Source: Ceratothoa steindachneri (taxonomy: Eukaryota; Arthropoda; Malacostraca; Isopoda; Cymothoidae). Taken from it: a DNA stretch of 64,000 nt. The DNA lies in assembly GCA_963969495.1 (NCBI GenBank), contig OZ018320.1, positions 79,903,748-79,967,747 on the forward strand, given 5' to 3'. The notes beneath the pieces are model-generated. The model did not search any database. It was not told the origin of the DNA and saw nothing but the letters and a program-made list of their open reading frames with translations. Both the position numbers and the translations under genes were made by a program. Below, one piece after another: positions 1-64,000 of this stretch; position 1 is the first letter of the stretch, and the number at the start of each line of letters is the position of its first letter.

Positions 1-23
1 TAGTAAGCGAGAATCACATATTC

Positions 24-968
24 TACGAGGGGCGGTCAATAGGTTTTGCGAATCGGTAGGGCAAAACAAAGGAAGGGGATGGCTGTTTGTGGAGGTGTTA
101 GGACAAGTTATGACAAGTCATGACTTGCAGCCGCATGCTCCCGCCTCATCTATTTAAGAAGCATTAGCTGATCGCAGATCGTCAGACACAAATTTTTCAA
201 CAATGGAGAAGGTTGAGCACCGCGCAGTGATCAAATCTTTGACCAAGGAAGGCAAGAATGCAAAAAAGAACCATGGATGCATGGTTGCAATGTACACCGA
301 CACCCCCCCTTCGTATGAAACCTTTTTTCGCTGGAATAGGAAGTTCCGCCATGGTCGTGAGTCCCTTGAAGATGACCCCCGTCCAGGACGCCCGTCAGAC
401 GTGACCAACGAGCACAATATGGCAAGTGTGGAGAGGGTGATCCTCGAAAATCGACGGGTGAAGTTTGAAGAAATCGAGCGAGAACTTGGAATATCACATG
501 GAAGTGTTATGAACATCATCCACGACAATTTGGCCATGACCAAGGTCTCTGCCCGTTGGGTCCCTAGAAACCTCATGAAACCTCACGCCCCATGATCGAC
601 TTCAACGTTGTCAAAGTCCTCAAGGCTAGAGTTACACAAGCTGCCCTGTGCGAGTGCGAATTCGCGGAGCTCAACCATTTCCCCTACACTCCAGATCTGG
701 CCCCTAGCGACTACTTTTTATTCCGCCAGCTCAAGGCTGCACTGCGTGTACGCCCGTTTGAGGACGATGAAGATGTCCAGCTCGCCGTCCAGCAGTGGAT
801 TGAACAGCAGTCGGGAGATTTCTGGTTGTCGGGAATTCGAAGCCTCAGGGACAAGTGGCGCAAGTGCATTGAAGTCGAGGGTAGTTATATTGAAAAATAA
901 TAACACACTTTTCCTCATATCTCGTTTCCTTATATCCGAATTGCAAAACTTATTGACCGCCCCTCGTA
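24..968 (+). mobile_element. Internally deleted mariner-like transposon (MLE-A)
   Basis: Two inverted terminal repeats beginning CGAGGGGCGGTCAATA face each other at 26 and 966 and continue with a similar GTTTTGC block, flanked on both sides by TA, the usual mariner target duplication. The element is about 940 bp against a usual 1.3 kb. Between the repeats lie the N-terminal and C-terminal parts of a mariner transposase, with the catalytic middle missing. It cannot mobilise itself, but intact ends mean it could in principle be moved in trans. It lies just outside the left limit of the giant inverted repeat and has no mirror copy at the right end. Confidence 0.9.
203..900 (+). pseudogene. Mariner transposase, middle deleted
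   Basis: The first open frame (203-595, 130 aa) is the paired helix-turn-helix DNA-binding domain of a mariner transposase: a PSYETFFRWNRKF block, the linker LEDDPRPGRPSD (residues about 54-65), a second helix-turn-helix (REIE-type, ELGISHGSV), and the conserved KVSARWVPR. It stops at TGA 593-595. The next frame (592-900) resumes at the C-terminal catalytic portion with HFPYTPDLAPSDYFLF, which carries the third catalytic Asp region, and ends with a KCIEVEGSYIEK-type mariner C-terminus. The stretch with the first two catalytic aspartates (including the HDNARPH-type motif) is absent. Family membership is clear; function is lost. Confidence 0.88.
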
Positions 969-1522
969 AGTGCTCTCAAAACATTCCTATAATCTCATTG
1001 AAAACTTTAGAAAATTTACATAGAAGGTAGCGGATTATTTAGCTTTGATGGAGATAGCCTGTTTACCAATGTCCCAGCAAATGAAGCCATCTATGTTCTA
1101 TCTAAGGTATTAGACAATGCGATATTAAACCTCTCACTAGGCAAAAATTAAATTATAAATCTTGTAAAGCGATGTGTTACTGACATTGTATTTATTAATG
1201 AAATGGGTTTCTTCCGTCAGAAATACGGTCTTAGCATGGGTAATTCTTTATCGCCCATATTATGTAACCTTTTTATGTAAAATTTTAAAGTTAATTTACT
1301 CTCTTCTGTTATTCCACATCAAAATTTGGTATGGTTTAAGTATGTAGATGAATGTCATATCGATTTGGCCTATAAAAAGTTTAAATTCATTCGCTAATTT
1401 CCTCCAAAATCTTAACGACCTTCATCCCACCATTAATATTAAAGTATAATGGAAAAAAAGATAATTGTATAGCATTTCTCAGGGGGAAAATTGTAAGAGT
1501 CTTTGATCAATTTAGCTTCACT

Positions 1523-2148
1523 GTGTACCGTAAACCGACCCATTCTAATTCTTATATCCATTTCTTTTCACATGATGATGTAAATATTAAAATAGCCGTT
1601 GCATCAAGTATGTTTTTGAGAGTACTTAGAATATGTGATCTTCGCTTTCTAGAAGACGAGGTTACTCATATAACCTGCAGATTTATTGAATTAGATTATC
1701 CCGTCCACGTCATCAATGTGAGTTTATCAAAAGTTAAATCTACATACTACCGTCCCAGGGATAAAAACAAAGTGAGAAACATGAAATGTCTATCTTTCCC
1801 GTTCTCTCCACTCCTTCAGCAGAATCGTAACGGAATTGTGGCATCAGGTCGGTCCCTGGAGAACCTACCTCATCGTCTCCACCCCAAGGAGTTATTTATC
1901 GAGGTCGAGCATGGTTTAAATAGCCTGTTACGATCCTTAAATCTTTCCTTTGGACCAAGCCCATGGATCACCTTAATGAGGCAGGTGTATATAAAATCCC
2001 GTGTGAATCCACTAACTGTTCCTCATTCTACATAGCAGAGACTGGGGGAACATTAAAAAACGAATATATGAACACAAAGGTGATATTAGGCGAAATAGTA
2101 CTAAATCCAGTATTTTTAACCATATTATCAATTACAACCACCAAATAG
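1523..2148 (+). pseudogene. PLE-1 RT C-terminus and GIY-YIG remnants
   Basis: Two overlapping open frames (1523-2035 and 1963-2148) cover the post-palm region of the Penelope reverse transcriptase (the RKPT..Y.HF.S.H signature) and the start of the GIY-YIG endonuclease (GVYKIPC...SFYIAETGGTLKNEY). The switch of frame near 1975 and the inserted patch at 1817-1885 show it is not a working gene. In the GIY-YIG core the usual YIGET/YIGQT reads YIAET. Confidence 0.8.
1817..1885 (+). repeat. 69-bp patch copied from the 3.2-kb block
   Basis: This 69-bp stretch is nearly identical (3 mismatches) to 3204-3272, 1.4 kb downstream. It interrupts PLE-1: the right-arm relative of PLE-1 reads straight through the equivalent place with its own sequence. 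One of the three differences (CGT for CGA near the start) matches the right-arm copy of the donor block rather than the left-arm one. This suggests a templated insertion or gene-conversion patch. Confidence 0.8.
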
Positions 2149-2407
2149 ATTATTCAAAATCCCCAATTATATATAATTGTAAAGATTTATGTAAAAGAAA
2201 AATTGTAGAATAGATACTAATAAGAGAAATTCCCAATTTTAATCTTTCGTATGCTCAATTGAAATGTAGCTCCTACATATTTCCGGAACCTGATTGTAAA
2301 GAGTTTAGTTAATGATCTTAGAACCCCACCTACTTTTCTCAGTTTTTTTTTCTTCTGCTGGTATTTTGAAATATTTAGTAACTTGTGTATGTTCATTCCA
2401 TTCTCAT

Positions 2408-2460
2408 TATACGACTGAAGAGTGTATAGTAAACTTAATATCGAAACTAGTCTTGTAAAT
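2408..2460 (+). ncRNA. Hammerhead-ribozyme-like motif in PLE-1 tail
   Basis: The conserved hammerhead core is present in order: helix I strand TACGA (2410-2414), CTGAAGA (2415-2421), a helix II region, GAAAC (2443-2447), a two-base TA loop, then GTC (2450-2452) as the predicted cleavage triplet, followed by helix I strand TTGTA (2453-2457), which pairs with TACGA through one G-T wobble. Helix III would be only two pairs (AC with GT). This minimal helix III is the known form in Penelope-like elements (established knowledge: PLEs encode hammerhead motifs in their terminal repeats). Helix II pairing is imperfect, so activity is uncertain. Confidence 0.75.
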
Positions 2461-2509
2461 AAATTTTATGTTCCTATACGGTGGGTTTACTATCATACTG
2501 TATACCAGC

Positions 2510-2537
2510 ACTCGGGCTGTTAGGGCTTAGCCCGAGT
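2510..2537. repeat. 9-bp inverted repeat in PLE-1 tail
   Basis: ACTCGGGCT at 2510-2518 and AGCCCGAGT at 2529-2537 form a perfect 9-bp stem with a 10-base loop. It is kept in the right arm (about 61198-61225). A related imperfect stem lies at 3971-3998. Confidence 0.8.
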
Positions 2538-2599
2538 ATAAATTTAGTAAAGTGAGCGTGCATGTGCAAGCTGATTGTAGGAGAATAGCCTAATGCTCA

Positions 2600-3335
2600 C
2601 ACGTTTCCTCACCTCCCTTCCGGGCGGGCCGCGATAGAAACCTTCTCCTTCCGGCCCAATGTCTGGTGGCCTCCCGCCGGAAGAACCCGCCGGTCATTTC
2701 AGCTAACCACTGCATTCCTTCCCGGACTGGTTTTCCGGGGATTTCCGTAAGTTTACAAAGGACGAAATGGAAGATATAATCAAGCAGCTCTCACCCTAAG
2801 AAGGGCGCTTGACATCAAATCTACTTCCGGAGCCATGTGAACCTCTCCCGAGTTTCGGGTAAAGAAGATGAATTCTTTTAACCCTTGGGAGTAGAGCTTG
2901 CACAGAGTCTGGCGGGGCTAGAATTGCCTTCTATCTCACTGTTGTGGTAAATCGTCGGAGCACCAAGTCTTCAGCGAGGAAATCGGTCCCATTTAGGGAG
3001 GCTCCTTACCCTGTTGGTCTGCAAGTCAGTGCGGACCCAGGCTCGTACTCACGTTTTCAGAGCCGAAATCTACATCCCGGCTTTTCTCCGTGACCCTACT
3101 CCTTGATAGGTCACTTCGCCCCCCTCACAGAGGCACCCATGATCCCTCGGAGTTCACGAGCGTGGGGCCCTCTTTGACAAGAAGCTCCCTTCACCGCCTT
3201 CTTCCAGCAGAATCGAGACGGAATTGTGGGATCAGGTCGGTCCCTGGAGAACCTACCTCATCGTCTCCACCCCGTATCTCACCACCTTCACCCACCAGCG
3301 CGACCCGAACATCAGATTCCAAGGTAACCCTTCCC
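2600..3335. other. GC-rich conserved block, unidentified
   Basis: This block is distinctly GC-richer than its AT-rich surroundings and is well conserved in the right arm (about 60390-61130, minus). On the plus strand, the frame ending at 3335 encodes ELWDQVGPWRTYLIVSTPYL and continues TTFTHQRDPNIRFQ up to a plausible splice donor (CAAG then GTAACC at about 3332-3336). No acceptor or start was identified and the protein family is not recognised. It could be an exon or part of an unclassified repeat; a 69-bp piece of it recurs inside PLE-1, which favours a repeat. Confidence 0.45.
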
Positions 3336-3665
3336 TTTCACATTCCCCAACTTCACCGCGAAGCTTACCAACATTAAAAGTGTATAGGGATTTGCATAGT
3401 GAACAGTTATTTACAAGCCAAGTGAGATATCCGAGCTTCACTTATTAATTTATCTCTTAAAGAACCTTATTTGTATAAATATTTTTTTCTTGTTTAGCTT
3501 CATTAAATCTTTATTTTCATATTGTTGTGTATCTAACTTCCTTTGGGTCGCTTGCTGGCAAAGTTTATTCCAATCCCTCCGTAGCCAACCTCTAAACCCA
3601 TTCAGGGCACGGGCCGAACGAAGTATAAGGAGTAGTATGACGCCCCCTCGGCATTCGTGATAATA

Positions 3666-3667
<2 letters not shown>

Positions 3668-3754
<87 letters not shown>
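3668..3754. repeat. (TA)n microsatellite, empty PLE-2 site
   Basis: About 87 bp of uninterrupted TA dinucleotide. The flanks (GATAATAGA on the left, AGATTCGGGG on the right) are the same flanks that surround the PLE-2 insertion in the right arm, so this is the unoccupied version of that site. Beyond it, 3755-3995 has no recognisable feature. Confidence 0.95.
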
Positions 3755-3756
<2 letters not shown>

Positions 3757-3998
3757 ATTCGGGGAAAACTCCAACCACCCCTCGGCCTATTCATCGACAC
3801 TGATTTAATTTCTGCCAACACTGACTACAAGTAAGTAATTGCAGCTAATAACTCGGGCTCCTTTTATTGTGCCTGGTCGCACTTCATATATTTTCGTTCA
3901 GCGTTTGGCGGTCGTCTTAGAAGTGCCCTACCCAAAAATATCATTCGTAGCAGACGTTCACACGCGCTTGACTCGGGCTCAGAAGTTACAGTCCGAGT

Positions 3999-4553
3999 AG
4001 TTATCTATAATAGTAAAAATTAAAAGTAATTATGATTTAATTTTTTTTTAAACAATAGATTTCTATAGAGATTATGATTTAAATTTTGATGTATGAAAGG
4101 TTTCTGTTCTACAATATTCTTAAAGGAACAAAATATTATCCAGCAACTCGGTCTAATACGAACGAGCCTGGTAGGTGCAAAAAACTAACTGGCATCTCTT
4201 GTCAAGGGTACAGAACAAGCGACAGTCAGATCGGCCTCTGAGGCCTGCATTTCAATTGCACATCTGATAGGCAATTGAAATGCAGCCCCCATTCCCATAA
4301 CCTCATCGTAAAGAGCTTCGTAAACGATCTTAAACTCGCACTCCCTGATTAATGACCTTTTTATCCCGTTTTGTGTTTCTTTGTGTTTTTTTTCTGATCT
4401 GTATGCTATTTATAGACTATTTTTAAAAATTGCATTCTCAGTATACGACTGAAGAGGATATAATAAACTACGTACTGAAACTAGTCTCGTAAATTTAACT
4501 TTTGGCTCCTATACAGTGCTTTCACTATCATATACCATAACTCGCCATTGAGT
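3999..4553 (+). mobile_element. Orphan Penelope 3' tail, left arm only
   Basis: The part from about 4290 to 4535 is similar to the 3' tail of PLE-1 (2270-2500): a GTAAAGAG...GATCTTA block, a T-rich stretch, CTCAGTATACGACTGAAGAG, and a CTCCTATACAGTG...ACTATCATA block. No coding part accompanies it. The whole 555-bp segment is missing from the right arm, with GAGT at both edges (3995-3998 and 4550-4553), as expected for a deletion or insertion at 4-bp microhomology. Confidence 0.75.
4442..4493 (+). ncRNA. Second hammerhead-ribozyme-like motif
   Basis: Helix I strand TACGA (4444-4448), core CTGAAGA (4449-4455), GAAAC (4477-4481), a TA loop, GTC (4484-4486), then TCGTA (4487-4491), which pairs perfectly with TACGA. 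The layout matches the motif at 2408-2460 with a better helix I. Helix II is poorly paired here. Predicted cleavage is after C4486. Confidence 0.72.
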
Positions 4554-4560
4554 TCTTTTA

Positions 4561-4562
<2 letters not shown>

Positions 4563-4655
<93 letters not shown>

Positions 4656-4805
4656 CTTTCATGAACGCGAAAGAATGATGAAATGAATCCAGCAAACCGC
4701 AAGAAACAGTAAAACAGGATAATTTTTCTTCGGAAATGTTATTTCCTAATTCGCAAAAATTCCGTACATGGGTGGGATTCGAACCAAACACACTGAGGCA
4801 GTGTT
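4563..4805 (-). mobile_element. 5'-truncated tRNA-derived SINE with (TA)n tail
   Basis: Read on the minus strand, the unit starts near 4805, contains a pol III B-box-like GGTTCGAATCC (about 4777-4787), runs through a body ending CATTCTTTCGCGTTCATGAAAGATTT, and ends in a (TA)n tract of about 90 bp (4563-4652). The A-box half seen in the copy at 63232-63415 is missing, so this is 5' truncated, as is common for SINEs. The right-arm copy is at about 56660-56856. Confidence 0.7.
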
Positions 4806-5310
4806 AATCATGGCAGGTTTTATTGAAAGCGACGGCTAAATTTGTAAATTTTGTATTAGTAATTTTCTTTTTAATCCTCTCGATTTGTCGTCTATCGCCT
4901 TTTCTTCTCGCGTCTACTCGTAAATACGCTGCCCGAAGTTCATTGAAAACTTAAGCTTTTGATCTTAAGGAAGATATTATTAATTTAATGCATTTTTTAT
5001 AATACTTTATAAAATTGGCGCGTTTTGATACGGCACGTATTATCTTCAAAGGCAAAGTGGACAATGTTACAAGAAATTGTTTTATTTATAACAATATTTG
5101 GTTACAGACTTACTAACGAACGAAAAATGGATGCGTGTAGGCGAACTAACTCCGATTAGGGCAGGGTGGTGGGAGGAGGTAAGCTCCTTTCTCATGGTGA
5201 TAACCAGTTCGCGTTGCATTGTTTAAGCTTGTTCTGTTGCTCGGCTCTGTCCTCTTGCACTTGGAAGTATGGCGGCAGAATTGAATTGTACGTTTAACCT
5301 TGCTTGTTAT

Positions 5311-5315
<5 letters not shown>
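4806..5315. other. AT-rich stretch, no gene seen
   Basis: No coding, RNA or mobile signature was recognised. It is conserved in the right arm (about 56159-56655). Confidence 0.6.

Positions 5316-5373
<58 letters not shown>
5316..5373. repeat. (TA)n microsatellite
   Basis: About 58 bp of TA dinucleotide. The mirror copy in the right arm lies at about 56095-56158 with the same flanks. Confidence 0.95.
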
Positions 5374-5375
<2 letters not shown>

Positions 5376-5639
5376 TCAAGGAGTAGTAATTGGCGTCGAT
5401 CTTGAGTACAGTTTATAATTATGTATTCTCCTCCATCTGAAAAACACGAAGTTTGCCTTAACAGAAAATTGATAGTTTAATCGTTAAATGTCGAAGTTTA
5501 CGTTGAGATAATCGTGTTTACTCTTGATGGCTAAAGTCACATTTTTTTACTCTTCTCTATCAGATAACCCATAGAATACAAGTACTTGACTGAGTTACAT
5601 ATTCGATATTTCATGCTTTATGTTTTATAAAGGCAACAC

Positions 5640-6055
5640 TTGTAATGAACCAGGGAAAAACCATCGCTGATCCTCCTTACTATCAACAGCATGAAAGTGT
5701 AAATCAGATTCTGCGCCAAAAAACATCCAGGTCTAATCAACCGAAAGAGGGTCATTCCGAAACAAGATAATGCAAGGCCACCTTCAGAGAAGGCAACCCA
5801 AGTAAAGATGAAGTCTTTAGGCTGGCAGGTTTTACCTAACCTACTTTACTCACCAGAATTAACACTAGCAGGGTTATAACTTATTCACCTCCCCTGAAAA
5901 CTAAAAAGGGGGTGGGGGTGAAACATTCAGAAATAATAAAGAAGTCAAGACAGCGTTCGATTCCCTTTTCTCTACTCAAAACCTTTTCCGTGCAATCAGC
6001 AAACTGGTTTCGCGGTGGGCAAATGTAATCCCTAATGATGGCCATAATGTTTATG
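5640..6055 (+). pseudogene. Mariner transposase C-terminal relic
   Basis: A degenerate frame contains the mariner pattern in order: a VIPKQDNARPPSEKAT block (the catalytic HDNARPH motif, with Gln for His), LGWQVLPNLLYSPELTLA (the HPPYSPDLAPSD motif, degraded), then after a frame change EVKTAFDSLFSTQNLFRAIS and RWANVIPNDGHNV (the C-terminal end). Stops and indels make it non-functional. It resembles the Hsmar/irritans type rather than MLE-A. The right-arm copy lies at about 55416-55831. Confidence 0.8.
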
Positions 6056-6139
6056 AGAGTAAATATTTTTATTAAAATAATTTACGTAAAATGTGACATT
6101 ACCTTTCCTTATGTCTAATGTCATCACATATTTTCATTT

Positions 6140-6320
6140 CCTATGCTCGTATCTTCGGGGCGTTCGAAAGCGTAGGTGGAGAGCGTGCTGGATTTTAAAA
6201 CAAAAAGTTCGATTCCAGACGCGGTAACTAAAAACCCAGTGTTGGCTACGTTCGTTGAAGACTCCTAGTTACCAACCTACATGGTAGCTTGCGGCCCCAA
6301 GCTTATCATGATGAAAAAAA
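6140..6320 (+). mobile_element. tRNA-derived SINE (SINE-2)
   Basis: The segment GTAGGTGGAGAGCGTGCTGG resembles a tRNA D-arm and A box. It is followed about 35 bases later by AGTTCGATTCC, a 10/11 match to the pol III B box GGTTCGANTCC. The downstream body (about 6225-6320) has no coding content. This is the arrangement of a tRNA-derived SINE. The mirror copy is at about 55151-55331. Confidence 0.6.
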
Positions 6321-8375
6321 TCCAGGAAGATGATGATATCTTCACAACTTTCTTCACGGATCTCTTCTTACAAAGTTTGAGCGAAGGATTCCCTCGTTTA
6401 AACTTCACCCCTCTTTTCACCCCCCGTTTATACATCTTTGTGTGCTCTTATCATAATGACATTAAAAACCATGGAAAAATCACATTCCCCTACCTCACAT
6501 GCCCACGTATATCAAAATGACTCACTCACGCCATCTTTTACCCAACTATGCACTTTACTTTCACTCGTGTAATTAATCTTCAATTTGACAATAATTTATA
6601 GTTCTTCCTTCTCAAAAAGTTCATCATTTCCTTTTCAATTCAACACACTTAACATTCAGTTTAGATCGATTTATTTCTTGCTTTCTCTGCCAGCTATCTC
6701 ACTGCAATACTTAATTCAAACACACATCTCGTTCATACACCTACCTGCCTTCAACACTCAGCCGACTTATTCCTAAGTGGCTCTTGTTTTCTCGCTTCTA
6801 TACTTTACAATTGTGCAAAAGTAGTTTCACAGGATCTTTTCACTTTTAGCCACTTTTCCACTTTCAAAAGCTTTAAAACACGACCACAACAGCTACATTT
6901 TTCATAACATCAACAACAACAGCTCTTGCATTTCGGCTAATATACCACACACTATAGCAGTCTTTCACTTTTCTTGCCATTTCCTACAGTAGTAACAACC
7001 TCTGGCGTAGGTGCTATAGTCGAATACAGAACCCAGTTTGCAACACCAAATCTATTCATATTTATTTCCTCTTCCATACATACCATCATTATACAACATA
7101 TCAACTACCCCAGAAATATACAATTAACATTCTAATTACCCATAAATACTCTCTCGGTATTTCGGTGTTCTCACCTCTTTCCACAATATTACCTGCTTCT
7201 TTCTGTACCTACACTCACCTTCCTTCACATTTTATGCTTTCTTAGTTTGAGCCATCACACAATTCACTGCTTATTTTTGCCTCCTGTGCATTCCACCGTA
7301 TCTCTCTGGCATTATCTATTTGCCCCAATCAATGTTTAGCCGATATAAGCCTGCGTATTCTTCTCCACCTTACCTCCTCCATCATCCTTTCTTTATCCAC
7401 CATTCCACTTTCTATTTACAATTTTAGCATAAAACAGTTATTACAGTGCCCACTATAAGTTACTGAAATTTGTTCCACACACCAACCAATTTAATCTTAC
7501 ACAGCGCATTTATGTAGTGAGATTGTCTCATCTTTATTCACATTTTACTTTAACCACATTCCTCAATAAAATCCTTTTCAACAGGAGCAAATAGACCATT
7601 CTTTTGTTTTACCTTTCTTTTTTTTTGTGTAGTTCTCGTGTACTTAAAGAAATCTTGGTACTGAAAGAATTTGGTTCCCACATACCGGGTTTGTGAGAGT
7701 AGAAACATATCCCTCTCTCCAGTTTCATTATTTCAAGGTGTACCAGCAGTTCTGGGTATGGTATCCTTCTTTCTTTGGTCTTATCGCGCATTTGTGCATC
7801 ATACAACCATCGCCCGATTCCCATTACTAATTTCGTTGCAAGTTATTCCAAACCACTCTTTTTCATCGTTACTTAGACTATTGCAGTAGTTATATGGTAC
7901 AATCACAATAGTTTCATCTAGTAAATCACAATTTCATACACATGATTCTAGATTTCAAGTATTCACACTCAATCACTGCATCATCTCACTTCACACTCAA
8001 TAATACCCTTTACTAAACAGGAGTAATTCACTCTATTGCAATGAGGCTTTAATTAGAAGTCGAAATCGAAAGGACATTATTTTCCAGCAAGGGGAATGAA
8101 AGCAACTGGTGGGAATTTGTAAATAAGAATCAATGAATCTATTAGGGGCTAAAATCCCCTCATAATTTCATTGAATCCCATTCAGACCCAAGAGTACAAA
8201 TTTAAATCTAAATCAATGATAAACTTTTCGAGAACTCACATGTGTGTAAATAATTATTTAAGCTTTAATGATCTTTAGATATAATCAAGTTATATCTCAA
8301 GTTATATCCGAATTATAGGTTAGAAAATAAAAGGACTTAATCATGTCAGGGATTAATAATTATTAACCTCATCAG
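6321..8375. other. Intergenic or intronic AT-rich DNA
   Basis: No domain-bearing frame was recognised. Short open frames here are identical in the right arm, but only because the arms are nearly identical at DNA level in this part, so they are not evidence of coding. Upstream exons of the transporter at 8376 could lie here or beyond, but none could be supported. Confidence 0.55.
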
Positions 8376-10848
8376 GATCTGGCGTATCATCCATTTTTCT
8401 TCTATTTGTTTTTTTTGCTGGACATAATTCGGTGGCAATTATAATTATATGGCTATTGCTGGGAATGACAGGTGTTGGAACGGGCTGTAGCTACTTGGTC
8501 AGTCCCGTCGACTTAGCACCAAATTACACAGGTATGAACAAATGAAATTTGAAATAAAACATGGAATTGTCTCTCTTCGCTTCTAAGTAACGTCTTTGGG
8601 AAGGGAGGCAGCAAAAAGGATTGAAGGATGACTGGAATTAAAATTGGAATAATGCTGAAATTCAGATAGAGTTTCGTAGAATTAGGTAGCGATCTGTTCT
8701 CTGTTCGAACTTGTTCAAAACCCACAAACCCGGTCAAGATATTTAGGATGGCAAGTTTTGTTTTTTACGAAATTGCTCATTCTCAATACTTTTTCTACTC
8801 CTCATTCGGTCCCTCTTTGGCTTCTTTCTCTCCTCTCCTATGGCGCAAAATTGTGCCTTGAGCGAAAAATCCATTGCTGGTTACAGCAATTATCATTCAT
8901 ATTTAAATTAAAAACAAACAATAATTGCCCAAAAGAACCAAATCTGTCTGATTACTAAGCGAGAAATGTTAGGTGTGGTATGGAAAAAATCGAATTCTTG
9001 GACTGCCAAATTTCCGATCATCTTTACCGATCGAAGTCTTTGACTGTCATCATTGTGGTAATCCTTCCTAATCGGAGTATGACTACCATCAATCTAATAA
9101 TCTTCCCCAATGAGGTATTTGAGTGCCATCGTTCTGCTAATCCTTACCAATAAAGGTCTGTGACTGCCATCAATCTGATAATAATTACCAATAGAAGTCT
9201 TTGACTACGGTCATTTTGATAATCCTTACCAATCGAAGCCTTAGACTACCATCATTCTCTTAATCCTTACCAATCAAGGCTTGATTGCCATCCTTCTGAT
9301 AATCCTGAACAATCGAAGTGTTTGCCTGCCATACATGTGATAATACCTAACATTATGAGGGCGCAAAGTATAGAGGCAAATTAGTGAATATATTCTTAGT
9401 ATATTCAAAAATGAATTTATTCCTCCTATATGCAGCAACCTCCATGGGACTGATGGCCATAGGAAATATTGGAGCAGCTCTTGCACCCTCAATCATCTCG
9501 GCTCTCCTCGAATTAGTAAGAAGTAGTTAAATATTTTTCTTATGTCCAAATATAATCCAGTATTTGAAGTTAGAAAACAGTATCCCCTGGATCGATGAAC
9601 TGACTAACAAATAAAACGAATGCGGATACCCATCATATAAAGCAACAGCTCTATTTAGCCTAGCCGATAAGGCCTTGGACTTCCAACGCCTAGGTGTCAG
9701 GTTATGCTCATGACCACGATCGCAAAACTTCAGCGTACGTGACTTTGCCTACGAGGGGAGGTAGATACTTGCACACTTCATCACACACATAACCAATCAC
9801 AACACCGGAGTCTCTTCTTTCTGCCCCCCCGCCTTTCTTCACACACACAACATATCTACTCTTCCGTCTTTGAACTTGCCGAAAGGGGATCTATTTTCCT
9901 ACACCCTGCTGACATGGAACGGGTGAACCCCTCCTCCCTCACTGCGATTGATATTTGGTCTCTGGTTGCTTTTAAAAGTACTACACTGTTCCACCTCAAA
10001 AGAGGAACGGAGGTTAGAGGCTTCGAGCTTTCTAGCGATTGTCATTCTGCTTTTTATGCGAATTTCATTATCCGGCCTTTGCCAAAATACTAGATACCTG
10101 AAAACTGACCATATTTTTATTATTATTAATGAGTGCCAATGGGCATTTTTGTGAGGACGTTATTGAAAGGAGGAAATATAAGAGCCCGATCATCAAAAGA
10201 GGAGATTACTTGGGTCACTCGAAAGTGAGCCAGTGCAATATTCCATAGCAGAGGAGATGATCTATAATTAAGGCAGACCTCCATGAGGAAGTAAGGCCCT
10301 AGTGGCCACCAACTCTCCAGATGTCAGCTGCAGCAGGTTGTGCCTGGATACAACTAGCACCCCATTGTGGGACCGAAACACAAAAATGTCCCATATGATT
10401 TTTTTGTGCAAACTCGCGAAATACATTTGAAGAGACCAACCACAACCACAACCACAACCACAACCAAAACCACAACCACAGTCAAAATTATGACGTGGAT
10501 TACGTCGAATTCCAGCAAAAAGATTGACTAAATTTCTGAGAAAATAAAAGGAAATTCCCCCGCCCCCAAAGAATCCTAGATACGCCCCGTTTCCAGCAAA
10601 TAGAAAACTCCTCTCGATAATTTCATGACCTTATTGTTATTTTTAGGGTTCCTTTGGGGTATAATTTCTCTTATTAGGATCATGGATGGAACAAAGCATT
10701 TGATGTGGCTGCTGCTGTCAACGTGGCCTCTTGCTTTGTGTACGATGCTTTCATCCCTTCCAAACCCCAACCTTGGAACTTTGAGGAGAAGAATGGAGGA
10801 GCTAAGAGACTTGCAAACGAGTCTGAGACGGAACAAACACGTTTTTAA
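8376..10848 (+). CDS. MFS (SLC17/sialin-like) transporter, last three exons
   Basis: Three exons join with consistent phases. Exon A 8376-8531 (acceptor CTCATCAG, donor G/GTATGA) encodes two hydrophobic helices and the loop SPVDLAPNYT, matching the DLAPNYAG-type motif of SLC17 organic/phosphate anion transporters. Exon B 9436-9515 (acceptor TATGCAG, donor TTA/GTAAGA) gives ATSMGLMAIGNIGAALAPSI. Exon C 10678-10848 (acceptor CTTATTAG) gives a last helix ending with a KPQPWNFEEK tail and stop TAA 10846-10848. These correspond to the last transmembrane helices and cytosolic tail of a 12-helix carrier. Upstream exons were not found, so gene or pseudogene status of the whole is open. The acceptor of exon A is the least certain. 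A near-identical copy lies in the right arm. Confidence 0.72.
9003..9347. repeat. 41-bp minisatellite, about 8 units
   Basis: Eight diverged units of about 41 bp with the pattern GACTGCCATCAATCTGATAA followed by TCCTTACCAATCGAAGTCTTT. It lies in the intron between exons A and B of the transporter. The right-arm copy (about 52124-52468) has the same number of units. Confidence 0.85.
9655..9740 (+). mobile_element. tRNA-like SINE head remnant
   Basis: TAGCCTAGCCGATAAGGCCT resembles a tRNA A-box and D-arm, GGACTTCCAACGCC an anticodon arm, and TCAGGTTATGCTCATGA a decayed T-arm. The B box is degenerate, so a functional tRNA gene is excluded; a SINE head is the likelier reading. Mirror copy about 51731-51816. 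Confidence 0.45.
10436..10484. repeat. (CAACCA)n microsatellite
   Basis: About eight imperfect hexamer units CAACCA. The right arm has the complement at about 50994-51033. Confidence 0.9.
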
Positions 10849-12099
10849 ATCCGTAACAGAATTTAAAAGGGTTTGTTTTCTGCTATATTTTATTTTTGCC
10901 AGAATTCAAATGGAAAAAAAGTCTATTATATGTACGCATTAAATAAGGACTACAATTATTAACTTGCTTCTTTATCAAAATAAATCACTGTCTTTAAATT
11001 GCCGTATAGAAACAAATATTTGCTTAACTCGTTTAACTATTCAAGTAGATAAGTTTTGCAATCATTTGAGATATGATGATGTTTCTTAGTAGATAGCGAG
11101 CTTATATTTTCATTAAGTCGGCTTAACTTGTGTTCGGACAACTACATCCTTATAAAGATTATTCTTAATTCTTTATTTAGACCCGAAATCATACAAGAAA
11201 TCGGGTAAATAATTTAGTACAGGTATAAGAGAAATAAAAATAATTCTTCAATTATCACTCTCTTCTTTTCTAGGGTGCCAAATTGCCATGTGAAATTTTC
11301 ACACTTCCTCGATATATTGGTACGGATTTGATTTGAGACAATTAAATATGTAAAAAAGAATCTTCACTGACGGAAAGTCGTGACTAGGTAGTGCAGAATA
11401 GGAAAGAAATATCGAATGAAAAAGAAAGTGAAATATCGAAAAACTATTAATAAAAACACTTCCATATTATACTTTAACAGATCAAAATACTGGGCCTTTG
11501 ATAGCTTCATGGAATTTGTAGTTAACAGAAGGAGAACTTAGATAAATTCCTGTAGACTTCGTTTATTATGTTTTGATTTAAAATTTATATCTGTATTTGC
11601 ATTCAAGCGCCCACTATGACTGTTTTTAGAACTCGTATTTATGGTAAAATTTAGATTTAGGGAAGATTCATTATACATTTACAAAATCAAATGTCGTCTT
11701 ACATCTTTTCTTCCATTTAACCTCTAAGTTGGCTTGTATTTCTCCTAAGAAATCAGTGTATTGGTTAAAAAACAGTATATACATTAAGGAAGGCCAGAGT
11801 CAAAACAGAGTTGAGGTAAATAAAAATCATTAGAACGGACAATTGCGCTATCGTTAGTGAGAAATAAAATCAGAATAGAAAGAAAATATAAACATAGATT
11901 CGATTAAAAATAGCATTACTAGGATCGACTCAAAGATTCTCGCTACGTTTAACAATCATGTCATATTCACTTGTTATCTTAGACTTGAGCTCTGATTGGA
12001 AGATGTGAATCCTAAAATTCAAGTCGAGCCAATCAGTAGCGCGATCTGTGACACATACGAAGACTTTCCTTTTCTTTCTTATCTTTGTTTTAGTTCGGT
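10849..12099. other. 3' flank of transporter; contains left-only 441 bp
   Basis: No gene seen. Positions 11121-11561 (441 bp) are absent from the right arm, with TCG at both edges (11118-11120 and 11559-11561). No terminal inverted repeats were seen, so deletion in the right arm by microhomology is as likely as insertion in the left. Confidence 0.7.
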
Positions 12100-12420
12100 T
12101 TTTACTTGGACCCTTCGCCTGTTTTTCATCTTCAATCTGCTTGTTTTGTTGTTTTCCTTTGTTTCTTAGTCTTGGGCACTTTGCCTTTATATTTACGCTT
12201 TTCTTGTTTTCCTTCATTTTTTTTTGTGGGGGGGGGGGCACGTTGCCCCCTTTTATTTACGCTTTTCTTGTTTTTTTTTTGTTTTCCGTCATTTTTAGTT
12301 TTGGGCACTTCGCCTCTTTTATTTACGCTTTTCATGTTTTGTTCTTTTCTTCCATGTTTTAGTTTTGAGAACTTCGCTTCTTTTGCATATTTCTTTACTT
12401 TTGTAACACTTTTTCGATCT
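12100..12420. repeat. Degenerate T-rich tandem repeat
   Basis: About four imperfect units, each with GGGCACTTCGCCTCTTTTAT and TTACGCTTTTCTTG separated by T-rich filler, one unit interrupted by a G homopolymer (12228-12239). The long open frames on both strands here are by-products of the repeat. Right-arm copy about 49496-49816. Confidence 0.75.
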
Positions 12421-12899
12421 TAATGGGGGACATTCCGCCTCTTTGTTTTTAGTTTCCATATCCAGTTTTATGGTCTTGATTTTGTAGCATGTTCCTTGTA
12501 ATGTTTTTAAGTGTAAATTGATCGTATGTTCTCTCTTGGAGTTTCTTCCGCTTGGGAATAACGATGTTCTCTCGACTATGTGTTGCCTCTGTTGGGGTAT
12601 ACCTACAAACCTATCTCATGAAATATACCGCGCATTTCATCACTTAGTCCATAAATAAAAAAATGCGAAGACTGTAACGACTGACTTATGTAAATCCATT
12701 TCATCATTCTAAATTTATTGTATATATTGTCAAAAATACCTAAAGCAATCAAACATGATAATTCTCGAAGTGGCTCAAATAATTTCATCGGACCATTTAA
12801 GCTGTTGCCACTCTCAGATCTCCAGACACAACGAGAAAATTTAGCCTATATTTCTCTTCTCGAGGTGAGTGACAGTAAATTGCGTGTATTTGTCTGAGA

Positions 12900-13634
12900 G
12901 AGGGATGGCTGCACCTCGAAAAAGATTGAGGATCGACGAGGCGAAAAAGTTCATTGGTCAATTTGTGACCTCCATATAAATAAACTCGTCCTTCGTCATT
13001 AATTCTAAACCGTCGACAAACCTACCACTGGCAATAATTCTCTTAAGGGACCAATAGGGCAGTCTTTGTCAAAGGTGAAAGAGTTAGAATGGGATGAAGA
13101 GTTCGTTCTGATTACAGATGGACCAAAAATTGCGTGACAAACGAAGTGTAGTCAGATTTGTCGTCTGATCAGAAGTACCTTTTCCTCGTCGCCGAATCAA
13201 TTCACAGCGGGAAAATTGATCCGCAACTGAAAACTTTGAAGCCAGAACCCATTTCCCACTCGAGGTGGTTGAATTTAGCCTGTCCCCTTAACGCAACTTA
13301 CCTCTCCAAGCATCCATTTAAAGGTAAAGTTAAAAGAACCTGCACGCTCTCAAGTTCTACGCGAACATCAACTACATTCCTCACTGCTTTGCAATCAAAA
13401 CTCGACAACACATTTCTGACGCTACCAAATCACATTCTTTTCCAAATCAAATGTCACCGCCTTTTTCCTCAATCAACGCGAGAAATAGTATTCCCTTACA
13501 TCAAATCATGGAATGTGAACCTAGAAAATTTGCTCGAATCTCTCCTTTGCGATGAGGCTCCAAATCCCCGCACATTTTCCTTTCCTAAGATCATGGACCT
13601 TTGCCAAATGATCGAAGTTGGTGGAAGTAGATGA
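12900..13634 (+). pseudogene. Degenerate transposon-derived protein of unnamed family
   Basis: The frame 13158-13634 (158 aa) contains SSDQKYLF near the start, then PISHSRWLNLACPLNATYLS (residues about 32-51), then ENLLESLLCDEAPNPRTFSF near the end. Upstream, broken frames (about 12905-13135) give VHWSICDLHINKLVLRH and NNSLKGPIGQSLSK. This order resembles an uncharacterised, repetitive protein common in arthropod genomes that I recall as having an SHARWLTTANR-type motif; I cannot name the family. In-frame stops upstream show decay. The right-arm copy (48276-49010, minus) has an additional one-base deletion at its start. Confidence 0.5.
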
Positions 13635-14941
13635 GAAAATTCGTTCCTTCCCTCGTCAACTTCAATGTGAACACCTTTGCTGAACTCATAGAGTGGGATT
13701 CAGTTATAATTTAAGAATATACCCTCACTTGCAATCTCACCATCACCAAACTTCAGGATTTGATTTTCAACAAATTTAAATTGCCCTCTTTCCCAACCCA
13801 CACCCAATTCGTAGAGAGCCTGATTCGGGAATTAACAAGGGCATGCGGTAAAATTGCTGGCAATCATGAAAAAAATGGGTATATTTGCGCGAGCATGGCT
13901 TTCAGAGAATTTTTCAAAAGTTGACATGAAATTTTTTTTGCGAAAATGATTTGTTACTTACAATCCCTCTATTACTTATAGTGATGACGAGTATATGTAT
14001 TCCTCATTCGTTTCGTCATTCTTGCGTTCATTTGATTTGATGTCCCATTAAAAAAGACTTCATCCTCGCTTGGAATTTAGTTCATTTATTAAAACTTAAT
14101 TTAGTAACAAGATTAAGTTGGAAAAAGATAAGCTTTCTCTATTTTTAAGCCCATATCCAATGAGCGGCTTTGAATACAGTCACGTGACAAATATAATCAA
14201 TTAGAAGGCAGGATGTTCATTGGATTCCAAAATATGATATATATTACTAAAAATAGCTCTATGGTTGAATTGGCAGGGCGTAGGTTATTTTTTTTCATTT
14301 GGCAATAAATTAATTATTGTTCAACCGATTATTTTGTCACAACCTTTCATCTTTAAAATTGACCAATTTCATTTCCCTTAATATACATGTTGTATATACA
14401 ACCTGGCTACTCATGATCACACTCAATCCCGCACATGATAACATGTATGAGGATAAGGCAGTATACACACTTCCTTACCACCCAATAGTGTAGCACTTCC
14501 GAGCAACGCTATGAGGCAAGATATGGATCGTGACTGACAGGAAATATAGTTTACCTCCGGATGAGGCATGGCCTACCCCGTAGGTCTTATAATTGGCGTC
14601 TCCCATTGTATACACTCCCTTGAGAGCCATCGCTTGTGAAACGAAGGTGGGTTATGACTCGAGTAGACGACAGACTGTGCGTTCAATTGCATCGTGTATT
14701 ACACACTGCACTCATTATCTACCATCCTCTCGCCTTCGATAGGGTAGGTACATAATGTACTAGAGCCCATCTTATTCGGCGCGCCAAAATGGCAACCTCA
14801 ACCGCACCAATCAAGAATGAAGAGTTGTATACGTACTAAGGTGTAAGAATACATTTTAATAACACTGAAGACATAACAATATTAATCATTAGTTGGCCCC
14901 TCTAGACTTTCAGCATCGAAGAAGGCCCCTCAAATATGTAT
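13635..14941. other. AT-rich DNA, no gene seen
   Basis: No recognisable coding or RNA features. The target site of Gypsy-A lies at its right edge (14942-14946). Confidence 0.6.
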
Positions 14942-14946
14942 ATAGT

Positions 14947-16180
14947 TGTGATAGAACAGTTTAAGGCCGCTTAATTTCAACCGCTATCATATGTTATTTA
15001 GAAACACGTTGCTACCCACGTGCATCTTCGACTTGAAGCCGGGCGCGTTATCGTCCCACCTGAGTCAATATTTAACCAAGGAGGTTCATCCCCCCCTCCG
15101 TTTCGCCCCATGCACCGGCCCCGCCAGATTGAGTTAGGCTTATGGGCAGATAATGTATTGTTCTCATGGCGCGGCTGGGCATTCCCTCGAAGCCCCCACT
15201 CCATTGTCCCCTACGCCAAGGGGATGGCTCGACTATTTATATGGAAACTTTACCAATAAGAGAGATTCAGATCCAGAATTCTTCTTCGCGAAACATTACG
15301 ACGATCCGGTCTAATCTTGAGCACCAGGGCCCTCTACCTCGAGATCCACCATCATTGTCCAGAAGAGGACAATATCCCCTGAGTGCCAAGGTTCGAGCCT
15401 TCAAGACGCCAAGTCCACAAGGCCTCCCCTGTTGTTCAGAAAGAGAACAACGTTAGAACATCCATTGTTCTTTGAGCCCGTTGACAAGAGACGGTTCTCA
15501 CCTCTCCCCTTCCCTCCCTATTGTTCAAAAAGAGAATAACGTTAGAACAGCCATTGTTCTTTGAGCCCGTAGACAAGAGACAGTTCTCACCCCCCCCCCC
15601 CCCCTGTTGTTCAGAAGAGAACAACGTAGAACAGCCATTGTTCTTCAATCCCGTTCGTCAAGAAACGGTTCTCATTCCCAACACGTTACGTCAGGATCAT
15701 TTAATCCTTCCCCTTCGGCTGGAACTCGCCAGCGAACCGAAGATTCCTTCGCGTCGCCTTCCTCTGCACAACAACTTTTGATTACGTAAGCTGAACATTA
15801 CCTTTGAGTATTTAACCTTTTTGTCAACCCTATCCTGTGCTTTAAATGGTTTAGCGAACCAACCCATCCCTTCAATTTTTATTTGTTTTACCTTTTTAAA
15901 TCTCTCCCAAATCTTAATCCTCGGATTAGCCAGATTTCCCACGACCCTTTCCATTCTCTGTTTATGTCAATATTTTACGTTTTGTGTGTTGTTGATAGTT
16001 TTATTAATAAAACTCTATTTTATTAATGATAGCCATATTATTATCCTTGAACTCAGTTCCACTTCTTAAGCATATTGAAGATAATATCGGTCAACCAAAT
16101 AACCACGCACTCTAAATATAATTGAATAGTTCCCTCAACGAATAGTTATATATGGTATATCGTCGAGAGTCTATTCTACG

Positions 16181-16183
<3 letters not shown>
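14947..16183 (+). repeat. Gypsy-A 5' LTR
   Basis: A 1237-bp LTR, TG...CA ends. It contains three imperfect units of 80-95 bp at about 15429-15680, each starting near TGTTGTTCAGAAAGAGAAC and separated by C-runs. The 3' LTR has four. A CACACA/TATATA tract follows immediately (16181-16213), where a primer binding site would be expected. Confidence 0.93.
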
Positions 16184-16213
<30 letters not shown>

Positions 16214-16562
16214 CTATTTAAATTTGGTATGAAGTGTGTAAGGTTTAACGCTATATCTTTGCAAACACTGGTCTTAGTCGAGTAAAGCATAGTGTTATTC
16301 GTTATAAGAATAGAGTATAGTAGTTTCCTTTTGTTTTAACGATTGCTATTCCCTTTTTTTTAAAACTTAAGAAGCTGGAATAGCTCAAGGAACTGTTATA
16401 ATAATTTGTTTGTGTTTTTTTTGTGTGATTTTAGTCATTGGTTATCTAGATCGAGAAACCAATTACGAATAGGTCAGTGCCCATATTTAGGTAGGCTAAC
16501 TCTCTAGAAGACATAATTCTTATTGCAAGGAATTTTAGTTGGTTGACTATTGCGCCCCCAAG

Positions 16563-18255
16563 TGCAAAGTTGACTCAGTTCGAAATCTTCAAAGCGCAAG
16601 GAGAATCCTTGGGACTTTCCGGAAAAGAATTAATTGAGTACGTTCAAGAGGAGCAAAGAATGGAAAGAAAAAAGTTAAGAGAAGAAAAAGAAAGAGAAAG
16701 AGAAATCCAATGAGAAGAAAGAGAAAGAGAGGAACGGAAAAGACAAGCTGAGCTTCACCATCAGATTGAAATGGCTCGTGTAGAAGCCGAAATACAATCA
16801 GCCACTTCACGTTAAGAAGCCTCGCCCAATCTCCCACTTAAGCTCCCTAATTTCAGAGATGGAGAGGATTTCGGAGTATTTTTAGCCGACTTCGAAAAGA
16901 TCCTCGAAATCAATAACATGGATATGGAGGCTGAAGGTGTAGTCAGATTACTTCCACTGTTAAATTGTAAATTGCGCGAAATTTTCATATGTTTACCATC
17001 TGAATGTACAATTAACTACAGCACCTTAAAAGCTGAGTTATTGGTCGCTTATAATATGACTCCCGATTTCTACCGACAAGAATTTTTAGGAGGTCGTATT
17101 AAACCCGGACAGACGTTCCGTCAATTCGGATACATTCTTCAGAGGAATTTTAAATTCTGGTTAGAATCCTCAAAGGTTGATCCTAACTACGAGTCCTTAA
17201 CAGACTTCGTGTTGCGGGATCAATTTTTGGCGTCTCTCCCGACGGAGATCCACGCGTTCGTCAAGGATCGTCGGTGCCAGACCTTTAAAGAATGCACCGA
17301 AGAAGCGGATGTCTATGCCGCCAGCCATAATTTATACCCAAAGGAGAATTTAACTTCTCACCAATCCCCCTACAAAGAAAGAAGGAAGGATTCGCGCCCC
17401 TTTACAGGAAAGCCGACGAAGTTTCCGAGCCCCATAAAACCCCAAAACTTCTTTCCCCAAAACCAACAACGGGACTCCAAACCTCCCGTTAAGATTTCTC
17501 CTCCATCTCTCTTCCCAAAGCGACCAATTATATGCTTCACCTGTGGTGTAGAAAACCACATGAGCTTGAATTGCTCCCAAAATTCTAGGCTTAAAAGCGG
17601 ACTAGCCCACCAAGTTCACCAGATTAATGCCACCCCGGCTTCCCCGGTGGTGCAGCTTCAAGCAGCAACTTCTCCCCCTCCGTCAGGCCACCAGGTAAAT
17701 TTTATTTTTGACAAAAGTTCATCGGGAACTTTGAAATTTGAGGAGGGCAGCGTGAACGGCTGCCGAGTATTGACTCTCGTCAGGGACACAGGGTGCACGT
17801 GTTTCATCGTGTCCCACGAGCTCCTCCCCCCAGTGGACGCTAACCACGAAAAATTTGCGGTGGTACATGACTACCTTGGGTGGGCGAACCAATTCCCCGT
17901 CGTTAGATGTTACCTGCAGTGTCAATATTATGATGGCTGGGCTGAAGTCATTTCAGCACCCATACAATTCTGTTCCGTACTTATAGGACAGAGCCCTCAA
18001 GTAAGTTCTGACCCTGTGTCTCAGGCCGCCATTCCTCGAGGCCGAGCTAAGAAAGAAGCCCAGGAGCCCGTCCCACTCAGAACCCCGATACCGTCTGATT
18101 TCTCGGAGACCCTTAACCAGGACTTTAGGACGGCAGAAAAGGAGTGTGAAGTACTAAAACCTTATGGGATAAGGCCCAAAACAAAGACACGGAGACTTTC
18201 CGTGGACCTAAAGAAAAAAAGTACCCCCGACGCGCCCATGGAGATACGTTCGTAG
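16563..18255 (+). pseudogene. Gypsy-A Gag and protease
   Basis: In one frame the region starts near 16563 and carries an N-terminal helical segment, a charged coiled-coil-like stretch (about 16660-16770) and a KLPNFRDGEDF-type Gag start. TGA at 16711 and TAA at 16813 interrupt it. The remaining open part (16918-18255, 445 aa) has the Gag core (residues 1-150), a basic proline-rich linker, a CCHC zinc knuckle CFTCGVENHMSLNC (about 206-219) and a retropepsin with the active-site triplet DTG in VRDTGCTCFIVSH (about 288-300). Gag packages RNA and the protease cleaves the polyprotein; here the two N-terminal stops make the product incomplete. Confidence 0.88.
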
Positions 18256-18320
18256 CACTGGACGAAACATCGGCGCTTGAAGAGGATTACCCCGCGGAGT
18301 CCCTTAATGCAATACATACA

Positions 18321-19775
18321 GTGTGCATCCAACCTGATGCCGATTACCCTCTTCCTTCCCTACCAGGCGAGTCCTTTGAACCCTTTGACCTGGATATCGA
18401 CGCGCAGCTGACACCACATCAAAAGAGTCAGCTACAAGAACTATTATGTCAGTTCGACGACGTTATTTCAGAGAAGCCTGGATGCGCTACTAGTTTCGAG
18501 CATGATATTAAATTAACAACTTTAGAACCCGTCCGTTCAAAACCCTATCCCATGCCGATTCATTTACGCCAAGCTTTTAACACCGAAGTTGATAATTTAA
18601 TTAGTTTAGACATAACAGAACCATCCACCTCTAGTTATTGTTTCCCAATCGTCATGGTCAAGAAACCTGATGGCTCTTATCGGATGTGCATCGACTCTCG
18701 GAAGTTTATTCGGTAACTGTGTTCGACGCCGAGCCCATCCCGTTGGTAGACCAAAACCTCCACCTTTTTGAAAACGCCAAGTTCATCTCAGAACTCTATT
18801 TGTGCAAGGCGTATTATCAAATTCCCCTACAGCCCGATATGAAAGCATATACAGCCTTTAAAACGGAGAAAGGCCTAATGCAATTTAAGCGCCTTCCTTT
18901 TGGCCTCATGACTGCTTGTAGCAACTATAACCGTCTCATAAGAAGGTTGTTAGATGGACTTCCGAATGTATCCTTTTACTTCGATAATGTCTACGTCGCT
19001 ACTCGTGAATGGAGTCACCATTTAACCACCCTATTAGCTCTCTTCGAGCGACTGCGCGAAAATGGCCTCACCATTGGCCCATGCAAATGCCATTTTGCCC
19101 ACGAAACCAAAAAAATACTTAGGTTTCAAAATAGGACAACGCCAGTTAGGTCCCCAAGGGGACAAGATTAAGGCAATCGCCGACATGCCCCTCCCGAATA
19201 CTAAGAAGCAATTAAGATCATTCCTAGGATCAGCTTCTTACTATCAGCGATTTGTCCCGAATTTCGCTGCAATTTCGGCGCCACTCAGCTCCCTTTTAAA
19301 AAAGAATTTCCTCGATCGTCTACGTTGGAATGATGTCGATGTTTCCCATTTTAATCAGCTCAAGAGTAATCTCATTTCTGCCCCCATTTTAAAGTTGCCC
19401 AATCCGGAAAAATCCTTTGGGATTAAGACCGACGCGAGCAACGAGGACATTGGAGGTCTACACCTTCAATATGAGGATGGCGGAACGAGTCATCCAGTTG
19501 CATATGCTAGTCGCCAGTTATTACCACGCGAAAAGAGATATGCCACTATAAAGAAGGAAGCTCTATCAATTATCTGGGTTATAGACAAATTCAAAATGTA
19601 CTTGATAGGAAAAGAATTTCAGATAGGAACTGACCACCACCCATTGGCCTATATTCGGAATGTACGACACTCCAACGGCCGAATTATGCGCTGGAGTTTA
19701 CTCTTGCAAGAGTATCAATTTAAGATAAATTATATAAAAGGTTCCGATAACCAGGTCGCTGACGCACTCAGTTAG
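18321..19775 (+). pseudogene. Gypsy-A reverse transcriptase-RNase H, inactivated
   Basis: Three frames are needed. 18321-18716 has the RT N-terminus (FDDVIS.KPG, KPYPMPIHLRQA, VKKPDGSYRMCIDSRK). 18686-19171 has the palm (YQIPLQPD, FKRLPFGLMTACSNYNRLIR). 19062-19775 has the thumb and RNase H (QLRSFLGSASYYQRFVPNFA, KTDASNEDIGGLHL, KKEALSIIWVIDKF, GTDHHPLAYI). Frameshifts lie near 18705 and in the A-run near 19110. Two of the three RT catalytic aspartates are lost: the usual LDL is LYL (18793-18801), and the YxDD box reads YFDN (about 18979-18990). RNase H acidic residues remain. No integrase follows. Confidence 0.9.
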
Positions 19776-20211
19776 AATGCGCTACCAAATAGTGTAAATT
19801 AATTGTATTCGTAGGATTAGGATCTCCATGTATATATATACCGTCTTGTACGACTTAAATTAGATCTCTTGTAATAGAATTAGTTAATGTATATGTCTGA
19901 ATTTTGTAACGCTCAATGTCTATTTTTTTTTCTCGTATGTATATATATTTGTACCCATTAAAATTACGTATAAATTATTTTGTCCCATATGTACTAATTT
20001 TATATCATTTGATTGCTCCATGCCCCTTTTATGATTAAGTTTGTATTAAAGGTTAGTTTCCCCTATAATCAAAAGATCAAAATAATCATATGTATTGAGG
20101 TAATACTAGTTAGGTGCATGAAGGTACGGTCGGTAAAGAAAATGAGTTCCCACACAACGGAGCTCTATCGTTGTCCCTTCTCTCTTTTTTTTCGAAGTGA
20201 CAACATCCCCC
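19776..20211. other. Gypsy-A untranslated 3' region, integrase missing
   Basis: AT-rich sequence with no integrase motif (no HHCC zinc finger, no D-D-35-E core). In a complete gypsy element about 1-1.5 kb of integrase would occupy this place. Confidence 0.75.
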
Positions 20212-20223
20212 GGAATGGAAGGG
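20212..20223 (+). other. Gypsy-A polypurine tract
   Basis: The purine run GGAATGGAAGGG directly abuts the TG of the 3' LTR, the position where plus-strand DNA synthesis is primed in LTR retrotransposons. Confidence 0.75.
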
Positions 20224-21571
20224 TGTGATAGAACGGTTTGAGGCCGCTTAATTTCAACCGCTATCACATGTTATTTAGAAACACGTTGCTACCCACGTGC
20301 ATCTTCGCCTTGAAGCCGGGCGCGTTATTGTCCCACCTAAGTCAATATTTAACCAAGGAGGTTCATCCCCCCCCATTTCGCCCCATGCGCCAACCTCGCC
20401 AGATTGAGTTAGGCTTATGGGCAGATAATGTATTGTTCTCATGGCGCGGCTGGGCATTCCCTCGAAGCCCCCACTCCATTGTCCCCTACGCCAAGGGGAT
20501 GGCTCGTCTATTTATATGGAAACTTTACCAATAAGAGAGATTCAGATCCAGATTTTCTTCGCGAAACATTACGCCGATCTGGTTTCACTTGTGCACCAGG
20601 CCCCTCTACCTCGAGATCCACCATCATTGTCCAGAAGAGGACAATATCCCCTGAGTGCCAAGGTTCGAGCCTTCAAGACGCCAAGTCCACAAGGCCTCCC
20701 CTGTTGTTCAGAAAGAGAACAACGTTAGAACATCCATTGTTCTTTGAGCCCGTTGACAAGAGAAGGTTCTCACCTCTCCCCTCCCCCCCCCTGTTGTTCA
20801 GAAAGAGAATAACATTAGAACAGCCATTGTTCTTTGAGCACATAGACAAGAGACGGTTCTCACCCCCCACCCCCTGTTGTTCAGAAAAAGAACAACGTTA
20901 GAACAGCCATTGTTCCTTGAGCCCGTAGACAAGAGACGGTTCTCACCCCCCCCCCCCCCCCCCTCCTGTTGTTCAGAAGAGATTAACGTAGAACAGCCAT
21001 TGTTCTTCAAGCCCGTTCGTCAAGAAACGGTTCTCATTCCCAAGACGTCACATTAGGATCATTTAATCCCCCCCCCCCCCTTCGAATGGAACTCGTCAGC
21101 GAACCGAAGATTTCTTCGCGTCGCCTTCCTCTGCACAAAAACTTTAAATTACGTAAGCTGAACATTACCTTTAGGGAATTTAACCTTTTTGTCAACCTTA
21201 TCCTGTGCTTTAAATGGTTTAGCGAACCAACCCATCCTTTTAATTTTTATTTGTTTTACCTTTTTAAATCTCTCCCAAATCTTAATCCTTGGATTAGGCA
21301 GATTTCCCACGACCCTTTCCATTCTCTGTTTATGTCAATATTTTCCGTTTTGTGTCAATATTTTCCGTTTTGTGTGTTGTTTATAGTTTTATTAATAAAA
21401 CTCTATTTTATTAATGATAGCCATATTATTATCCTTGAGCTCAGTTCCACTTCTTAAGCATATTGAAGATAATATCAGGGAACCAGATAACCACGCACTT
21501 TAAATATAATTGAATAGTTTCCTCAACGAATAGTTATATATGGTATATCGTCGAGAGTCCATTCTACGACA
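20224..21571 (+). repeat. Gypsy-A 3' LTR
   Basis: A 1348-bp LTR, about 5% different from the 5' LTR over the first 190 bp. It has four copies of the 80-95 bp internal unit (starting at about 20701, 20791, 20874 and 20966) where the 5' LTR has three. It also has a 20-bp tandem duplication at 21334-21373 that the 5' LTR lacks. Confidence 0.93.
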
Positions 21572-21576
21572 ATAGT

Positions 21577-23254
21577 AAACGGGTATCACTTAGAAAATAA
21601 TTAAAAATGTGTAAGTCTTTTCTAAACGCCGGCGATGTCAGGCGGTATCATTAACCATCACTGGATTGAAGAAAGCGTAGACAAAATGATCCTCATGAAA
21701 GAGAGCTTCATATTAAGACCAATTCACAGACAAAGGAGACCCATTAAGTTGACTTGCCGGCGCCATACAATGACGGTGGCGGATGAACTTGGAGATAAAT
21801 AATCATTGATTTGTTGCGAAAGAACTTAAAAATGGGGGGAAGGGTTCCATCATCTGATGTATAAAATTTCAGTCTCTCTGTTCATGACACTACGTGGGAC
21901 TTTCGCGTGACATTAAAAATTACTGCTTGGACGGTTGCTATACGCCTTCAACGGCTGCCCCGAAGAGCCAAACAATGCATCCACATGACGCAACGTGCCG
22001 GGCATCTTGTAGCACCGAACTCCTTGTTGCGACCAGGCTATCGGCGTCACTGCGCCGGATATCCTGGTATTGTCGTGTTCTCGGTCATTGTCCAGTAACT
22101 TTATATAGGAACATAGACTCTATCAAAAAATTCGCGTAAATGATAATTTTATATATTAGAAGTTGCATAAAAGTAACAGAGAGACATAGAAACTGCCTAT
22201 GGGCCTAGTCAAAGATAAAAAGCAATTCATCGATGTTGCCCTTTCATGTGGCTGTTGAGGTTAGAATGAAGCGAAAATTTCCTATTGCAATTTTCAATTT
22301 CACATTTCAGTGAGGACAAAAGAGAAAGGCGCTTCCAAAGTTTTTATTCTGATTTATGACCTCACAACTTTCAAAACTTTTAATAATTCCCGGACTAACC
22401 TTTGGAGGACCTTGCCAATTATATTATTCGGAAGAGAATGTTTAACAACATAGAGATTTTAAAGTTCGTTACATTCGGCCGAATCTAAATAATCTCCGGG
22501 CTAACTCTGGAGCACTTTGGCAATTATATCATTCGAAAGAGAATGTAAAACAACACTAGGGTTTCAAATTTTGTTAGAATCTGCCAAATCGTTACAATGC
22601 TATCGCCAAAACCCCCAAAAAAATCAAAACGGAAACCGACCGAGATATTGAGATGTACAGACGCCCGCGACTAAAATTGCAACTGCTTTTCCATATTCTC
22701 ATCCTTTTATTGAACGTCTAAAATTTTCCCCCTCATATGTTGGGGCTTTTTCAAATTCTCATATGCACAAAATCTTAACTTATCACCCCCTTAGTGGTTT
22801 TGTAATATACTTTTTAATCTTTTTTTCCAAAATAATGAAGCAAATAAAAAAAAAACCTATAGGTACAATACATCCTCAATAAGACTATTTAAATCTGCTT
22901 TGCTCATCTGGATTCGTTTGAAACCACTTAGGTGGATAAGTAATGAACTAGTAGAAGTTTAAAGTAAAGTTTTGATTGAACCACCTACAAATAATTTATT
23001 GTAAACGATAACAATTTAACCATTCAAGAAAATAGATGGTAAAGATGAAAATCTGGTTCGTATTACATGTTCGCAGTGAGCAAGAGTGGGAAAGAAAATC
23101 GAAGAAAAAGTCCTCTCTTTCGCGAGAGTATTTTTTAAAATTTTCATATCGCCCATCGGGTGACTACTACCAAAGGCATATGTCGCTGTAGAGTAAAATA
23201 AAATAGAAGAGGCCTGCCTCCTACAAAAAGTGAGATAGTCTACAAGTTGTGCGT
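21577..23254. other. Left-arm DNA, no gene recognised
   Basis: This resumes the inverted repeat after Gypsy-A. A GC-richer segment at about 21890-22100 is open in more than one frame and kept in the right arm, but no domain is recognised in it. Confidence 0.5.
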
Positions 23255-23475
23255 ACGAAATCGTGCCGATTATGAGACACGCGGTGACAACCTATCTCGT
23301 CCCGGTACCGGGACAGGTAACGTGGACGAAGATCACCGAGACTGAGACATTCAACAAAAATGTGCAGAACAGTCTGGGGGACAACGCAGTCGTCGTAGTA
23401 AGTTGCAGGGGGCGTTCCATCAAATGGTGGTGCGTGCCGCGGGTGTGCTCAATTCGAAGAAGGCAAAAAGGGACT
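23255..23475 (-). pseudogene. Non-LTR retrotransposon 3' coding tail relic
   Basis: On the minus strand a broken frame gives HHLMER, then after a frame change YYDDCVVPQTVLHIFVECLS and LGDLRPRYLSRYRDEIG. This matches the C-terminal segment that follows RNase H in Jockey/I-type LINEs (a CxxC...VxHxLxxCP pattern). The plus-strand open frame over the same bases is an antisense shadow. The right-arm copy is at about 44945-45175. Confidence 0.65.
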
Positions 23476-24226
23476 GGAATCTATTGCGAATCGGAGGACC
23501 AGGTCTCCCACCTTCTTTACCATGCTCGGATTTATTCATATAAATATCGCTTATGTATATTTCTAAAATATATGAATGTTTTTTTAATGATTTTTTGGTT
23601 CCTACGAGTATATATTAGGTCATGTAGATAGGAATTTAGGTGAGAAGGGTTACACCTAAGCTTGAAAGAACTCGGCATTGCCTAACCAAATAGATATCAA
23701 GGCAAAAAGAAGAACCTGGGAATGATTGATAAAATGAATTGAATTTAGATTCGTTGGAAACAAATACGTGGAATACTTTAAACATATATTTTGACGGATT
23801 TTATTCATAAAAAAAGGTTCAGATTTTTGTAATAATCTACCTGAGGGGATTTGTAGCAGGCAGAAACAGTTAATTTGTTTAATATGACATAAATAAGGAA
23901 TCCTTAAGTTGAACTCTCTTTATCTCCATTGAGATAAAAAGTGGTGAGTAGAGCAAGTGTGTGTTTTAGATACCCCGAGGAGGCTTCTTGAAGCCTTAGG
24001 GACCAAGAAGATGTGAAGCTGCCCCTAAACTCCCCACATTACCTAACGAATTAAAATCCCCTTCGAGAGAATGGAGTAGTTGCAAGCTGGACAAAGTGCC
24101 TGAACTAAATAATATTTGAATATAAATTGTTAATCAGAACTTTCGATCAGATTATAATAAATAGTTTGCAGTATTCTAAAGACAATCGAGCTCTTTCAAT
24201 GCCAGTGTAGTTTTCCACTACATCGT

Positions 24227-24253
24227 GATGATGATGATGATGATGATGATGAT
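24227..24253. repeat. (GAT)9 microsatellite
   Basis: Nine GAT units. The mirror copy (ATC)n is at 44142-44170. Confidence 0.95.
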
Positions 24254-24545
24254 AGGGAGCATTTATTTTGGAGCTATAGCCAACAGCTCTGCATTGAAAG
24301 GGGCAAGAATGTAGGATAGAAATATAGGCCTATAAAGCCAATGAAATTTGAACACTATTTTTGCTCTTTTTGTGTGATGGTTGACGAGTGTAATTGTTCA
24401 CTTCCTCTCCTTTAGTTGTTATAGTTCGCTTGTTGAGTTAATTGATTTCTGTTGTATTTGACTAATTTGCTTTACTCTCATAATATTTCAAGTTAGTATT
24501 ATTGTTACCACCTTAGTGTATTGATGGTAGGGTAAAGAAAGACAT

Positions 24546-27500
24546 TTAACGTGCCATGAGATACTGCTCTTCGGAGGCAAAAATATGGTAATCAAATGCG
24601 TCAAGAATATCGAGGCAAGATTCCTGAATGGTGGCAACAGTTGAGAATGGTAGGCTACCCAACCACGCATAAACTCTGGTCTGTGAGTTACGACGAGTCG
24701 AGAACGGATCTTTCGGTTGTGGCTCTGGGACATTCATCGTCTGAGAGGCTGCGAAGGCTTCCGCGGATGCGGTGAACTTCAGTCCAAGGAAGTGATGGAT
24801 CTTCCGGCTTTCTTTTATGGGGTCAAGAGCGAAGTCTTCATACCGAATGAGAAGAACCCTGAGATCAAGTAGAGACACAAATTAGGCCTATGGTAAAAAT
24901 AAAATATTTGGAAGTTCCCAATCCAAAAATCACCCCTCTTTGGTCGCTACTTATGAGGGGACATGAAAATAAAGAAGTAGTGATGGTTGAGCATAATGGG
25001 CCTAAAGAGGCGGGTTATACTGTGTGATGACGTTGGTTTTCGGCCACAGAGTATTTGACAGAGCTGAAAAAAATGGTCATGTAAAAATATATTTGGAAGG
25101 TGAGTAGCAAGAGTTGCCAAAACACAGATACTTCCTTCTCCAAATTTAAAGAGAAAACCAACGAAAGCATCCCCCACATAAAGTTTGTAAAGAGAAATCT
25201 GTAAAGAACGTGATGAAAATAGAGAAAGTCGAAATGTATAAATGACATAGATCCGCAAATAATCCTCTAGATGTCAGCCGAAGCAGGGTTCTCATGCTAT
25301 AACTGACATAACCTTTTCGATTCGTCCAGCGATAGATAAGGAAATGAAAGATAGAGATGCAATAGAAAGTGAAAGTGGGAAGGGTAGACATGTTAAAACT
25401 CACCATCCCGATCGGAGCCAAAAGAGTGCAAATCATGCTACCAATAATTCAAAATTTGCTCGGCAAAGATTAACAATATACTGAAAGAATGGAAAGCGTT
25501 TTCAAATATCCTCCACCCAAGATATGTTCATACTAACCTGATCCAAACATCATAGAGAAAAAAACAAGCGGCTAAACAATGGAATAAATAATGGAATAAA
25601 CAATGGATACAGAAGAAACTTCTCACAATCCTGTTTCAGGATTGTTTCGTGAAAAACAAGATCAATTTTATTGTTTGCCTTCTCTGATCTGATTGTCGAA
25701 CAGGATGTTTGTAACTAATATTTAACTAGAAATAAAAAATTATACTTCGCTGTTCAAAATCAAATTATAATTCACTAGTCCATACACCAAAAGAGATGGA
25801 GGCAAAGTAAACAGACAAATATAACTAACTTAAGATCTGTCGAAGAGGTTCCAAGATCATTGATCTCATTTCAAAGTAATTTTTTTTAAAAAAAGCGAAA
25901 ACAGTTCCATTGGAAGTGGCATTGAACAACCTTAATTCATATCAAGATAGCTAAAGAGAGCGAATAAGTGTTCGCAAAGGTGTAACTCGAAGGCCCTTGT
26001 GACCCTGACCCAGCGAACGCATATTGGATCCATGAATTGACATCCTTTTCATTCAGAATCACTTAACACTTGCTCCTGTTTCCGTAAAATGGTGTTAAGT
26101 TGTCGGCCATCAGTAACAGGTATGCATCCGTTGAAGTCTAACTCTACTGTACTCCAACCCTACTAAACTCAAATTTTAAAAGTGTTTAATATACAAGTCA
26201 GGCGTTGATTACACACACTCGAATTTTAAAATAATATACTTCACTACGTATACCAGAAGACAGATTATTTTTTTAGGAAAATAAGTCGAAAGATGGGGAG
26301 TCGGATAAATAATTATTAATGTGAGAAAATAGAGAAGGAATAATTGAATGGTTAGGCTTAACAAATAACACCATATTATCTCAGAGCCCTTAATACTGAG
26401 TTATTAACAACATATCTGTTTACGGAAACCAAAGAAGACGAAGAAATAATGTTGGAAGGAAATAAAAGAACAGATTGTGCTCTGAACCAATAATTAAATA
26501 TTACATACATAAATATCGTAAGAAAAACGGAAGATTTCAAGCATGATCGAATTTCCTAATATTATTACCCGAACCTTAACGAAAACAATCGAAAGTACAC
26601 TCACTACCATTTATTTATTTTCGTGCGACCGTTAGTGTTTGTTTATTGTTATCGTACGAAACATTCGCCAATGGCATACGTCAGATTATGGGGGAGAGGG
26701 GGGAGGTATAGTTGACAAGTCATAGCGGGGTAACCAGTTTATAGCGGTGAGTTAACAATTTCGCCAGTTTATGTCGGGTTGGTTACCACTTTATATGAAT
26801 GGTGAATTATCTGACTCCAAAAATGATTGTGCAAGGGTATTCTTATTTTTGCCTGAACTCACCAAAAGTTTACGGGAAATCTGTCTAAAGAAGGACTTTG
26901 AGAAATGACGTAGCAACATATACGTTTATTCTAATAAGGACTTATTAAAGCTGTGTTTTTACAATAACTTACATATTTCAGATAATTTTATCTCTATTTT
27001 ATGAACCGATTTCACCGATCTGAATTAATATATATATTCTCCATTTCTTTATACCAATTAATATACACAAATTGACATAGATATGTGTTTTCATCTACTT
27101 ATTCTTATATTATACATGGTATTCCTGTTATTCACATGAAAGGCAATTTATTTGGATTTGCTAAGTCCAAAGAGCGTCCATTTTGTGGAGTTTCTCGTTG
27201 AGACTATTAATCCTGCAATTTACGCTCCCTACAAGATGAGGAGTGAAGCAAATATGCATAAGACTCGGTTAACAATCATAATAACGAGATAATGATTATG
27301 AATATTCGAATTCCAAACATTTTCTCGTACTAATGCAGTTCGCAACTCTTTTAAGGATCATCCTTACCTAAAAACAAAAACTGGGATAATAATAATGCCT
27401 AAACACCTCTTTATACATCCAGGCACAACTTCGCACAAAAAGCACAGGCACAATAGTGTCACTATGAATCTCCCTTTCGAGATGAAGAACCGAGTAATAA

Positions 27501-29545
27501 CTTGTTCACTGTAATGGATACAGAAAAATATAGAATGGCTGACCTCGGTCGACACTTTTTTTTCCAGGAGCACGAATCAAAAATGAACCTTGAGCGGAGA
27601 GCAATAGCCATTATACCTCAACAAGAAATGAGGAATAATTAACTGTCAAATGCTATGGAGAACTCCTCAGGGATCGAGTTGAGAGACTCTTTGCCTATTT
27701 TTATGCAAGGCGAAAACCAACAAAGGCATTTCCATCAGAAGACTTTTTTCAAGTTCGTAGAGAAATGGACGATGTTCGAAATGAAAATGTGTGAAAGATA
27801 AATAGCCCGAGAAGCAAAAAAAAGGCGACACATAGCGAACTACGTCTCCGATAGACGTCTACCAGCCAGGTTCCCATAGTTTGTGGCAGTAAATGGAAGC
27901 TATTTTAGTTGAATAAAATCAAATCTTTCCTTCAAGAGTAATATTTATTTTGCCAATGGGCAGTTGAATTTAGTATCACTCTGTCATATAGTACATATAT
28001 AAACCACTATGGCAGCAGACATGTTCTTAGAAATAAGAAAAGAGGTTGAATAGGGAATAATAATTAGTAGTAGCCAAATTCATAATAAAGAAATTGACTT
28101 GGTGGCTCACTTGAACAAACTACTCTTCCCCACACTGACCATTTGTACATCATGTCCCTAAAGCTTGCTGACTAGGAGGATGTTCAAGTCATCTACCTGA
28201 CCTAGGTAAGGTTACTTCATAATTATTGAATATATTTAGCAGGCAGGAGAATAATTGACGAAAGAGTGCTCCTCTACTGTGGTCTAAAATCGGCTGACCC
28301 TTTAGTGTGCGTTCTACAACTGAACCTATCGCAACCTCGACCATGTTGGATTGTGTTGCAAAGTATAAACAAATGAGTGGTTGTGTTTTGTAGACCTTTA
28401 AGTTTAGGCTATCCATCTTCCTCTCTCCTAATGCCTTTTGGTGGGGATGAAGCGAGTTCAGGTTTGCTTCTCAATTTACCACTCTCTATAAAGAGTATGT
28501 CCTAATGTCACTGTCCCTATGTCGTTATAGCTGATATCCTTATGCCAACCTTTGTTCCTTTACCTACATTGGAAAATGGTCTGCTTCAATTTGAGGCGAA
28601 TTTTCCCACTTATTCTGCAAATCATAAAATGGCCTATATTTTGTTCCCCAAAATTGTCTGGTTTGCCTGGTTTTAATACATCCCACTGATTAGGTAACCA
28701 TTATTTAATTGATCAAATTATTAATTTAGAAAATTGAAGTTAGCTTCATTTCACCTATCAGGAAAAGTGTTTTTCAGAGTTCGTAGTAAGGAGATATCTT
28801 CTCTGATCGCAGCGCACAGAGAGGTTTCATTGTTAAAGGCGTCGGGAAAGAAAAAACCTGATGCACTTAAGTATTGCCTCGAGTACATGATTGCCCTCGG
28901 ATCTCGAACAAGATAAATCACAGCTAAGTTCAGGTCCACATCAGCCAAAAGAGACACGATATTTGCAAGTCGGAGATATATCGTCTTTACGAGGTGTACC
29001 TTGGACCAGTGACAGATCACCTCATCGACGCGGAATTCAGTGAAATCGCAAAACGTCTTGGGCCTCGTTTCTCCCAAAAAGCACAAGTCTTTGACCAGGG
29101 TTGTACTGAAATGCCATAATCGCTGCTTTCTAAGGCGTTGATAACGCTGGAGGGCGGTGAAATTGCAGACAAGAACGTCCTTAAGGAAGGAAACCCATTC
29201 GCGTGATGAATCATTCAGTCGCAATGTAGAACTTCTGAGGGCTACGTTAAAAGGTTCCAACGAATAGAAAATTTTATCGTTATTCGCGATAGATTTGGCA
29301 ATGACCGTTGACCCCGTCCTTGCTTGAGCTACCAAAATAACTTGCTTAAATTTGGGAAGGGGGTCGATATATTTTAATTTCATGAATCTCACATCAAAAA
29401 GGAACGATATTAGCATTTTAAGTCCTGATAATGTTGCCAAGGAAACAAAAACATACAAAAAGTAGTAACATGTCAATTTCTTCATTGCACAAAATATTTT
29501 CACCCGTAGAGTAGCAAACCCCTTTGAATACTGACCCCGAACCAT
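24546..29545 (-). CDS. Carbohydrate sulfotransferase, two coding exons
   Basis: Exon 1 is 29545-28755 and exon 2 is 24858-24546; the donor (GATAG/GTGAAATG) and acceptor (GATCTCAG/GGTTC) join in phase, giving 367 aa with no stop. The protein is a type II Golgi enzyme that moves sulfate from PAPS to sugars. It has a short cytosolic tail, a transmembrane helix (about residues 24-50), the 5'-phosphosulfate-binding loop QARTGSTVIAKSI (about 74-86) and the 3'-phosphate-binding motif YLVRDPRAIMYSR (about 210-222). Exon 2 starts RVLLIRYEDFALDP, the conserved downstream block of the CHST1/3/5/7 group. Length and motifs are typical. The acceptor sugar cannot be told. The 3.9-kb intron holds a solo LTR. 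Start choice: first Met of the open frame; a Met at residue 21 is an alternative. Confidence 0.88.
26772..27233 (-). mobile_element. Solo LTR of the Gypsy-B family
   Basis: Read on the minus strand it starts TGTAGGGAGCG and ends CCAACCCGACA, the same termini as Gypsy-B. The flanks are exactly those of the full-length Gypsy-B in the right arm. Its 5' half follows the Gypsy-B 5' LTR (TAGTCTCAACGAGAAACTCC) and its 3' half follows the 3' LTR (GGTAACCAACCCGACA), as expected from recombination between the two LTRs. It sits in the sulfotransferase intron. No target duplication is visible. Confidence 0.88.
28541..28545. other. Inner limit of left arm
   Basis: Homology to the right arm, continuous from the left, ends here in GATATCC; the right arm begins at about 32240 with the matching GGATATC. 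The point is about 210 bp inside the sulfotransferase intron, just below exon 1. Confidence 0.75.
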
Positions 29546-30030
29546 CTATTTACGAGTCACTGAGTTGGGCGATAAGGAAAACAGCGAGGCTAATTAAGGA
29601 AAGGCAGTGTTCAATCCGATTCTAAACATTCTATTAATGGAACCTTGATCTTTACCTCTCGATTCTTCGACGAGTTCATGGCTTCCTTGTGGCACGGGAG
29701 CTGGTTCAGGATAAAGAGTCGAGTTGCTCTCTCGAACTCATGCAGACCATAATATAATCTATGCCCGCATGCGTCCACACATTAACTCGCACTTATACAC
29801 TTTTCTGACAAATCCTTTTGCATAAACTTTATGCTGAAGGTGTTATAGTTGAGGTTTGTTTTATTGCATCATAAAACAAATTAAAATCCAACTCCTTCAC
29901 CTCGGAGCAGTAAGTACTCCGCAACATTTAGAGCTTCTTAATGGTTGCACATGCATGACCTGGCAAATTTGAGGCCGGATATGACAGGATTTGGACCTCT
30001 CAGTCTTATACTTGACAACTGGCGACAATA
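29546..30030. other. 5' flank of sulfotransferase gene
   Basis: Upstream region of the minus-strand sulfotransferase. The promoter is expected here but no TATA box or initiator can be assigned with confidence. No counterpart exists in the right arm. Confidence 0.4.
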
Positions 30031-30288
30031 AATTATTGGGAAGGAAAATGTTGTAATTTAACGAGGACACTTCATTCGTTGAGGAATGGACGAGGGGCAA
30101 TAACTATGATGGCCAACCTCATCTTCTGTAAATCAGTTGGCACCTGTGGGTCCGAATCCTCCGGGGATGAATTCTTGCGAAAGCCCCCCGCCCCCCCAAA
30201 CTGAAATGCCCGAATTAAGACCGACAACAAAGACCTCGAATAACGCGAGTTTCTTGAAAAGAGGCCAGGGTTCGACTCCAATTTACAC
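30031..30288 (+). repeat. Central direct repeat, copy 1
   Basis: 258 bp from AATTATTGGGAAGG to CCAATTTACAC, repeated in the same orientation at 31979-32238 with about 6% difference. It contains GGTTCGACTCC (30269-30279), a perfect match to the pol III B box, but no A box was found at the right distance. Confidence 0.9.
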
Positions 30289-30825
30289 CAAGACTTCTTG
30301 AGGGAGCAGCACGGATAGTAGAGGGTCCTGTAACCAGATAATCTGTTCGCCACCTTCGCTGTCTTGGGGTGAAGAAAGAAATCTTCCTGACTCAGCCCTT
30401 GTTTTCTAAAGAAGAGAGATCAGAGTGGGGTAATCCAGCGGGATAATGCTTCAGAAAGAAGAAATAATGGAGAGAACTAAAAAAAGAATAGTAGAAAACA
30501 AGACAATGCGAAATTGAGTGAGGAGAAAAGAAACTACTAGGTCCTGCCTAGTAAAGGCATCGAGCCTACTTCCTCGTCCAGGATGAAGCGACGCGATTTA
30601 TCTTCCTTTTTATTGACTTGATCAAAGATTTGATGAAACCAAATTGATATTAGAAAGGAAATTATTGGAACAACGAGGGCATTTATGTTCGCTCAGACGG
30701 AGGAAAGAATAAACCCACAGCAGATATTGAAAAAATGCCCTCCTTCTAAATGCTGTAGCTAAGAAGGGGGAAATAAACGGGCGTTGCACTCATGAGCGGA
30801 TAAATAATGCTGGTGGTTTTCAAAG

Positions 30826-31120
30826 AAATGGTCTAAAAAAACAAATCAAGAAAGAATAAATAATAAGTAATGATTTTGAAGACAAGAAAAAATAAGAAAG
30901 TATAAATCATAAATAATGATTTTTCAGAGAAGAAAAACAAAACAAGAAAGCAGAAATAATTAATAATAATTTTTCAGGGAAGTAAAAACAAAGAAGAAAG
31001 TAGGAATAATAAATAATCAATTTCCAGGCTAGAAAAAAACCCACAATCAAGTAGAAATAATAAATAATAATTTTTCAGAGAAGAAAAACAAAAATAAGAA
31101 AGTAGAAATAATAAGCGATA
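30826..31120. repeat. A-rich minisatellite, about 5 units
   Basis: Imperfect units of about 50-60 bp sharing AGAAATAATAAATAATAATT and TTTCAGAGAAGAAAAACAAA. Found only in the central spacer. Confidence 0.8.
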
Positions 31121-31207
31121 AGGAAAACGCGACTAAAATTGATTCCTCAAAATAATATTTTGAAAAATGTCGCTTTTTCCTCCTCTCTTTTGTTTTGATC
31201 ATTTTGA

Positions 31208-31231
31208 GGGTTGACCACTTGAGGTCAACCC
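31208..31231. repeat. 9-bp perfect inverted repeat
   Basis: GGGTTGACC, six bases, GGTCAACCC. A lone short stem in the central spacer; it could be chance or a binding site. The rest of 31121-31978 shows nothing recognisable. Confidence 0.6.
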
Positions 31232-31978
31232 CTTAATGGCACTGTGCATCAGAGTAAGTCACGAAGAAGCCACAATTAGGATGCAGTCCGGGAAGAGAGA
31301 GGGGAATGAGGGCGAGCCGAGGTCCTTAGGTCTTAAGATATTAAAGGAGATGATAATATTTTCCAGACGCGGGGAACAAAAAAGAGTTCGCTCCTTTCCA
31401 TTTAAGGGTTCGTACTTAAAAAGAAGCACAAATATTTGTTGAGATTTTATAAGCGGAATCAAATGGGAACAAAATCACTGGTTGGCAAACGTCATCATTG
31501 AGCGGGGTTAGGACCAACCAAGTACCAAACGGACCGAATTTGGGGGGCTCGTTCAATGTGATTACTCTCTTTGACGGTGCCCGGGCATGCGGATCTTTTG
31601 ATTAAATTGGATCGGTGGTCCACAATTCAATCCTTGTTGGTTATATAATCCACTTATTTCTTCACGGTCCTTCCAGATGAACCAGGACAGAACTTTAGTC
31701 TCATGATAATTCGCTAAGAAAAAGCATGGAACTTTTATTTTCCCGCAGGTGCAATTACTAATGTTTTGTTAAACTTATGAGTAAAGAACAACCAGGGTAT
31801 CTCCAACCGAGAGCATAAAATATAGATGTAAATAAACTGGTGAAATTAAGGGAAGTGTTTGTTTTAGGTCGTGGTTTTACCTCGCATTTACACTTGTTTA
31901 TCGAGGTATTTCTCCTCACTAAGGACTGCGGCTCCCAATTTAATGCGAGATGCGAACAGATGAAAAAGAAAATGAATG

Positions 31979-32238
31979 AATTATTGGGAAGGAAAATGTT
32001 GTAATTTAACGAGGACACTTCATTCGTTGAGGAATGAACGAAAAGGGAATAACTATGATGGCCAACCTCTTCTTCTGTAAATCAGTTGGCACCTGTGGGT
32101 CCGGACCCTCCGGGGATGAATTCTTGCGAAAGCTTCCCCCGTCCCCCCAGCTGAAATGCACGAATTAAGACCGACAACAAAGACCTCGAATAACGCGAGT
32201 GTCTTGAAAAGAGGCCAGGGTTCGACCCCAATTTACAC
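31979..32238 (+). repeat. Central direct repeat, copy 2
   Basis: Second copy of the 258-bp sequence at 30031. It ends precisely where the right arm of the giant inverted repeat begins (32239-32240), so this copy marks the junction. Confidence 0.9.
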
Positions 32239-33560
32239 ATGAGGATATCTGCCATAACGACATGGGGACAATGACATTAGGACATACATGGAATACCATT
32301 TATAGTGAGAGTAGTAAATTGAGAGGCAAACCTGAACTCGCTTCATCCCCACCAAAAAGCATTAGGAGAGAGGAAGATGGATAGCCTAAACTTAAAGGTC
32401 TACAAAACACAACCACTCATTTGTGTATACTTTGCAACACAATCCAACATGGTCGAGGTTGCGATAGGTTCAGTTGTAGAACGCACACTAAAGAGTCAGC
32501 CGATTTTAGACCACAGTAGAGGAGCACTCTTTCGTCAATTATTCTCCTGCCTGCTAAATATATTCAATAATTATGAAGTAACCTTACCTAGGTCAGGTAG
32601 ATGACTTGAACATCCTCCTAGTCAGCAAGCTTTGGGGACATGATGTACAAATGGTCAGTGTGGGGAAGAGTAGTTTGTTCAAGTGAGCCACCAAGTCAAT
32701 TTCTTTATTATGAATTTGGCTACTACTAATTATTATTCCCTATTCAACCTCTTTTCTTATTTCTAAGAACATGTCTGCTGCCATAGTGGTTCATATATGT
32801 ACTATATGACAGAGTGATACTAAATTCAACTGCCCATTGGCAAAATAAATATTACTCTTGAAGGAAAGATTTGATTTTATTCAACTAAAATAGCTTCCAT
32901 TTACTGCCATAAACTATGGGAACCTGGTTGGTAGACGTCTATCGGAGCCGTAGTTCGCAATGTGTCGCCTTTTTTTTTGCTTCTCGGGCCATTTATCTTT
33001 CACACATTTTCATTTCGAACATCGTCCATTTCTCTACGAACTTGAAAAAAGTCTTCTGATGGAAATGCCTTTGTTGGTTTTCGCCTTGCATAAAAATAGG
33101 CAAAGAGTCTCTCAACTCGATCCCTGAGGAGTTCTCCATAGCATTTGACAGTTAATTATTCCTCATTTCTTGTTGAGGTATAATGGCTATTGCTCTCCGC
33201 TCAAGGTTCATTTTTGATTCGTGCTCCTGGAAAAAAAAGTGTCGACCGAGGTCAGCCATTCTATATTTTTCTGTATCCATTACAGTGAACAAGTTATTAC
33301 TCGGTTCTTCATCTCGAAAGGGAGATTCATAGTGACACTATTGTGCCTGTGCTTTTTGTGCGAAGTTGTGCCTGGATGTATAAAGAGGTGTTTAGGCATT
33401 ATTATTATCCCAGTTTTTGTTTTTAGGTAAGGATGATCCTTAAAAGAGTTGCGAACTGCATTAGTACGAGAAAATGTTTGGAATTCGAATATTCATAATC
33501 ATTATCTCGTTATTATGATTGTTAACCGAGTCTTATGCATATTTGCTTCACTCCTCATCT
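32239..33560. other. Innermost right-arm DNA, no gene seen
   Basis: Reverse complement of 27234-28545, part of the sulfotransferase intron in the left arm, at about 98-99% identity. Short open frames at 32377-32604 and 33221-33430 are mirrored in the left arm but match no known protein. Confidence 0.6.
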
Positions 33561-34577
33561 TGTAGGGAGCGTGTTATATAATAGGTACGCTCCTGGCACC
33601 AAAATTGCAGGATTAATAGTCTCAACGAGAAACTCCACAAAATGGACGCTCTATGGACTTAGCAAATCCAAATAAATTGCCTTTCATGTGAATAACAGGA
33701 GTACTATGTATAATATGAGAATAGGTAGATGAAAATACATACATATGCCAATTTGTGTATATTAATTTGTATACAGAAATGGAGAATATATATATTAATA
33801 TATATGATTATAAATGAGACAAGCGGTCGTCGGAAGTAGAGCGCGGGTACACAAATATACGAACACGAAAGCTATCAAAATTGGATACCGTGTTAATAAG
33901 AGCAAACGCATAAACAAACAATTCGCGTCTTGGGATAGAGTTATCAGAACACGGGAGTCTACGAAGCAGTTCGGTAAACATAAATTCCAACCAAAGGAAA
34001 TTATTATACAAATCTGTAAAATCGGTTCATAGAATTGAGATAAAATTATCTTAAATATGTAAGTTATTATATATACACAGCTGTTCAGTAGCTATGCCCC
34101 GGGGGTAGAACTGATGAGCTCGACGACACATGCTTGTCTCGCAGACAAGTCTAGGTCACTCCCCCCCCCCCGGAAATGAAACCGTATATATAGTCGTGTT
34201 GGAGGAATTATTATTATTATTATTATTATTATTATTTTGGCAAAGTATAAGATCGATTCAGTTGAGACAATAAGATCAATTCTTTCTCCTCTTAGCGTTA
34301 CGGAACCCCCTTTAATTCGCCTAAGTCTTGTCGCTACAGAATTCAACACTTCGCGTTGATTAAGAAAACCTGCTTCTCGCCCGCAAAGTATTCTTGATGT
34401 GACGTGCCGCTTGCCACTTTAATATACCCTTATTAGAATAAAAGTATATTTTGCTACGTTCGTTCTCAAATTCATTCTTAACCCCGATTACCCGTAACAA
34501 TATGAATACCCTTACAGAATTATATTTGGAATTAGAAAAGTCCCCATTTATATAAACTGGTATCTTACCCCCCAACA
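33561..34577 (+). repeat. Gypsy-B 5' LTR
   Basis: 1017 bp, TGTAGGGAGCG to CCCCCCAACA. It contains an (ATT)n tract at about 34206-34238, where the 3' LTR received a LINE. It is followed by TGGTGACCC (34582-34590), a plausible primer-binding start. The antisense and sense open frames inside it are not genes. Confidence 0.88.
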
Positions 34578-34623
34578 GACTGGTGACCCTTCGTTTCGAC
34601 CGGACAGTGAAGGTATCAAAGAA

Positions 34624-35310
34624 ATGGACTTATCAAGCCATCGTCAGACAGGAGAAGGTGAAAAGGACTTCGTAGACGCTATCGACATCAAGCTGCCCAT
34701 CTTTAATGAAACAGCAGTCGCAGGTTGTTTCCAAATTGTGGAGGCCCAGTTTGACATCTCCGGAATGAAGAAGGAGGAGACGAAATTTTTCTATGTATTG
34801 GCCTCACTTCCTCCTGAGATCGTCGATCATCTTCCAGCAGCCATTATATCGCACCAAAATTATCAGCTTTTAATGGCGGAAGTGATTGGGCTATTCGAGA
34901 AGACCAAGCCCGAGCTTTTCGAAAAGCTCATCGCATCCTCCACGCTCACAGGCCGACCCTCGACCAATTTGGAAGAACTATGGAAACAGCCCTTCATGTA
35001 GGAGTTAGTGAAGAGCTTGTCTGACACAAGTTCATTCAGTCCTTACCGGCTAACATCATGCCTATAATCGCCACACAAAAAAAAATTAACCCTCGCTCAA
35101 TTAGGAAAACTGGCGGATCAACTTATGACATTCGACAGAGCTCAGTACCTTAGTGTAAATACTTGTAGTCAGTCGAGAAGACGCAGTGCAGTTTCAGTGC
35201 CTAACGCGTTTATGCCTTATAAAAACACCGATATGAGTGATAATAATATAAATAGTTCGGGGGAAAATGCGTGGTCAGTGCCTAAAAGTGAAAGAACCAA
35301 AGACCTATAG
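34624..35310 (+). pseudogene. Gypsy-B Gag
   Basis: The 34624-35001 frame (125 aa) has the Gag capsid pattern of metazoan gypsy elements: KLPIFNETAVAGCFQIVEAQ, then EETKFFYVLASLPPEI, then YQLLMAEVIGLFEKT. Beyond the stop, broken frames continue with LTLAQLGKLADQLMT (about 35089-35131), the end of the capsid. Stops and a shift near 35000 break it. Confidence 0.78.
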
Positions 35311-35322
35311 TTTACCGCTGAC

Positions 35323-35850
35323 ATGCGTATTTTGTCGAGAAAGCTAAGTTCTGCAAGCCCTGGTGCAGCTGGCCAAAGAGAGGGAAACAAGTGCGAATGC
35401 AACCTTCCTCCTGGCCATCTTCGCCAGTCCCGGCAGAAAACTAGCTGGCATGCCATTGCAAGCGCGGCTGGTGGTATGCCATCAGTTTTCACCGTCGCCG
35501 TTAAAGTGAGTAATAATAAATGCGAGTTTTCAATCGACACTAGGGCCAGTGTATCGATACTTCCGGCTAAATTGGTGAAATCGGGTGAATTGCGCGAGTC
35601 CAGTATAAATCTCTCAACGGTCAATGGCGGAAAAATAAAAGTGCGCGGTGAAGTTCACACGGGCATAGTGCTCCCCGGTCTTCGCCGATCATTTAGGTGG
35701 TCATTTGTATTCGCGGATACTACCTCGCTGTTATTAGGGATTGACTTTCTGAAGCATTTTAATATTTTAGTGGATTGTTTCCGCGGCATACTTATAGGCA
35801 AACAAACCAAACTTGCATCTGAAGTGAGATATCTAGAGAGCCTGCCGTAG
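35323..35850 (+). pseudogene. Gypsy-B protease, active site altered
   Basis: A retropepsin-like fold is read from residues about 50-165: FTVAVKVSNNKCEFSIDTRA, with the catalytic DTG reading DTR (about residues 73-75), and the second-loop signature LLLGIDFLKHFNILVD (about 135-150). The Gly to Arg change should abolish activity. It is followed by a gap of about 120 bp before RT. Confidence 0.82.
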
Positions 35851-35967
35851 CCTTAATTATCAATAACCTTCAGCACCTACTGCGCCATTGGAGAGCCATA
35901 TTGAAGAAATCATGAGCCTCTATACGGATCCGCACCCGCTCAGCCTTCCCCGTCATCGTCACACTCA

Positions 35968-36720
35968 GTGGCCCATACAAACGAAACTGGTTGTGCGCCA
36001 CTAACATTTGCACGGCCAAGGCCTCTTCCAATAGAGAAGTTACAGGTTGCCAAAGCAACTTTCGAAACACTATTGAAGGAGAAGGTCGTGCGCAAGTCTA
36101 AATCACCATGGGCTTGGCCATTCCACATGTTGCCGAAGAAGTCGCCTGGTGAGTACAGGGTGGTTGGCGATTTCCGAGCGCTCAATGCAATCGCCAAGCT
36201 TGACAGGTATCCATTGCCGCGGATTCCAAGTGTTACGAACCACTTCCATGGCAAAAAGATCTTTTTAAGGTTGGATTTGGTTCGTGGTTACTATACCGTT
36301 TGGTTTGTGAGAATACGTGAAGCTCCCATCCGCCCTCCGGAATGCAAGTTGCACATTCCAACGGCACATAGACAACCTTTTTCGAGGATTAGGGTTCGTT
36401 TAGGTATATATAGACGACATCCTGATATTTTTAGACGATATTGACGACCATTTGAACCATTTAGATCGTCTTCAAAATCCTGGTCCACAACGGTATGATG
36501 ATTTCCCTGGAGAAACGCGAGCTGACAAAGGGAGAGATCGATTTTTTAGGGCATCACATTTCGGTGTAATGAATTTTCCCACCCGGCAAAAAGATGAAGG
36601 AAATTGGATACATGCCATTACAAAGAGATTATAAGGGACTTCGACGATATTTAGGCATGTTGGGATACTACCGAAGAATGTTTCCTAATTTTGCCAAGAT
36701 TGCAGCCCCGTTGACCGATC
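35968..36720 (+). pseudogene. Gypsy-B reverse transcriptase remnants
   Basis: The 35968-36444 frame carries PRPLPIEKLQVAKATFETLL, KSKSPWAWPFHMLPKKS, EYRVVGDFRALNAIAKLDRY and IFLRLDLVRGYYTV (first catalytic Asp present in LDL). After frame changes, the catalytic box YIDDILIFLDDIDDHL is at about 36402-36449. About 60 residues of the palm between these blocks are missing. It is broken in several frames. Confidence 0.85.
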
Positions 36721-37300
36721 TTGTACAACTGCAACCAAAAGGCTCACGAGCTCGAGTGGAGTAATGAGGCACGAGGAGCACTTGAAAATACCAATAATTC
36801 ACCGTACCAGCGAGTGACGGATTTGCCCCAGTACGCGGCAGGTGCTGCCCTGCACCAAATGGTAGACGTATCGCCACGACCGGTTGCATTCTTTTCGAGC
36901 AAGCTAGGCCGGACGCAGCAAGCTTACTCTGCCTACAATAGAGAGCTCCTAGCGGCGTATCTTGCTTGATGTTGTCTACTTCAAGCACACGATTGAATGT
37001 TGCAAAGATACCTTGTGCACTGACTACAAGCCATTAGTATCAGCTTTTTGATCGCCGTTAATTTCAAAAACAGACAGACAGCAACGCCATTGGCCAGCCA
37101 TTTTGGAATACATCAGCGAAATCGCCTACGTGCGTGGTAAGGACAACGTAGTCGCTGACTGCCTTTCAAGGAACGTCAATTCGATCCAAATTGACTCCTT
37201 TGACCTCCAAGCTTTGGCAGCAGCACAACATAATGATAAGTATACAAAGGAATCTCGCTCGCAATTAAAATATTCCCCTTTTCCCGGGGAAGTTCAATAA
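36721..37300 (+). pseudogene. Gypsy-B RNase H remnants
   Basis: 36721-36969 includes AGAALHQMVDVSPRPVAFFS, SKLGRTQQAYSAYNRELLAA (the RNase H E motif), then in another frame DYKPLVSAF (about 37020-37050). 37103-37300 carries the connection EYISEIAYVRGKDNVVADCL, typical of the gypsy RNase H end. Stops and shifts are present throughout. Confidence 0.8.
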
Positions 37301-37369
37301 TGGTGTGAAGTAACATCAAGATACCCATGTCCATTTGTCCCTATGACGTGCAGAAGGACTATCTTAAAT

Positions 37370-38594
37370 CAATTAGATAATCTGTCATACCCTGGAGTCA
37401 ATGCTTCACTTCGTCTTATCAAATCACGATATTTATGACCCAGTATGGACATGGATATTCGCTCCTGCTGGACAAGGGAGTACCTCGCATGCCAATGTTC
37501 TAAGATTAGTCGCCACACGAAACCCACGACACTGCCGATTAACATTTCATCTTCAAGGTTCGAAACTGTGCCTATCGACATAGTTGGACCACTGCCACGC
37601 GTGTGCACTGCCTGGACAATCATACCCTTCACACACTCGATACTTACTTTCGTGCATCGAACGAGCTACAATATGGATAGAAGCACTACCGTTTCCGGTC
37701 ATAAGTGCTGCAACGGTTGCGTCACGTAGTGACCGAGAGAGGTGCCCAATTCGAATCCGAACTATTCAAGGAACTGTCTGCCCTCGTCGGTTTTCATCGT
37801 CTCCTCACCACGGCGTACAGACCGCCCACAAACGGGATGGTGGAATAGGCACATAGGACTCGACAAAGCTTGCTGGTTGCAATTCCAATTATCGTTCTAG
37901 GCATTCGTTCTTTTCTCAGTGACTGTGGATTTTCACCTTTCCCGGCAGTCACGGGAACCACACCCTTGTGGGTCCCTGACCCACTGTCGGGCGAGGGACG
38001 GGGACGGGGTTGCCACCACCACCACACTCTTGTGCCCAACTCTTAGTCTCGTCATAGTCATCGGAGACCGACTCTAAGTTTATTAAACAACTGGCATCAA
38101 CCATAGCACAAGTCGATTTCACGCGGGCATCCATAAGGCACTTGCACTCGGTGCCCAAGACTTTCGTGCCCTAAGATCTTCAGGAAGCAACTCTTATATG
38201 GGTCCGATTAGAGCGCGTTCGCAAACTAGTAGAAGTGCTATATGCTGGCCCTTTTCTGGTGATCGAACGCGACAGCAAAGTCTACAAGCTGGAATTTCCT
38301 GATGGAAGAAGGGACACTGTCTCAGTAGACAGACTGAAACCGATGAGATTACCAACCTGGCAAAAGGACGAAGTGCCAGGTAATCAGCGATGCTCATGGA
38401 AACAGGCTGAGCACAGGAGTAGGATCAGTTGCACTTCGCCTCGTGGAGTTGATTCAACAAAAGACGATGATACTTCAGGTAATCGACGAGACGCCTCTAC
38501 AGGAACCGGAGAAAATAACAGAAAGACGGAAGTTTTCACGCGCTTAGGGAGACGAGTCACGTTTGCCGGGGATCCGTCATTCATATACTTCTGA
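37370..38594 (+). pseudogene. Gypsy-B integrase remnants
   Basis: A degraded zinc-binding HHCC part lies around 37385-37510 (YPGVNASLRLIKS, then ECLACQCSKI-like). The catalytic core follows: RFETVPIDIVGPLP (37556-37597), IERATIWIEALPFPVISAAT (37658-37717), TERGAQFESELFKELSALVG (37732-37791) and TAYRPPTNGMVE. The C-terminal domain is in 38235-38594 with YAGPFLVIERDSKVYKLEFP and VSVDRLKPM. Multiple frames and a stop after GMVE show decay. Confidence 0.82.
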
Positions 38595-39321
38595 ATCCTT
38601 GTGTAGGCATTATTGTAGCGGCACATTAAATAAAAGAGGAAGAGACATAAATATATAGACACCTTGCTTCTCTATAGTTTTTTTTTTTCTTTTTGCGTGC
38701 CATATTGTATTTGTACGGTGTCGTAACGTAATTATAGGATTTGTAGAGGAATTAAAAAGAAAGGGAACCAAATTGTGAAATAAATTATGTATCATGGTAT
38801 TAATTTGTATATATATATATACAAAGGTGGGCGTTATCACGATAACGATATCGGGTTATCGGTTATCCGATATTTTTTTCCGCGTTAGCGATTAATCGGT
38901 ATCGCCGATACTTTTGGTTCCAAACTAGCGATAATCGATAATTTAAGTTTTTGGTTCCAGTTTAGCACAGGGGCGAGCTGCGCGTGCCTTGGAGTTGGGA
39001 ATAGGTAGGTCCGAGCTGGAAGGAGGATCCTCAAAACCTATGAGGAGATGAAGAAGAGCCTCACCAGGCATGAAACTAAGAAACAGTATTCAAATACTCT
39101 TACTATTGTATTATAAAATAACGCTATATATAGTCAATAATCAATATTGTATTATAATTTTGGATTTATCGATTTATCGGTTATCACCTTATCAATGCCC
39201 TGTTCGTATATTAAGATCCTGTTAGACATTATGTGCGCCAAAATATGTATTTGATATCTATTTACCTATAAATTTATTATGTACTATTCTCTCAATAACT
39301 CCATTACTGGCAGGGGAGTGC

Positions 39322-41591
39322 TATAGGGAGCGTGTTATATAATAGGTACCTCCTGGCCCCCAAATTGCAGGATTAATAGGCTAACGAGAAACTCTACAAA
39401 ATGGACGCTCTTTGGACTTAGCAAATCCAAATAAATTGCTTTTTATGTGAATAACAGGAATACTATGCATAATATAATAATAAGTAGATGAAAACACAGC
39501 CTAGGCCACGGCCCCCTGTAAATGAAACCGTATATATAGTCGTGTTAGAGGAATTATCATTATTATTGATATTCCTACCGAAGCCGGGCAAACCGAAACA
39601 CCAAGTCGGATGCTTTCGTCCTATCTTGCTCCTGAAATTTCTAGGTAAAGTCCTAGAAAAGATCCTTAACAAAAGGTTGATCAACCACCTTAACGAAAAC
39701 AACCTAACCCACAACTGCACGGGTTCCGGAGCAAGCGAGGGACAGACACCGCGCTAGCAATCATAACGGAAAAAGTTGCTACTGAAACAGCGCGAGGCAA
39801 TAGAGTTGATATTGTACTCCGTGATGTTGCTAAAGCCTTTGACAAAGTGTGGTTCCCTGGCTTAAAAGCCAAAATCTGTGACTTTAATATAGAAACACTG
39901 CAAAACACTGCAACTATCTAGATGAGAGGAAAGCAGTATTGCAGATAAACGGCCAAACGGGCGGCGCAATTAATCTGCAAACGGGTGTCCCACAGTGAGG
40001 CTGCCTCTCACCAACACTGTACACAGTGTACACCAGGGACCTTCTGCATCCAACCCATGAATATATATACAACTAGCGGACGATATCACACAGTGAAAGG
40101 AAAAAACTCAAGGGCATCGCCCTAAGAACAGGAATAGAAATTAAAAACCTAAATGATTACGAAAAAAGGAATAAAATTAAGACAAACAAAGATAAGTTCA
40201 AGCTAATACCCATGAACAGAAGGAAAAAAGCCACGCGTAGATGGAGAGGCATATTATTTTTTTAACAGAAGGACGTGTCTTCGGACTAAAATTAACAACG
40301 TCATGCTATACATGCCATCTACCACAAAAAATCATTGAAACAAAATCTACCTTATCAGCACTATACAGATTCAGACAACTATCAACCAAAAATAAAAGAA
40401 AATTATACCTGGCCTTAGTATAACCTAAGCTCCTATACCCAATAGTACCATTGAACGCATTAAGTAACTCCTAAATCAGGAAGATCCAAAGAGTCTAAAA
40501 TCAAGCCACTAGATTCATAAAAAATACAAGAAGACAAGATTACATTCCAACAGAAGAACTCCACTGCACAACTACTATAGAACCCATAAACAAAAAAGAG
40601 CAAGAAAACTGTGGGAAAAAAATAAATATACAATACCCCAGAATATAATAGACCAAACCATCGTACATGAACACGAAATCCGCCGTACGCCCTATAAACA
40701 ACGCTTGAACGGAAGCCTGAGAAAAACATTAAAAAACGTCAATCAAATCTATAGGTAATAAACTATAGTACATAAATGTAACTACCAGAAACGTAGCAAC
40801 TAAAAAAGGACAACCGATTATGAATACCAACTATACACATCAAATTGGAACCCGATGAGGAACTAAAAGTAATTGCTGACCATATAAAAAAAAAAAATTA
40901 AAAACAATTTTAAATAAAATAAATAAATAAATACTAAAAAAAAAGCGAGAGAAGCACAAAAATTAAAAAATGATACAGACGCTCAATTGAGCAAGAGAAA
41001 ACAAAGTCTCCAATGCTTAATATAACTATGTATCTCAAAAAACAAAATTATAAAAGAAAAACGAAAGCGTTAGCCAGGCAACCTGGCATAAATCTTTAAC
41101 ATCTTCACTGCATCATCTTCATCTATCATCCTACACACATTAACACCCACACCAACACACGACATTTTAATTTATATCTATCATATCTCACTATCTCTAA
41201 ACATTCTAACTTTATTCATCTTATGCATATGCTTATCATTATTATTATTTTGGAACAGGAGAAGTTCGATTCAGTCAAGACATTAAGATCAATTCGTTCT
41301 CACCTTAGCGTTACGGAACCCCCTTTAATTCTCTTAAGTCTTTTCGCTCCAGAATTCAATACTTCCCATTGAATAAGGAAACCTGCTTGTCTATCGCAAA
41401 GTATTCTTGACGTGCAGCTTGGCGCTTTAATAGTTCCTTATTAGAATAAACGTATATTTTGCTACGTCCTTTCTCAAAGACCTTCTTTACTCAGATTTCC
41501 CGTAAACCTTCGGTAAGCCCAGTCAAAAATAAGAATACCCTTGCGGAATCATCTTTGGAGTCATTCATATAAAGTGGTAACCAACCCGACA
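39322..41591 (+). repeat. Gypsy-B 3' LTR, split by a LINE
   Basis: LTR sequence is at 39322-39567 and 41247-41591 (about 590 bp in all). It ends CCAACCCGACA. The 400-bp segment of the 5' LTR between about 33760 and 34170 is missing here. Just before it, 38595-39321 is non-coding, with a TATATA tract at 38809-38822 and a pair of CGATA-rich repeats around 38840-38945. Confidence 0.85.
39568..41232 (+). mobile_element. 5'-truncated non-LTR retrotransposon (LINE)
   Basis: A 14-bp target duplication TTATCATTATTATT brackets it (39554-39567 and 41233-41246). It begins inside the reverse transcriptase fingers with IFLPKPGKPKHQVGCFRPIL (about 39570-39630) and LKFLGKVLEKILNKRLINHL. It continues after a shift with TALAIITEKVATETARGN and DIVLRDVAKAFDKVWFPGLK (about 39795-39870), the palm A motif. 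Stops follow. This is a Jockey/CR1-like RT. The tail from 40850 is A-rich. Confidence 0.85.
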
Positions 41592-43507
41592 TAAACTGGT
41601 GAAATTGGTAACTCACCGCTATAAACTGACTACCCCGCTATGACTTGTCAACTATACACCCCCCCCCATAATCTGACGTATGCCATGGCGAATGTTTCGT
41701 ACGATAACAATAAACAAACACTAACGGTCGCACGAAAATAAATAAATGGTAGTGAGTGTACTTTCGATTGTTTTCGTTAAGGTTCGCGTAATAATGTTAG
41801 GAAATTCGATCATGCTTGAAATCTTCCGTTTTTCTTACGATATTTATGCATGTAATATTTAATTATTGGTTCAGAGCACAATCTGTTCTTTTATTTCCTT
41901 CCAACATCATTTCTTCGTCTTCTTTGGTTTCCGTAAACAGATATGTTGTTAATAATAACTCAGTATTTAGGGCTCTGAGATAATATGGTGGTATTTGTTA
42001 AGCCTAACCATTCAATTATTCCTTCTCTATTTTCTCACATTAATAATTATTTATCCGACTCCCCATCTTTCGACTTCTTTTCCTAAAAAAATAATCTGTC
42101 TTCTGGTATACGTAGTGAAGTAAATTATTTTAAAATTCGAGTGTGTGTAATCAACGCCTGACTTGTATATTAAACACTTTTAAAATTTGAGTTTATTAGG
42201 GTTGGAGTACAGTAGAGTTAGACTTCAACGGATGCATACCTGTTACTGATGGCCGACAACTTAACACCATTTTACGGAAACAGGAGCAAGTGTTAAGTGA
42301 TTCTGAATGAAAAGGATGTCAATTCATGGATCCAATGTGCGTTCGCTGGGTCAGGGTCACAAGGGCCTGCGAGTTACACCTTTGCGAACACTTATTCGCT
42401 CTCTTTAGCTATCTTGATATGAATTAAGGTTGTTCAATGCCACTTCCAATGGAACTGTTTTCGCTTTTTTTTAAAAAAATTACTTTGAAATGAGATCAAC
42501 GATCTTGGAACCTCTTCGACAGATCTTAAGTTAGTTATATTTGTCTGTTTACTTTGCTTCCATCTCTTTTGGTGTATGGACTAGTGAATTATAATTTGAT
42601 TTTGAAAAGCGAAGTATAATTTTTTATTTCTAGTTGAATATTAGTTACAAACATAGTGTTCGACAATCAGATCAGAGAAGGCATACAATAAATTTGATCT
42701 TGTTTTTCCGAAACAATCCTGAAACAGGATTGTGAGAAGTTTCTTCTGTATCCATTGTTTATTCCATTATTTATTCCATTGTTTAGCCGCTTGTTTCTTT
42801 CTCTATGATGTTTGGATCAGGTTAGTATGAACATATCTTGGGTGGAGGATATTTGGAAACGCTTTCCATTCGTGCAGTATATTGTTGATCTTTGCCGAGC
42901 AAATTTTAAATTATTGGTAGCATGATTTGCACTCTTTTGGCTCCGATCGGGATGGTGAGTTTTAACATGTCTACCCTTCCCACTTTCTCTTTCTATTGCT
43001 CCTCTATCTTTCATTTCCTTATCTATCGTTGGACGAATCGAAAAGGTTATGTCAGTTATAGCATGAGAACCCTGCTTCGGCTGACATCTAGACATCCAGA
43101 GGATTATTTGGGGATCTTTGTCATTTATACATTTTGACTTTCTCTATTTTCATCACGTTCTTTACAGATTTCTCTTTACAAACTTTATGTGGGGGATGCT
43201 TTCGTTGGTTTTCTCTTTAAATTTGGAGAAGGAAGTATCTGTGTTTTGGCAACTCTTGCTACTCATCTTCCAAATATATTTTTACATGACCATTTTTTTC
43301 AGCTCTGTCAAATACTCTGTGGCCGAAAACCAACGTCATCTCACAGTATAACCCGCCTCTTTAGGCCCATTATGCTCAACCATCACTACTTCTTTATTTT
43401 CATGTCCCCTCATAAGTAGCGACCAAAGAGGGGTGATTTTTGGATTGGGAACTTCCAAATATTTTATTTTTACCATAGGCCTAATTTGTGTCTCTACTTG
43501 ATCTCAG
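41592..43507. other. Right-arm copy of sulfotransferase intron
   Basis: Reverse-complement counterpart of 24859-26771. No separate gene is seen. Open frames at 42922-43419 mirror those at 24947-25436 and match nothing known. Confidence 0.6.
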
Positions 43508-43820
43508 GGTTCTTCTCATTCGGTATGAAAACTTCGCTCTTGACCCCATAAAAGAAAGCTGGAAGATCCTTCACTTCCTTGGACTGAAGTTCACCGCATC
43601 CGCGGAAGCCTTCGCAGCCTCTCAGACGATGAATGTCCCAGAGCCACAACCGAAAGATCCGTTCTCTACTCGTCGTAACTCACAGACCAGAGTTTATGCG
43701 TGGTTGGGTAGCCTACCATTCTCAACTGTTGCCACCATTCAGGAATCTTGCCTCGATATTCTTGACGCATTTGATTACCATATTTTTGCCTCCGAAGAGC
43801 AGTATCTCATGGCACGTTAA
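43508..43820 (+). pseudogene. Orphan sulfotransferase exon 2
   Basis: The same 313-bp exon as 24546-24858, with the acceptor GATCTCAG intact and stop at 43818-43820. The matching exon 1, with both PAPS-binding motifs, is absent from the right arm. Of four base differences from the left copy three change residues: RYED to RYEN, SRK to SWK, and IHHF to ILHF. That excess suggests relaxed constraint, but the count is small. It cannot encode a working enzyme alone. Confidence 0.8.
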
Positions 43821-44944
43821 ATGTCTTTCTTTACCCTACCATCAATACACTAAGGTGGTAACAATAATACTAACTTGAAATATTATGAGAGTAAAGCAAA
43901 TTAGTCAAATCCAACAGAAATCAATTAACTCAACAAGCGAGCTATAACAACTAAAGGAGAGGAAGTGAACAATTACACTCGTCAACCATCACACGAAAAG
44001 AGCAAAAATAGTGTTCAAATTTCATTGGCTTTATAGGCTATATTTTTATCGATGGTGACAAAAAAAACCACTTCCATCTCCTACATTCTTGCCCCTTTCA
44101 ATGCAGAGCTGTTGGCTATAGCTCCAAAATAAATGCTCCCTATCATCATCATCATCATCATCATCATCACGATGTAGTGGAAAACTACACTGGCATTGAA
44201 AGAGCTCGATTGTCTTTAGAATACTGCAAACTATTTATTATAATCTGATCGAAAGTTCTGATTAACAATTTATATTCAAATGTTATTTAGTTCAGGCACT
44301 TTGTCCAGCTTGCAACTACTCCATTCTCTCGAAGGGGATTTTAATTCGTTAGGTAATGTGGGGAGTTTAGGGGCAGCTTCACATCTTCTTGGTCCCTAAG
44401 GCTTCAAGAAGCCTCCTCGGGGTATCTAAGACACACACTTGCTCTACTCACCACTTTTTAAACAGTTATATGAAATTATTTCGGAGAAGATAGTACTATC
44501 TCGATGGAGATAAAGAGAGTTCAACTTAAGGATTCCTTATTTATGTCATATTAAACAAATTAACTGTTTTTGCCTGCTACAAATCCCCTCAGGTAGATTA
44601 TTACAAAAATGTAAACCTTTTTTTTATGAATAAAATCCGTCAAAATATATGTTTAAGGTATTCCACTTATTTGTTTCCAACGAATCTAAATTCAATTCAT
44701 TTTATCAATCATCCCCAGGTTCTTCTTTTCGCCTTGATATCTATTTGGTTAGGCAATGCCGAGTTCTTTCAAGCTTAGGTGTAACCCTTCTCATCTAAGC
44801 CCTATCTACATGACCTAATATATACTTGTAAGAACCAAAAAATCATTAAAAAAACATTCATATATTTTAGAAATATACATAAGCGATATTTATATGAATA
44901 AATCCGAGCCTGGTAAAGAAGGTGGGAGACCTGGTCCCCCGATT
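43821..44944. other. Right-arm non-coding DNA
   Basis: Mirror of about 23476-24545, including the (ATC)n tract at 44142-44170. Small indels distinguish the arms (for example near 44045-44080 and 44465-44500). Confidence 0.6.
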
Positions 44945-45175
44945 CGCAATAGATTCCAGTCCCTTTTTGCCTTCTTCGAATTGAGCACACCCGCGGCACG
45001 CACCACCATTTGATGGAACGCCCCCTGCAACTTACTACGACGACTGCGTTGTCCCCCAGACTGTTCTGCACATTTTTGTTGAATGTCTCAGTCTTGGAGA
45101 TCTTTGTACACGTTACCTGTCCCAGTACCGGATAAGATGGGTTGTTACCGTGTGTCTCTCATAATCGGCACGGTT
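44945..45175 (+). pseudogene. LINE 3' coding tail relic, right copy
   Basis: Mirror copy of 23255-23475. It reads DDCVVPQTVLHIFVECLS in the plus direction and is more diverged after about 45080 than the surrounding arm, with several changes and a 2-bp indel near 45150. Confidence 0.62.
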
Positions 45176-45434
45176 TCGTACGCACAACTTGTAAACTATC
45201 TCACTTTTTGAAGGAGGCAGGCCTCTTCTATTTTATTTGACTCTACAGCGACATTTGCCTTTGGTAGTAGTCACCCGATGGGCGATATGAAAATTTTAAA
45301 AAATACTCTCGCGAAAGAGGACTTTTTCTTCGATTTTCTTTCCCACTCTTGATCATTGCGAACAAGAAGTACGAACCAGATTTTCATCTTTACCATCTAT
45401 TTTCTTGAATGGTTAAATTGTTATCGTTTACAAT

Positions 45435-45545
45435 GACAGCGCAATTTAAATCGATCAATTTTAATTCAAAATTTCAGCACGTGATTTATATTTTGGAGTG
45501 GTTAGAACCTTTGTTCTTAAAGATTAGTAAAACTTTAATAAATTA
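45435..45545. other. Right-arm-only 115-bp segment
   Basis: About 115 bp between CGTTTACAAT and TATTTGTAGG; the left arm joins these directly (about 22990-23012). AT-rich, with no recognisable element ends. Confidence 0.7.
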
Positions 45546-48275
45546 TTTGTAGGTGGTTCAATCAAACCTTTACTTTAAACTTCTACTAGTTCATTACTTA
45601 TCCACCTAAGTGGTTTCAAACGAATCCAGATGAGCAAAGCAGATTTAAGTAGTCTTATAGAAGATGTATTGTACCTATAGGTTTTTTTTTTCATTTGCTT
45701 CATTATTTTGGAAAAAAAGATTAAAAAGTATATTACAAAACCACTAAGGGAATGATAGGTTAAGATTTTGTGCATATGAGAATTTGAAAAAGCACCAACA
45801 TATAAGGGGGAAAATTTTAGACGTTCAATACAAGGATGAGAATGTGCCGTGGTATGGAAAAGCAGTTGCAATTTTAGTCGCGGGCGTCTGTACATCTCAA
45901 TATCTCGGTCGGTTTCCGTTTTGATTTTTTTGGGGGTTTTGGCGATAGCATTGTAACGATTTGGCAGATTCTAACAAAATTTGAAACCCTAGTGTTGTTT
46001 TACATTCTCTTTCGAATGATATAATTGCCAAAGTGCTCCAAAGTTAGCCCGAAGATTATTTACATTTAACGAACTTTAAAATCTCTATGTTGTTAAACAT
46101 TCTCTTCCGAATAATATAATTGGCAAGGTCCTCCAAAGTTAGTCCGGGAATTATTAAAAGTTTTGAAAGTTGTGAGGTCATAAATCAGAATAAAAACTTT
46201 GGAAGCGCCTTTCACTTGTGTCCTCACTGAAATGTGAAATTGAAAATTGCAATAGTAAATTTTCGCTTCATTCTAACCTCAACAGCCACATGAAAGGGCA
46301 ACATCGATGAATTGCTTTTTATCTTTGACTAGGCCCATAGGCAGTTTCTATGTCTCTCTGTTCCTTTTATGCAACTTCTAATATATAAAATCATCATTTA
46401 CGCGAAATTTTTGATAGAGTCTATGTTCCTATATAAAGTTACTGGACAATGACCGAGAACACGACAATACCAGGATATCCGGCGCAGTGACGCCGATAGC
46501 CTGGTCGCAACAAGGAGTTCGGTGCTACAAGATGCCCATCACATTGCGTCATGTGGGTGCATTATTTGGCTCTTCGGGGCAGCCGTTGAACGCGTATAGC
46601 AACCGTCCAAGCAGTAATTTTTAATGTCACGCAGAAGTCCCACGTAGTGTCATGAACAGAGAGACCGAAATTTTATTCATCAGACGATGGAACCCTTTCC
46701 CCCCCATTTTTAAGTTCTTTCGCAACAAATCAATGATTATTTACCTCCAAGTTCATCAGCCACCGTCATTGTATGGCGCCGGCAAGTCAACTTAATGGGT
46801 CTCCTTTGTCTGTGAATTGGTCTTAGTATGAAGCTCTCTTTCATGAGGAGCATTTTCTACGTTTTCTTTAATCCAGTGATGGTTAATGATACCGCCTGAC
46901 ATCGCCGGCATTTAAAAAAGGCTTACACATTTTTAATTATTTTCTAAGATATACCCGTTTACTATATACATATTTGAGGGGCCTTCTTCGATGCTGAAAG
47001 TCTAGAGGAGCCAACTAATGATTAATATTGTTATGTCTTCAGTGTTATTAAAATGTATTCTTACACCTTAGTACGTATACGACTCTTCATTCTTGATTGG
47101 TGCGGTTGAGGTTACCCTTTTGGCGCACCGAATAAGACGGGCTCTAGTACATTATGTACCTACCCTATCGAAGGCGAGAGGATGGTAGATAATGAGTGCA
47201 GTGTGTAATACACGATGCACTTGAATGCACAGTCTGTCGTCTACTCGAGTCATAACCCACCTTCGTTTCACAAGCGATGGCTCTCAAGGGAGTGTATACA
47301 ATCGGAGACGCCAATTATAAGACCTACGGGGTAGGCCGTGCCTCATCCTGAGGTAAACTACATTTCCTGTCAGTCACGTTACATATCTTCCCTCATAGCG
47401 TTGCTCGGAGGTGCTACACCATTGGGTGGTAAGGAAGAGTCCATGCTGCCTTATCCTCATGCATGATATCATGTGCGGGATTGAGTGTGTTCATGAGTAG
47501 CCAAGTTGTATATACAACATGTATATTAAGGGGAATGAAATCGGTCAATTTTAAAGATGAAAGGTTGTGATAAAAAAAATCGGTTGAACCAAATTAATTT
47601 ATTGCAAAATGAAAAAAATAACCTACGCCCTGCCAATTCAACCATAGAGCTATTTTTAGTAATATATTACCATATTTTGGAATCCAATGAACATCCTGCC
47701 TTCTAATTGATTATATTTGTTCCCGTAACTGTATTCAAAGCCGCTCATTGGATATGGGCTTAAAAATCGGGAAAGCTTATTTTTTTCCAAATTAATCTTG
47801 TTACTAAATTAAGTTTTAATAAATGAACTAAATTCCAAGCGAGGATGAAGTCTTTTTTAATGGAACACCAAATCAAATGAACGCAAGAATGACGAAACGA
47901 ATGAGAAATACATATACTCGTCATTACTATAAGTAATAGAGGGATTGTAAGTAACAAATCATTTCGGCAAAAAAAATTTCATGTCAACTTTCGAAAAAAT
48001 TCTCTGGAAGCCATGCTTGCGCAAATATACCCATTTTTTTGCATCATAACCAGCAATTTTACCGCATGCCCTTGTTAATTTATGAATCAGGCTCTCTACC
48101 AATTGGGTGCGGGTTGGGAAAGAGGGCAATTCAAATTTGCTGAAAATTAAATCCTGAAGTTTGGTGATGGTGAGATTGCAAGTGAAGGTAGATTCTTAAA
48201 TCATAACTGATCCCACTCTGTGAGTTAAGCAAAGGTGTTCACATTGAAGTTGACGAGGAGAGGAACGAATTTTCT
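45546..48275. other. Right-arm non-coding DNA with empty Gypsy-A site
   Basis: No gene seen. At about 46964-46970 the sequence GTTTACTATATACATA is the uninterrupted target of Gypsy-A, carrying a single ATAGT (as ACTAT on this strand). Confidence 0.8.
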
Positions 48276-49010
48276 CATCCACTTCCACCAACTTCGATCA
48301 TTTGGCAAAGGTCCATGATCTTAGGAAAGGAAAAGGTGCGGGGATTTGTAGCCTCATCGCAGAGAAGAGATTCGAGCAAATTTTCTGGGTCCACATTCCA
48401 TGATTTGATGTAAGGGCACACTATTTCTCGCGTTGATTAAAGAAAAAGGCGGTGACATTTGATTTGAAAAAGAATGTGATTTGGTAGCGTCAGAAATGTG
48501 TGGTCGAGTTTTGATTGCAAAACAGTGAGGAATGTAGTTGAGGTTCGGGTAGAACTTGAGAGAGTGCAGTTTCTTCTAACTTTACCTTTAAATGGATGCT
48601 TGGAGAGGTAAGTTGCGTTAAGGCAACAGGCTAAATTCAACCACCTCGAGTGGAAAATGGGTTCTGGCTTCAAAGTTTCAGTTGCGGATCAATTTTCCCG
48701 CTGTGAATTGATTCGGCGACGAGGAAAAGGTACTTCTGATCAGACGACAAATATGACAACACTTCGTTTGTCACGCAATTTTTGGTCCATCTGTAATCAG
48801 AACGAACTCTTCATCCCATTCTAACTCTTTCACCTTTGACAAAGACTGACCTATTGGTCCCTTGAAAGAATTATTGCCCGTGGTAGGTTTATCGACGGTT
48901 TAGAATTAATGACAAAGGACGAGTTTATTTATATGGAGGTCACAAATTGACCAATGAACTTTTTCGCCTCGTCGATCCTCAATCTTTTTCAAGGTGCAGC
49001 CATCCATCTC
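48276..49010 (-). pseudogene. Transposon-derived pseudogene, right copy
   Basis: Mirror of 12900-13634 at about 96% identity. A one-base loss in the A-run near 48680 shifts the frame at the start of the 48437-48673 open part, and a stop replaces the continuation that remains open in the left copy. Confidence 0.5.
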
Positions 49011-49495
49011 TCAGACAAATACACGCAATTTACTGTCCTCACCTCGAGGAGAGAAATATAGGCTAAATTTTCTCGTTGTGTCTGGAGATCTGAGAGTGGC
49101 AACAGCTTAAATGGTCCGATGAAATTATTTGAGCCACTTCGAGAATTATCATGTTTGGTTGCTTTAGGTATTTTTGACAATATATACAATAAATTTAGAA
49201 TGATGAAATAGATTTACATAAGTCAGTCGTTACAGTCTTCGCATTTTTTATTTATGGACTAAGTGATGAAATGCGCGGTATATTTCATGATTTTATAAAG
49301 TTGAAATAGGTTTGTAAGTATACACCAACAGAGGCAACACACAGTCGAGAGAACATGGTTATTCCCAAGCGGAAGAAACTCCAAGAGAGAACATTGGATC
49401 AATTTACACTTAAAAACATTACAAGGAACATGCTACAAAATCAAGACCATAAAACCGGATATGGAAACTAAAAACAAAGAGGCGAAATGTCCCCC

Positions 49496-49816
49496 ATTAA
49501 GATCAAAAAAGTGTTACAAAAGTAAAGAAATAAACAAAAGAAGCGAAGTTCTCGTAACTAAAACATGGAAGAAAAGAACAAAACATGAAAAGCGTAAATA
49601 AAAGAGGCGAAGTGCCCAAAACTAAAAATGACGGAAAACAAAAGAATAACAAGAAAAGCGTAAATAAAAGGGGCAACGTGCCCCCCCCCCAAAATAAAAT
49701 GAAGGAAAACAAGAAAAGCGTAAATATAAAGGCAAAGTGCCCAAGACTAAGAAACAAAGGAAAATAACAAAACAAGCAGAGTGAAGATGAAAAAAAGGCG
49801 GAGGGTCCAAGTAAAA
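49496..49816. repeat. Degenerate tandem repeat, right copy
   Basis: Mirror of 12100-12420, A-rich on this strand, with the same repeat units and a shorter C-run (49681-49690). Confidence 0.72.
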
Positions 49817-50628
49817 ACCGAACTAAAACAAAGATAAGAAAGAAAAGGAAAGTCTTTGTATGTGTCACAGATCGCGCTACTGATTGGCTCGACTTGAATT
49901 TTAGGATTCACATCTTCCAATCAGAGCTCAAGTCTAAGATAACAAGTGAGTACGACATGATTGTTAAACGTAGCGAGAATCTTTGAGTCGATCCTAGTAA
50001 TGCTATTTTTAATCGAATCTATGTCTATAATTTCTTTCTATTCTGGATTTTATTTCTCACTAACGATAGCACAATTGTCCGTTCTAATGATTTTTATTTA
50101 CCACAACTCTGTTTGACTCTGGCCTTCCTTAATGTATATACTGTTTTTTAACCAATACACTGATTTCTTAGGAGAAATCCAAGCCAACTTAGAGGTTAAA
50201 TGGAAGAAAAGATGTGAGACGACATTTGATTTTGTAAATGTATAATGAATCTTCCCCTAATTTAAATTTTACCATAAATACGAGTTCTAAAAACAGTCAT
50301 AGTGGGCGCTTGAATGCAAATACAGATATAAATTTTCAATCAAAACATAATAAACGATTTAATGAAAATAAAAGCTCGTCATCTACTAAGAAACATCATC
50401 ATATCTCAAATGATTGCAAAACTTATCTACTTGAATAGTTAAACGAGTTAAGCAAATATTTGTTTATATACGGCAATTTAAAGACAGTGATTTATTTTGA
50501 TAAAGAAGCAAGTTAATAATTGTAGTCCTTATTTAATGCGTACATATAATAGACTTTTTTTTCCCATTTGAATTCCGGCCCCCCAAAAATATAGCAGAAA
50601 ACAAACCCTTTTAAATTCTGTTACGGAT
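49817..50628. other. 3' flank of right transporter copy
   Basis: Mirror of 10849-12099 without the 441-bp left-only segment; the joined site is at about 50355-50360. Confidence 0.65.
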
Positions 50629-53095
50629 TTAAAAACGTGTTTGTTCCGTCTCAGACTCGTTTGCAAGTCTCTTAGCTCCTCCATTCTTCTCCTCAAAGTT
50701 CCAAGGTTGGGGTTTGGAAGGGATGAACGCATCGTACAAAAAGCAAGAGGCCACGTTGACAGCAGCAGCCACATCAAATGCTTTGTTCCATCCATGATCC
50801 TAATAAGAGAAATTATACCCCAAAGGAACCCTAAAAAAACAATAAGGTCATGAAATTATCGAGAGGAGTTTTCTATTTGCTGGAAACGGGGCGTATCTAG
50901 GATTCTTTGGGGGCGGGGGAATTTCCTTTTATTTTCTCAGAAATTTAGTCAATCTTTTTGCTGGAATTCGACGTAATCCACGTCATAATTTTGGCTGTGG
51001 TTGTGGTTGTGGTTGTGGTTGTGGTTGTGGTTGATCTCTTCAAATGTATTTCGCGAGTTTGCACAAAAAAATCATATGGGACATTTTTGTGTTTCGGTCC
51101 CACAATGGGGTGCTAGTTGTATCCAGGCACAACCTGCTGCAGCTGACATCTGGAGAGGTGGTGGCTACTAGGGCCTTACTTCCTCATGGAGGTCTGCCTT
51201 AATTATAGATCATCTCCTCTGCTATGGAATATTGCACTGGCTCACTTTCGAGTGACCCAAGTAATCTCCTCTTTTGATGATCGGGCTCTTATATTTCCTC
51301 CTTTCAATAACGTCCTCACAAAAATGCCCATTGGCACTCATTAATAATAATAAAAATATGGTCAGTTTTCAGGTATCTAGTATTTTGGCAAAGGCCGGAT
51401 AATGAAATTCGCATAAAAAGCAGAATGACAATCGCTAGAAAGCTCGAAGCCTCTAACCTCCGTTCCTCTTTTGAGGTGGAACAGTGTAGTACTTTTAAAA
51501 GCAACCAGAGACCAAATATCAATCGCAGTGAGGGAGGAGGGGTTCACCCGTTCCATGTCAGCAGGGTGTAGGAAAATAGATCCCCTTTCGGCAAGTTCAA
51601 AGACGGAAGAGTAGATATGTTGTGTGTGTGAAGAAAGGCGGGGGGGCAGAAAGAAGAGACTCCGGTGTTGTGATTGGTTATGTGTGTGATGAAGTGTGCA
51701 AGTATCTACCTCCTCTCGTAGGCAAAGTCACGTACGCTGAAGTTTTGCGATCGTGGTCAATGAGCATAACCCGACACCTAGGCGTTGGAAGTCCAAAGCC
51801 TTATCGGCTAGGCTAAATAGAGCTGTTGCTTTATATGATGGGTATCCGCATTCGTTTTATTTGTTAGTCAGTTCATCGATCCAGGGGATACTGTTTTCTA
51901 ACTTCAAATACTGGATTATATTTGGACATAAGAAAAATATTTAACTACTTCTTACTAATTCGAGGAGAGCCGAGATGATTGAGGGTGCAAGAGCTGCTCC
52001 AATATTTCCTATGGCCATCAGTCCCATGGAGGTTGCTGCATATAGGAGGAATAAATTCATTTTTGAATATACTAAGAATATATTCACTAATTTGCCTCTA
52101 TACTTTGCGCCCTCATAATGTTAGGTATTATCACATGTATGGCAGGCAAACACTTCGATTGTTCAGGATTATCAGAAGGATGGCAATCAAGCCTTGATTG
52201 GTAAGGATTAAGAGAATGATGGTAGTCTAAGGCTTCGATTGGTAAGGATTATCAAAATGACCGTAGTCAAAGACTTCTATTGGTAATTATTATCAGATTG
52301 ATGGCAGTCACAGACCTTTATTGGTAAGGATTAGCAGAACGATGGCACTCAAATACCTCATTGGGGAAGATTATTAGATTGATGGTAGTCATACTCCGAT
52401 TAGGAAGGATTACCACAATGATGACAGTCAAAGACTTCGATCGGTAAAGATGATCGGAAATTTGGCAGTCCAAGAATTCGATTTTTTCCATACCACACCT
52501 AACATTTCTCGCTTAGTAATCAGACAGATTTGGTTCTTTTGGGCAATTATTGTTTGTTTTTAATTTAAATATGAATGATAATTGCTGTAACCAGCAATGG
52601 ATTTTTCGCTCAAGGCACAATTTTGCGCCATAGGAGAGGAGAGAAAGAAGCCAAAGAGGGACCGAATGAGGAGTAGAAAAAGTATTGAGAATGAGCAATT
52701 TCGTAAAAAACAAAACTTGCCATCCTAAATATCTTGACCGGGTTTGTGGGTTTTGAACAAGTTCGAACAGAGAACAGATCGCTACCTAATTCTACGAAAC
52801 TCTATCTGAATTTCAGCATTATTCCAATTTTAATTCCAGTCATCCTCCAATCCTTTTTGCTGCCTCCCTTCCCAAAGACGTTACTTAGAAGCGAAGAGAG
52901 ACAATTCCATGTTTTATTTCAAATTTCATTTGTTCATACCTGTGTAATTTGGTGCTAAGTCGACGGGACTGACCAAGTAGCTACAGCCCGTTCCAACACC
53001 TGTCATTCCCAGCAATAGCCATATAATTATAATTGCCACCGAATTATGTCCAGCAAAAAAAACAAATAGAAGAAAAATGGATGATACGCCAGATC
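50629..53095 (-). CDS. MFS (SLC17-like) transporter, last three exons, right copy
   Basis: Mirror of the left gene with every splice site kept: exon A 53095-52940, exon B 52035-51956, exon C 50799-50629 (stop TAA at 50631-50629). Exons A and B appear unchanged from the left copy; exon C differs by one Val to Leu change (GTG to TTG) and a silent change. Both copies could therefore encode the same carboxy-terminal membrane helices. As in the left arm no upstream exons were recognised. If the inverted repeat is real this would be a duplicated gene end; if it is an assembly artefact this is the other allele. Confidence 0.68.
50994..51033. repeat. (TGTGGT)n microsatellite, right copy
   Basis: Mirror of 10436-10484 with slightly fewer units. 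Confidence 0.9.
51731..51816 (-). mobile_element. tRNA-like SINE head remnant, right copy
   Basis: Mirror of 9655-9740 with a few substitutions and one extra base in the T-arm region. Confidence 0.42.
52124..52468. repeat. 41-bp minisatellite, right copy
   Basis: Mirror of 9003-9347, same unit count. Confidence 0.85.
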
Positions 53096-55150
53096 CTGAT
53101 GAGGTTAATAATTATTAATCCCTGACATGATTAAGTCCTTTTATTTTCTAACCTATAATTCGGATATAACTTGAGATATAACTTGCTCATATCTAAAGAT
53201 GATTAAAGCTTAAATAATTATTTCCACACATGTGAGTTCTCGAAAAGTTTATCATTGATTTAGATTTAAATTTGTACTCTTGTGTCTGAATGGGATTCAA
53301 TGAAATTATGAGGGGATTTTAGCCCCTAATAGATTCATTGATTCTTATTTACAAATTCCCACCAGTTGCTTTCATTCCCCTTGCTGGAAAATAATGTCCT
53401 TTCGATTTCGACTTCTAATTAAAGCCTCATTGCAATAGAGTGAATTACTCCTGTTTAGTAAAGGGTATTATTGAGTGTGAAGTGAGATGATGCAGTGATT
53501 GAGTGTGAATACTTGAAATCTAGAATCATGTGTATGAAATTGTGATTTACTAGATGAAACTATTGTGATTGTACCATATAACTACTGCAATAGTCTAAGT
53601 AACGATGAAAAAGAGTGGTTTGGAATAACTTGCAACGAAATTAGTAATGGGAATCGGGCGATGGTTGTATGATGCACAAATGCGCGATAAGACCAAAGAA
53701 AGAAGGATACCATACCCAGAACTGCTGGTACACCTTGAAATAATGAAACTGGAGAGAGGGATATGTTTCTACTCTCACAAACCCGGTATGTGGGAACCAA
53801 ATTCTTTCAGTACCAAGATTTCTTTAAGTACACGAGAACTACACAAAAAAAAAGAAAGGTAAAACAAAAGAATGGTCTATTTGCTCCTGTTGAAAAGGAT
53901 TTTATTGAGGAATGTGGTTAAAGTAAAATGTGAATAAAGATGAGACAATCTCACTACATAAATGCGCTGTGTAAGATTAAATTGGTTGGTGTGTGGAACA
54001 AATTTCAGTAACTTATAGTGGGCACTGTAATAACTGTTTTATGCTAAAATTGTAAATAGAAAGTGGAATGGTGGATAAAGAAAGGATGATGGAGGAGGTA
54101 AGGTGGAGAAGAATACGCAGGCTTATATCGGCTAAACATTGATTGGGGCAAATAGATAATGCCAGAGAGATACGGTGGAATGCACAGGAGGCAAAAATAA
54201 GCAGTGAATTGTGTGATGGCTCAAACTAAGAAAGCATAAAATGTGAAGGAAGGTGAGTGTAGGTACAGAAAGAAGCAGGTAATATTGTGGAAAGAGGTGA
54301 GAACACCGAAATACCGAGAGAGTATTTATGGGTAATTAGAATGTTAATTGTATATTTCTGGGGTAGTTGATATGTTGTATAATGATGGTATGTATGGAAG
54401 AGGAAATAAATATGAATAGATTTGGTGTTGCAAATTGGGTTCTGTATTCGACTATAGCACCTACGCCAGAGGTTGTTACTACTGTAGGAAATGGCAAGAA
54501 AAGTGAAAGACTGCTATAGTGTGTGGTATATTAGCCGAAATGCAAGAACTGCTGTTGTTGGTGTTATTTAAAATGTAGCTGTTGTGGTCGTGTTTTAAAG
54601 CTTTTGAAAGTGCAAAAGTGGCTAAAAGTGAAAAGATCCTGTGAAACTACTTTTGCACAATTGTAAAGTATAGAAGCGAGAAAACAAGAGCCACTTAGGA
54701 ATAAGTCGGCTGAGTGTTGAAGGCAGGTAGGTGTATGAACGAGCTGTGTGTTTGAATTAAGTATTGCAGTGAGATAGCTGGCAGAGAAAGCAAGAAATAA
54801 ATCGATCTAAACTGAATGTTAAGTGTGTTGAATTGAAAAGGAAATGATGAACTTTTTGAGAAGGAAGAACTATAAATTATTGTCAAATTGAAGATTAATT
54901 ACACGAGTGAAAGTAAAGTGCATAGTTGGGTAAAAGATGGCGTGAGTGAGTCATTTTGATATACGTGGGCATGTGAGGTAGGAGAATGTGATTTTTCCAT
55001 GGTTTTTAATGTCATTATGATAAGAGCACACAAAGATGTATAAACGGGGGGTGAAAAGAGGGGTGAAGTTTAAACGAGGGAATCCTTCGCTCAAACTTTG
55101 TAAGAAGAGATCCGTGAAGAAAGTTGTGAAGATATCATCATCTTCCTGGA
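53096..55150. other. Right-arm AT-rich DNA, no gene seen
   Basis: Mirror of 6321-8375 at about 99% identity. Confidence 0.6.
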
Positions 55151-55331
55151 TTTTTTTCATCATGATAAGCTTGGGGCCGCAAGCTACCATGTAGGTTGGT
55201 AACTAGGAGTCTTCAACGAACGTATCCAACACTGGGTTTTTAGTTACCGCGTCTGGAATCGAACCTTTTGTTTTAAAATCCAGCACGCTCTCCACCTACG
55301 CTTCCGAACGCCCCGAAGATACGAGCATAGG
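55151..55331 (-). mobile_element. SINE-2, right copy
   Basis: Mirror of the tRNA-derived SINE at 6140-6320, B-box match GGAATCGAACC on this strand at about 55255-55265. Confidence 0.58.
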
Positions 55332-55415
55332 AAATGAAAATATGTGATGACATTAGACATAAGGAAAGGTAATGTCGCATTTTACGTAAATTATTTTAAT
55401 AAACATATTTACTCT

Positions 55416-55831
55416 CATAAACATTATGGCCATCATTAGGGATTACATTTGCCCACCGCGAAACCAGTTTGTTGATTACACGGAAAAGGTTTTGAGTAGA
55501 GAAAAGGAAATCGAACGCTGTCTCGACTTCTTTATTATTTCTGAATGTTTCACCCCCACCCCCTTTTTAGTTTTCAGGGGAGGTGAATAAGTGAAAACCT
55601 GGTGGTTTTAATTCTGGTGAGTAAAGTAGGTTAGGTAAAACCTCCCAGCCTAAAGACCTCATCTTTACTTGGGTTGCCTTCTCTGAAGGTGGCCTTGCAT
55701 TATCTTGTTTCGGAATGACCCTCTTTCGGTTGATTAGACCTGGATGTTTTTTGGCGCAGAATCTGATTTACACTTTCATGCTGTTGTTAGCAAGGAGGAT
55801 CAGAGATGGTTTTTCCCTGGTTCATTACAAG
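55416..55831 (-). pseudogene. Mariner relic, right copy
   Basis: Mirror of the mariner C-terminal relic at 5640-6055, with the same breaks plus a few substitutions. Confidence 0.75.
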
Positions 55832-56093
55832 TGTTGCCTTTATAAAACATAAAGCATGAAATATCGAATATGTAACTCAGTCAAGTACTTGTATTCTATG
55901 GGTTATGTGATAGAGAAGAGTAAAAAAATGTGACTTTAGCCATCAAGAGTAAACACGATTATCTCAACGTAAACTTCGACATTTAACGTTAAACTATCAA
56001 TTTTCTGTTAAGGCAAACTTCGTGTTTTTCAGATGGAGGAGAATACATAATTATAATCTGTACTCAAGATCGACGCCAATTACTACTCCTTGA

Positions 56094-56094
<1 letters not shown>

Positions 56095-56158
<64 letters not shown>
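56095..56158. repeat. (TA)n microsatellite, right copy
   Basis: Mirror of 5316-5373, about 6 bp longer. Confidence 0.95.
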
Positions 56159-56162
<4 letters not shown>

Positions 56163-56659
56163 AAAACAAGCAAGGTTAAACGTACAATTCAATTCTGCCG
56201 CCATACTTCCAAGTGCAAGAGGACGGAGCCGAGCAACAGAACAAGCTTAAACAATGCAACGCGAACTGGTTATCACCATGAGAAAGGAGCTTAACCTCCT
56301 CCCACCACCCTGCCCTAATCGGAGTTAGTTCGCCTACACGCTTCCATTTTTCCTTCGTTAGTAAGTCTGTAACCAAATATTGTTATAAATAAAACAATTT
56401 CTTGTAACATTGTCCACTTTGCCTTTGAAGATAATACGTGCCGTATCGAAACGCGCCAATTTTATAAGGTATTATAAAAAATGCATTAAATTAATAATAT
56501 CTTCCTTAAGATAAAAAAAAAGCTTAAGTTTTCAATGAACTTCGGGCAGCGTATTTACGAGTAGACGCGAGAAGAAAAGGCGATAGACGACAAATCGAGA
56601 GGATTAAAAAGAAAATTACTAATACAAAATTTACAAAAATAGCCGTCGCTTTCAATAAA

Positions 56660-56812
56660 ACCTGCACTGATTAACAGTGCCTCAGTGTGTTTGGTTCGAA
56701 TCCCACCCATGTACGGAATTTTTGCGAATTAGGAAATAACATTTCCGAAGAAAAATTATCCTGTTTTACTGTTTCTTGCGGTTTGCTGGATTCATTTCAT
56801 CATTCTTTCACG

Positions 56813-56860
<48 letters not shown>

Positions 56861-56875
56861 CTTTCATGAACTCGG
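56660..56875 (+). mobile_element. tRNA-derived SINE with inverted (TA)n tail
   Basis: Mirror of the SINE at 4563-4805; the B box GGTTCGAATCC is at about 56693-56703. The body runs to CTTTCACGTTCA (56814), then a short (TA)n (56816-56856), then AAATCTTTCATGAAC (56856-56871). That last stretch is the reverse complement of the normal SINE end, so tail and last 12 bases appear inverted in place between GTTCA and TGAAC. Confidence 0.68.
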
Positions 56876-57113
56876 ACTGTAACTTCTGAGCCCGAGTCAA
56901 GCGCGTGTGAACGTCTGCTACGAATCATATTTTTGGACAGGGCACTTCTTAGACGACCGCCAAACGCTGAACGAAAATATATGAAGTGCGACCAGGCACA
57001 ATAAAAGGAGCCCGAGTTATTAGCTGCAACTACTTACTTGTAGTCAGTGTTGGCAGAAATTAAATCAGTGTCGATGAATAGGCCGAGGGGTGGTTGGAGT
57101 TTTCCCCGAATCT

Positions 57114-57114
<1 letters not shown>

Positions 57115-57181
<67 letters not shown>
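57115..57181. repeat. (TA)n array on 5' side of PLE-2
   Basis: TA dinucleotides interrupted once near 57120 (TATATTATA). The outer flank CCCCGAATCT equals the left-arm flank at 3755-3764. Confidence 0.95.
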
Positions 57182-57186
<5 letters not shown>

Positions 57187-59445
57187 ATGAATGCCGCGTT
57201 TTCTTTCTCTATTCAGTTTCCACTTCTGAGTTGTGTAGTAACTGCGTTCTCCAAATCCCTTTGTGATGCGCACTGCACAAGAATCCGTCTCAAGTTCTTA
57301 AAAAAATGCTTGTCTGAACAAGTTCTACCCAAATCTTTACTTCCATACCATCTAAGAAGATATGATCATCACCCTTTTAATGAATTTAGCTCCATGATGT
57401 TAAAACGCCACATAGCCGCCGCCAAGCAAGAAGAAAAAGAAAAATTTAAGGAATTGAAGGAAGCTAGACTCACATTCGGTTTCTCCATTCCCGCCGATTG
57501 GAAGTACTCGTTGCGACAAGAAATCTATGGAAAACTTCGTAGAACTACTGATGTCTTAACAAAGAAACTGGATAAGAAAGTAAAATCTCTTATTGCCACT
57601 AGTGATTGGACGAATAATGTACGTAAAAATTGTGTTGTTAATTTGTCAAGCAAAGAAATTAGTGAAAACGTTGTTTGTGCACTCGGTTACGGTTTATCCT
57701 TCTCCGTTTCAAGTAGACCCTCCACCTTAACTATTGCGTCTGCCCTTTGCAAATTTGAAAAATACTGTGAGCTTCCCCCAAATCAGGTTGACATAATTAC
57801 AGGTATTATTTATGGGGCCACCAATGTTAGTCATGAAAGTAATTTCCCCGCTCGGTATAAAAAAAGCTTGGCCGATCTTAAAAAAGATAACGCATTATAT
57901 ATCACAAAAGCCGACAAGTCGAATATGTAGTATCGTAATTCTTGATAAAAATGATTACATATCGCGCATGCATGCCCTACTGGCTGACGGTGTGACTTAC
58001 AGAAAATTAACAAGGAACCCCTTAGATCAAGTTATTAAACATTTCAATACTATACTGAAAAAAATCCTTAAAGATAAGAAGGAATTAATAGGTGTTTTGT
58101 CAGAAAAATCTCCCTCGTTACCCTACTTATACGGGTTGGTAAAAACACACAAAGATAACAACCCTATGCGGCCTATTATTAGCACAGTTGGTTCAGTTTC
58201 ATATAAATTATCAAAATATATTACCAAACTGTTGTCCCCTTTACTTGGAACAATATCTGGTTCTCATTTACTAAACTCCCTTGACTTAATAGAAAAATTA
58301 AATCAAATTACTATTTGCCCCAATGATAGGTTGGTAAGTTTTGAAGTTTGCTCTCTCTCTTTACCAAAGTCCCTATTGATTCCATTTTAGATTATCTTAG
58401 TTATGAGCTTACTTATCACGAATTACCTCTATCTGTAAGTCATATTATTTCACTCATTAAGTTGTGCATTTGTGACTGTAAGTTCGTTTTTAATGGTGAA
58501 TTTTACCAACAAATATTTGGTATGGCAATGGGCAACCCCTTATCTCCCCTACTCTCAAATTTGTATATGGAATTCTTCGAAAAACAATATTTACCTAATA
58601 TCATTGATATCCCCTTAAAGTGGTATAGATATGTTGATGACATTTTAATTATTTTGCCTTTTAATATTGATGTAAATAATTTGCTTTCCAATTTAAATAA
58701 CCAGGTACCTTCCATAAAATTTACTGTTGAATTAGAGAAAGACAATTGCCTTTCATTCTTAGATGTCTTAATACATAGGGAATCATTTAATTGCAATTTT
58801 AGGATTTATAGGAAACCAACCAACAACTTAACCTATGTCCATTTTTATTCAGGCCACCATCTTAATATTAAGATATCAATTTTTTCCTCTATGTTTTTAC
58901 GTGCGTTGCGCATTGTCAGTCCTCAATATTTGGATCAGGAAATTGAATCTATAAGAAAAATCGGTGCAGACTTGTGTTATTCAGAAAATATACTTGATAT
59001 TTGTTATAATAAAGCCAAAAAAAAGTTTTATAACGAAAGTACTATTGAGAAGGAAGCGCCCAAGAATATCCTCATTTTACCTTATTTTAATGGCTTTGAA
59101 ACCGTAAAAACATTGTTAAAAACACTTAATGTAAATCTTGTTTCCTCTTATACTAATACTTTAAAAAGAATGTTAATAAAAAATTGCCTTAATGAAACAA
59201 ATAACGTAATTTATAAAATCCCTTGTTTGGATTGCCCTTCATTTTATATTGGGCAAACTAGCAAGGATCTGAATGTGCGTATTAAGCAACATAAGTACTC
59301 TGTAAGCACTGGGCAAACATCAAATGCCATTTTTATCCATTTGAGTGAAAATTCCCATCGTATTAATTGGAAGGAGAGTTCTGTGATTGCCAAATCAAAT
59401 GACTTTTTTTCACGAAATCTTTTAGAATCAGCATTTATACAATGA
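57187..59445 (+). pseudogene. PLE-2 reverse transcriptase-GIY-YIG protein, two frameshifts
   Basis: The first frame (Met at 57187 to 57930) is the N-terminal region (LGYGLSF) ending in LYITKADKSN. The second (to 58390) has NDYISRMHALLADGVTYRKL, PYLYGLVKTHK, MRPIISTVGSVSYKLSKYI and RLVSF. The third (58348-59445) has LFTKVPID, FGMAMGNPLSPLLSNLYMEF, the intact catalytic box RYVDDIL, SFLDVLIHR, RKPTNNLTYVHF and the GIY-YIG domain YKIPCLDCPSFYIGQTSKDL (about residues 285-304). Total about 750 codons, the usual size. The enzyme copies RNA into DNA and the endonuclease nicks the target. Catalytic residues are present; only the two frameshifts disable it. Confidence 0.9.
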
Positions 59446-59968
59446 CTTCGAATTTTAATCTCAGCCCTGGAATGTATTTTTTGGACCCTTGTATCAAAAG
59501 AATGTTTAAGAATGACTTTAAAGATAAAATCTATGAATTAATGATTACCACATAGAAGTTATTTTAGCTTATTTATATAAAAAATACCTTGCCTCATATT
59601 TTTCTTCTGTCATATTTTCTAGTTATCATGTGTAAACTTTTTTTGTTTTCATATTGCATATGTGATTCCCAAACATTGCCCCCTCCTTTCTTTTGTAACC
59701 CGTAAACTTTTTTTTTTTTTTCAAACCCTGACGGCCCATCTTGTTAACAGGTTTTTTCCAGGTATCTGTTAATCCCACCCCTTTTAATCTTTATATCCCA
59801 TATTTTCCTTAATCAGGTGTATAAATATCTTTCTCTTTTTCCCTGTCTTTTAGTCTGCTCAGTAAAGGACCATTAGTCGAAAGGCCTCGCAGTTCTCCGT
59901 TGTTTCATTTTCCTCGTGGCTGTAACGTTATTCATAAATTCCTCACGTTCCTTATTTTCGTGATTCAG
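59446..59968. other. PLE-2 3' untranslated tail
   Basis: T-rich, with ATTAGTCGAAAGGCCTCG at about 59872-59890, a GTCGAAAG block often seen near ends of such elements. Ends at the (TA)n array. Confidence 0.6.

Positions 59969-60020
<52 letters not shown>
59969..60020. repeat. (TA)n array on 3' side of PLE-2
   Basis: TA dinucleotides, followed by TTCTATTATCACGAATGC, the mirror of the left-arm flank at 3651-3667. Confidence 0.95.
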
Positions 60021-60022
<2 letters not shown>

Positions 60023-60389
60023 TATTATCACGAATGCGGAGGGGGCGTCATACTACTCCTTATACTTCGTTCAGCCCGTGCCCTGAATGGGTTTATTGAC
60101 TCAGAGTGCTTAGAGGTTGGCTACGGAGGGATTGGAATAAACTTTGCCAGCAAGCGACCCAAAGGAAGTTAGATATACAACAATATGAAGATAAAGTTTT
60201 AATGAACGCTAAACAAGAAAAATATATATATACAAATAAGGTTCTTTAAGAGATAAATTAATAAGTGAAACTCGGATATTTCACTTGGCTTGTAAATAAC
60301 TGTTCACTATTCAAATCCCTATACACTTTTAATGTTGGTAAGCTTCGTGGTGAAGTTGGGGAATGTGAAAGGGAAAGGTTACCTTGGAA

Positions 60390-61130
60390 TCTGATGTTCG
60401 TGTCGCGCTGGTGGGTGAAGGTGGTGAGATACGGGGTGGAGACGATGAGGTAGGTTCTCCAGGGACCGACCTGATCCCACAATTCCGTCACGATTCTGCT
60501 GGAAGAAGGCAGTGACGGGAGCTTCTTGTTAAAGAGGGCCCCACGCTCGTGAACTCCGAGGGATCATTTGTTCCTCTGTGAGGGGGGCGAAGTGACCTAT
60601 CAAGGAGTAGGGTCACGGAGAAAAGCCGAGATGTAGATTTCGGCTCTGAAAACGTGAGTACGAGCCTGTGTCCGCACCGACTTGCAGACCACCGGGTTAA
60701 GCAGCCTCCCTAACTGTGACCAAAATCCTCGATGAAGATTTGGTGCTTCGTCAATTTACCACAACAGTGAGATAGAAGGCAATTCCTGCCCCGCCAGACG
60801 CTGTGAAGTCTCTACTACCAAGCGTTAAAAGAATTCATCTTTTTTACCCGAAACTCGAGAGAGGTTCACATGGCTCCGGAAGTACATTTGATGTCAAGCG
60901 ATCTTCTTAGGGTGAGAGCTGCTTGATTATTCCCTCCATTTTGTCCTTTGTAAACTTCCAGAAACCACCGGAAGCCAAGATGGGCTCCCATCTATCGATA
61001 ACCAGTCCGGGAACGAATGCGGTGGTTAGCTGAAATGGCCGGCGGGTTCTTCCGGCGGGAGGCCACCAGATATTGGGCCGGAGGGGGAAGATTGAAAACG
61101 CAGGCCGCCCGGAAGGGAGGTAGGGAAACG
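60390..61130. other. GC-rich conserved block, right copy
   Basis: Mirror of 2600-3335. The ELWDQVGPWRTYLIVSTPYL segment is unchanged on the minus strand (about 60490-60431), while the flanks differ by several substitutions. Positions 60021-60389 are plain flank DNA with no feature seen. Confidence 0.45.
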
Positions 61131-61199
61131 TGGGAGCATTAGGCTATTCTCCTACAATCAGCTTGCACATGCACGTTCACTTTACTAAATTTATACTCG

Positions 61200-61974
61200 G
61201 GCTAAGCCCGAACAGCCCGAGTGCTGGTATACAGTATGATAGTGAACCCACAGTATAGGAACATAGAATTTATTTACGAGACTAGTTTCGATATTAAGTT
61301 TACTATACCCTCTCCAGTCGTATAATGAGAATGGAATGAACACACACAAGTTACTAAATATTTCAAAATCCCAGCAAAAGAAAAAAAACCTGAGAAAAGG
61401 GGTCATTAATCAGGAGGTGTGGTTCTAAGATCATTAACTAAAATCTTTACAATCAGGTTCCGGAAATATGTAGGAGCTACATTTCAATTGAGCATACGAA
61501 AGATTAAAATTGGGAATTTCTCCTATTAGTATCTATTCTACAATTTTTCTTTTACATAAATCTTTACAATTATATATAATTGGGGATTGTAATTGATAAT
61601 ATGGTTAAAAATACTGGATGTAGTACTGTTTCACCTGACATCACCTTTGTGTTCATATATTCGTTTTTTAATGTTCTTCCAGTCTCTGCTATGTAGAATG
61701 AGGAACATTTAGTGGATCCACACGGGATTACATATACACCTGCCTCATTTGGCTGATCCGTGGGCTTGATCGAAGGGAAAGATTTAAGGATGGAAAGAAG
61801 ATATTGAAACGAGGCTCGAACTAAAGAAATAACTCTGTTTACTCCTTTGAGATGGGGAGAGAACGGGAGAGATAGACAATTCGTGTTACTCACTTTGTTA
61901 TTATCGTTAGGACGGTTTGATAAACTCTCATTGACGATGTGTTTAGAGGTGGGTAGTCTAATTCCCCCTTCCAC
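61200..61974 (-). mobile_element. Degenerate Penelope-like element, right relative of PLE-1
   Basis: On the minus strand 61974-61570 is open for 134 codons and holds the region before the endonuclease (NCLSLPFSPHLKGVNRVISL) and the GIY-YIG start GVYVIPCGSTKCSSFYIAET. The tail holds the hammerhead-like motif. Homology to the left arm fades at about 61960, marking the outer limit of the inverted repeat. Confidence 0.8.
61273..61324 (-). ncRNA. Hammerhead-ribozyme-like motif with core change
   Basis: Mirror of the motif at 2408-2460: TACGA and TCGTA helix I strands pair perfectly here and GAAAC-TA-GTC is intact. The core reads CTGGAGA instead of CTGAAGA, altering an invariant A, so this copy is probably inactive. 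Helix II pairs better than in the left copy (GGTAT with ATATC). Confidence 0.68.
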
Positions 61975-62088
61975 TATTTATGGCAATGTATGTCCAACCT
62001 CCTGTTCATTCCTTGAAAAGGTCTTTAAGAATAAGACGAAAGCGCTTGGAATCGTTTTTCACTTTGCTTTTTGGGGGATATCTGCATA

Positions 62089-62162
<74 letters not shown>
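62089..62162. repeat. (TA)n microsatellite
   Basis: About 74 bp of TA, between the Penelope relic and a mariner relic. Open frames with runs of Tyr-Ile across this and other arrays are artefacts of the repeat. Confidence 0.95.
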
Positions 62163-62165
<3 letters not shown>

Positions 62166-62167
<2 letters not shown>

Positions 62168-62940
62168 TAGGTTGAGGAATAAGTTCTTGCGTTTTTTTTT
62201 AATGTTGTGTTGATTTAAGTTTTGTTGACGTGATTTGTGCACATATTAAGAAACAATAATATATAATGAGAGCAAAATTTACAAAGGTTAGGCTACGTTT
62301 CTTAACAGCGTAGCCTATTAGGCTTTTGCTTAGGCTACGTCTTGAAGTTGAGTAATAAGTCATTGCGGTTTATTAAAAGTTGTGTTAATTTAATTTTTGT
62401 TCTGTAACCTCAAAATGGAATGTCAAGTTGAAAGAAAGGCACATTTTCGACACTTGTTATTAATTTTCAATCGAGACGGAAAGAATGCAAACGCCGCCAA
62501 AACTTTATCAGAAAGGACAGTTCAATGGTGGTTTTCACGTTTCAAAAACGGTCATTTCAATCTTAATGACGAAGAACGTTTTGGTCACCCCCATTAAGTT
62601 GGATGAAGATCGATTGAACGACCTTCTTCCTGAAAATACTCGTCAATCGACTAGAGAATTGGGTGTACAATTGTCGTGTGACCAGAAAACTGTAGTGAAT
62701 CACCTTTATTCGATGGAGAAAGTTAAAAAACTCGGTGCATGGCTTCCGTACGTTTTGAGTCAAAATCCAGAGATTTTTATTGCAGAGGGATCGAAAAACT
62801 AGATGAACGTTGGGAAGAAGTCTTAAATAACAACAGAGAATACATTATTGATTACATTGCATAATGTTATCAATTAAAAATGAAGTTCTCCTAAAATTGT
62901 TATGGTAATAAATAAATTTTATAAAACCGCAAGCGCAAGC
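62166..62940 (+). mobile_element. Internally deleted mariner-like transposon (MLE-C)
   Basis: The left end TTAGGTTGAGGAATAAGTTC and TTGCG resembles Hsmar/cecropia-type mariner ends. A second, diverged copy of the first 55 bp lies at 62346-62403. The right end is reduced to AAAACCGCAAGCGCAA (62926-62940). The coding part joins the transposase N-terminus directly to its last residues, so the catalytic core is gone. Confidence 0.75.
62414..62860 (+). pseudogene. MLE-C transposase remnant
   Basis: 62414-62597 encodes ERKAHFRHLLLIFNRDGKNA, RTVQWWFSRFKNGHFNLNDE and a stop. After a shift, 62600-62802 encodes DDLLPENTRQSTRELGVQLS and EKVKKLGAWLPYVLS (the second helix-turn-helix and the mariner linker). 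62790-62860 is the extreme C-terminus (DERWEEVLNNNREYIIDY). All three catalytic Asp regions are missing. Confidence 0.82.
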
Positions 62941-62977
62941 AATCTTAGTTCCCAAGATTGCTTCTAAGAAGGCGTAT

Positions 62978-63152
62978 TAAGGATAAGGTCATCGATGACA
63001 TTCTTATTTATTGTAGACAACGTTACAGATTGCATAATTCATCCACAGGCTGTTGTAAGCTAGTCAAGTCACTGACAACAGCCTGAAGATGGATTAGGTA
63101 ATCAGAAACGTTGTCTACAATAAATAAGAATGTTACTGATGGTCTTATCCTT
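62978..63152. repeat. 175-bp imperfect palindrome of two element tails
   Basis: AAGGATAAG.TCATCGATGAC plus ATTCTTATTTATTGTAGACA on the left pairs with the reverse complement on the right, with a loop near 63062-63076. The right arm reads CTGAAGA (63083-63089), GATTA/TAATC, GAAAC (63105-63109), GTC, an arrangement like a hammerhead core without helix I partner. The left arm is a diverged inverted copy of the same sequence. Confidence 0.75.
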
Positions 63153-63159
63153 TCTACTA

Positions 63160-63163
<4 letters not shown>

Positions 63164-63233
<70 letters not shown>

Positions 63234-63415
63234 TATAAATCTTTCATCAACGCGAAAGAATGTCGAAATGAATCCAGCAAACCACAAGAAATGTTATTTC
63301 CTAATACGAAAAAATCCATACAGGGGTGGGATCCGAACCGTGCACACTGAGGCAGCGAAGATCCGCTTTGATCTCAATTAAACCGTCCCTTAGACCACTC
63401 GGCTAGGCAGAACAC
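63164..63415 (-). mobile_element. tRNA-derived SINE, complete head, (TA)n tail
   Basis: On the minus strand: A-box-like TAGCCGAGTGG (about 63396-63406), a tRNA Leu/Ser-like stretch, B-box-like GGTTCGGATCC (about 63329-63339, one mismatch), a body including GGTTTGCTGGATTCATTTCG and ending GTTGATGAAAGATTTATACT, then a (TA)n tail (63164-63231). The most complete of the four copies in the window. Confidence 0.75.
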
Positions 63416-63544
63416 AAAAACTCTTCCGAATACACAAGCTTTTAAGGTACGCTTAGCTAGGTCGATCGAGACTATGAAAGAGAGACCAATTAATAGGGAA
63501 TTCAAAAGACAAAGGAGAGTTGAGGTAAACACGCGGCAAATATA

Positions 63545-63642
63545 CAATGTATAAATCTTTCATGAACGCGAAAGAATGATGAAATGAATCCAGCAAACCG
63601 CAAGAAACGAAAAAACAGGATCATTTTTATTCGGAAATGTTA
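63545..63642 (-). mobile_element. SINE 3' fragment
   Basis: Only the last ~95 bp of the same SINE, with almost no (TA)n tail, abutting the LINE fragment at 63643. Confidence 0.7.
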
Positions 63643-63840
63643 TTCCAATGCTCTCGGAGTATCGGAATCTCTACACAACCTGGTTCGCGGTATCCGTGAC
63701 AAGCCGCTGCCGCGAGCCGGGCGGATGTCGAGATTATCCTCTGTTGGGTTCCTGGACATGTATGAATTTCAGGAAATGAACTCTACAATGAGGGCGCCAA
63801 AGAGTCAGCGAGTACTCGGCGACTAGACCATAGCTTTGCT
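63643..63840 (+). pseudogene. LINE RNase H fragment
   Basis: A frame with one stop reads ADVEIILCWVPGHV, stop, ISGNELYNEGAKESASTRRL, the RNase H end signature (WVPGHVGISGNExADxxAK) of Jockey/I-type non-LTR retrotransposons. The open frame at 63584-63826 covering it is in another phase. Remaining sequence to 64000 continues this element without clear motifs. Confidence 0.7.
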
Positions 63841-64000
63841 ATTCCTCACACTGCTTGCCTGAAAAAGAAAAAGGGAGACAGCCGAAGGAAACTTAAAGTC
63901 CCGGGCCATTGCGCTTCGATTCTTCTCATGAACCTATTTCTCAATGCAGCAACGGATTCAGGCCGCTTTATGTCATCTTCAAATTGGACACACTCACAGA

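What the first reader, a model, noticed from the sequence alone, without database searches (positions are those of the whole stretch)
1680..61960. 60-kb inverted repeat with ~27-30 kb arms
Nearly every feature from about 1.7 to 28.5 kb reappears in reverse complement from 61.96 to 32.24 kb (for example 7671-7889 with 53582-53800, 9274-9492 with 51979-52197). This is either a genuine large palindrome, rare outside sex chromosomes and amplicons, or two haplotypes assembled head to head. Transposon presence/absence between arms fits both.
Basis: partly seen in the sequence, partly recalled or inferred. Interest (0 to 1): 0.85.

Follow-up and report, generated by a model that had tools for sequence, protein, structure and literature searches.

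The report
Large inverted duplication around sulfotransferase gene
A 25-30 kb stretch of animal DNA, perhaps from a crustacean, is followed by a diverged mirror-image copy that lacks the first exon of a gene, which looks more like an old real duplication than two mis-joined parental copies, though only sequencing reads can settle it.

Summary
The inverted repeat is real in the sequence. Core arms are 3755-28544 and 57113-32238, with 405 differences in 16,948 aligned bases (2.39%). An outer block, 1889-3667 / 61835-60021, is 6.8% diverged and fades outward; it may be two retroelement copies. A 3.7-kb single-copy spacer separates the arms. About 70% of the left arm is shared; the rest is mostly arm-specific insertion. 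The spacer carries exon 1 of a two-exon sulfotransferase gene whose exon 2 lies in the left arm. The right arm holds exon 2 alone; 3 of its 4 coding differences change the protein, one in the conserved RYED motif. A gypsy-like element found only in the left arm has LTRs 4.95% diverged, more than most of the arms. Divergence is 5.5% within 100 bp of block ends and 0.34% in the middle of the longest block, as expected if the arms have exchanged sequence. I favour a genuine inverted duplication that truncated the second gene copy, later homogenised patchily. A head-to-head join of two haplotypes is not excluded: no reads, depth or parent genome were available, and the genome search did not complete. 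The structure belongs to a known kind; interest is moderate.

The parts
3755..28544 (+). left arm, core (with left-only insertions inside)
   Evidence: inverted match to 57113-32238, 405/16948 differences
32238..57113 (-). right arm, core (with right-only insertions inside)
1889..3667 (+). outer block, left; adjoins Penelope-like coding sequence (1056-1804); arm membership uncertain
   Evidence: 120/1757 differences against 61835-60021, fading outward; tblastn 33-40% to the right-arm Penelope-like ORF; no Pfam match for ORFs 1385-2032 and 61573-61977
60021..61835 (-). outer block, right
28545..32237 (.). single-copy spacer
   Evidence: no inverted counterpart in the arms at relaxed settings
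28755..29545 (-). sulfotransferase exon 1, single copy in the window
   Evidence: relatives P0001 and P0002 at 49% identity end at the aligned position
24549..24858 (-). sulfotransferase exon 2, left arm
   Evidence: splice sites in frame; Pfam PF00685 and PF13469 on the spliced protein
43508..43817 (+). sulfotransferase exon 2, right arm, without exon 1
   Evidence: 3 nonsynonymous and 1 synonymous difference; no second exon 1 in the window
30027..30288 (+). spacer direct repeat, copy 1
   Evidence: 17/262 differences to copy 2
31975..32238 (+). spacer direct repeat, copy 2, ending within a base or two of the right arm's inner end
14947..21571 (+). gypsy-like LTR element, left arm only, 5-bp target duplication
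   Evidence: empty site in the right arm; LTRs 61/1232 different; RNase H domains
11121..11558 (.). 438-bp insertion, left arm only
3999..4620 (.). insertion running into a (TA)n tract, left arm only
57181..59969 (+). Penelope-like element inside a (TA)n tract, right arm only
   Evidence: RVT_1 above cut-off, GIY-YIG just below it; related proteins; TA tracts on both sides
33800..41423 (.). right-arm-only block of retroelement pieces; left arm has about 73 bp there that the right lacks
   Evidence: DUF7041 and RNase H above cut-off; two RVT_1 matches below it
45435..45536 (.). 102-bp insertion, right arm only

Best explanation
A genuine inverted segmental duplication. An ancestral segment holding the 3' exon of a sulfotransferase gene was copied in reverse next to the gene, with the breakpoint in the gene's intron, so the right copy never had exon 1. 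Transposons then entered each arm separately. Stretches of long uninterrupted identity between the arms have since been partly homogenised by arm-to-arm gene conversion. Shown: anatomy, exon copy without exon 1, arm-specific insertions, divergence pattern. Inferred: that both arms lie on one chromosome, the copying mechanism, and that the homogenisation is between arms and not between alleles.
For: (1) Left arm plus spacer give an in-frame two-exon gene; the right arm has exon 2 only, with 3 of 4 coding differences nonsynonymous, including D to N in RYED, where D is present in all four other sequences compared: the left copy, P0003, P0004 and PDB 22ga. That is what an unexpressed fragment would accumulate. 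(2) Spacer repeat copy 2 ends within a base or two of where the right arm begins, and no third copy was found in the window; a template switch through the spacer would give this. Its divergence, 17/262, is like that of arm sequence near block ends, 66/1200. (3) The left-only gypsy-like element has LTR divergence of 61/1232, above the core-arm mean of 405/16948; only 8.8% of 1232-column windows of the core reach it. So much of the arm sequence was probably homogenised after that insertion. (4) In the core, divergence falls with distance from block ends, from 66/1200 within 100 bp to 5/1468 at 2.5 kb or more; circular-shift p = 0.0055. (5) 2.4-5.5% exceeds the heterozygosity quoted for four decapods, 0.19-0.53% (PMC7069360, passages). 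(6) No N in the window, so no scaffold gap sits at the junction.
Against: No reads, depth or second assembly. Points 3 and 4 also fit two alleles with ordinary recombination; polymorphism raised near indels is reported within a species (PMC5127803, abstract). The distance effect is weaker without the longest block (p = 0.062), and the 0.34% figure comes from that one block. Four coding differences are few, and two of the three changed residues are not conserved in the relatives compared. The host species is not established, and some crustaceans are more variable: 1.3% in a mud crab (PMC6393678, abstract in listing) and 19 SNPs per kb across sampled white shrimps (PMC6341167, passage). The outer flanks left in the window are short (1.7 and 2.0 kb) and hold transposon pieces, so homology could continue outside.
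Confidence: 0.6

Rival explanations
1. Assembly artefact: two diverged haplotypes of one locus were joined head to head near the sulfotransferase intron. The right haplotype's contig ended before exon 1 and was joined to the left one through or near the spacer repeat.
For: Collinear arms with transposon presence/absence and SNP-level divergence look allelic. The junction lies at a repeat terminus. Heterogeneous divergence is normal between alleles (one search shows it here; the rule is from general knowledge).
Against: A missed-adapter read would give near-identical arms at the centre and no spacer; here the inner block differs at 32/1521 sites across a 3.7-kb spacer. A repeat-mediated join needs the spacer repeat in both haplotypes, in opposite orientation and at different sites, though the window holds only two copies, 17/262 diverged. 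Exon 2 differences are mostly nonsynonymous.
Confidence: 0.33
2. A giant mobile unit with very long terminal inverted repeats, like the palindromic M-locus unit of the housefly, moved as one piece.
For: Similar anatomy: palindrome arms with a 3-kb spacer (PMC11252125 section 7).
Against: If the outer block belongs to the arms, they have no sharp outer ends: similarity fades over several hundred bases. None of the ORFs of the core arms that I scanned (a part of all ORFs) matched a transposase model. No dedicated search for terminal repeats or target duplications at the outer ends was run.
Confidence: 0.04

Closest known systems
Palindromes with arm-to-arm gene conversion (mammalian Y, recalled; housefly M-V locus)
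   Same: Two inverted arms, a spacer of about 3 kb, insertions/deletions between arms (M-V: 3046-bp spacer; PMC11252125, passages and section 7)
   Different: Here only a gene fragment is duplicated and core identity is about 97.6%; the M-V text read reports high arm identity and one synonymous difference between two intact gene copies; no evidence of sex linkage here; M-V has terminal repeats with a 9-bp duplication, not shown here
Inverted gene pairs of Caenorhabditis
   Same: Inverted duplicates thought to be kept alike by gene conversion (PMC1803023, passages)
   Different: One such locus has 2207-bp arms and a 126-bp spacer with paralogous genes; here arms are about 25 kb and one copy is truncated
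False duplication from unmerged haplotypes (general knowledge)
   Same: Collinear, few-percent diverged, transposon presence/absence
   Different: Inverted and contiguous with no gap; the centre is a single-copy spacer

Membership tests
Genuine palindrome / inverted segmental duplication | long inverted arms in one contiguous sequence | tested here: met
   no N in window
Genuine palindrome / inverted segmental duplication | both arms on the same chromosome molecule (spanning reads, full depth) | not testable with these tools
   no reads; the genome search unanswered
Genuine palindrome / inverted segmental duplication | arm-to-arm gene conversion | tested here: inconclusive
   divergence pattern fits but allelic recombination would give the same
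Head-to-head haplotype join | divergence within the species' heterozygosity | tested here: inconclusive
   2.39% core against 0.19-0.53% for four decapods, 1.3% for a mud crab and 19 SNPs per kb across white shrimps; species unknown
Head-to-head haplotype join | gene content equal in both arms up to the join, under the same constraint | tested here: inconclusive
   exon 2 shared with 3 of 4 differences nonsynonymous; exon 1 lies beyond the arm end
Giant terminal-inverted-repeat transposon | sharp outer ends with target-site duplication | tested here: inconclusive
   gradual loss of similarity at the outer block; if the arms end at the (TA)n tract instead, the end could be sharp; no dedicated search for a target duplication was run
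Missed-adapter chimeric read | near-identical arms at the centre, no spacer | tested here: not met
   32/1521 differences in the inner block; spacer of 3,693 bp

The most novel reading that the evidence does not exclude
A roughly 25-kb autosomal or sex-linked animal palindrome, made by template switching through its own spacer (which left the 264-bp direct duplication at the junction), in which arm-to-arm gene conversion still runs but is blocked next to transposon insertions, so that insertions set the local divergence.
Probability: 0.25. Interest if true: 0.6.

Novelty: new member of a known kind. Interest (0 to 1): 0.35.

Why it matters
If real, it is a natural test of how transposon insertions stop gene conversion between palindrome arms: one locus holds blocks of 0.2 to 6.5 kb between heterologies, plus LTR and spacer-repeat clocks. 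If an artefact, it is a concrete false duplication that would double a gene fragment in annotation.

Tried and rejected
Missed-adapter chimera: rejected. LTR-type element 30027-32238 with 262-bp terminal repeats: no matching target duplication seen at its ends and no LTR hallmark beyond a loose TG..CA, so not adopted. tRNA-derived SINE for the spacer repeat: it holds a B-box-like string (recalled motif) but at the wrong end; ARAGORN found no tRNA in 29900-32400; Rfam gave 0 matches at gathering threshold in the window and one sub-threshold match in 28000-34600, inside exon 1 and not in the repeat; a 31-base piece of the repeat had 0 exact matches in viral contigs and in genome contigs, which says little, as those collections are of viral, bacterial and archaeal sequence. 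Other host genes in the arms: none of 10 further left-arm ORFs matched Pfam, nor did window:13152-13631; other ORFs of the arms were not scanned. Organism: the Penelope-like query returned 453 proteins, 120 listed; the one row naming an organism is Cherax quadricarinatus (58% identity over 62% of the query), a hint of crustacean only, since transposon similarity does not fix a species. Two other listed rows bore 'hypothetical protein', the rest no name.

Full report
Observation. Self-comparison gives one collinear inverted chain across the window. Blocks, left / right: 1889-3667 / 61835-60021, 3755-3998 / 57113-56870, 4653-11120 / 56856-50355, 11559-14946 / 50357-46961, 21572-23000 / 46965-45537, 22998-26951 / 45434-41424, 27024-28544 / 33799-32238. 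Differences per aligned base: 120/1757, 5/244, 76/6459, 143/3378, 41/1416, 108/3930, 32/1521, in all 525 of 18,705. Two of two quoted example pairs are 219/219 identical.

Insertions. Left only: 3999-4620, 11121-11558, and a gypsy-like element 14947-21571 with a 5-bp target duplication and an empty site in the right arm (the label gypsy is from recall, the domains are RNase H and a gag-like ORF). Right only: 45435-45536, a Penelope-like element 57181-59969 lying inside a (TA)n tract, and a block 33800-41423 with retroelement pieces. Pfam support is mixed: in the Penelope-like ORF RVT_1 is above its cut-off and GIY-YIG just below; in the block DUF7041 and RNase H are above and two RVT_1 matches below. 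That block is not a simple insertion: the left arm has about 73 bp there that the right arm lacks.

Outer ends. Left of and into the outer block lies Penelope-like coding sequence (1056-1804, tblastn 33-40% to the right-arm element); Pfam gave no match for the ORFs 1385-2032 and 61573-61977 themselves. Divergence of the block per 100-bp window runs from 1 to 20 differences, highest at the outer edge, beyond which similarity drops to about 70% and then vanishes. The left element extends to about 1056, while the match in the right arm ends at about 61964. Either the arms end here, or they end at the (TA)n tract at 3668-3754 / 57114-57180 and the outer block is two copies of one element. I could not decide. 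Flanks left in the window are too short to show whether homology resumes outside.

Centre. The spacer 28545-32237 has no inverted counterpart in the arms. It contains exon 1 (28755-29545, minus strand) of a sulfotransferase; exon 2 is at 24549-24858 in the left arm; donor, acceptor and frame agree. The spliced 367-residue protein matches PF00685 (6e-12) and PF13469 (1.1e-10), both above the curated cut-offs. Two relatives of exon 1 at 49% identity stop at the aligned position. The right arm carries exon 2 (43508-43817) without exon 1: a translated search of the whole window finds exon 1 once, other matches having E of 0.39 or more. Exon 2 differs at four codons: D to N, R to W, H to L, and one silent. 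The D lies in RYED and is D in all four other sequences compared (left copy, P0003, P0004, 22ga_A). The R is R in 22ga_A but not in P0003 or P0004; the H is not conserved, and P0004 has the L of the right arm there. With so few differences this is suggestive only.

Junction. A 262-264 bp direct repeat occurs at 30027-30288 and 31975-32238, and no third copy was found in the window; the second copy ends within a base or two of where the right arm begins. As a templated copy made during duplication this is natural; as two independent transposon insertions it is a coincidence, but repeats are also where assemblies break.

Clocks. LTR pair 61/1232 = 4.95% (95% interval 3.8-6.3); spacer repeats 17/262 = 6.5% (3.8-10.2); core within 100 bp of a block end 66/1200 = 5.5% (4.3-6.9); core overall 405/16948 = 2.39%; core 2.5 kb or more from a block end 5/1468 = 0.34%, all from the longest block. 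BLAST counted 13 mismatches and 3 gap openings for the spacer repeats, the global alignment 17 differences. Right beside the LTR insertion the arms differ by 22/501 and 22/499, close to the LTR figure. The intervals ignore clustering of differences, which is strong (variance 8.7 times Poisson over 37 windows, outer block included). Against shifts of the pattern within blocks, the fall with distance has p = 0.0075 for all blocks, 0.0055 for the core and 0.062 for the core without the 6.5-kb block. A single history fits: separation at about 5%, LTR insertion soon after, later homogenisation where identity is uninterrupted. Two alleles with ordinary recombination can produce the same pattern.

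Which is it? For decapods, quoted heterozygosity is 0.44% (Cherax quadricarinatus), 0.53%, 0.19% and 0.21% (PMC7069360, passages) and 1.3% for a mud crab (PMC6393678, abstract in listing), all below the core divergence; but 19 SNPs per kb across white shrimps (PMC6341167, passage) comes near it, and the window's species is not established. I put 0.6 on a genuine inverted duplication, 0.33 on a haplotype join. Paper searches for palindromes, assembly artefacts and conversion were made; they returned the analogues named, but I did not look for, and so do not claim, absence of this locus from print.

Noticed in passing
57114-60020: A Penelope-like element sits inside a (TA)n microsatellite; the left-only insertion 3999-4620 and the left outer block also abut long TA tracts, which suggests target preference.
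   Followed up: partly
158-1030 and 62464-62799: Mariner-like transposase fragments outside both arms (the left one with HTH matches just below Pfam cut-offs, including the Mos1 HTH model; the right one named from recall, no Pfam match).
   Followed up: partly
8998-9345 and 52126-52473: A roughly 41-bp tandem repeat shared by both arms, in the least diverged stretch of the arms.
   Followed up: no
30837-31114: A 50-bp purine-rich tandem repeat in the spacer between the two direct-repeat copies.
   Followed up: no
15426-15645 and 20698-21036: The gypsy-like LTRs contain an 86-90 bp tandem repeat whose copy number differs between the two LTRs.
   Followed up: no
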